DNA from: Crambe crambe
Taxonomy: Eukaryota > Porifera > Demospongiae > Poecilosclerida > Crambeidae
Length of the DNA: 64,000 nt
Assembly: GCA_963924555.1 (NCBI GenBank)
Contig: OZ004581.1
Location: forward strand, 6,115,338 to 6,179,337
Reading direction: 5' to 3'
Below are positions 1 to 64,000 of the stretch, one piece after another; the first letter of the stretch is position 1, and each line of letters begins with the position of its first letter. The position numbers and the translations under genes were made by a program. The notes beneath the pieces are model-generated. The model saw nothing but the letters and a program-made list of their open reading frames with translations. It was not told where the DNA came from and made no database searches.

Positions 1-265
1 AATTCACTTACCAGCAGCCTGGAAACAAAATTGGACAAAGGTATCCCGATGACTAACATTTCACTGTTATAGCAATACATAAGCTGTAACAATGAAAATA
101 AATTAACATGAAATTGAATTTATTACTATCTACCAATTACAGTATGCATTATAGTGTCTTTCCCCACCCCACCCCACCCCCTTATAATCTATCCAAAGAG
201 GGACATACTAGTCTTATTGAACTCCCTCAAAGAGTGTTATAATTTCCATTTTTGTTATCATGTAG
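1..265. other. Intron sequence upstream of the first visible exon
   Basis: AT-rich, with no convincing exon. An open frame over 154-345 runs into the exon at 266 but lacks coding character upstream of the TGTAG acceptor. The stretch near 61-130 (AATGAAAATAAATTAA type) recurs near 58240, so it belongs to a dispersed repeat. Confidence 0.5.
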
Positions 266-328
266 GATCACATACTTCTGCAGGATCACATATCGAAGCA
301 GACTCGGGAGTAATACTGGAAGCAATTG
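266..328 (+). CDS. Cassette exon of the PNP-ankyrin-ROCO-Death gene (short linker)
   Basis: A 63-base exon with acceptor ATCATGTAG and donor GTAAGC, phase 1 at both ends, so it can be skipped or included without changing frame. It encodes a 21-residue linker that includes the core EADSGVILEAI. The exon at 6119-6157 encodes a related core (AEDSGEIL), which suggests the two are duplicated cassettes. No function is recognised for the peptide. The preceding exon, which supplies the first base of the first codon, lies outside the window. Confidence 0.55.
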
Positions 329-3300
329 GTAAGCTAATTAAATAATTACTAAAGGGTAGCCAGGTAGCTACAAATTCAGTCCCAACTTACTTTAGCTATT
401 ACCAAGTAATTAATAAAGGTTGCACCAAACCAGCAATCACATTTTGTATACCTAGATTGAGATGTTGATTTTTTTTCGTGGTTATGTTCAACTATGAAAT
501 TAATCACATAAAAAAATTACCTTGTACAAAATAGTGTAAAAGCTAATTTTAAGTAAGCACGCTTTGCTTTGCTTGCCAGCCTAGTTAGATTTACTGCAGT
601 TTCTGGTGCCTTACATTTTGTTCTTTTATGTACCAACTGATCTTGGTATCTTCTTTATTGGACTCTTAGAAGTTTGAGCATCAAGAAGCTGAATAGTCAG
701 GGGTTGATGCTACAACTCTACTCAGATAGGTCTATGTACATTTATATACCTGTTTAAACTTCGCATTGATCTTGGCTATCAGAGAGTGCGCTAGCACTTT
801 CTAAGTAGGGATGGCGGGTCAAAGGTCATAGGACTGTATAAACTAAAAACTCTTCTTTCTCTTCTACCCTTACTCTACAGGTTCTCAGAAGGCTACAGTG
901 AATTATTATATCTACATAGAAGAGAGGAGAATGTTCAAAAGCCAAAAATTCATTCGCTAACATAAGAAAAAAACGATGTCTAAAATTGACTTTTGTTCTT
1001 TTTCTTTATAATCAGAGAGTGCGGTAGCACTCTCTAAGTAGGGATGGCAGGTCAAAGTCCATAGGACAGTATAAACTAAAAACTCTTCTTTCTCTTCTAC
1101 CCTTACTCTACAGGTTCTCAGAAGGCTACAGTGAATTATTATATCTACAAAGAAGAGAGGAGAATGTTCAAAAGCCAAAAATTCATTCGCTAACATAAGA
1201 AAAAAACGAGTTCTAAAATTGACCTTTTGTTCTTTTTCTTTATCAGAGAGTGCGGTAGCACTCTCTAAGTAGGGATGGCAGGTCAAAGTCCATAGGACAG
1301 TATAAACTAAAAACTCTTCTTTCTCTTCTACCCTTACTCTACAGGTTCTCAGAAGGCTACAGTGAATTATTATATCTACAAAGAAGAGAGGAGAATGTTC
1401 AAAAGCCAAAAATTCATTCGCCAACATAAGAAAAAAACGAGTTCTAAAATTGACTTTTCGTTCTTTTTCTTTATAATAATAATAAGGATAATAATAATAA
1501 TAAGATCGACGTACCGACTTACTGGCTATAGTCATCAAAATTCTGCTTTGGCCATCTGTTAGAGCGGCACCTAGAGGCTGATCTTTTGCTATTAGTTTTG
1601 ACTAAGGCTCTACTTCACTATTCGATAGCACTCGGAACACAGCTGCTAATCTTTCTACGCCATTTTGAAGGGGGCGGGGCTTATGGGCGGAGCCACGTAA
1701 GCTTAAGTTTAGCTACCATAATCGTATAAATTTTCGATGGGGTTTTATTTTCGTTTTTTTCGTAGTTGATCAGAATCCTCGAAAATAATAAACGAAGTCT
1801 TAGTACTATGACGTCATATATGACGACGATGCGCATGCGTGTGCGATGCGATATCGATAGCAGCTGGAAAAAAACCTGGAGCAGATAGTCCGTGCGACGA
1901 AAGTATCATGCTTCATTACCGGGATCATGGCCGTTACCTGTCTCTCTTCTACAACGAAGCGTCTCGCCTTCCGTAGCAGTCTAGATTTTAGTCTGGCGTC
2001 GCCAGCCTAGCCTTCTTTTGGGGGGACTATCTAGATTTCTCTGTAGTAGCCACGAATATAGCCATCATCACTTGGCCCCAGCAGCAGGCAATGATATAGC
2101 TATTATGCGCATGCATTATTTTCCATGTGCTTGCTACGAAAATTAGACATGCGGAAATTTTTTATTATAGGAACAGCTCCGGAAATCACGAAATTTTAAA
2201 CCTCCGAAAATTTATACGATTACGGTATAGCCAAGGTCTTCATTTATTATCTGATGATGTTCCAGTCACTCCTTGCTGAATTACAGTACAGATGCTCATC
2301 CTATAGTAGCATTATAGCCAGTACTTTGCTGTAGTGTAGTCAGCTCACTTCACCATGCCGTGTACATGTCATTTACATTGCTGTTGCTGTAAAGTTTTAT
2401 ATCAACAAAACTTAATAGCTAAACAAATTCTTCAACCAGAGACACTGTATGTACCTACAAAAGAGGTTTATGTAGAGCTGGCTTTGTATAGTACTGTACT
2501 GTAGCCTCCCTCATTCAACTTCAAGCACTAAGAAAAAGGATAGAAACAAGTGAGCGTAAAAAATTTCTTCAAATAAAAAGGTTAAGTAGGGATAGCCTAA
2601 AATCTAGCTGGGCTATCTATAATGTGCTGCAGCCTCGTATGAAAAAAATCTTCGCGATATTACCTCATAAAAGGGGTGGGGCAATTAATAGCAGTTCTCC
2701 TCATATAGCACCTGCACAGGATGTGGCCATTTGATGGCATCCACTATTATGATCACTACACCAAATGCATAAACTCCCCATACTCCTCCCTCAAGCAAGA
2801 CATACGTACCATCTCAATAATTATTTCAGTGATCACATATGTAACAATTAGCTAATGCTGTTCACTTTTTAAAATGTTCACTCCTTTCAGTACTCCATTA
2901 CACTGCAGATGATCATCCTTCAAACTCTCCTCCCTGAACAGAATGAAATACTGATCATTAAATAAATTTAGTTCAATCAAGGAAGCCTTTAGTGTCTATC
3001 AATTTTCATAATCACAAAGAAAAAGAATGCAAACAAGTGAATGCAAAAAATTTCTTCGAAATAAAAATGTGAAGTAGGGATGCTATTATAACTGCAGCTT
3101 CATTATGAAACCAAGTACTGCAGCATCGAAGCAGTATGGCCCAAAAATCTAGCTGGAATATGTATTATAACTGCATGCAAGAGAGTGAACTTAGTGAAGT
3201 GACACTTACCCATCATCAAGTACAAGATACTATTCCTACTTCACTCCCATGATCAAGGGCCAAGGGAGTGAAGTAGGAATAGTATCTTGTACTTGATGAT

Positions 3301-6300
3301 GGGTAAGGGTCACTTCACTAAGTTCACTCTCTTGCATGCAGTTATAATACATATTCCAGCTAGATTTTTGGGCCATACTGCTTCGATGCTGCAGTACTTG
3401 GTTTTCATAATGAAGCTGCAGTTATAATAGCATCCCTACTTCACATTTTTATTTCGAAGAAATTTTTTGCATTCACTTGTGTTTATAGCAGTGCTAATCT
3501 TGAAAAAGCTTGGAAGTTTAAGTTTTAGTAATCTCACCTTGAAGGATGAGCAACATTTGTCTATCAGAACTATTTATGAAGGATGCAGCGTATTCATGTG
3601 GCTACTTACTGGCTTTGGGAAAACCTTGTGTTATCAAACCCTCCCTTTTATTATGGAACACCAGTATAACCAACTTGGTGATTCTAGAGAACTGTGCTGT
3701 GCTGGTAGTTTCTCCCCTCATAATAATAATTGTAGCAGATGACGCACTGGGCGGCAGAAGTTCACGTGAAATTTACAATCAGTGTGTACCAGGCTCTCTT
3801 TCTTCCCCTTCCTTTTCCGTCAAGGGCATGAACACTAGTCAAGCACTGGGCTGATTAGTCACACCCACATTCAAGGGACAAGTTACTGACTTATCTGGGC
3901 CATTTTTGGTGGCTAGACCTATAATGTTACTTGATTTGCAAAAACCCACACTGTAGTGAAAATATGCTATGTTGATATTCATGATTTGGCTCTCTACTGA
4001 AAGCTTATGATGCCTGAGGAACAGCTCCTAGAAAACTCCAGGTAACATCCATTAGCATTTGAATAAGCAACATAAACATTAAATCCGTTCACACCCGTGT
4101 ACTACTAAAAATTGAGTGGGTGGGGTTTCGAACTAGAGTCGGAGAGAAGCTAGTTTGTCGCCTCCTGGCACTACAGAGCTCCAACTAAAGCCCAGTGAAG
4201 AGCAACAAGGTACCAAAGGTAGCGTAGTTAGTGTAGTTAGCTTAGGTAATTCATATTTCAAGTGTATAAGCTAGAAAGCCTACCTTAGTCAGTGGTGTAG
4301 CCAGGAAGGGGCAGGGGAGGAGGCATTTACCTCCCCTTTTTTCAGAGTTCATTCGCGTGCATTGACTTGTAAATTATAAATTGTGTTATCTATCACTCTT
4401 TTTGCTGATGTTTAGTTAACCTGGTCAACTAGTATAAGGCTCTTTCTTACGGCAGTAGCATTCAAGCGATCTTGCAAGTAGCTGCACTACTTTAACTTCA
4501 CACGTAATTTAATTGGTGGGCATGGCTTCCGGAATCTTTTCATTTGCCCCCTCTTTTCTGATATCCTGGCTACACCTGGTGATTTTCCAGGACTCTCTGC
4601 TCCATGCATGAAACTTTCATGGCTGGCTAACTAGCTTGAAAGTCTTTCTACTTTAGTTTAAGCTCTAAAACTTTATCAGATATTTGTTTAGGGATCACAG
4701 TTGTGATTTATACAGAAAATTTTTTTTAGGATTCACTAAAAATACTCCTACATAATATTTTGGGGGGTTTTTGCAAATTGATATATGCACATTCACTTAA
4801 TAACATCTTCTTAGTTTGTCTCTTCACAGCCAGTTGTAAATATTGACAAACATATAATTTTTTGTAGTGGAGAAGGCTCATTTCTCAGAAGAGGAACAGA
4901 AGCAATTATGTATTGATCACGAACCAGATCCTCAATCTCGTGAAGAAGAAGAAGAACTGGTGGCATTTTGCAAAGAAATTGTCGTAATTCTTCATGTTGC
5001 TAACGACAATGAATATGAAGCAGCAATTACATATATCACTGCACCAAATCAACAGGATAAAAAAGCTAAAAGCTTCCGTGGTTATGAAATTGGTATCTTT
5101 GCTGAACAGAAAGTAAAAGTAGCTTTAATTCGAACTCGTCAAGGTACCAATGCTGGAAAGTATCTTAAAGATGCAATTGATAATCTCTTTTCCAATGTTC
5201 AGTTTATTATTGCTGTTGGTGTTTGTTATTCTTTTGATCGTGAAAAGCATAATCTTGGTGATGTCCTCATTTCCAATCGAATTACTGAAGTCAAAGCTCC
5301 TAAATTTACAGATGGTGCTTCTGGTACTGTCATTGATATTGAATTCCGCGATGAATGTATAAAAATGGATGGCTATCTTGAGAGAGTCTTCTGTTTTAAG
5401 AAAAATTTTTGGAAAGATTATAAAGTGTCTGCTGATCGCTGTTCAAAAGCATATTGTGGTCTGTTCATCTCTGGCTCTTTTCTGATTAATAGCAAACATC
5501 TTCGAGATATATTAAAATCTAAACAAAATGAAGCTATTGGAGGAGAAATGGAAGGTTGTAAACTCCTGGAAATTCAAGAAAGTCTAAAGAAAAAAATTAT
5601 CATAATTAAAGGAGTTGCTGATTATGCAGATGGAAAGAAGGATAAAAAATGGCAATTTACTGCAGCCATGGCTGCTTTTAATTATGTGGAAAAAATGATC
5701 AATAAAGAAGGAGCCAACTTCCCTAGAGGTATGATTTTCAATTCATGTATTATAATGGTGGGATATTATCAATGCTGCTATAGAATTGTAGTAAATATCC
5801 TTCTACATAGCTACGTAACTGACACACGCAATTAGATAGAACCTAATGTTTCTGACTTGTATTTTTTTAATATTATGTATGATATTATTAACACAGAACA
5901 CTGCATAGGGCGTGCTGAAGGTATAGGGAAAGAAACTTCTGCGACATCTGTACCTTTTCAAGCACATACAGGTTGGTTTCAAAAGCTTATTGACCTAAAA
6001 GACATGTACATATCTACATGAGTGGGTGTAAGAACCACGAATGACATGGGTGTATACATGACATGTACATGAATAACACAATTAGAATTTAGTTGATGCC
6101 AGTATTATTAATTTACAGGAACTCGTCGTATCGCAGAAGATTCAGGTGAAATCCTTGGTAAGGAGATTTATTTAGCTTTGCTCATGTGTATTTGGGTACT
6201 TGATACCCGGCAACACGTTTACATGCACAACAATATTCCTGACTCAGCTAGCAAACAATTTAGTATTTAAGTAATTGTCTAAGCAACTTCTGTGGTGCTA

Positions 6301-9300
6301 CTGCAGAATCAGAGAGCTGAAGTAAAAATAAAAGTGATTGGGCCTCTTTCAACTCCTGCTCTGCCACTGTGAAAATCACTAGCTACTTCAGACTGATGAT
6401 GAGGAAGCCCAGCGTTTCAATAACTAGCTTCCAGCCATGCACATGGCACATGGTAGCTTCAGCTGAAAATGGTCATAGTCAGATTGCATTCTTCTTACCT
6501 TTGCATAAGATGCTGTGAAAGCTAACATGTGGCAGCTTCAGTTGCAAATGCTCAGATCTCTAGTAAACAGGTATAGTCGGATTGCATTCTTGCTATTTTT
6601 TTCTTACCTTTGCACAAGATGCTGTGAAATACCCTGAGCCAACCCTTTACGCCATTCCAGTATGTCAATTTGCAGCATACACTAGTTAGTGTTTTAACTT
6701 GCTGTCTGATCTCTACAATGACCAATAAAGTCAAGGCCTTCAAAATTCAGTTTACTCAAGTAACTCACTGCTTCACCTCTTTCCCAACAGGTTATGAAGT
6801 TTGTGTTGATCTGACTTGCAAAAATTGGTCACCCTCAAAGTGATCCTGGAGGACCATTTATGTTGGACCCTGGACTCATTAAGCTAACATAAAATGGTCC
6901 CCCTAGGACCACTTTTGCTGACTCCATTTCAATGATCCCCACCCTCCCCCCCCCCCCCCCCCCCCCCCCGCAATGCACCTTTAATTTGGATGACCTTTGT
7001 AATTTTGGTTAATTTGGCAAATGAATCGAGCCACTATCAGGTGTGTTGAATGGAAATCCATGATACATGTGTTTATTCTATACTTGATATAGTTATAATA
7101 GTATCTTCCCATAGACAAAGCATGAGATAACTGCCTCAGGAGTTATCTTAAGCTGTACTGTGCATGTGCACAATCACAATCATATTTCCAAGGCAACTGA
7201 TTGATTTCTACTGCTTTTGTCAGTGAGGATAGTAGGCACTAGGCTTACTTACAAGTCAACATATCAAGTATAGATTTATCACACTCGTGGAATGTGGCGA
7301 GTTATTTCACGAGTAAGGTGGTTGTATTTTCACCAGCCGAATCGTGTAATAAGTATTATATAGATTTTCTTTCATACTGTATGGCCAGAAATATATTGGC
7401 GGAGTATTTAATTTGGTGGTTTGGCGGTTGAAGACCTTATCGCCAAAATTAATTCTGCAATAGTAATTTTATAAAGGTATGGTTAAGACACCAGTATGTT
7501 TGTTGAAAACTAGTCCTTTCATCTCATCCACTAATACAGCAACGTATCTTTGAGTGTCAGGAAGAATTGTTGATTGACTTCATCTTGAAATCTAGGCTTA
7601 TTTTGAAAATAACCCCAGAGGGTTCATTCAGATGGTAGTGTCAAAAATCCATGGCATGATATGCCAAATTAGAAGGCAATTTCAAATTCAAGTGCCATTT
7701 GATAATAAGTGGGTGCCATCTATTTGGCATTTATCATTAAGGGATGCAGTTTTAAATTGCTTGTCCCAGAAGAGATGGGAAAATGTTCCCTCAGCATATG
7801 TACTCCTATATTTTTCATTGTTTTCACGCATGATTAGCTAGTAAATCAGTTTCCATGTTCTTATCCAGTACAAATTTTTCATGTAACTTGACTACAACCT
7901 GCAGAACTGTATGGGCTTTTCTTCTTTCTTTTACATTTTAAAATTCATCTTTTTCTTTGGCGTGTTCAAGTAGTAAAAGAACTAGAATCACTGGAAACCT
8001 GTAATTTGCTTCATTCTTAGCCAGTCATGCATGTTTCTCAGTGCAGTTAAGAATAGGCTAAGAAATGTACGTGCTGCGCCGCGTACGTAATGCTATGAAT
8101 ATCATTAAGTGACGTAAATCGTGACATACATGAAGCTCTATCCGGCCGGCCAGCATTACTTAATATTAGAGGGCGGTGGCCATGTTAGTACGAGACCACA
8201 CCCCACGTCGTTCGTGACGTCAAAACGGTGGATTGCTTGCTAATGTCAGCAAGTAAGGGCTGCGATACCGTCCAACGTTCTTCCCGCTATCGTGGACCTT
8301 CAGCAAGTGTAAGAAGTAGTAGATAAATAGGCCAAAAGCAATTTTATCGGAGGGATTCTCGAAATAATGAGCCATACTGATGTTACTCGCAGAGTTGTGT
8401 ACCGTCAACCACCCTAGTTTGAGGTTTTCTGCGGTTCTGTTCAAGCTATTCACTATCCCTCTGGTGTAAATTTCAAGTATCATGCCAGGATTCTGCCTTC
8501 CAACTATTAGCTTCATAGAACTAGTGCAATAATGTTGGAACTTTAGATTTGTGTTTAGGGTACGGTTATTTACAGATCAACCCACCCTATACAATGTTTG
8601 CATTCCTGTGGTTAGCTGTATATATTGAAAGTGAATGTACATATATACGAGAACTAGCTAAAACAATGCTTTAACACTGTAGTACAGCCTCACAAACCTG
8701 CATGAAAATATGGTACAAAGTGCAGTGGTACCTGTCCTTAATTGCACTGAGTGATAGGAATGCAGCTAAATTTTACTGCTATCCCTACTTCACTTTTTAT
8801 TTAGAAGAAATTTTTTGCATTCACTTGTTTCCATTCTTTTTCTTTGTAATAATGATACAAATGCTATCAAGTATAGAATAAATCATTATCACACTTGTGG
8901 AATCTGGCGAGCTATTTCACGAGTAAGGCGGCCATATTTTCAAGAGCCGAATCGTGTTTCTGTCGTACTGTATGGCCAGAAATATTGGCGGAATATTTTA
9001 ATTTGGTGGTTTGGCAGTTGAAGACTCAATCACCAAAATTAATTCTGCAATAGCAAAGTCTTTTTACAAAGGTATGGTAAAGGTAGTCAGGGGTGAATGT
9101 AAGACACCAGTATGCTTGTTGCTTTCATCTCATCCACTAATACAGCAACGTATCTTTGAGTGTCAGGAAGATCCTTTGGAATTTCACCAAATAATTGTTG
9201 ATTGACTTCATCTTGAAATCCAGGCTTATTTTGAAAATAATTAGTATAATTCCAGAGGGTTCGTTCAGATGATAGTGTCACAAATCCACTGCTCCTCATG

Positions 9301-12300
9301 CCATGATATGCCGAACTAGAAGGCAATTTCAAATTCAAGTAGCAATAAGTGGGTGCCATCTTATTTGGCATTTATCACTAAGGGATGCAGTCTCCTCCCC
9401 ATGATACTGCTTTGTCTTAAGTTAGGAGTTGCTGACTGTAGGAGGGAAGTATTCTGGAGTTATGAAAGAAAAATTAATACTAAGTATGGGGCAATCAGTG
9501 CCATCTCTACTTAGAGAGTACTATCGTACTCTCTGATAATAAGACTATAATTTTTGTATAATTTTTCAAGGCTTTTTACTGGTGTTATGCATGTACCCAA
9601 TATACTTCATTAGTGTTCATCATCAGAAATGGTTCATTCAAATGCTATGATTTTATACCACACATCTCAAAATTGACTGTTCTATAATCCTTTAGCTACC
9701 TCAAAAATAGAACGTCATTTCCCAACTTCCTAGCTTTCATCTACAATGTGACAGACATTTTTTTAGTGCACTAATATGTCCCTTGCACATGATTCTTGGA
9801 CCTTGACCTTGCATCTGACTAGCGAATCTCTGGTGTTGTAACCTTTCATTCCAATGGCACAATCCATGCCATCCCTACTAAATAAAAAAGAGAAGTTGGG
9901 ATGGCTAATGTGTACGGTTCAAAAAAGTTCAGCAACAAGTGACCCCTTACCTGTACCCATCACCTAGGAGGCCTAAGGAATAGTAGTTTTGTAATATTGC
10001 TGTGGTTCTTGAGTTTGGTGATGGGTACGTACTTGACTCACTTGTTGCTGAAAGGGGAATGAAGTAGGGATTTAAGTTGGGTGATATAGGAATAGTAAAT
10101 TTTATGGCTATCCCTTCTTCACTTTTTAATTTAGATCTCAATGGTGTTGATCAGTGGTTCATTACATTTTTCTGTGGAAGGAACCTCCAGAATCAATTAG
10201 CTATTGCATTCACCAAATTTAAATTTCTGGCCATTATAGTAATGGTAGCTTCTTTGCTATTAGCTAACACATTAATTTTCTCTACTATTAAAGGAAATCG
10301 TATTGAAACAGATTCAAGCAAAAAAGAGTATAAACTTCTTATTCAGGGCCCCCTTCTATTCTCTTAATTCTAGTAAGCTACAAGTTCTGCCTAGTACATG
10401 CTTAATTGAGGTACAGAAGGGTCACTTGGACCCACAGTTCAAACTCTTAAGCTGAAATGAAAACTTTAAAGGGTAACTGAAATGAAAAAAAAATTTTTTC
10501 TCAGTTTATTATTTGTTATTTTGTATGTCTACATTACTGGGAAGAAATACCTATTACCAAAGGTGAGAATCACTTCAAACAAGCTCTCAGAGCTGATGGC
10601 CAGCTTATCATGCTGTAGGTAGAAATAGACTTACTGGAGCAAGCATAGGGCATCATACCTACTGGTTATCAAACCAGGGTTTCATCTACTGGGGGGGTGC
10701 AGGGGGACGCTTCCCCCACCCAAATTGATTCATGAAAAATATTTAGTTAAAAGCAGCCATACATGTTATATCATTAGTTATTGAGTGTTTTTCTCTGAAT
10801 TCAGTTTATCTGGTCCTTCTATACTGTTTTCGCATTATATAATTCAGGGTTTCTTCACCGAGTCTACTCCTCGGTAGAGTTTTAATTAATTAGCTTTATG
10901 TCACTGAAACTTCGCTCAATTGTTGCTGTTGTCACAAGTAAGACTACTGCAAGCCTAGCTAAGGATGCTAGGTTTGGAAAGCTAGCTACTAAATCACTGC
11001 TAGCTAAAAAGGTGCTCACTCTCTTCTGAAACCCTGATTCAGATCTATGCTGGGTGAAATGAATCCTACGAAAGATTTTCCATTCTGCTTCTGCTTGGTC
11101 AGGATCAACATCTGGCTTTGAAACTCCAGCATTACCAAGCATTACCAATGTCTGGTCCTTTCCATAAAAATCAGTAAGGGTGCGCAACTTCTCCATACCA
11201 TAAGTTGATAGAGATTCTTCAGAATCAGGTAAATGAATTGGATTAAATAATTATTGAGAAAGCATCAGACGATTCCATTCGGCTTGTCTCAGTATATACT
11301 TTTAGGTGGTCTTTAAGCCAAGTACTTGTTGCAGGATGCTCTTTGAGCTCTTGATTGTCTTACCATTACAGGCACAGTAGCAAGATTAAGCTCCTTAGAC
11401 TGTAGTGAACCATGGAGCTTGGCTACTCTGTGTGAAGGATATCACACAGCATATAAAGACTTGCTATAAATTTGTAAGTAGCTAAGTACAGAGTAACTTG
11501 GACAGACCATAAGCCTCAGCATCCCCACCATCTTCATAAATTTAAGTAGTGACTAAAGCTGGTAAGGTTTTCTCACTGCACAAACACATCACTCTCTTGG
11601 TATCACTTGGCTTAGTAACTACTATTTCAGGTGCTTCAAGGACAGCTTATATTTCAGCTACTTCTTAGCCTTTTATGGCAAGTAGTGGAAAGCTTCCACA
11701 TGGTTAGAAGTGTCCCAAACACTTTCTTCACTTCATTGTGCTCGTTGGCAGCATACACAGCTGCTAGTTGCAACTGATGACAGCGACAATGAACATAGAG
11801 TGCACTAGGAGAATAGTACCTCATTTGTATCTGTACACCACCTCTTGACCCAGACGTAGCACTTGCACCATCAAACCCCAATCCTCACAATTTCTGAATT
11901 GGAATACCATGTTCCTGAAGTTCTTTGATCAGAGGCAGCCTTGTTATAGTGGAGTGGAAATATCAAACCATAATTTATGTGAAATACAGACTCCAACATT
12001 TGTATAATGAGTTCCCTTTATGACATCACAAGTAAGCAGGATATCCGACTTCTACTGCTATTTTTCCAGTGAGACATTTCTTCCCAGTAATATAGGCATA
12101 CAAAACAACCCAAAAATGTGATGAACTGAATTTTTCATTTCAGTTACTCTTTAAACAGTCGAATAGCTTGTCAAAGAAGTGAATGGACCGCTCAGTTTCT
12201 TTGGTTTGTGGATCTTACCTGAGCTGCCAAATCCACTCTCATACAGGAGTACGATGTCAAGTTTGTACGTTCTTGTTTAAGCTTAGGCACAAGAGATAGA

Positions 12301-15300
12301 CCATGGGAAGCTACAGCAGAGCTGCTAATTTTATCATGGATATGCTGCCAGTTAATACACTGCTGCAAAGCATGTAGCTATATACTAGAATGAGAAAGGC
12401 AGTTTCGAGTAGTTTCAATTAAAATGAGGGAAGGCATATACATTTTTTGCCTTGTACACTAAACGGCTTTTCGATGTCTTGTGCATCCTAAAGAATTTCG
12501 TATTAGGGCTAGCGTCATCTGCAGTAACAGCGATTACTTTGAGGCTTGTGGTCTTTATTGCTGCAAAACCTTCCAGAAATAGTAGATCTGCTGTGATCCC
12601 CTCAGTGGAAAATATGCAAGTGGAAAGTCGAATGCCACAAACCATCACAGCTAAAATTTGCTTTGCGGAGTATCGGCATCACATTCAGCTTTTAATAAGT
12701 CATCATTGATACTTCCAAGATTGCAAAGTCCTATGATGTTTCCCCGAGCATTTATCAAAAATGATGTATTCCTTGTTTTTCATCTCATCTCATACTATGG
12801 TGGTCACATACCGTCTGCTCTCAGACAACTCATTACAATTAGATTTATGCCTCATCATGTCAATCGATTCCTGCTGATAGACTTGATGTAGTTGGTGTAA
12901 TCTCTGTTTGTTCTGATGGAAGGGTTATGAAACCACTAGATCGCATAGCATGATAGGCAGCACTAGAGATTAGTTTGAGATTCAGACACCATTTGATAAT
13001 TATTGGGTGCCACCTATAATAATATTGCCTAGTATTTGATTTCTTTGAATTTTCAATTTGTTGGTCCCAGAAAATTCCTCAAAACCCACTTGTTTGAGAT
13101 TCAGACACCATTTGATCATTACTGGGTGCCACCTATATTGCCTAGCATTTGATTTCTTTGAATATTCAATTTGTTGGTCCCAGAAAACTCTTCGAAACCC
13201 ACTTGGACTTACTACAGAGTGCAGAACAAGTTTCAGGACCAGGAAGTTTACTGTTTCAGAATATGGCAAGCAGCTAAGTTGCCAGATTCTTCTTCTTCTT
13301 ATCTATTATTCTTCTTAGACAATCATATCTCGCAAACCATTCTAGATACCAGCTACAATCTTCTCTACTTGTTGATCCTTGCAAGTGTCGATGTAAAAGG
13401 AGACACTATAGGACACAACGCTATACTATCTTAACTATTGAAAGCCATTAGTAATATGAATGGCATGTTGGTAGAAATATAGCAAGGGTTTGTTTTTTTG
13501 CTCCGTGCAGCAGTGTTGTAATTATTATTGTGCTGATGATTTAGGTTTAGTTGGAGGATATGAGGTAATGATAGCAAGACTGGAAAACCTAGAGAGTCCA
13601 AGACTGAAGCAAGAACAGAACAGAATAATTGACAGATTCAAATTGAAGTTGAAAGAGTTTCAACATCAGGTCATAACTAAGGAAAGCTTGAAAATTGAAT
13701 GGGAAATATTGGAAGCTGAAGAGGCTAAACTGAAGGCCCAGGCAAAAAAAGCCCAGAGACTTCAAACAGTCTTAGTCCAAGCTCTCCTGAATGAACACTT
13801 GGGAGTATTGGAAATGGCCAGGAATGCACTAATCAAGTACTTTAATGGAGAAAAGACCTCAAGATCTCAGGTTTTGGATTTCTGTGGCAGTGATATAGAC
13901 AGTTACAAGGTACATTAATTGGTCATATAACTGTGGGATGGATTCATTGGATGTGTAGGTTCCTGAGAAGTATCTTGCATACACACCTCTCATGATGGCC
14001 TTGGAGGAGGGAAAGATTGACATTGCAAAGAAGCTGATAGAGTTGGGGGCTTCAGGAGCATACAGCAATAAGGTGAGGTATTATAGCTTACATGTACGTA
14101 TATGGCTTTGTGGGCTCTGATTCATACATGATGGAGCTACGAAATGAAGTACATGTATGGTTCACTAATGCAAATCCTAAACTTGACTTTTGCTTTAAAA
14201 TAGGATTGTTTTGGCCCATTACACATTGCCTCTAGTACTAATAGAAAGAAATTTGTTTATGTGGTAGCCTATTGTCTAACGACAACCTCTGAACTGAAAT
14301 AAGGACATGCACCTCTTTAATCTGGACACTTTTTTTCAATGCAGAAGGGGCAGACTGCTGTGCACTTAGCTGCAAAGGAAGGACAACTAGATGTACTGCA
14401 AGAGCTTTATAGAATGTTAGTGCCATCTTCTGATGATGACGACAGACCTGATATGGAAAGATTATTTGTGGCTACTGACAAGGTTTTTAGCAGGATGTGT
14501 GTGATGATCTTGATTGATTCTGCTATACCTTTATCATTCAGGAAGGCTGGAATGTTCTCCATTATGCTTGTGCTGAAGGGCATAAGACTTTGTTAGATTG
14601 GCTATTGAAAACCATTCCAGAATTAAAAACATGGGAATATTTGAACCAAAAATCTGTGGTATGTGCAGCTGACTAGATGAGGTTTTCTATATTCAATTGT
14701 ATTTGTGTACATGATTAGAGTGGTTACACTCCATTGCTGGTGGCTTGTGAGAACATTGAGGAGAAGATACTCAAGTACCTGCTAGAGGATGAGAAACTGG
14801 TGAAACTGGTGGACTTTAAAGCCTGTACTAACATTACAGGTGGTGATGGTAACAAAACTGGCCTTCATTTGGCAGCTACTTATGACATGGATGAAATGGC
14901 TAGACTCCTAATTAAAGGTGGATGCCTTATTGATGCTAAGGATGCTAAGGTATATGTGGGTTATTTCCTCAACTTCTGTGAATTTGATAACCAAGCTCGT
15001 GTACTTGCTGATGGCATGCTTAGTCCTTTATGTAGTATTCTATGTAGCAACTTCACTCGCCTACCTCATTTTCTAAGCAAGTTCACTTGCTTTCATACTC
15101 CATGCATGTACCAAGTTCGAGACTATCAGATGTACGGTTGCTATGCTCACATGACCTTAATTAGGGGTGTGTGGCACTCAAATTTTCTGCCTGGATTGAG
15201 CACCCTCTTACCTCTGTGTACTGTAAGCTTACTGCAGTGCAGAGGGTTTGCACTTTAGTGCTTACATTATTATCAGGCTTTCTCTCTGCAGGGCAACACA

Positions 15301-17235
15301 GCTTTGCACATAGCTGTTGCTAAGTCCAGCACTTCAGTTGCCAGTATTTTAAGGGGCTCTGAAGGTGGTGCTAAATTGGACAGGATGGAAAATGATGTAA
15401 GTGTGACCTGCAAATGACTACTACTTTGTAGTGACACTAAACTTGAACCCACCAGTGAAGGTTTTACACTGTTAGCCAATTGGCTATTGCACATGTCTGG
15501 TGACCTTAGTTATGAATACACCTTACAGACATAAATTTCATATGCAATCATTTTAGGCTGGAAAAGTACCAGGAGATATCTCCCCTGAAAAAGGTAAGTA
15601 ATTTCATGCCAAAGCTCACAAGATATTTACAGTATAAAAACCTACTTGGGGGGGGGGGGGGGGGGGGGGGGCTGAAATTGAAATTTTGCAATGTTTGGCA
15701 TAACTTGCATTCCTCCACGTGGGGTGACCTGTGGCAATGCCATGTAGGGGAATGTACATGTGTATAATTTTGTATCACCATGTGTAATGAATGTATGTAT
15801 ATGTAATTCTGTAATCATCACATGCCCTTTATGTTCATGTAATTCTGTATCATCTTGTGTATGTGTTAATCCTTGTTCCCGCATGTTCTAACAAGGATTA
15901 ACACATACACAAGATGATACACGAACATAAAGGGCATGTGGTGATTACAGAATTACATACATACATAGATACATACATTCATTACACATGGTGATACAAA
16001 ATTATACACATACACATGTACATTCCCCTACATGGCATTGCCACGGGTCACCCCACGTGGAGGCCATCCGTCCACACTCTCATATCCTACATAGTAGCTA
16101 TACCCTATCTAGGGATCTATACTGATGTGTCCATACTTGCACTTTATTAATTAGGTACACACTTTGCTTATAAGCGCATTCCAATCGAGGCATGGCTGCT
16201 TAGCAGTTGAGTTTCTCTGCAATGGTAGTGTTCTCGAGTGTCTAAGTAGTTTTCAACTGTAGCATCTCATAGCCAGGCCACTACTCATCTCATTGATTCA
16301 TCAACAAACACTCAAACAAATTCAGGGAAGTGATAATGTCCAACAGGGGGTCACCTTGATTGAGCTAGAGGCAGTGATGTAGGGATTATTATTGAAGGCA
16401 GCATAGTTTTGATGTTTGTTCACAGAAACTGCTATAGATAAAAGTACAGACTAACACTACATGGCCGTTTTATTTAGCATATTTTTTCCCCTTCATTTGT
16501 AATATTTATTATAGCTAATAATTCAGGACACTAGAAGTCATTTCATTCCATTTAATGTAGTCCGTTAAATGATCTCTGATAGTAAATGGGGAACATAACT
16601 AATCTATGCAGAAACATGTAGCATACAGGCTAGTGTACTGCCAAATTATATTAAATATACGTAGAAGAATCACTATAGGAAAAATTACACTTTCCTGTTG
16701 ACATTAGCATGGATACAGGTGAAACGGGAGGAAAGAAAGCTTTGAGATCACTTGTAGATAGAAGGTACATCATTCAGATTGAAGGAAGGAATTGGCAACC
16801 TTCCTTCTGATGAAAAAGATGCTGCTGACACGTCTCTTCTTCCAGTGATTCCACCTGCCAGTTCAGATTTCCCATCAATTTCACTAGTCAAATCAATACC
16901 TTCTAGAATAGACTTTAGTGCCTAGGTTTTACGCTCTGAGCATCGAGAGACCAACATCACAAGAGAGAAAGCCAATGACAGATTCAGTTGTGAGGTCAGG
17001 GGCGGGAGATAAAATGTCTGCCACGTTGTAGGTTGAAAGCTAGCAAATTGGAAAATGACGTGCTATTTCGAACATGTCGAGTTAAAGGTAAAGGATTGTC
17101 GAGTGCAAAAGATCGTAGTTAGTAGAATTTGGAGTGGATTTATCCAGTAATCATACTTGTATCTTGAGTGGTTTGAGAGATACGGTTGTCTAAGAATTTA
17201 CATACCAAGTACGTAGAAGAAAAAAAGAAATAATC

Positions 17236-17279
<44 letters not shown>

Positions 17280-20200
17280 CAAAGAGCGTTTCTTCCCTGA
17301 GTACCTCAGCGCTTCGTTGCCATCACGGATCTGTAAAGCAACTTTCATGCTATAACTTAGAGCGCCTAACTCTACTTCGTTTTGGACTGCGCATCAGGTC
17401 AGAAATTGTACTACCGTCTCCATGTTGACGATCTTTACCAAGAACACATGCAAGCAGAGTTCTTTAACTTTGTCCTGTAGTTAGTGGCAAGCCTTGATTG
17501 CAGACAGAGATGAGACTCTGCTAAGCAGCAGTGTGTACAGGCATTGTGTGGTTCAGGTGAGTATCTAGTCAACTTTAGGCCTACTATCATCAGTAATTAT
17601 ACTACTGTCTCCAAGTTGACGATCTTTATCATGCAATCTAAGAACATATGCTCTTTAGCTTTCTCCTGTAGTAGCAAGCCTTGATAGCAGACAGAGATGA
17701 GACTCGTGTACAGGCATTATGTGGTTTAGGTGTCAGCTTTAACTATCATCTGTATTAATAGCTGACAAAAAGCAGTTAGGTCATAATCAACTGCTTGTAT
17801 CTTTTATCAGGTTATGGCCTTCCAGCTTCAATAATCTGTGACTTGGGACACTAGTGAGAGAGTACAGTTGTGCTTCCTGATCTTTCACCTGTTAACTTGC
17901 TACAAAATAATGATCAAAATAATTATTGCCATGACAGCTTCTCTCAGTGACACATCTGTAATATAAAAAAATACATCATGTTGACTTTAGCGTGCATTTG
18001 CATGCTAAAGCGCGCTAAATCGCGACAATAAACGGCGCGTGTAGACGTTATTTTACGCGAAATTACGCGAGATTACTGCCGTTTTTACGCCTTTTTCTGT
18101 GGAATTATACGATAAAGCGCACTTAGCGTGTATCTCCGATGTATTATTGCGTACTTACGCACTTTAGCGGATCATACGTGTAATTGCGCGCTGAATTCTA
18201 CACGGGTATGAACAAGACTTATTTTCTACTTGGTATGTGGTTGACTCTAGTCTGGCGGCGCCGACCCTTTACCTAGGGGGAAAGGGTCTGGTAACTCTAG
18301 CATAAACGAGTTGTGTCATTACATCACAAATTACATCACAATAAATATTTTCGCGCATGTATTTGCAATTGATGGGTGGGGCTTACTGCTAGTCATGGCT
18401 CAGTGTGAGACTGATAAATGACTGAAGAAGAAGTTTGTAGAAGAGCATAGCCAAGGACAAGGACTAGAGAAGAGGGGAGAGAGCCTGGATCTTGAGGCTG
18501 TTCTCAGAATAATTACCCCTGTTACAGCCTGTAACTATTCAGGCTTTATTCAGTCGAATCTAAATGCTTCTTGAAGCGTTCATCATACACAGGGGAACTG
18601 TGGTCACTAGGTACCGTAGCTGTTCTGCCATCGCTACACTACTGTACAGTCTACAGCTAGCCATGCCGGGAAGTAATTAGCACGCGCACAAGTTTCTAGC
18701 AATCTGATTGGGCCGCCGTCCTGGCAGCGTTGACACAACTTGTATATGCTAGAGTTACCAGACCCTTTCCCTCCCCCCGCCCCCAAGGAAAAGGAGGTAA
18801 AGGGTCGGCGCAGCCAGACTAGGTTGACTCTTGAATAATAATAATAACTAGGGCAATGTGCAACATTAATTTTGACAGCGAGCGGGCAAGCAAGTTAGTT
18901 CTACAACTCTTTAAAAGATTTTGTTGTTGAGTTTATATGTAACAAAATACTTAAATAAGCTTAGAGCCTCTACAACGACTACTATAGCAATGTGCTGCAT
19001 TTGACAGTGAGCAAGTGAGCAGCTGATAGGCTCCAGTGCTTGATATTGCTGTCAGAGCTAGAGACAAGAGTCATGTAAGTTGTGATTCCAAACGGGAAGC
19101 TCCATACATAGAAAGCTGTAAATACTTACCACAAATACTTAGATAAGCCAAGCGCCTACAATCTACCATACTCGTGTGTTATTAGGCGCATCTCATTAAT
19201 AAGCGCACATTCATTGTTAGGCGCTGGTTTTTTTGCTGCACTAACTACTCTTTGTTAAGCGCTCCTTACTTATGAGCTCTATTTCTGCTTATTTTTTTGT
19301 TTTCTTACTGATTTATCAACTCTTTGCTAAGCTTACCTCACTTAAAAGTGTGTTTCTGCACGGAACTGCTACTTACTGCTGGTTCTTCATGCTCGCTTCA
19401 CGTGGTACTCTAATTAATACCCACCCAAATTAAATTATCCATCTTGCTGTTAGGCGCATACTCACTGTTAAGCGGTGGTTTGCTTCCTGTGGAGATATAA
19501 GCGCATACGCCTAATAACGCACGAGTACGGTATTTAGATAAGCCTAGCGTCTCTATGACAAAAAGCTGTAGAAAACAATCTAGCTTGATTACAATTGGAG
19601 CATGCACATTATGCACGCGCACAACGCTACTATTTCAGGACACGTACGTACCGTACGTACGCCTGGGGCATTTTGGAGTGTAGACATAGATATATACTAG
19701 AGATGCTCGTATAGCATTAGTTGGGCGAGCGAGCAGTCAGTGGTCATTTCAATGTAGGCCTACTCCTCATATAGCCTCAACAATAATACATAATAATAAT
19801 AATAGTATAATACATCCTGAATGAGAAAGTAGTGGTGTTAACATGAGGCTGTGGATCATTCCTCCCCTGCATAATAACAACAGTGTCCTCATCAGATCAT
19901 GTATGCATGCGAAATAGTGGTAACTGCACACAGTGTTGTGAACAGATGCTCACCTACTGTTGCACTACATACGTAGTGCTAGAGGAAATCTGTGAGAAAT
20001 AAAGTATTTATTATGACTACTGCAACTGCATGAAAGTTCTTACCTGTAGTGCATAGATGACTATTGAAAGAAAGCAGGGAGGAATTGAGTACATATAGCT
20101 ATATAGTTATGACTTGAAGCTGCATGAAGGCATTATCCCGGTAGCTATTCATTAACAGAGCTGTTCAATTTTAGTGGAACTTACAATACATAAGGATGAA

Positions 20201-23200
20201 TGCATGGCTGCTAGGAAAGAGCTGCTTACAGAGGAGGTGGCAGTAGCTAGAGAGCTTCAGATCGCGAAGAGGAACATAATTGTCAGAGTAGTGGCATGAG
20301 TGGTAGCATAGAAGCTGGCTATTCAACTGATGTGACCACCTCGTAATGGCTGCTGCAATGGTGGATATACATTGCCATTCCATCGAAATTGTCCTGACTC
20401 AGGTCCAAAAATCCATATGCAGCCTGTGGCTTATACAGCTGCCAGGCTCTTGATCCTCCAGTTGTGGCATACGAATAAACAGGAGTGTTCAGCAGGTGGG
20501 CTAGAGCTATGATCTCCACCTGCGAGCCCCAGGATCCATAGTGTTCCAGGTGGGTTTCAGCAATATAGTGTTCTATTCCGTGTCGGTAGTTCACATCTGG
20601 GTAAATGTGATTTTCCCAGAGTACTTCTCCAAGGCTTCTCATGTTTCCAATAATGGCCTGTCGCACGAGCATGTGCTGTTCCTCTGAACCTGTGATGATG
20701 AAGCTGAGGCTGCGGAAGAGACAGTTGCTATCACCCTCAATTCTTCTGAATTTTCTGGGAGGTGTTAGACTGACATCAGGATCACCAGGAGTGACACCAT
20801 TAGGTCCACAATATTCCAACCCCATGGCTCGACACACTCTCTGCTGCCACTTCACATCCACAGGATTGTACCTGAATCTGGATCGGTAAGCATCCTGATC
20901 GACCTCTGTGATGTGGACCCCACGATTGCCATCTTCTGGAAGGTTGGGAGAATCACTATCCAATTCCAGTGGAGGCACATGTGCATCAGGCTCACCAGGT
21001 GGAGGTATGGAGTGAGGGATCCAAGGTCACTGCTCTGTCTTCATTCAGCTGGTCACTCACTTCACGTGAATCGTCCAAGCTCAATATGACAAAGTCCCGT
21101 GATGCTCGGAACATGGGCAACTGCAGAAGCAGGTGACATGTTTCCTGTGCAGAAAAATCCCTCTCTGCAACGCTGTTGATCAGGAGCTTCTGCACAACTT
21201 GCAGGGAGGTTCCATCGTCCTTAATGCTTTTTCATGATGTTTCTGTACACTTCCTTCAGAGCCTTGGAACGTGGCTCGGCCTTAGTGGCATACTTGGCAA
21301 CATATTGGATGACCCTCTGTCGTGACACCACATACTGCATGTCGACGTTTGCTCTCCAAGCTGACAGCTGCATGGGGTTGTAGCTATTAAACAGACTGTC
21401 ATTGCGTGCAGTCAGAATCTTCAGCTTTCCATCTTCAGTGACAATAGAGGTTGCTGGCTGAAGTGCAGCAAGTGCTCCTCTCCCAAAGACCAATCCTCAC
21501 GTGTGCAACAAGGCATACACTGAAGTCAAAGATTTCAAGTTGGACCTGGTTGACCTCATAGCAACATGCCAGCGACACACAAGATGCTCTACTGCCTACT
21601 GCCTGAAGAAGAAGAAGGGCAAGCTGGAATGTCGATTTGGCTATCCAAAGCCTCCGCTCCCATCAGCTGCAATTGCTGGATTGATGGTGCTTATGATGCC
21701 ATCCACATAGCTCGTGATCTCTTCAACAGCAGTGATTGCACCTGAGTCCTCATCAGAGGAGAGTAACTGTTCCACTTTTAGGTGCATCCTTAAACCAGGC
21801 CAGACCATGCACATGAGGACTTCCACGGTGCTGCCACTCAAATCTGAACCAGTAGTCTGTTGCTCTCATGATGACAACGTAGAATACATCGATAAACTTA
21901 CTGATCCAGTGATAAAAAAACCAATCAGCGACAGCTGGGTTCTCTGTCACTGCAGACATGCGACTGGAACTGCAGTGTGGTTGGTTGGGACAAATGAGAC
22001 GGGCTAGCTCGGGCCACTGGCCGTCAGCAGCACTGTGTGTGAAGAATACAGTGGGCAGTCCAAGGGTGTCTACCATAGAGATCAGTCTGCTTCTCTGCTT
22101 GAACCAGTACTGACTGGTCCCGCGTAGGCTGGCAGCATAGTGCAATACTCTGCTGCTAAAGGCCTCTTCTCCACAGCCAACCATGTCCCTCAGTTCACCC
22201 AGTGAGAGCCTGGCATCCCGAGGGTGCTGCTTGATAAAAATCCTTCCACTCTGTAGAGCACACCACCGCATCTCAGTGTTTAGAGCAAAGTATCTGAAGC
22301 GCGGGTGCTTAGCGAATTGGCCCTCCCCATACATCATTAGGTGCTTGAAGTAGTTGCCACAAAATCAGCAGCTCCTGTGGGCAGGAGAGTGGGGAAGGCA
22401 CAGGAGATGTAGCAGAACAAATGCTAATTTCAGCAGTCATGCCTCTTATGGCCATCTATCGCCTTCCTCATGCACGGGCAGTATGGATACAGGGGTCACG
22501 TGATGAACTTGCCTCAGGATCTCACCACCTTTGCCACCAGTCTACCAAGACTTCCATCAGAACTTGATGTCCCGCTCGTGAGGAAGGAGGGTGTGGGAAA
22601 CTCTCATCGCGACTTCAGGGTCCGGAGATCGGTAGTGCTTCGTGCTCTCCAGTGGCTAAAGCAGCATAACAAGTATTACCACAACATTGAGATCAGCCAG
22701 GCTGCCCTGAGCCAGCTGCCTACTGATGGGGAGCTGACTGGACTGTGCACAGTGAATGATACCACTGTTGACGAGGAGGAAGAGCATCGGCGTACAGATG
22801 ACCAGATCCCCCACGATGTGACCACATTCATACCTGCTGCAGCAAGGAAATTGACTGAACAGGAAGCAGTCAGGAAAGCAGTGCTGGAATGCCAATCATC
22901 TGCTCATGCTCAGGTTGTGCCCTGGCCAACGAGGGGTGACACTCCCATCAACGAATTCACCACAGAGGGCTTGAGACAAACCCTGCATGTACATACATAC
23001 AATATTGTAGTATTATCTTATGCAGTATATTAACATTAAGTATGTGCTGACCTGCAGCTCTTGTGGAACAGGTCCAGGAATCATATTATTAGCTGCAGAA
23101 TACAGTTTAGGATTAAGCTTGTCTCGACTGCATCTTAGACACTCAGAAACTGAGTTTAGCTTCATCCGTGGAGCAAGTTACAGCCTGTAGTGAGTGTATT

Positions 23201-26200
23201 TCCTGGTGAAATTTTATCATCTTTTCCTGCACACTGTGATGCTCAATAAGGGGGAACTGTGTTTCTTGGTGGGATATTCTGCTTTGCCTCATATTTTCCA
23301 GCCTCCTAGCTCTCTGCTCAATGGACTCTGTTGTCAGTCTTTCCCTCTGAAGAGTCCTTACTTGCTCAAGTCTGGCAGCTCACTGTTCAGCAGACTCTGC
23401 AGCAAGTCTCTCATTCTGTCGGGCCCTTAGTTTCTCCAGTCTGGCAGCTCTGTGTTCTTCTGTCTCTGCTTTCCTCCTGGCTCTCATTTCCTCTGCTCTT
23501 GCAGCCTTATCTTCTGCTGGCTCCCTTCTCCTGGCTCTATCCCTTGCATTTCTTTTTGATAGTCTTGCTTTTCTCTGTTCTTCAGATTCTGTTCTCCTTC
23601 TAGCTCTGTCCCTTTCATTTCTCCTTCGCTTCTTTTCTGGTTCCATAATACTTGCTATTAGACCATGTACCAACGTTGCTTAGTAGCTATTTCATGCGCA
23701 TGTGTAAGCGCATGCGCATTTTGAGTGACGTACGTTACATATAAATATCGCGAATTTCCATTTTGACCAATTAGTGTGGGGCTTCGCTCGCTTGCCAACT
23801 AGAGATGCTCGTATAGCATTAGTTGGGCGAGCAAGCAGCCAGTGGTCATTTACCTCACCTTATGATTATATAGCCCCAACAGTGACTTTGTTTTCGATAT
23901 CTATTCAGGTTGTTAACTGACTTGGTGCATTCCCAGTTAGCATTAGAGTGTCTTCTCTGAATCCAGGCTAGCCTACCGGACCGACAAGAACCCCGGAATG
24001 CATGGTAGCACTTCTATTCAGACTCAGTAGTGGCTAGTCTCTCATTATTGTGAGCCCTTATTTGCTCTAATCTGGCAGCTCTGTGTTCTGCTGACTCTGC
24101 TCTCCTTCTGGCTCTCATTTGCTCTGCTCTTGCAGCCTTATCTTCTGCTGACTCTTTACATTCCCTCCTCCTGGCTCTATCTCTCGCATTTCGTTTGGCT
24201 AGTCTTGTTTTTCTCTGTTCCTTTGACTCTGTTCTCCTTCTAGTTCTGTCTCTTCATGAAGTCTCGCTCTTCTTTGCTGGTCAGTTTCTAGCGGGTGTTC
24301 TGGAGCCTCCTGTGCTTGTTTTCTGGTTCTCTGGGTTCCATAATACTCGCTACAATAGTGTTTCAACTTCAAGCTTAACGAAAATGATTGCATAAAAGTT
24401 ATTAGAGCAATGTTGCTTAGTAGCTATTTCATGCGCATGCGTAAGATTTTGAGTGACGTACGTGTACATATAAATATCGCAATTTTCCATTTTGACCAAT
24501 TAGTGTGTGGCTTCGCTCGCTCGCCAACTAGGGCAATGTTCAACATTCAGTTGACAGCGAGCGAGCAAGCAAGTACATTCTTCAACGATTGCTGTTGAGT
24601 ATCTGTAGCAATGTGCAGCATTTGATAGTGAGCAATTAAAGTAGCTGATAGGCTTCAGTGCTTGATATTGCTAGAGTCATGTAAGTGGTGGCAGGCAGCT
24701 GCATACATGCTTACCTCAAAGCACTTAGATAAGCCTAGTGCCTACTAGCTGCTTAGATAAGCCTCTTGTGCCTGCTGCCCAAAAGGCTGTAGAAATGTTG
24801 AGCTGATAGTTCATGTGCTTTGCTGTTGTGTTATGTAGCTAAGTGGCAGGCAGTTGCATGCATAGAAAGCTAAGTACTTACCACAAAGCACTTAGATATG
24901 TCTAGTGCCTACAATCCACTTAGATAAGCCCTACTATCCACCATGCTATAAACAAAGCGATGTAGAAATCAATCAAGCAATTACAACTGGAGCATGCGCA
25001 TAAATGCACGCGCAGGGGCGCTACTATTGCACAATACGTATGTACGTATACATACGTACGTACGCCTGGGGTACGCCTGGGGCATTTTGGAGTGTAGACC
25101 TAGATATAGACTAGGGCAATGTTCAACATTCAGTTGACAGCGAGCGAGCAAGCAAGTTTTCTTTAGTGCTACAACTCTTTAGAAGATTTTGCTGTTTAGT
25201 TCATATGTATTAGATAAGCTACAACTACTACTTTAGCTTTAGACAGTGAGCAAGTGAGCATGATAGGCTCCAGTGCTTGATATTGTGTCAGAGACAAGAG
25301 TCATGTAAGTGGTGGTTCCAACCAGAAAACTCCACACATCAAAAGCTGTGAATACTTACCACAAGCACTTAGCCAAGCGCCTACAATTCACTTTGATACA
25401 TTAGCTAATTTTGATAGTGAGCAAGCAAGCAAGTTAGTGCTACAACTGTTTCAGAAGATTTGCTGTTGAGTTTATATGTAATTAAATAAGCCAAGCCAGG
25501 CTAGAGCCTCTACAACTACTACTATAATAATGTCAGCATTTGACAGTGAGCAAGTGACTGTGAGCAGCTGATAGGCTCCAATACTTGCAAGCTTGATAAG
25601 CTTATTGCTGTCAGAGACAAGAGTCATGTAAGTTGTGGTTCCAACCAGGAAGCTCCATACATAGAAAGCTGTAAATACTTACCACAAGCACTTAGATAAC
25701 AAGCGCCTACAATCCACTTAGATAAGCCTATCGCCTCTTCCGACAAAAGGCTGTAGAAAACAATCTAGCTTGATTAATTGGAGCATGCGCATTATGCACG
25801 TGCACAGCGCTACTATTTCGGGACACATACGTAGGTACATACGCCTGTGGCATTTTGGAGTGTAGACCTAGATATATATATATTTATAGCCCGTTGCCAT
25901 GGTAACGGACTGATTTACATGGATTTATAAATGTGATACAGTGCATGTAATTGTAGCCTGGGGTGGTGTTTACAGGGAAAAGTTAGATATAGATTCTGCA
26001 AAGTTGATATTGTACTTTTAAGGAGTTGTGACTAGACTGAAAGGTGAGTATGTGACAGTATAGAGTATAGAGTTCTGTCCTTATACTAACTACTCTCAGA
26101 AAAGAATTTTAATATTATTCATTGAACACGGTGCGCACGCTATAATGATATTCATTGACCACATTCCCCATTTCAAACCCAACAAGCTTTTCAGAGAGTA

Positions 26201-29200
26201 GCCAGAGCATAAAAAGGCAGAACTTGCGAGCTGTGTAACAGCGTGGCTGGTATTCTGCATTAGCTGCCCTACTTGCCATTCAGCGTCCAACCATAATTAT
26301 GACGCTGTGCCCCTACCTTACGTGGGCAACACAGTGAGTGGGTGGGTTATAGAGTGAAAGATAGTTCGGTACCATACGAATCACGACGTTGAAGTGGGAT
26401 GGCCATATTCTTGTAAGCAGCCAAAAAGTAGCTACATCGCTATAGAGACAGAAGCACTGAGCATGCGTAGTACACTCGCGCGGGCTATAAAATAGTTATT
26501 AACCGCGCGCGTGCGGTTTGTAGTGAATTATAAGCACTCGCCCCTCGGGCTTCGCCCTCGGGCCTCGTGCTTATAATTCGACTACAAACCTAGCGCTTGG
26601 TTAATAACTATTACTTAAAATTTCAATGAGTCATGACCTGAGAGTCAGCTCGCTCGCTGCAATTACATTGATACCGTTAAATATCACGAGTCTGTTGGCT
26701 AGTATTCACACGAGTGCATGCTGCAGGCACGAGTGAGAATACCAGCCAATCAGACGAGTGATATTTCACGGTATCTACGTAATAATCAATTTATTATGTA
26801 ACTACTGAGCATGCGTGGTGCCTTCAGGCCATTGGATTCGTTTTGTTTATCCGGTGAGTGAGCTCGACTTGTTAAAGTTGTAATTGATTTCTACAGCGTT
26901 TCTGATTGTAGACACTAGGCTTATAAGTGTCTATTGTAAGCGCTAAGTGCTTTGTGGCTAGCATTACAGCTTCCTCTGTATGCAGCTAGTCTGGTGGGCC
27001 AGACCCTTTACCAACCGCGCTGCCAGGCTGAACTGCCACTTTAATACTACAGCAGCTAGTTAAGGAGTTTAGGCACATCTAAAAGGTATAGCTGTACTTG
27101 CTTCACTTGCTGTCAAATGTTTTTACTACTTGTTGTCAAATGTTGCACATTGCCATAGTATAATTAGCTACTGGATTTTTTTTTGCTAGGAGTTCAGCAT
27201 AATTATTTTTTAAACTCTTGAAAAGGAAGTATAGTCTAATTTTTCACTTATATATTATCATGGCTATAAAATAAATCATTATGCAAAGATTGCCCAGGGG
27301 GACGTAATATGACTACGCGATATGACTACGCGATATGGTAAAATATCACCCTAGTTGTGATACTACTATTCTCTATGGGACATGCTCAGTAACTACATAA
27401 TAAATATAGATTATTACATTGATACCGTGAAATATCACGAGTCTGTTGGCTAGTATTCACACGAGTGCCGCAGGCACGAGTGAGAATACCAGCCAATCAG
27501 ACGAGTGATATTTCACGGTATCTACGTAATAATCTATTTATTATGTAGTTACTGAGCATGCGCGTTGCGCAAGGTCGTTAGTTACCAGATTCTTTTCGAA
27601 ATTGAAAAGGCTACCACAGTTCATTTAGCTGAAAAATGGCTGAATCAATGGATTTAAGTTTGCCTGAAATGCATCAAGAGTTCCAGGTAAATTATTTGTG
27701 TCACTTTTTCATACTTTAGCTAGACAACAGTATTTTTTATCACATAGCAACAATATCCAATTGTGGAAGAAGAAGAACCATTGGTATTAGAAATAGCTGC
27801 TGAGGATATTATGGTCAGTTTCAAGAATTCAGCAACAAAAATAGCTAGCTAACTGAATTACTGATTTTTTAACCAAACAGGCTGTTACATGTGAAGAGTC
27901 ACTTTTAAATGATGAACAACTAGAGGAGTTTGTAAAACAGCAAGAGAATGTAAATACTAAGAGAAAAACAGAGTCTGACTTAAAAAAATGGTATACCTGG
28001 TGTTTATCCATCAATGAGAGAAGAAAATTAGGAGAAATATCTCCTAGTGAGTTAGATAGGCTACTTGGCCACTTTTATTGCAAAGTGAGGAAAGCAGATG
28101 GATCTACATATGAACCAGAAACTTTAACATGTTTTCAAAGGAGTATCGACAGGCATTTAACCAAAGATCTGCATAAAAGTTATAGTATCATACGTGATAT
28201 TCAGTTTGCCTCATCACGTGAAAAGCTGAAAGCAGCCAGGAAAATGTTAAAAAAAGAAGGCAAAGGGAACAGGACAAATGCATCTGAGCCTTTAGAAAAT
28301 GCAGATATTGAGAAAATGTGGAGTGTTGGAGTTCTAGGAAATTCTACACCAGAGATTCTACAAAATACTGTTTGGTTTCTTCTAACTTTGCACATGGGAA
28401 TGAGAGGTCGAGATGAGCATTATAAGCTTCAATATGGTGATTTTAGCATACAATCCACAGAAGATAATTACAGATATATAGAATTTAATGAAATGGGAAA
28501 AGATCGAATTGGTTCAATTATGAAGAGAATGGCATGTAGTGCAGGAGTAACTGGGAAAAAAACTAACCATTCAGCACGAAAAACCATGGTTACAGCTCTT
28601 ACCAACAAAAATGTACCTGAGACTCAAATCATTCAGCTCACTGGTCACAAAAACCTCCAGAGTCTAAACTCTTACAAAAAGGCATCCATGGAACAGCAAA
28701 AGGACATGAGTCATGTGCTAAGTTCATATTCAGCTCCAGCTAAGACTCCCACACCCTTTGGAGATGTGAATGACCAATCTTACCAGTCCTTTTTTTCAGG
28801 TGCTACCTTAACAGGTTGTACGATAAATGTTGGACTACCATCAAGCAATACACAGACCCAACAGAACGTTTCTATTATCTGAACAGTTATAACTTATCAG
28901 TACTGCAAAATAGTGAACTTACTATTTTAAATAATTTATGCAAGATTGCCTAGGGGGACGTAATATGACTACGCGATATGACTACGCGATATGGTAAAAT
29001 ATCACCCTAGTTGTGATACTACTATTCTCTATGGGACATGCTCAGTAACTACATAATAAATATATATATTTAAAATTTCAATGAGTCATGACCTGAGAGT
29101 CAGCTCGCTCGCTGCAACTAGGGCAATGTGCAACATTAATTTTGACAGCGAGCGAGCAAGCAAGTTAGTGCTACAACTCTTTAAAAGACTTTGCTGTTGA

Positions 29201-32200
29201 GTTTATATGTAACAAAGTACTGTAACCACAACATGAACTGGGGATTTTAGATCACCAATCCTAGACTCTATTTCAGATTCATCTGCATCTTTGACCTCCA
29301 TGTATAGCTCAATACTAACACTTCTCGCTGATAAATAGTCATTGGGCTGGTATGCTATTGGAGAACTATTCTTCTTTCATCTGTCCCTGCATACACATAG
29401 AAGAATGAACTCTATACATAAAACAGAGGAAACAGGAACAAGTAAGGGGAAAAACATTTCTGTGAAATCAAAAAAAAATATGTAGGGATGACCATTGCTC
29501 AAAACAAGGGTAGGGATGGATGGAAATGGGATCAATCTTTGTTCTGTATATCCAGCCAATAATCCCTACATATACGTATATTACTGCACTATAATCTGAA
29601 GCTACCTGACGTATATGTAGGGATTGTTGGCTGAATATACAGAACAAAAATTGATCCCATTCCATCCTTCATCCCTACCCTTATTTCCTTACTTTTTTGA
29701 GCAATGGTCATTCCTATCATTTCACGGAAATGTTTTTTCCCTTATAACTATAATACAGGCACATCAATCACAAGCAATTAATATCACCATAACAACCTAC
29801 TTGTGAGGTTGAAAATCTAAGTGATTTATCAAATACAACAATTCTCTCTACAACTCTTTATTGAGTATGGTTATCTCTATATAAGCTAGGGTATTCCCCT
29901 CAAATTTCAGGATAAATGCTAACTGTATTGGGCAAAGAGAATGCAAGACAACAAATACATTGTTAATGGTTCATACTAAATCTGGGTACAATGCTGTTTG
30001 TTAAGGCAAAGTACAATAGATTTCTTATCCCATAGGTTTCATTATTCCTGCTGAAATAGAGAAGAGGGGTCCTGAAGCTAAAGCAATTTACACAAAGGCC
30101 CTGCAGGAAGGCAACTGCAAAATCCCTTATTGCAAATTGCTGATTCTCGGGCAAGAAAGAATGGGCAAATCAAGTCTGTACCGCCAGCTGGCTGGACAAC
30201 CATTTGACGAGAACCTGATTCCAACTCGGGGGATTGACAATAATGTGTTGAATGGCATAGTTGACATGAGGCAGTTAAGTATCGAGTGGAAAGAGAAGGA
30301 ATCTGGTACATGTAGTATTTTCGTACAGAAATTTGCAAGTTTACTGGAGAAAGAGTTGCCCACTGTTGAAAAGAGGGGGGTGGAAGAGGTTTCTTGTGAG
30401 GAGCTAAAAGAGAAAACCCAAGGGATTATTTCAGAAATAGAGTCCATGTTGAAACAACCCTTGCATCCACAACCTTCCCGCAGCAGTGAATCCTTTACTA
30501 AGAGTGAACCCTCTTCTAAGAGTAAGAGTGAATCCTCTTCTAAAAGTAAGAGTGAATCCTCTTCTAAAAGTAAGAGTGAACCTTCCACGACAACCACTCC
30601 AGCACAACTTCATCCACCAATTCAGGGTATTGGTCGTAAACAGCAGTCAAACCTTGATTTTCGATTAAGGAAAGGTGACACGAATGTTTCTTCTCTGGTA
30701 CTAAATGCTCTGGATTTTGCAGGACAGAAGAAGTATCGATCGATGCACCACTGCTTCATCTCAAGACGAGCCCTCTATGCAGTTGTCTTCAAGATTCCAG
30801 ATATGATAAAATATAAAAGAAAAACAGCTGATTGTCCTACTGTGGATCCATTTCAAGAGCTTCGCTACTGGCTCCACTCGATCCATGCTCACCTTGACCC
30901 CAAAGAAAAAGACCGGCAGAATCTGAGAAGAGTCTTTCTGGTTGGCACACACAGAAATGATTTTGGCAGTGCTGATGATCTTGATGAAATTAATGCACTC
31001 TTTGAAAAGGATAAAGCTTCCAGATACCGGAATCATATTCACATGCATAAAAATCGTCATTTTTTTGCTGTAGAGAATTCCATTGATAAAGAATCCAGCA
31101 GTAATTACCTCACAGAGAGTGGAATAAAGGATCTGCAAGATGAGCTCAAAAAGACCTTGGAAGAGCTTCCTTTCCTTAAAGAAGATCACCCTGTCAATTA
31201 CCTCTGTTTGGAAGACTGGATTGAAGATCTTCGCATCTCCATCGAGCCTACACCTATCACAGATCTGATTGAGATAAGAAAATTGGCCAAAAAGTGTGGC
31301 CTTAGGGGGGAAAAAAAGCAGGATGAAGCATTTCAGTTCCTCCATGATACTGGCAAGATTCTTTTGCTAAGTAAGTTATAGCCAAAGTTCTTAATATTAT
31401 TATCATTCAAATTTGTTTTGTTCCAGGAAATTTACCACGCCTTTTTTTAGCTCACAATGAGCATAAAGAATTAGAGAATCTTGTGGTTCTCCGTCGATCT
31501 TGGCTATTTGAAGCGATGGCTGTTATTATGGAGTTGAAGAGTGAGACTATTAAAGAGCTATCAAATATTCAAAGTGATACCATAAAACAAGGTGTGGCTG
31601 ATGAAGACGCTCTTCTGAAGTGCTGGATGAAATTTATTTCTCAGGATGACAATCCAGCTGAGCGCTTTAAGCACCTGTGCCTGATACTTCAAGCTTATTG
31701 TCTCATCTACCCCATTCCTGAGGAAGCTGCTTCTTATTGTCACGAGCCAGTACTGAAAAAGGCAAGATGTGTAAGAAAGTATCTTATTCCTTGCAAGCTT
31801 CCTGAGCTATCAGAGGAATTAAAGAATTCAAAAAAACTTCGTCCTGAACTTTCCTGGTTCTCCATGGATTTCAACTTTCGTAAGTTTCTTCCTGCTGAGA
31901 TCTACTACCAGCTGGTCTGCTTTCTCCTTACTTCTTCTGAAACTGATTCCCCACCAGACCAAGAACCCAATTTCTTCACCAGCACTGTGTGTGTCCTCTA
32001 TAATATCAAAGATAGCCACTGGAAAATAGAATATGAGAGAGATTCCCATAGACTCATAATTGCCATTACGTAAGTTTGTTAGCTATATAGGTAGCTAATA
32101 CACGTTTGCATGCATGTCCATGGTGTTATGCTGGGAACATGCACTTCAACTATACCAATAGCTACTTTCACATTATGATTTATTTATTGCACAGGCCATC

Positions 32201-35200
32201 TCGTGGTGATAAACTTAAGCATATTAGGGATATCCATGAAAATTATCTTTCTAAGATATGTGAGGATAGCAATCTTGAAAGGCTGATGTACTATGGAGGG
32301 CCCCTTGGAGTGAAGTGTTCTCACTGCTCAAATTCTCAACTACCTTATGTGAGCTATGGGGGAAATAGAAAAATGGAGAAAAGTACAGAGTAAGTTTTCG
32401 ACAGTAATGACATAGAGGACCCTGTTAGTGTTTAACGAGCCTTTGCCACATGTAGCTTCAAAGTCAAATGTGAGAACTGCCTGGAGGAGACTAACATAAA
32501 TGATGAACTGGCTAAGGTGAGGAAACTAACTCCAGTATAATATCTGACATTATCATGATTGTATTGTGTATCACTCATTAATCTCATTGTACTACTGTAG
32601 CTCATGACTGGAGGTGGAAATGGTGTGAAGGGACCTGTCCCAGTTCTCCCTTCAGGTTAGTGTGAGTCCCATTGTCCTCCATGGATCCATTAAACACTCC
32701 TGTGAAGGATGTGTGAGTCTGATCATGTGGCAGGACATAGGTGATAAATGCAATTTTTATGAGTACAATTGATGATGTTATCAATCAGGAATGTTAAAGC
32801 TCCCCCCCCCCCCCCCCCCCCGATAGAGTCGATTAAGTTAATGTTCATAGTCAATCCCATGCAGCACTGCGCCTTGGCACTTCAGTGACAAAGCAAAAAG
32901 CATGCATTAATTGGAGTCCAGTCTCAATTTTGTACCTTTAACTTTTATTTTAGAGCACAGCTAGATTTTCTTTTGTACAGCATAGTGATAATCTCTAAGC
33001 TAAAATGATCACTATGGATTTTAAAAAATCAGAAATGAGGAATCTTTTGATAGATTTTGGGATGATCAAACCTCTCTTCAATAGAAGATACTAAAGCTTC
33101 ATAATACTATGGTCTGTAGAATTCTTTAGGATTCTGGAAATTAACTTCTTCAGGGCATCCATCATCAAGACTTCTGGGTAGCTTTCTCCTTCTTGGAAGT
33201 TTGGGGTCTATTATTATATCTTCCACATCTAATGACTGACAACAAATATCAACTTTCAATACATTTATACAGCCCAAGGCCATCACACAGTTGCATTTGG
33301 GTCTTCAAACCTTATCTGCCAATATTCCTACCTGCATAATTATAAAAAATATATAATTGCAGCGAGCGAGCTGACTCTCAGGTCATGACCCATTGAAATT
33401 GTAGATATATATATCTATGTCTACACTCCAAAATGCCCCAGGCTTACCTACGTAATAGTAGCATGCATGTAATCGAACTAAATTGTTTTGTACAACCTTT
33501 TGTCATAGAGGCACTTGGCTTGTCTAAATGGATTGTAGGCGCTTGGCTTATCTAAGTGCTTGTGGTAAATATTTACAGCTTTGGAACCACCACTAACATG
33601 ATACTTAGCAATATCAAACACTGGAGCCTATCAGCTACTTTTACTTGCTCACTTGGTCACTTTCAAATGCTGCACATTGGTATAATAATAGTTGTAGAGG
33701 CTCTACAGGCTTATCTAAGTGCTTTGTTACATATAAACTCAGCAGCAAAGTTTTAGCACTAAAGAGTATTTGCTTGCTCGCTCGCTGTTAACTGAATGTT
33801 GAACATTGCCCTAGTTATATCAGTGCAGAAAGAAACCTGATATCTGCCATCAACTAATGTTAGTGAGTGCTCCTTTAGTGCTTGACCTCTTTTCATTGCC
33901 AATGAGTTTGGTACTGCTTCTGATCACAGACTGAATTGAAATCTTTGGGAAGTTCAGTGAATCTAATAATTATATTGCCTGGTGGATGTAAATCATCTCT
34001 TCAATGCTCTTCCCCAAAAATTATATTATGTGGAGATTGGTCTGGGAATGAGACTACTGCATGCACTGCATGACCATAGTATGGTCTGACCAATAAATAA
34101 TAGCTTCCTATGGGCTTGCATTGATAGTTAAACAGTGTATCATGACTGACTGATATACATTTCTCATAAATTGATTAACTTACAATGGCCATGGAACTTA
34201 TATTGCTAGCTAGATGAGACCCCCCACTTTAATTTTGCTTCCGACACCCCTGACATTACATGTTCTCTGCATGTGTTGTACTGCAGCATGAAATTACTAG
34301 GGCAGTGTCAACATTTGAAACTGAGTGTAATTGAACATGTACACTGAGTCAAGCACTGGGTGGATTAGTCACACCCACATTCAAGGGACAAGTTACTGAG
34401 TATATCTGGGCCATTTTTGGTAGCATAGACCTATATTAGCCTCGAACCCAGCCTCTCTTTTCCTTTTCTTGGGGGCGGGGGAAAAAGAGAGCCTGGTATC
34501 CACTGTTTGCGCATGGGCCAGTTTTTCCCAGAAATCTGGGAATCAGGATATCACTCGGATATTTCCGCTACATGATCATCATAATTAATGGGCGCAGTCG
34601 CACAACTAGTACAATGCTGCATAGTTTTACTCTTGCTCCTGCTGCTCTTCGTTTCTCCTTGGAGAAACTTGGCATTCCCGAAGAAGGAACAACACACTGC
34701 TGTCAAGGCAGTCTACGATGGGAAGGATGTTTCTGTTTATCTACCAAACTTGTTAAGAAAGATCAGTTCTACCAGACTCTCCCCTTCATGATGATGCTGG
34801 TGAAAGCGTAGTGCAGTACTGGTTGCCTCTCCACTAGTTGCTCTGATCATAGATGTAGATATATGCTCTGATGATCGACCAACAATGTTTTGGCCAGTAC
34901 TACTTCGCTACATCTGTCAGTCTTACATCAAATAGCCTCTTCTGTGCCCCTGAAGCCCTGATGCCCTGGAGGATCTAAACATTCTCGGAATATAGGAATA
35001 GTACGACATCATGCATGATCATGCATGAGATCGCTAGCACCTGGCTGGACATCAAAATTTATCATCGCGTGCGCGTTTATTAATTATATAATTCAAAAAT
35101 TGGCGCATGCGCAAACAGTGGATACCAGGCTCTCTTTTTCCCCATCCCAAAATAAAAAGGAAAAAAGAGGCTGGGTTCAAGGCTAAGACCTATATATGCA

Positions 35201-38200
35201 CACTCACTTAATAACATCTTACTCTTCACAGCCAATTGTAAATTTTGACTGAAGCAATTTTTCTTAGATAAATTTGAATTTAGTTGATGCCAGTATTATT
35301 AATTTATAGGAACTCGTATTGCAGAAGATTCAGGTGAAATATAGCTTTTGCTCTTGTGTATTTGGGTACTTGGATACTCTATCGACACATTCACGTGTGC
35401 AACAATATTCTGACTCAGCTAACAAACAATTTAAATAATTGTATTTATAGCTCTAAGCAATTTCTCTCGTAGTCAGATTGCATTCTTCTTACCTTTGCGC
35501 AAGATGGTGTGAAATACCCTGAGCCAACCCTTTACGCCATTCCAGTATGTCAATTTGCAGCATACACTAGTTAGTGTTTTAACTTGCTGTCTGATCTCTA
35601 CAATGACCAATAAAGTCAAGGCCTTCAAAATTCAGTTTACTCAAGTAACTCACTGCTTCACCTCTTTCCCAACAGGTTATGAAGTTTGTGTTGATCTGAC
35701 TTGCAAAAATTGGTCACCCTCAAAGTGATCCTAGAGGACCATTTATGTTGGACCCTGGACTCATTAAGCTAACATAAAATGGTCCCCCTAGGACCACTTT
35801 TGCTGACTCCATTTCAATGATCCCCACCTTCCCCCCCCCCCCCCCCCCCCTGCAATGCACCTTTAATTTGGATGACCTTTGTAATTTTGGTTAATTTGGC
35901 AAATGAATCGAGCCACTATCAGGTGTGTTGAATGGAAATCCATGATACATGTGTTTATTCTATACTTGATATAGTTATAATAGTATCTTCCCATAGACAA
36001 AGCGTGAGATAACTGCCCATAATTATCTCAGGAGTTATCTTAAGCTGTACTGTGCATGTGCACAATCACAATCATATTTCCAAGGCAACTAATTGATTTC
36101 TACTGCTTTTGTCGGTGAGGATAGTAGGCACTAGGCTTACTTACAAGTCAACATATCAAGTATAGATTTATCACACTCGTGGAATGTGGCGAGTTATTTC
36201 ACAAGTAAGGTGGTTGTATTTTCACCAGCCGAATCATGATAAGTCTTATATAGATTTTCTTTCATACCGTATGGCCAGAAATATATTGGCGGAGTATTTA
36301 ATTTGGTGGTTTGGCAGTTGAAGACCTGATCGCCAAAATTAATTCTGCAATAGTAATTTTATAAAGGTATGGTTAAGACACCAGTATGTTTGTTGAAAAC
36401 TAGTCCTTTCATCTCATCCACTAATACAGCAACGTATCTTTGAGTGTCAGGAAGAATTGTTGATTGACTTCATCTTAAAATCTAGGCTTATTTGAAAATA
36501 ACCCCAGAGGGTTCATTCAGATGGTAGTGTCAAAAATCCATGGCATGATATGCCAAATTAGAAGGCAATTTCAAATTCAAGTGCCATTTGATAATAAGTG
36601 GGTGCCATCTATTTGGCATTTATCATTAAGGGATGCATAAATTGCTTGTCCCAGAAGAGATGGGAAAATGTTCCCTCAGTATTATGTACTCCTATATTTT
36701 TCATTGTTTTCACGCATGATAGCTAGTAAATCAGTTTCCATGTTCTTATCCAGTACAAATTTTTCATGTAACTTGACCACAACCTGCAGAACTGTATGAG
36801 CTTTCTTCTTTCTTTCACATTTTGAAATTCATCTTTTTCTTTGGCGTGTTCAAGTAGTAAAAGAACTAGAATCACTGGAAACCTGTAATTTGCTTCATTC
36901 TTAGCCAGTCATGCATGTTTCTCAGTGCAGTTAAGAATAGGCTAAGAAATGTACGCGCTGCGCCGCGTACGTAATGCTATGAATATCATTAAGTGACGTA
37001 AATCATGACATACATGAAGTTCTATCCGGCCGGCCAGCATTACTTACTATTAGAGGGCGGTGGCCATGTTAGTACGAGACCATGCCCCGCGTCGTTCGTG
37101 ACGTCAAAACGGTGGATTGCTTGCTAATGTCAGCAAGTAAGGGCTGCGATACCGTCCAACGTTCTTCCCGCTATCGTGGACCTTCAGCAAGTGTAAGAAG
37201 TAGTAGATAAATAGGCCAAAAGCAATTTTATCGGAGGGATTCTCGAAATAATGAGCCATACTGATGTTACTCGCAGAGTTGTGTACCGTCAACCACCCTA
37301 GTTTGAGGTTTTCTGCGGTTCTGTTCAAGCTATTCACTATCCCTCTGGTGTAAATTTCAAGTATCATGCCAGGATTCTGCCCTCCAACTGTTAGCTTCAT
37401 AGAACTAGTGCAATAATGTTGGAACTTTAGATTTGTGTTTAGGGTGCGGTTGTTTACAGATCAACCCACCCTATACAATGTTTGCATTCCTGTGGTTAGC
37501 TGTATATATTGAAAGTGAATGTACATATATACGAGAACTAGCTTAAACAATGCTTTAACACTGTAGTACAGCCTCACAAACCTGCATGAAAAAAAAGTTC
37601 CCGTTCCATCCACGTACGACTGGCGTTGAATGCCTTGACCGTTGTAGTTTCTACACAGTCACCCATGCGTTTAATTTTCTACACCGTTAACATCAAGCGT
37701 TGCACGCCTGTGCCCACCGTTCAACGCTCACGAAGAAACGGTAAGAAGTAGCTACGTATGTAGGTGAAAAAAACGTTATTACAAAACGCAACCCTAAGCC
37801 TAATTAAAGCTTTTAGAACTATACGTAGCTATCATAGGCTGACTAGCTATATCTCTCTAAGCTGACTAGCTTATGTTGGCACTAGAGCTAGCTAGCTAGC
37901 TAGTTCTGCACTTACAGCTAGCTATAGTATAACACCACCCACGTGTTCTATTGTCAGATTTGCAGTATGATGAAGCTTTACAGACACGATGAAGGCAGAA
38001 GAAATTGTACCACCACTAGCATGCACGAGTCGATATCTAGCTACGTAGAGCTCAAGGCCTTCCTCAGAGACTGCCTGCAGGTTATCTCGCTGTCGATCTG
38101 CTGATGAACATTTTTGCTAGAATTGCTACGTGCTTTCATACCGTAAAAATGTTTAGTAATTTCGAACTCAACTACATACGTTTAATTGGGCAGTTCAACG

Positions 38201-41200
38201 CAAACGCCTGCTTTGCGTTTATAAAGCGTTCGCATACGGTTTTTTTACAATGCTTGAGCGTTCTACGGACGTTGTACGGCAACGCAACGGGAACTTTTTT
38301 ATGATAAAGACCGTAGCTGCTTTGAATGAATGAAGAGATTTCAATTTTTGATTGATGAATAGATGCATTCAGCTGTAGTTGCATCAAGCTCAACTAAGCC
38401 AAAGAAATCCTCATATATTTCATAACTTTCTGATACCCATCTCATAGTTACAACACGATTGGAAATATTTCTAGTTTCATCAGCTAAGAGTGAAAACCAT
38501 CTTTGTGAAAGCAAAGGGATCGTAATACTTTGAGAGCCATCATTTCATTAATTATCTCTGGAGACTGATACTTATTGGTCTCTACCCAGGCAACTTCATC
38601 AAGTACTTGCTGTAGCATTATGGTTAAATTAGAACCACCAGCATGGTCATTTCTAATAGAGAGACCTTGCCGCAGTAAATATCGTAATGCTTTAAGCTGT
38701 TTCATCAGACTATTTCTTCTGGAAACTTGAATGTCATTGACTTGTAGCATTCTACTTACTGGGATTGAAGTTGCAGATGCATGGGCTGATATTGCATCCC
38801 TATGTGCTTTAGAAAGCTCATGTTCTTTGAATCACAGAGTGGCCTTTTTCCAATCAGAAAAGCCAGTGGTGACAAAAGCTGGTTCAGATTTCATGCTCAT
38901 GACTGTAACATGCACTTTTTGTGTAGAAGCAGTATGCCTTCAAATGTTTTGAGCAAAAATGAACCCAAGGGAATAATTTATACCAGGATGGCCCTCCTTT
39001 GTTTATTTTTTTTCCCCCGTACTTTTGTCGACCTTTTTAGTAAGGATAAATCAGTTGGTTGATTGATCACTCCTTTAGTACAACATAATTCATCACAAAT
39101 CTCAAGCTCAGTACGGGTAGCTATTAGAAACACCACCATCATTATCACTTTTTTCTTCTAGTGAGGCTTTACTATGAGATTCTTCATTTCCTAGAATAAG
39201 TATTAAAAACTATAAGTCCTATACTGCTAGGCCCTTTAGTTAAAAAAAAAAGTTATTTGTATGAACCTTAATATATAAGTTACCTTGAGATGGCACTGAA
39301 GTGAAGGAAGTCTTGATGCTTTGGCTACTGTTAATTTTTCTCTTCTTCACTGCAGATTCATATCTCTTGACAGAATCTTGAGCATATGCATTAGATAACA
39401 GTCAGCAAGCAGCAGTGAAATTGCTGATATCACACTGCAATGACAGCATTCATGCATGTAATTGCTTGGTGCTATATTTTTTTCTTTCAATATACTGTTC
39501 ATATTATTATTGGGGGGGGGGGCAGTGGCCCCCCCGCCCCCCCCCCCCCCCCCCACCCCATTCCTGCATTGTTTTCCAGATATAAGAAGTTTAGTTTAGT
39601 TGAGCCTGTAGCAAGAATAGAAGAGATACAGAGTCCAGTTTGTATTGTTCTAATAAGAGAAGCCACACCCATTCTGTACTAACCCTACATAGAGAGTGCT
39701 ACCACACTCTCTGATACTCTCCAGTGTTTAAATTGGCTTAATTCAGAAGGTAGCTTATTACTCTACAGCCAGGTATAGTGATTAGAATGCTTCAAATTCA
39801 GCCTTAATGATCTCGAATAGATAAGTGCTCTAGAAAGATGGCAAGAATGTAGCTAGCTTTGTGAGACTAAGCAAAACCCCTGCTAAATAGTCTGGGATAG
39901 TGGATGAAGTGTGGAATGTGACTGATACAAAAGTGAAGACAGTGTACTTAGCACCTCAATGATCTTCTGCTCACTCACTATATCCACACATTTACGTCTC
40001 CTCTCCCTTCTGAAAGACCTAGAACATACTTCACACACCAGCTGCCAATGTCCTAGACACCTCGACCCTGCACTTCTCTAATCCAGATCTGTATATTGTC
40101 CTCCACCCTGCTCTGGACTTCACTGCTTCCTTGTATCATTCATCTTCTGCCACTTTTATATCTTTAAGGTCATTTCTCTTCACTTTTTCTAGGACCACCA
40201 CATCTTGGGCATGGTTGAGATACCCAAACCATTCCTACTTACTTTTCTTAACCTTCTCAGCTGCAGTCTCCTCATCTCCCAACCTTCTTCTCACTTGATG
40301 TGCTCAGCCCATTGTTGTCTACTTGTGATGCCCAGAATGATTCTTATACATCTATGATGGAAAGTGTTCTGTGTTTCCTGAGGAGGGATCCAACACTCTT
40401 GCCCCATACAATAACACTGACATTGATGTATTTTCCTCTTGGTACACAAATTCTGGTCCCAAAACACTCCATTTTATAGGGTACTAACTATTAAGCTGAA
40501 AAATGAGCATACCTCTTGATATTCTGCCATGGATTTCTCGGCACCAGATCTTGTGGATGCTAACAAGACTGCAGGGGTGTATCCGGTTTTCACCGGACTA
40601 CTGTTATTATCCCACCTACGAAACACCACACACCTTAATCATCCATTTTTGCAAAATTCACGCTAGCATATCTTTACTGATTAAAAACAAAAGTGGGCAT
40701 GGCCATCCGAAACTCCACCATTGGCAAAGAGACTTTCTGTCAACATCCTTGTACTAGCTGAATAATTTATCATCACACTTAAATCTTAAATTTGAGTGTG
40801 ATTCCATCTAGCTATTCCTTCCAACCTATCCAGCGCTCCACCACTAAGCAGTTAGACAACACTGGAGCCATGTAGCATCAAACATCAAATTCTCCCATCC
40901 TGGTCACGTCTGTGCAACTCTATTCTGGTAATTCATCCTCTGCAAGTTTCTGCAGTGCAGCTGCCCTTGACTCACCCAAGCCACTACCTTTCCTACCACA
41001 TCTTTTTATTCCCCTCCAGTTATCACATCTACTAAAATCATCTTTCTTAGGAATTGGCACTAGTACAGCATCAATCAGTTGGAACCCTGCATTCTCTCCA
41101 CACATCAATCACTAGCTCGACAGCATATAGTCATGCTCTTCAGCCTATGAATGATTAGTGAACCATACCCGTTTAAGTACTACTCTGAGTTGCAGCAGGT

Positions 41201-42213
41201 GCCTCGTCGTGTTGCTTAGAGAGCATCCCTGCCACTTCTCTTCTGTATTGCTTGCAACCACAGGGATTAACCCATGGCCAAGTTTATAACCGCATTGAAG
41301 TAGCTAGATTGACATAATACATAGGTCAGTCAAGGTGTCCCCTCATAGTCATGTGCAGCCTTTGTGATGATGGATGAGTAGGCCAACAGCTCTCTAACCT
41401 CTGAGGTTGCTAGAAAGCAACTACACTTATGTACGCATTAAAGCAGACCACCCATTGCTCAATGCTTCATCTCCCTCTTTCGGCTGTGTCCAGAGTTGAT
41501 TCTGGTGCTCCCAATCCCAGCCAGAATGCGCATTCAGATCCACAAACTCACCACTCTAGATCTTATTAGTGAGTTTGGCTGGTAGGTTTTGCCAACCAAC
41601 CAACCATGCAGAGGCAAAGTGAGTGCAAATGGACAATAATAATTATTGTATTATAATTATTATAGGCCCCCAGCCCAAGCATCCTGCAGGTGAATCTGAC
41701 AAGAACAGCACCAGCCAGAGTACTAATTATTTATCTACAGCAGATCACTTCGAAATATGTAGATATCTCAAAGACTTAGACGATGATGACCTTATAGAGT
41801 TAGGTACCGCTCTTGGTCTGTTATTTCCAAACCTCAAGAAGATGAAGAAACTTCCTCAGGATATGGTGCAAGCATGGATCAACAAAAAAGATAATGTGCT
41901 CAAAGTAAGCGGTGTTCCATCTTGGAATTCTCTTATCACTGCCCTAGAGAAAATCAATCAGAATGGGGTTGCTGCCACATTAAAGGAAGGTAACTGAAAT
42001 ACGTTGTAAAATTAAAATCTGTGATGTCATAATACCACGAAACCTTAGGTTGATCTAGCTGTGTGTATACTGACAGATTCTATTAGCTAAACCAAAATCC
42101 TCAGTTGAAATGTTATGTTGTAATAATCATGTGACCTCATTAGTTACTTAAGACCATTATTTTTTTTTATAATAGAGAAGATGCAGCATTTGGGGAAGAA
42201 GAAAGAGCCCTGA
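266..42213 (+). CDS. PNP_UDP-ankyrin-Roc/COR-Death multidomain protein (DAPK-like order), 5' end outside window
   Basis: I assemble 19 exons: 266-328, 4868-5728, 5897-5971, 6119-6157, 13545-13909, 13959-14072, 14204-14263, 14345-14482, 14542-14658, 14719-14949, 15292-15396, 15557-15593, 30036-31370, 31427-32069, 32195-32389, 32456-32516, 32601-32655, 41666-41989 and 42176-42213. All introns are GT..AG, all junction phases agree, and the sum leaves an open frame of about 1617 residues ending in TGA at 42211-42213. Domain order is cassette exons, PNP_UDP-like, coiled coil, ankyrin repeats, Roc GTPase, COR, a CxxC pair, Death. Vertebrate DAPK1 has kinase-ankyrin-ROCO-Death, so the likely role is cytoplasmic signalling in cell death or immunity; that role is inference. 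Three introns of 7 to 14 kb are filled with transposons. The end of exon 14204-14263 is ambiguous (several in-frame GT sites), and further small exons in the big introns cannot be excluded. The alternative is two or three neighbouring genes, but phase agreement at every joint argues for one. Confidence 0.75.
778..1478. repeat. Tandem triplication, unit about 232 bases
   Basis: Three head-to-tail copies start at 778, 1011 and 1242. Each begins with a small palindrome of the form AGAGAGTG..TAG..CACTCTCT, followed by AAGTAGGGATGGC, then a pyrimidine tract and an AG-rich block ending in GTTCTTTTTCTTTAT. The minus-strand open frame across all three copies is a by-product of the repeat. The hairpin also occurs singly at 9513-9534 and 39691-39712, so the unit derives from a dispersed mobile element. 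Confidence 0.85.
1709..2235. mobile_element. Non-autonomous DNA element with about 45-base terminal inverted repeats
   Basis: The left end reads AATCGTATAAATTTTCG at about 1720-1736. The right end near 2205-2222 carries the reverse complement (CGAAAATTTATACGATT) and ends TAGCCA. The interior has more CpG than its surroundings, including palindromic GCGCATGCG-like stretches, as expected of a young or unmethylated element. No coding capacity is seen. The exact ends and target duplication are unresolved. Confidence 0.6.
3030..3481. repeat. Long near-perfect palindrome (foldback element), arms about 215 bases
   Basis: The left arm starts ACAAGTGAATGCAAAAAAT near 3034 and reads inward to about 3246. 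The right arm mirrors it from about 3262 to 3480. Only a handful of mismatches and single-base indels separate the arms, with a spacer of about 15 bases. The end motif (TTTTTTGCATTCACTTGT) also occurs alone at 8809-8827, so this is a dispersed foldback or MITE family. Confidence 0.85.
3488..3745 (+). pseudogene. RecQ-like helicase fragment (relic)
   Basis: The translation over 3500-3690 contains an ATPase Walker A-like motif (TGFGKT) followed by LCYQTLPFIMEH, the typical motif I neighbourhood of RecQ helicases. A second frame at about 3690-3720 gives VLVVSPL, as in motif Ia. A frame change and loss of the remaining motifs show that it is a fragment. It is followed at 3788 by an ACCAGGCTCTCTTTCTTCC stretch matching the terminal repeat of the element at 34437-35185, which also carries a RecQ fragment. 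It is probably transposon cargo. Confidence 0.55.
4868..5728 (+). CDS. PNP_UDP-like (nucleoside phosphorylase/nucleosidase fold) exon of the large gene
   Basis: A single 861-base exon (287 codons), acceptor TTTTTGTAG, donor GTATGA, phase 1 at both ends. The fold is recognised from the first strand (VVILHVANDNEYEAA), the mid-domain segment FIIAVGVCYS..LGDVLIS, the ribose-binding GGEMEG motif and GVADYADGKKDKKWQ near the end. Enzymes of this family cleave or phosphorolyse N-glycosidic bonds, and the same fold is fused to NACHT/NB-ARC and ankyrin repeats in fungal immune-type receptors. The glycine-rich phosphate loop reads VGVCYS, which departs from the usual G-x-G/A-G pattern, so catalysis is uncertain and a ligand-sensing role is possible. 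An acidic segment (REEEEELVAF) precedes the domain. Codon use matches the other exons. Confidence 0.75.
5897..6157 (+). CDS. Two short phase-1 linker exons after the PNP domain
   Basis: Exons 5897-5971 (25 codons) and 6119-6157 (13 codons) both have AG acceptors and GT donors and are phase 1 at both ends. They encode a polar linker. The second carries the AEDSGEIL core resembling the exon at 266-328. A decayed copy of the second exon exists at 35311-35342, lacking one codon and its donor site. No domain is recognised. Confidence 0.55.
6946..6969. repeat. Poly-C run of 24 bases
   Basis: A homopolymer in the duplicated segment, with a counterpart at about 35830-35850. It is likely length-variable. 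Confidence 0.9.
7270..7765 (-). pseudogene. P-element/THAP9-like transposase relic (copy 1)
   Basis: This segment is closely similar to 8880-9395 and 36170-36640. In the best-preserved copy (8880-9395) the minus strand reads a P-element-like transposase segment; here small deletions and stops break the frame. It lies within the segmental duplication. Confidence 0.55.
8220..8516 (-). other. 98-codon open frame of unknown status (copy A)
   Basis: An open frame on the minus strand with a near-identical twin at 37104-37400 (two residue differences seen near the start). Conservation is explained by the recent duplication and is not evidence of selection. No domain is recognised. It sits beside CpG-richer sequence (CCGGCCGGCC at about 8142) and may be part of an old mobile element. 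Confidence 0.25.
8880..9395 (-). pseudogene. P-element/THAP9-like transposase relic (copy 2, best preserved)
   Basis: The minus-strand frame 9371-9087 reads SSAYHGMRSSGFVTLSSER, then TLWNYTNYF, then GFQDEV and RYVAVLVDEMK. This order is the conserved region at the start of the P-element/THAP9 transposase catalytic domain: an RSSGF block, a TLRDYT-like block and a DEM segment. It is truncated on both sides with no THAP finger seen, so it is a dead fragment. A foldback-family end (TTTTTTGCATTCACTTGT) abuts it at 8809-8827. Confidence 0.6.
9930..10062. repeat. Imperfect hairpin element
   Basis: The left arm CAGCAACAAGTGACCCC..CCCATCACC near 9930-9963 is mirrored by GGTGATGGGTACGT..CACTTGTTGCTG near 10015-10052. 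A related single arm occurs near 43113-43155. It looks like a small MITE. Confidence 0.6.
10885..12010 (-). pseudogene. hAT-superfamily transposase relic
   Basis: The minus frame 11196-10882 ends with LAVVLLVTTATIERSFSDIK, the hallmark hAT C-terminal dimerisation motif (TT-A-ERSFS). The minus frame 11881-11654 reads MGFDGASATSG..GV and then ALYVHCRCHQLQLAA, the FDGA..HC-H-LNL block of hAT/ZMYM-type transposases. The pieces are in the right order but separated by stops and frame changes, so it is a decayed copy oriented opposite to the host gene. Confidence 0.7.
12410..13275 (-). pseudogene. P-element/THAP9-like transposase relic with internal 113-base duplication
   Basis: The minus strand reads MRSSGFITLPSEQT near 12945-12900 and KVIAVTADDASPNTKFFRMH near 12540-12480, the RSSGF and D-GASPN-KFF blocks of P-element-like transposases, in the correct order. 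The part at 12973-13199 is a tandem duplication of about 113 bases (GATTCAGACACCATTTGAT twice). Stops and frameshifts show decay. It is a different and older copy than those at 7.3, 8.9 and 36.2 kb. Confidence 0.6.
13545..15593 (+). CDS. Coiled-coil and ankyrin-repeat block of the large gene
   Basis: Eight exons. The first (13545-13909) enters in phase 1, matching the 6157 donor, and encodes a charged coiled coil (EAEEAKLKAQAKKAQRLQ and flanks). The next seven give ankyrin repeats: YTPLMMALEEGKIDIAKKLI, GPLHIASSTN, QTAVHLAAKEGQLDVLQEL, GWNVLHYACAEGHKTLLDWL, GYTPLLVACE, KTGLHLAATYDMDEMARLLI and GNTALHIAVAK. Internal introns are phase 0, short and roughly one per repeat. The last exon (15557-15593) ends in phase 1 with GDISPEK, matching the Roc exon. 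Ankyrin repeats bind partner proteins; in DAPK1 they lie just before the Roc-COR unit, as here. The donor of the second ankyrin exon is ambiguous among three in-frame GT sites. Confidence 0.78.
15648..15671. repeat. Poly-G run of 24 bases
   Basis: A homopolymer G tract just inside the intron after the last ankyrin exon. It is likely length-variable and sequencing-prone. Confidence 0.9.
15711..16063. repeat. Long palindrome (foldback), arms about 170 bases
   Basis: The left arm begins CCTCCACGTGGGGTGACC at 15712. The right arm ends GGTCACCCCACGTGGAGG at 16063. The centre is near 15885, around TGTTAGAACATGCG-type sequence. Arms agree apart from small insertions such as an extra ACATACATAGAT block on the right. 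It is a non-coding foldback element. Confidence 0.85.
17235..17278. repeat. (AAAT)n microsatellite
   Basis: About eleven AAAT units in tandem. Confidence 0.9.
18247..18822. mobile_element. 576-base MITE with long TIRs and 7-base target duplication
   Basis: The termini are CTAGTCTGGCGGCGCCGACC and its counterpart ending GGTCGGCGCAGCCAGACTAG. The inverted repeats continue for about 75 bases through CTGGTAACTCTAGCATA. The element is bordered on both sides by the direct repeat GTTGACT (18240-18246 and 18823-18829). The interior has no transposase. A degenerate relative of the end (CTAGTCTGGTGGGCCAGACC) appears at about 26987. Confidence 0.85.
18848..19696. repeat. CTAGGGCAATG repeat family, copy 1, interrupted by a MITE
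   Basis: It begins CTAGGGCAATGTGCAACATT and carries a GACAGCGAGCGGGCAAGC block. It ends near CTGGGGCATTTTGGAGTGTA. Other copies lie at about 24526-25100, 25108-25880, 29117-29225 and, inverted, 33405-33815. This copy is split by the TIR element at 19166-19530. No coding capacity. Confidence 0.75.
19166..19530. mobile_element. 365-base MITE inserted at TA in the CTAGGGCAATG repeat
   Basis: Ends CCATACTCGTGTGTTATTAG and CTAATAACGCACGAGTACGG are inverted repeats of about 25 bases, each flanked by TA. Uninterrupted family copies read through the site (CTACAATCCACTTAGATAAG), which supports insertion here. The interior has repeated GGCGC/GCGC words and no open frame. A TA target suggests a Tc1/mariner-type source. 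Confidence 0.7.
20319..20978 (-). CDS. OTU-family cysteine protease domain ORF (Helitron-associated)
   Basis: An intact 219-codon frame. The OTU catalytic block IEGDSNCLFRSLSF has the expected Asp..Cys arrangement. The region WGSQVEIIALAHLLNTPVYS is typical of the OTU fold, and a late His occurs in SSHYEVV. OTU enzymes are deubiquitinases, and OTU domains are known inside Helitron/Helentron polyproteins. The frame follows Rep-derived sequence on the same strand at 20992-21195 and 21221-21493, so it is transposon cargo. It is the only undamaged module of the element. Exaptation is possible, but no host splice sites were identified. Confidence 0.7.
   Translation of the reverse strand: MPPLELDSDSPNLPEDGNRGVHITEVDQDAYRSRFRYNPVDVKWQQRVCRAMGLEYCGPNGVTPGDPDVSLTPPRKFRRIEGDSNCLFRSLSFIITGSEEQHMLVRQAIIGNMRSLGEVLWENHIYPDVNYRHGIEHYIAETHLEHYGSWGSQVEIIALAHLLNTPVYSYATTGGSRAWQLYKPQAAYGFLDLSQDNFDGMAMYIHHCSSHYEVVTSVE
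20990..21488 (-). pseudogene. Helitron Rep C-terminal part with YxxKY segment
   Basis: The minus frames read ATSIVTEDGKLKILTARND, then WRANVDMQYVVSRQRVIQYV running into AKYATKAEPRS. The tyrosine pair YVAKY matches the catalytic tyrosines of Helitron Rep. A frame change follows, then LLINSVAERDFSAQETCHLL, also typical of Helitrons. The sequence upstream jumps to the inverted piece at 21488. Confidence 0.7.
21488..21655 (+). pseudogene. Inverted 168-base Helitron piece (Cys-rich segment)
   Basis: On the plus strand this encodes NPHVCNKAYTEVKDFKLDL, then IATCQRHTRCSTAYC and ECRFGYPKP. In Helitron proteins this block lies between the HUH motif and the ITARND block. Here both neighbours are on the minus strand, so the piece is flipped in place. 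The reading frame is still open. Confidence 0.7.
21656..22404 (-). pseudogene. Helitron Rep HUH domain
   Basis: The minus frame reads GNYFKHLMMYGEGQFAKHPR, then FRYFALNTEMRW, and further on FEWQHRGSPHVHGLAWFKDA with the two-His HUH motif (HVHG). A frameshift follows, and the frame 21841-21641 continues with VEQLLSSDEDSG and ISTINPAIAADGS. It starts at the flipped junction near 22404 with CAFPTLLPTGAADFVA. Confidence 0.7.
22404..22975 (+). pseudogene. Inverted 570-base Helitron N-domain piece
   Basis: The plus strand encodes DVAEQMLISAVMPLMAIYRL, then after a one-base shift HGQYGYRGHVMNLPQDLTTF, TFATSLPRLPSELDV and HRDFRVRRSVVLRALQWLK, ending INEFTTEG. In Helitron proteins this precedes the CAFPTL..GAADF segment, which is found on the minus strand immediately next to it. 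The piece that should precede it (NMIPGPVPQELQ, minus, about 23060) adjoins its other end. Confidence 0.7.
23057..23673 (-). pseudogene. Helitron N-terminal Arg/Glu-rich repeat region
   Basis: The minus frame from ATG at about 23645 encodes repeats of the type ARLEKLRARQNERLAAESAE, with one in-frame TGA at about 23378 where the repeat predicts Arg (CGA). The frame continues through RARRLENMRQSRISHQE to IPGPVPQELQ near 23057. A GT donor-like site there and a CAG at about 22987 bound a 70-base intron-like gap. Upstream (23680-23800) lies a CpG-rich leader that is repeated at 24400-24530. Confidence 0.65.
24020..24530 (-). pseudogene. Second Helitron 5' end (Arg/Glu-rich leader copy)
   Basis: The minus strand over 24020-24345 repeats the Arg/Glu-rich coding region of 23380-23650 but with frameshifts. 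Its upstream leader (24395-24530) matches 23680-23805, including ATGCGCATGCG and the GCTTCGCTCGCTCGCC end. Only the 5' part is present, so this is a truncated or solo-end copy. Confidence 0.6.
24526..25880. repeat. CTAGGGCAATG repeat family, two tandem copies
   Basis: Copies start at about 24526 and 25108 (CTAGGGCAATGTTCAACATT). Both end near CTGGGGCATTTTGGAGTGTA, at about 25096 and 25860. Each contains the GACAGCGAGCGAGCAAGCAA block and several TTAGATAAGCC repeats. Because the first begins at a Helitron-like end (GCTTCGCTCGCTCGCC), the family may be non-autonomous Helitron-related; that is inference. From 25881 to 26490 I see nothing else of note. Confidence 0.7.
26493..26612. repeat. GC-rich hairpin element
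   Basis: The arms run from GTTATTAACCGCGC..GTGAATTATAAGCACTCG to CGTGCTTATAATTCGACTAC..GGTTAATAAC around a CCCTCGGGCTTCGCCCTCGG-type loop. It is a self-complementary non-coding repeat. Confidence 0.75.
26662..26784. repeat. Palindrome P1, about 123 bases
   Basis: ATTGATACCGTTAAATATCA at the left is mirrored by TGATATTTCACGGTATCTAC at the right around a CGAGTGCATGCTGCAGGCAC centre. A close copy is at 27409-27534. A TIR element starts immediately after each copy. A 47-base direct repeat with GAGTCATGACCTGAGAGTCA precedes it (26615-26661) and recurs at 29068-29116. Confidence 0.8.
26788..27406. mobile_element. Non-autonomous TIR element (0.6 kb) related to the recombinase-bearing element
   Basis: The left end TTTATTATGTAACTACTGAG and the right end CTCAGTAACTACATAATAAA are inverted repeats. 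The last 115 bases (27291-27406), including the GACTACGCGATAT doublet, match 28949-29063 of the neighbouring element. No gene is inside. It also includes CTAGTCTGGTGGGCCAGACC near 26987. Confidence 0.7.
27409..27534. repeat. Palindrome P2, about 126 bases
   Basis: GATTATTACATTGATACCGT is mirrored by CGGTATCTACGTAATAATC, around CGAGTGCCGCAGGCACGAGT. It is nearly identical to P1 at 26662-26784 and lies between the two related TIR elements. Confidence 0.8.
27535..29063. mobile_element. 1.5-kb TIR element carrying a tyrosine-recombinase-like gene
   Basis: Inverted ends TTTATTATGTAGTTACTGAG and CTCAGTAACTACATAATAAA enclose one three-exon gene (27636-28882). The right 115 bases are shared with the smaller element at 26788-27406. 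A gene-bearing and a gene-less member with the same ends side by side suggest an autonomous/non-autonomous pair. Confidence 0.65.
27636..28882 (+). CDS. Tyrosine-recombinase-like protein (KIAA1958/DUF3504-type), 372 residues
   Basis: Three exons (27636-27686, 27748-27813, 27881-28882) with GT..AG introns of 61 and 67 bases and phase 0 junctions give an uninterrupted frame from ATG (AAAAATGG) to TGA. The central part (KRKTESDLKKWYTWC, then PEILQNTVWFLLTLHMGMRG) and the end (KTNHSARKTMVTALTNK, LTGHKNLQSLNSY) resemble the tyrosine-recombinase-derived domain of KIAA1958/ZMYM-type proteins. An Arg (GMRGRDE), an HxxR (HSAR), a His (TGHK) and a candidate Tyr (NSY) are present. Compared with what I know of the family, the stretch between the first Arg and HSAR looks about 100 residues short, so activity is doubtful. 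It lies within TIR ends and is most likely mobile-element encoded, on the same strand as the host gene. Confidence 0.65.
29068..29225. repeat. Flanking direct repeat plus CTAGGGCAATG family fragment
   Basis: A 47-base block (29068-29116, with GAGTCATGACCTGAGAGTCA) repeats 26615-26661. It is followed by the start of a CTAGGGCAATG family copy that breaks off near 29225. The same block is found inverted at 33357-33400, next to another family copy. Confidence 0.7.
29245..29780. mobile_element. Foldback MITE, copy 1 (partner 47910-48440)
   Basis: The inner palindrome (29430-29745) has arms with GGGATCAATCTTTGTTCTGT and TTGATCCCATTCCATCC, with TACGTATATGTAGGGATTGT near the centre. Outer sequence (CTTCTTTCATCTGTCCCTGC, then AGAAGAATGAACTCTATACA) is shared with the copy at 47910-48440. 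No coding content. From 29781 to 30035 I see only AT-rich intron leading to the Roc acceptor. Confidence 0.8.
30036..32655 (+). CDS. Roc GTPase, COR and CxxC-linker block of the large gene
   Basis: Five exons (30036-31370, 31427-32069, 32195-32389, 32456-32516, 32601-32655) with phases 1, 1, 2, 2, 0 in and 1 out. The GTPase shows G1 GQERMGKSS, G3 LDFAGQKKY and G4 VGTHRND, the Roc signature (DxxGQ, THxD). Between switch I and G3 lies a long insert with SSSKSKSE repeated three times. The COR part begins near HPVNYLCLEDWIEDL, with FQFLHDTGKILLL, LPRLFLAHNEHKELENLVVL and FFTSTVCVLYNIKDSHWKIE. Two CxxC pairs follow (VKCSHC and VKCENC, 24 residues apart after splicing), a possible zinc knuckle. Roc-COR proteins are dimerisation-coupled GTPases. 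The upstream lead-in (IPAEIEKRGPEAKAIYTKAL) is helical and joins the ankyrin block. Confidence 0.8.
33010..33310 (-). pseudogene. hAT/ZMYM-type transposase fragment
   Basis: The minus strand yields KLPRRRKLPRSLDDGC followed by VNFQNPKEFYR and SSIEERFD. This resembles the LPRRRK..P.R.DDG and ..YYR..YYE segment of hAT/ZMYM1-like transposases. It is broken by stops. Confidence 0.5.
33405..33815. repeat. Inverted copy of the CTAGGGCAATG family
   Basis: It reads from CACTCCAAAATGCCCCAG at about 33424 to AATGTTGAACATTGCCCTAG at about 33796-33815, the reverse complement of the family. The flanking block with TGACTCTCAGGTCATGACCC (33371-33390) is the inverted form of the 47-base direct repeat. Confidence 0.75.
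34437..35185. mobile_element. 749-base TIR element with target duplication, carrying a RecQ fragment
   Basis: The TIRs of about 80 bases start TAGCCTCGAACCCAGCCTCT on the left and, complemented, TAGCCTTGAACCCAGCCTCT on the right. They run through GAGAGCCTGGTATCCACTGT. The flanks carry the direct repeat AGACCTATAT (34427-34436 and 35186-35195). The paralogous site at about 3915-3924 reads AGACCTATAA without insertion, an internal empty-site control. Inside, 34640-34800 encodes LEKLGIPEE and, one frame over, EQHTAVKAVYDGKDVSVYLP, a RecQ-like helicase N-terminal fragment. Confidence 0.88.
36170..36640 (-). pseudogene. P-element/THAP9-like transposase relic (copy 3)
   Basis: This is the copy-B twin of 7270-7765, with the same truncation and extra small deletions. 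See 8880-9395 for the motifs. Confidence 0.5.
37104..37400 (-). other. 98-codon open frame (copy B)
   Basis: Twin of 8220-8516, differing by a few bases. No domain is recognised. It is kept as an unexplained open frame only because it is intact in both copies. Confidence 0.25.
38370..39005 (-). pseudogene. hAT/ZMYM-type (DUF4371-like) transposase relic
   Basis: The minus strand reads FSDWKKATLWFKEHELSKAH, then RRNSLMKQLKALRYLLRQGL, then NKYQSPEIINEMMALKVLRS and, across a small break, WFSLLADETRNISN. This order and the ADETRD-like motif match DUF4371/hAT proteins related to ZMYM1. The C-terminal hAT dimerisation part is missing here, and frame breaks mark it as dead. Confidence 0.65.
39513..39554. 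repeat. G-run followed by C-run
   Basis: Ten G, a short spacer, then blocks of C up to 39554. This is a potential hairpin, with a polymerase-slippage or assembly risk. A solo AGAGAGTG..CACTCTCT hairpin follows at 39691-39712. Confidence 0.8.
40190..41115 (-). pseudogene. LINE reverse-transcriptase fragments
   Basis: The minus frame 41108-40920 contains FQLIDAVLVPIPKKDDFSRC followed by DNWRGI and LQKLAEDELPE, the region around the NWRGI motif of non-LTR reverse transcriptases. Further down (about 40430-40190) the minus strand gives SVLLYGARV and EEGWEMRRLQLRRL, resembling the C-terminal LLYG..GH module. The parts between are deleted or scrambled. Confidence 0.6.
41666..42213 (+). CDS. Death-domain exon and terminal exon of the large gene
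   Basis: Exon 41666-41989 enters and leaves in phase 1. It encodes a proline/serine-rich lead (GPQPKHPAGESDKNST) and a six-helix Death-fold sequence: FEICRYLKDLDDDDLIELG, LGLLFPNLKKM, MVQAWINKKDNVLK, SWNSLITALEKINQNGVAA. The W-I-N/R and SW-L..AL positions are those conserved in Death domains. The last exon 42176-42213 adds a basic tail (KMQHLGKKKEP) and TGA. An AATAAA signal occurs about 280 bases further on (about 42490). Death domains self-associate or recruit other Death proteins. Placement at the C terminus after Roc-COR is the same as in DAPK1 and other ROCO-Death proteins. Confidence 0.75.
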
Positions 42214-43423
42214 GTTCTCCAGAGTGAAACACTACTTTATGTACGTAAAATTAACAAACTTTTGCTGTTAATAATTATAACAAAGAATACTGGAAATGCA
42301 TCTCATAAGTGTTTTTACTGTGCTACACAAGAAAAAGAACTTGGGATATAACTGATAAGATCCTGATGAGTATTTGAGCACTGTCCTGACATTGCTATAA
42401 TAATCTGTCCAGCTACCATTGCATGGACTATTTTGAGGGTACTTTTTCAGGAGGCTTCAGATGATTAAACTTATCCGACTAATAACTAAATAAATGAAAC
42501 AGCAAAAGCTAAGCATTTCACAAAAAAAAAAAAGCCGGTAGGTCTATAGTCTGTTATGATTCTCTCATTCTGTGTCTTTCAGTCTCTCCTTCTCTCCATG
42601 TCTCTCTTACAAATAATGTTGAGTAGCTATGTACTTTATTGTTGTTTTTTTTTACATAGCTTCCTTCAGTTTGTTGTAGGCTAGTCATCCACTGGAGCCA
42701 TATATATCCCCATGCATGTAAAGACACATCCAATACCTGTATCAGCAATACCATAACCACACTAATATCTATCATTTGAACTACTAGCTACATTCCTTTC
42801 TCCTTGGTTCTGTTGTAATTATAATGTACCTTGGGATTCCACTAGTAGAAGATGGTATCCAGGGATAATTATACTGATTGGGAAACGATCTTAAAAAAGA
42901 CATTACATACAAAGAAGTCGTTCTTGAGGGTGTGGGCGTATGTGTCCATCCCTGCAAGTCCTACGGAGGACCCTCTTACTCTACAGATCTTCCCTTATTA
43001 TAATCCAATATTATCAAATTAATTATCACGATCATTACTGACCTGTGATGTCATTATTTCACCCTCCTAATTTCAATGATCACACCTATATCACCATAGC
43101 TACTTCACTCCCAAACAAGTGAGTCAAGTAACCCCTTACCTGTACCCATCACCAAACTCAAGAACCACACAAAACTACTATTCCTACTTTACTCCTAGGC
43201 CTCCTAATTCAATAACCACACAAACTTTAGCTACTTCACTCCCTCCATGAGGCCAGAGAGAAGTATGCTTATGTTGGGTGATATGGGTGTGGTTATGAAA
43301 TCTGCAGAACCTTTGATTTTTTTGCCTCCTCTAGCAATTTCTCCACCCACATGCACACTTTAAAGTAACAGAATAGCATGGAACATAATAGTTATAACAA
43401 TTGGTCATTCTTGATTAATTTTA
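42214..43423. other. Convergent intergenic region
   Basis: Lies between the stop of the plus-strand gene and the stop of the minus-strand ABC gene. It contains a possible AATAAA near 42490 for the former and a hairpin-family arm near 43113-43155 (CCCCTTACCTGTACCCATCA). No RNA gene is recognised. Confidence 0.5.
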
Positions 43424-61818
<18,395 letters not shown>

Positions 61819-62188
61819 GGCCAAATGACCATCAAATGGGATTACCAGCCACTCCTCCTAGATCCTGCATGCTCTAGCTCTAGTCTAGTCTAGTATATAT
61901 AGTATAGCTTAGACCATAATTATGGCCAATATAAAATTAATTGGCGATCCGTTCTATTGCAAATGAAAGGTCAAGGGTCAGCTAATGCGGGTACGGGTAG
62001 TTGGCGCGAAATTTAATAAGCTCTTCTTAATAAGTAAACACATAACTGTGGTTTATGCATGCACGATAAGGGATATAGCTTTTTTATAGTTAATGAGGTT
62101 CGCCCTCATGTGACTTATTATGCCAATGAATCATTTGCCCAAAAAATAAGACAGCCTCCCACATTGGCCTAAGGGGTGGATTGTCAAC
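61819..62188. promoter_or_regulatory. Bidirectional promoter region between the ABCC gene and the membrane-protein gene
   Basis: Only 370 bases separate the two divergent start codons. The region holds an E2F-like word (TTGGCGCGAA at 62001-62010), two CCAAT words on opposite strands (CCAATGAATCA at about 62133 and CATTGGCC at about 62162) and no clear TATA box at a fixed distance. The sharing is inferred from spacing. No expression data were available. Confidence 0.45.
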
Positions 62189-64000
62189 ATGGCTGGTCTA
62201 GAACAAAATATTGAAAATAACCAGCTGCAACAAGAATCAGGTTATGGTACATGCAGTACTAGTTTGAAAAGGCAGGATTATCAAGAAAGTGCCTCAATTC
62301 AAGATGTTGATGAGAGTAAGCCATTGATTGAGAAAGAGAAGTTTACTAATCCACAGGTTATTACTATTTTATTATTATTGCTAACTGTAGGAAGCTCTTA
62401 AAAAGTGTGCCTGAGCTTAAACTAAACTCACTTACATTATAAGACTACAATGATGTGGTGAACAATCACATAGTGCCTAATAGCAACTTAGCTATATACC
62501 AGGAGAAGTTTGATTTTTAGGGGAATCCCTTGATTATCATAGTATAATTAGCTATCGTATATCAAAGTATGAGAGGGAAAAGATGCCCCGGCCCTGCTAT
62601 GCTCAGTTGGTGGTGATCATAAATAAGGACTTCTTTTTAAAAAATAGCTAGCTACTTTTAAGTCTGATAGGTGATTGTATGAAGCATTGTGCATGGCTTC
62701 CAAAGGTCAGTAATAATGGACTCCAGGTGCACATGAGGTGGTCAATAATCATGCCATATATAGTGTAGCTATGTAGTTGTATGCTGGAAGAGGATCTGCG
62801 AATCTGATTTTCAGCGGAAGGAGTCTACATACACCCTATTTCAGCTATAGCTAACTCGCTCTGTTTATTTCTGTTTATACAGGAATGCTGCAGCCATTGT
62901 GAAGTAACAATGCATGGATTGACAGCACTGGCAATAATCGCATTGGTTGCTGCTTTGATACGATGCACAATCTTAGCAATCTTCACTGCAGAAAATTTCG
63001 GTTATTATCATATTAACACTTCGCATGCATTCGATTTGATGAAATCCTTTATCCAAAGCATCCATGTTATAGAGTATTCAGCCCTGCTCTATGGCATTGG
63101 AGGGTTTTACTTGTATATATCAATCAAAAGAAATAAGTACTTTACGCTGAATTTACACTACAAGGAGTCCTGCAAGAGATTAATGTGTAGATGTAGCATC
63201 ATATAATTATTTTGGAGCTATGCTGTTCTGTGGGATATGCATCATTATCTTTGCACTAGCAACTATCACACCAGTTGTTCTACTGACAGTATGGCAAGCA
63301 GATATCATAACAGCAAAATTTACTTATATAAACATATCTGGTCTACAGCTGTCTAATACATATGTAGGAATATCATATGTCAGCCATGTCTGTCACTCTC
63401 TGACCAGGATCTTCATGATTTATGTGACAGTGGTAGTGAAACATGCCTGGCTTCCATCACAACCGAGAGTGTACAACTCAGGCACTTGCTTGATAACCTG
63501 TGCTAAAATGGTATTGAGACCAAAGTGGTTAGAAGATGAAACGGAAGGTGATGACGATTGTGAAGATCAAACAGATCCAAAAGGACAGTTCACTAAACTT
63601 GTTGATAACTACAAAATGACTGGTGAGTTTATTGCTCCACTATATGCCATATTTCAACAATGGTTTGTCATGCAATGGGTGGTCTACTTCATTAAGATTA
63701 TAGAAGATTTATCGATTGCTCTGCACTCATTAGTGACTGAAACTTATAGCGCATCATCAGCAGAGCAGCATAAACTTCTGTTTACTCTTATACATTTAGT
63801 CTTCGATCTCATCCTCTTTCTAATCCCATATTTTTGTGCTTCTCTTTTCAACCAATACCATGACGAGCATCGTGAGAGACTGCAGAAAGTTCAGAGCAAG
63901 ATTTTTTCCAAGGAGGCAGAGGGCTGGATGTTGCAGTGTGCACAACTGATTCCAGAAAACCCTAAATACATCTTCGTACCATCATTCTGTGGTCTTAGCA
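62189..64000 (+). CDS. Multi-pass membrane protein of unknown family, 3' end outside window
   Basis: Exon 1 is 62189-62356, with ATG in a CAACATGG context and phase 0 donor ACAG/GTTATT. Exon 2 is 62883 to about 63190 (acceptor TTTATACAG). From about 63197 the frame changes by one base and runs open to the window end. The change is either a tiny intron whose sites I could not place or an indel. The N terminus is polar (about 56 residues, with GYGTCSTS and ESKPLIEKEK), then at least six hydrophobic segments follow, including LTALAIIALVAALIRCTILA, YSALLYGIGGFYLYI, CGICIIIFALATITPVVLL, IFMIYVTVVV, FVMQWVVYFIKII and LIHLVFDLILFLIPYF, with an acidic loop (EDETEGDDDCEDQTD). A seven-helix receptor or transporter is possible; I recognise no family. 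Confidence 0.65.

Follow-up and report, generated by a model that had tools for sequence, protein, structure and literature searches.

The 64,000-nucleotide stretch of the sponge Crambe crambe analyzed here (C1:6115338-6179337, hereafter the window) carries a genuine gene of a locally expanded ROCO family. Its product is DAPK1-like but kinase-less, with ankyrin repeats followed by Roc, COR and a terminal domain that is probably death-like. On the same strand, upstream of this ankyrin-Roc-COR core, lies an exon with the fold and the conserved catalytic-type residues of a PNP-superfamily nucleosidase. Our leading reading, which we hold with about even confidence, is that this PNP exon is spliced to the core, giving one gene of the order PNP, ankyrin repeats, Roc, COR and death-like domain.

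Gene organization in the window

The exon chain was started from stop-to-stop frames searched with Pfam, which located PNP_UDP_1 (4858-5832), ankyrin repeats (14.3-15.3 kb) and, at 30.0-32.1 kb, Roc and COR; the remaining exon borders were taken from paralogs in the same genome (143 Mb in 119 contigs searched). The rebuilt chain consists of 15 exons on the plus strand (4868-42213) that encode 1538 residues, with no internal stops and a stop codon at 42213. An initial annotation had described nineteen exons from position 266, with AG and GT borders and matching phases. The latter properties hold for the rebuilt exons, as AG is present in all 15 acceptors and GT in all 14 internal donors and the phases agree at every junction, but the rebuilding did not recover four of the nineteen, among them the start at 266, and 266-342 (25 codons) is without coding signal in any frame. 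The phases of the chain fit because two mini-exons (15557-15593 and 32601-32655) are included, both of which were detected only via paralog comparison. The exons, with the evidence for each, are as follows.

4868..5728, plus strand: PNP_UDP_1 (nucleosidase-type) exon, phase 1-1; PF01048, MTAN-like fold, PADLOC; putative member of the same gene
13545..13909, plus strand: first ankyrin-block exon, phase 1 in and 0 out; extension of ~62 codons and conserved ankyrin start, in-frame ATG at 13568; paralogs
13959..14072, plus strand: ankyrin exon A0, phase 0-0; paralogs, splice borders, Pfam on the model
14345..14482, plus strand: ankyrin exon A1, phase 0-0; Pfam on the ORF, paralogs, splice borders
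14542..14658, plus strand: ankyrin exon A1b, phase 0-0; paralogs, splice borders
14719..14949, plus strand: ankyrin exon A2, phase 0-0; Pfam Ank 1.1e-7 on the ORF, paralogs, splice borders
15292..15396, plus strand: ankyrin exon A3, phase 0-0; paralogs, splice borders
15557..15593, plus strand: mini-exon AGKVPGDISPEKG, phase 0 in and 1 out; counterparts in C6a, C15a, C15c, C12 and C1b, weaker in C1a, C6b and C6c
30036..31370, plus strand: Roc GTPase exon and start of COR, phase 1-1; Pfam Roc 1.2e-12 on the ORF, paralogs, G1, G3 and G4 motifs by eye
31427..32069, plus strand: COR exon, phase 1-2; Pfam COR-A, paralogs
32195..32389, plus strand: COR C-terminal exon (Ct), phase 2-2; paralogs, splice borders, weak COR-B
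32456..32516, plus strand: Ct2, the second Ct piece, phase 2-0; separated from Ct by a 66-bp intron
32601..32655, plus strand: linker mini-exon, phase 0 in and 1 out; conserved in C15 copy 2 and, by eye, represented in C6a and C12
41666..41989, plus strand: death-like domain exon, phase 1-1; in three C6 copies COR is followed by the same type
42176..42213, plus strand: last exon, from phase 1 to the stop codon; splice border, frame

A Pfam search of the spliced translation, for which the initial annotation had predicted PNP_UDP_1, Ank, Roc, COR and Death, returned Ank_2 (9.5e-30), Roc (2.3e-11) and COR-A (1.9e-10) above cut-off, COR-B under it (E 0.014, 15.6 bits vs. a cut-off of 27), a borderline PNP_UDP_1 also under it (E 6e-5, 23.0 bits vs. 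25.1) and no Death. The PNP open frame alone passes the cut-off (PF01048, E 2.8e-6, 27.4 bits). Roc followed by COR, the arrangement that characterizes the ROCO family, is therefore present in the model, with Roc and COR-A above cut-off and COR-B under it. No Pfam match to a Ser/Thr kinase (E up to 1), to NACHT or NB-ARC, or to TRADD-N was found in the 1538 residues. The coding score of the first ankyrin exon is 0.22 per codon in its extension, higher than in all 206 control ORFs, and only 0.02 in the conserved part; the end of the extension's signal coincides with the acceptor or with ATG 13568 close by, between which the score cannot discriminate.

Several other elements were observed in the window. 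The Roc exon contains a 24-bp tandem repeat (30485-30582) encoding a Ser/Lys-rich stretch, and the 66-bp intron between Ct and Ct2 (32390-32455) is missing, by eye, from C6a and C15 copy 2 and is apparently young. The 14.4-kb intron before the Roc exon has matches at 20322-23030 to Helitron_like_N (1.3e-31) and OTU (1.2e-8) on the minus strand and to DUF6570 (1.7e-18) on the plus strand. At 27307-28993 there is probably a tyrosine-recombinase element, whose DUF3504 or phage-integrase-like frame (27857-28879) is flanked on both sides by a 31-bp copy of the ATATGACTACGCG repeat. Beyond the last exon, a multi-exon ABC transporter gene occupies ~43400-59820 on the minus strand (ABC_membrane 3.3e-24 and 7.9e-19; ABC_tran 3.5e-9).

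Paralogs of the ankyrin-Roc-COR core

A search of the genome with Roc gave 61 matches, 16 of which represent the 10 close loci studied here (the window included), and the other 45 are distant (22-36% identity) and were recorded by position only. Counterparts in at least one paralog were found for 13 of the 15 exons; the other two are Ct2, which is a split-off piece of Ct, and the last exon of 13 codons, which was left out of the comparison. The order of the core exons is constant among the paralogs. Three copies on C6 (C6a, C6b, and C6c) are compact, at ~5 kb each, and C6a has every core exon in the same order, ending with the death-like exon type of the window. Most of the core exons are also present in C6b and C6c, where A1, A3, and Ct had no match, and the DAPK1-like order without a kinase that was originally proposed is thus well supported for the core. 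Further support for this order comes from paralogs on C15 and C12 and from C1a and C1b. Two of the C15 copies are nearly identical (98% in Roc), and one of them, C15a, has a TGA within the matched Roc stretch. In the third C15 copy only Roc, COR, and Ct were seen, and it is the nearest relative of the window gene (79-81%).

In the Roc tree, the window and C15 copy 2 are grouped and set beside C12, C1a, and C1b (100/99). Compared with C15 copy 2, the Roc and COR exons have dN/dS values of 1.04 and 0.98, respectively, and both are free of stops, a state retained in only 0.020 (Roc) and 0.056 (COR) of 5000 neutral simulations each. Because of these open frames, the sequences suggest relaxed or diversifying evolution rather than decay, with a comparator that is itself incomplete. 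A pseudogene reading of the Roc gene was rejected on the same evidence.

The paralogs differ at both ends of the core. In five of the 10 close loci (C6a, C6b, C6c, C15a, and C15c), the conserved first ankyrin exon is closely preceded by an in-frame ATG, and no PNP is nearby. C1a and C1b have no in-frame ATG from the preceding stop to the conserved part of that exon, and an upstream exon is therefore needed there. The first ankyrin exon of C12 has a phase-1 acceptor, an in-frame ATG also being present, and just upstream of the C12 core are two mutually related exons, both of phase 1-1 and DD-like by eye; the one of the two that was scanned had no Pfam Death match. At the C-terminal end, one exon type is shared by the window and the C6 copies, a second type is present, by eye, in C15 copy 1, and that of C15 copy 2 is a third, which matches Pfam Death (2.3e-6). 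The N-terminal slot is thus variable, as five paralogs have ATG starts and C12 has other exons there, and the variation at both ends makes the termini of the core look exchanged as phase-1 modules. For the same reasons, and since the PNP of C12 is at the opposite end of the core, the description of the PNP as standing "in place of" the DAPK1 kinase was misleading.

A large expansion of distant relatives was also observed as a tandem array on C11 (~1.6-3.85 Mb). It accounts for 34 distant ROCO frames in the Roc match list, and 33 of these have a C12-type DD-like exon on the same strand, no more than 15 kb upstream.

The terminal domain

The protein had initially been described as ending in a Death domain and a stop. 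The stop is present at 42213, but 41666-41989 has no Pfam Death match, and we consider the terminal domain to be probably death-like on the basis of a weak profile link and a predicted structure. Pfam Death (PF00531) matched none of seven members of the death-like exon family of the window; alignment of this family to Pfam-recognized Death exons gave an hhalign probability of 5%, and the model of the domain has six helices at low confidence (pLDDT 51.9). Neither Pfam nor PDB profiles gave a credible match for the exon type of the window, and a Death assignment from such profiles was therefore rejected. The exon type has at least 150 matches genome-wide and follows COR in the three C6 copies, and a search of a public protein set with it found two proteins, one of which is the window's own frame. 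On C16 the same exon type also follows, by eye, a further Roc-COR-like frame (L032).

The PNP exon

The AlphaFold2 model of the PNP exon has a pLDDT of 91.8, and its top Foldseek matches are futalosine hydrolase and MTA/SAH nucleosidases (MTAN), with E values of ~1e-15, TM scores by query of 0.59-0.68 and 13-20% identity. An alignment of 41 PNP rows showed E226 and E228 to be invariant and D251 to be present in at least 90% of rows. Profile alignment sets the PNP motifs GEMEG and VADYAD against the MTAN motifs EMEA and VSD, in which we place Glu174 and Asp197, the catalytic residues of E. coli MTAN. PDB titles among the fold matches name Asp197 and Glu12 mutants, and the invariant E48 of the PNP, which lies beyond the reach of the alignment, may correspond to Glu12.

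The PNP of the window combines two features expected of an immune PNP effector, the superfamily fold and catalytic-type Glu and Asp residues. Among the PADLOC anti-phage models it matched PDC-M60C (1.2e-11) and "Effector, PN-superfamily" (2.9e-8); the Roc and death-like exons had no PADLOC match. A nucleotide-sensing role had been suggested for this module. Its closeness in fold to MTA/SAH nucleosidases and futalosine hydrolase, together with the anti-phage model matches, makes nucleotide cleavage the likelier predicted activity and sensing the less likely one.

Relationship of the PNP exon to the core gene

The genome has 18 PNP matches, and the flanks of six were read. The exon is of phase 1-1 in the window, C12, C1b, C1c, and C1d (by eye), and its phase-1 borders are compatible with the ankyrin acceptor, from which it would be separated in the window by an intron of 7.8 kb. 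In the window and C1b the PNP precedes the core, by 8.7 and 4.5 kb, respectively, and in C12 it lies 0.6 kb downstream, so that a same-strand PNP lies no more than 10 kb from the core at three of the 10 close Roc loci. In 20,000 random placements each, three loci were reached at a frequency of 0.00055 across the genome or 0.00015 with the chromosome kept, values to be read with the facts that the 10-kb limit was chosen after the distances were known and that the loci are related by duplication. The PNP tree separates the window pair from the C12 and C1b group, as the Roc tree also does; this fits an old association, and joint duplication would give the same split.

Splicing of the PNP to the core, as initially proposed, is thus plausible, and the above-chance linkage, the need for an upstream exon in C1a and C1b and the phase 1-1 borders favor it. 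It is weakened by the downstream position of the PNP in C12 and the in-frame ATG in the first ankyrin exon there, by a PNP locus with no close Roc gene nearby among the Roc matches listed (C1:4465883), by two PNP matches far from close Roc genes (76 kb from the nearest at C1:5286827, farther still at C1:5385388), by the five paralogs with ATG starts, by the length of the PNP-to-ankyrin intron, by the missing exon ahead of the PNP, by the lack of PADLOC matches for the Roc and death-like exons and by the insensitivity of our exon scan. No exon of at least 20 codons in 1-4867 or 5729-13544 scored above the one minus-strand control (9.1 bits), and the scan of 1-4867 found no exon preceding the PNP; at its 6-bit threshold the scan is insensitive, as A1b, A3 and the last exon, all genuine exons of the window, score 0.2, -0.4 and -2.1 bits, respectively. 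Of six death-type exons from paralogs, five were detectable at 6 bits and four were above the control, and the death-like exon of C1:4465883 was missed at 0.9 bits.

The strongest rival to this fusion, less probable in our estimation and yet a serious contender, is that the window holds two neighboring genes: a PNP gene, whose own death-like exon has been lost or has gone undetected here, and an ankyrin-Roc-COR-death-like gene that starts at the in-frame ATG 13568, as the five paralogs start at theirs. The two would have stayed close because they were duplicated together. C1:4465883 provides a precedent, as its PNP is followed by a death-like exon and has no close Roc relative nearby among the Roc matches listed, and an exon of that type would escape the exon scan. 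In C12, the PNP downstream of Roc is followed by a Pfam Death exon with a stop, an arrangement that may represent two genes or a single one ending in PNP and Death. Against two genes, six DD-type queries (the C1:4465883 exon included) found nothing credible in the PNP-to-ankyrin gap of the window or of C1b (best E 2.3), and an upstream exon is needed in C1a and C1b.

That the PNP exon is an unused relic of segmental duplication in a transposon-rich region, with only the core gene expressed, we consider improbable. The stretch 4636-7176 is indeed duplicated piecewise at C1:5385388 (78-88% DNA identity), where no close Roc gene lies within 170 kb among the Roc matches listed. The missing start exon, a hAT-like transposase (by eye) upstream of the PNP with other repeats around, and a dN/dS of 0.71 for the PNP pair also point this way. 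Nevertheless, neither copy of the PNP exon has lost its frame or either of its splice borders, and the catalytic-type residues have been kept; the open frame itself counts for little, as 0.195 of neutral simulations stay open. We therefore retain the fusion as the leading reading, ahead of two genes and then of a relic.

Proposed mechanism

Under the fusion reading, a constant ankyrin-Roc-COR core would have phase-1 exon modules exchanged at both ends by exon shuffling. Its N-terminal slot would hold nothing, two further exons (C12) or the PNP, and its C-terminal slot one of several death-type exons or, in C12, apparently PNP and Death together. The ankyrin repeats may bind a ligand or partner, upon which the Roc-COR pair would switch by GTP and dimerize, and the death-like domain would recruit or cluster partners. 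The clustered PNP would then act on a nucleotide or nucleoside, most likely one containing adenine, by cleaving its N-glycosidic bond, with cell-autonomous defense or death as the putative outcome.

Splicing of the PNP to the core would mean that a GTPase of the LRRK2 and DAPK1 kind directly gates a nucleotide-cleaving effector. This would tie ROCO biology to the nucleotide-depletion defenses of bacteria and fungi and provide a naturally compact system for finding out what is regulated by GTP switching in ROCO proteins. Whether or not the fusion holds, the locus displays a scheme of end-module shuffling on an ankyrin-ROCO core. We tentatively suggest, as a speculation that we put below either the fusion or the two-gene reading, that this sponge lineage uses a ROCO GTPase as an NLR-like receptor switch, with a constant core and phase-1 end slots for PNP (at either end) and death-type adaptors, which would make it the ROCO equivalent of bacterial defense proteins and of fungal NLRs armed with PNP.

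Comparison with known systems

No PNP-ROCO protein, and no end-module shuffling on an ankyrin-ROCO core, was found in our searches of the open-licence PMC literature. A search of the public protein set with the Roc region found one protein with Pfam Death, TIR, Roc and COR (23% identity) among 7999 scored candidates. This set appears to contain unspliced frames of the window's genome (P0008 is the C1b PNP frame) and therefore cannot show full-length architecture.

Fungal PNP_UDP NLRs fuse PNP_UDP with NACHT or NB-ARC and repeats. They resemble the window model in having an N-terminal PNP_UDP ahead of a nucleotide switch, but that switch is NACHT or NB-ARC, whereas in the window model it is Roc-COR and the repeats come before it. 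Immune ATP nucleosidases (Detocs and its relatives) reportedly occur in both bacteria and eukaryotes and are not known to be fused to ROCO. They share with the window a PNP-superfamily effector in immune-type proteins, and ATP cleavage by the window PNP is putative.

DAPK1 has ankyrin repeats, Roc, COR and a C-terminal death-type domain in the same order as the window model, and a review of Roco proteins (PMC6337361) describes the DAPK1 group as metazoan, with DD and without LRR. Unlike the window model, which has no kinase and in which the PNP is apparently N-terminal, DAPK1 begins with a Ser/Thr kinase and a calmodulin segment, and its C-terminal Death is PF00531, as which the terminal domain of the window is not recognized.

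Among sponges, Amphimedon has Death-like and TRADD-N proteins with variable C-termini and with ankyrin and PNPase among their partner domains, according to the available sections of Kaur et al. (2021; PMC8195603). Death-type families there are large, and the gene content of the window's genome is in keeping with a sponge in this respect. As portrayed there, this family is similar to that of the window in its shuffled death-type modules and its ankyrin and PNPase partners; it differs in TRADD-N, for which the window model has no match, and in those sections ROCO appears once, in a reference title. A further parallel is found in brown algae, whose ROCO genes, as described in PMC11378527, diversified by exon shuffling and are proposed immune receptors. 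There, the shuffled units are phase-2 LRR exons, whereas in the window family they appear to be whole end domains at phase-1 borders.
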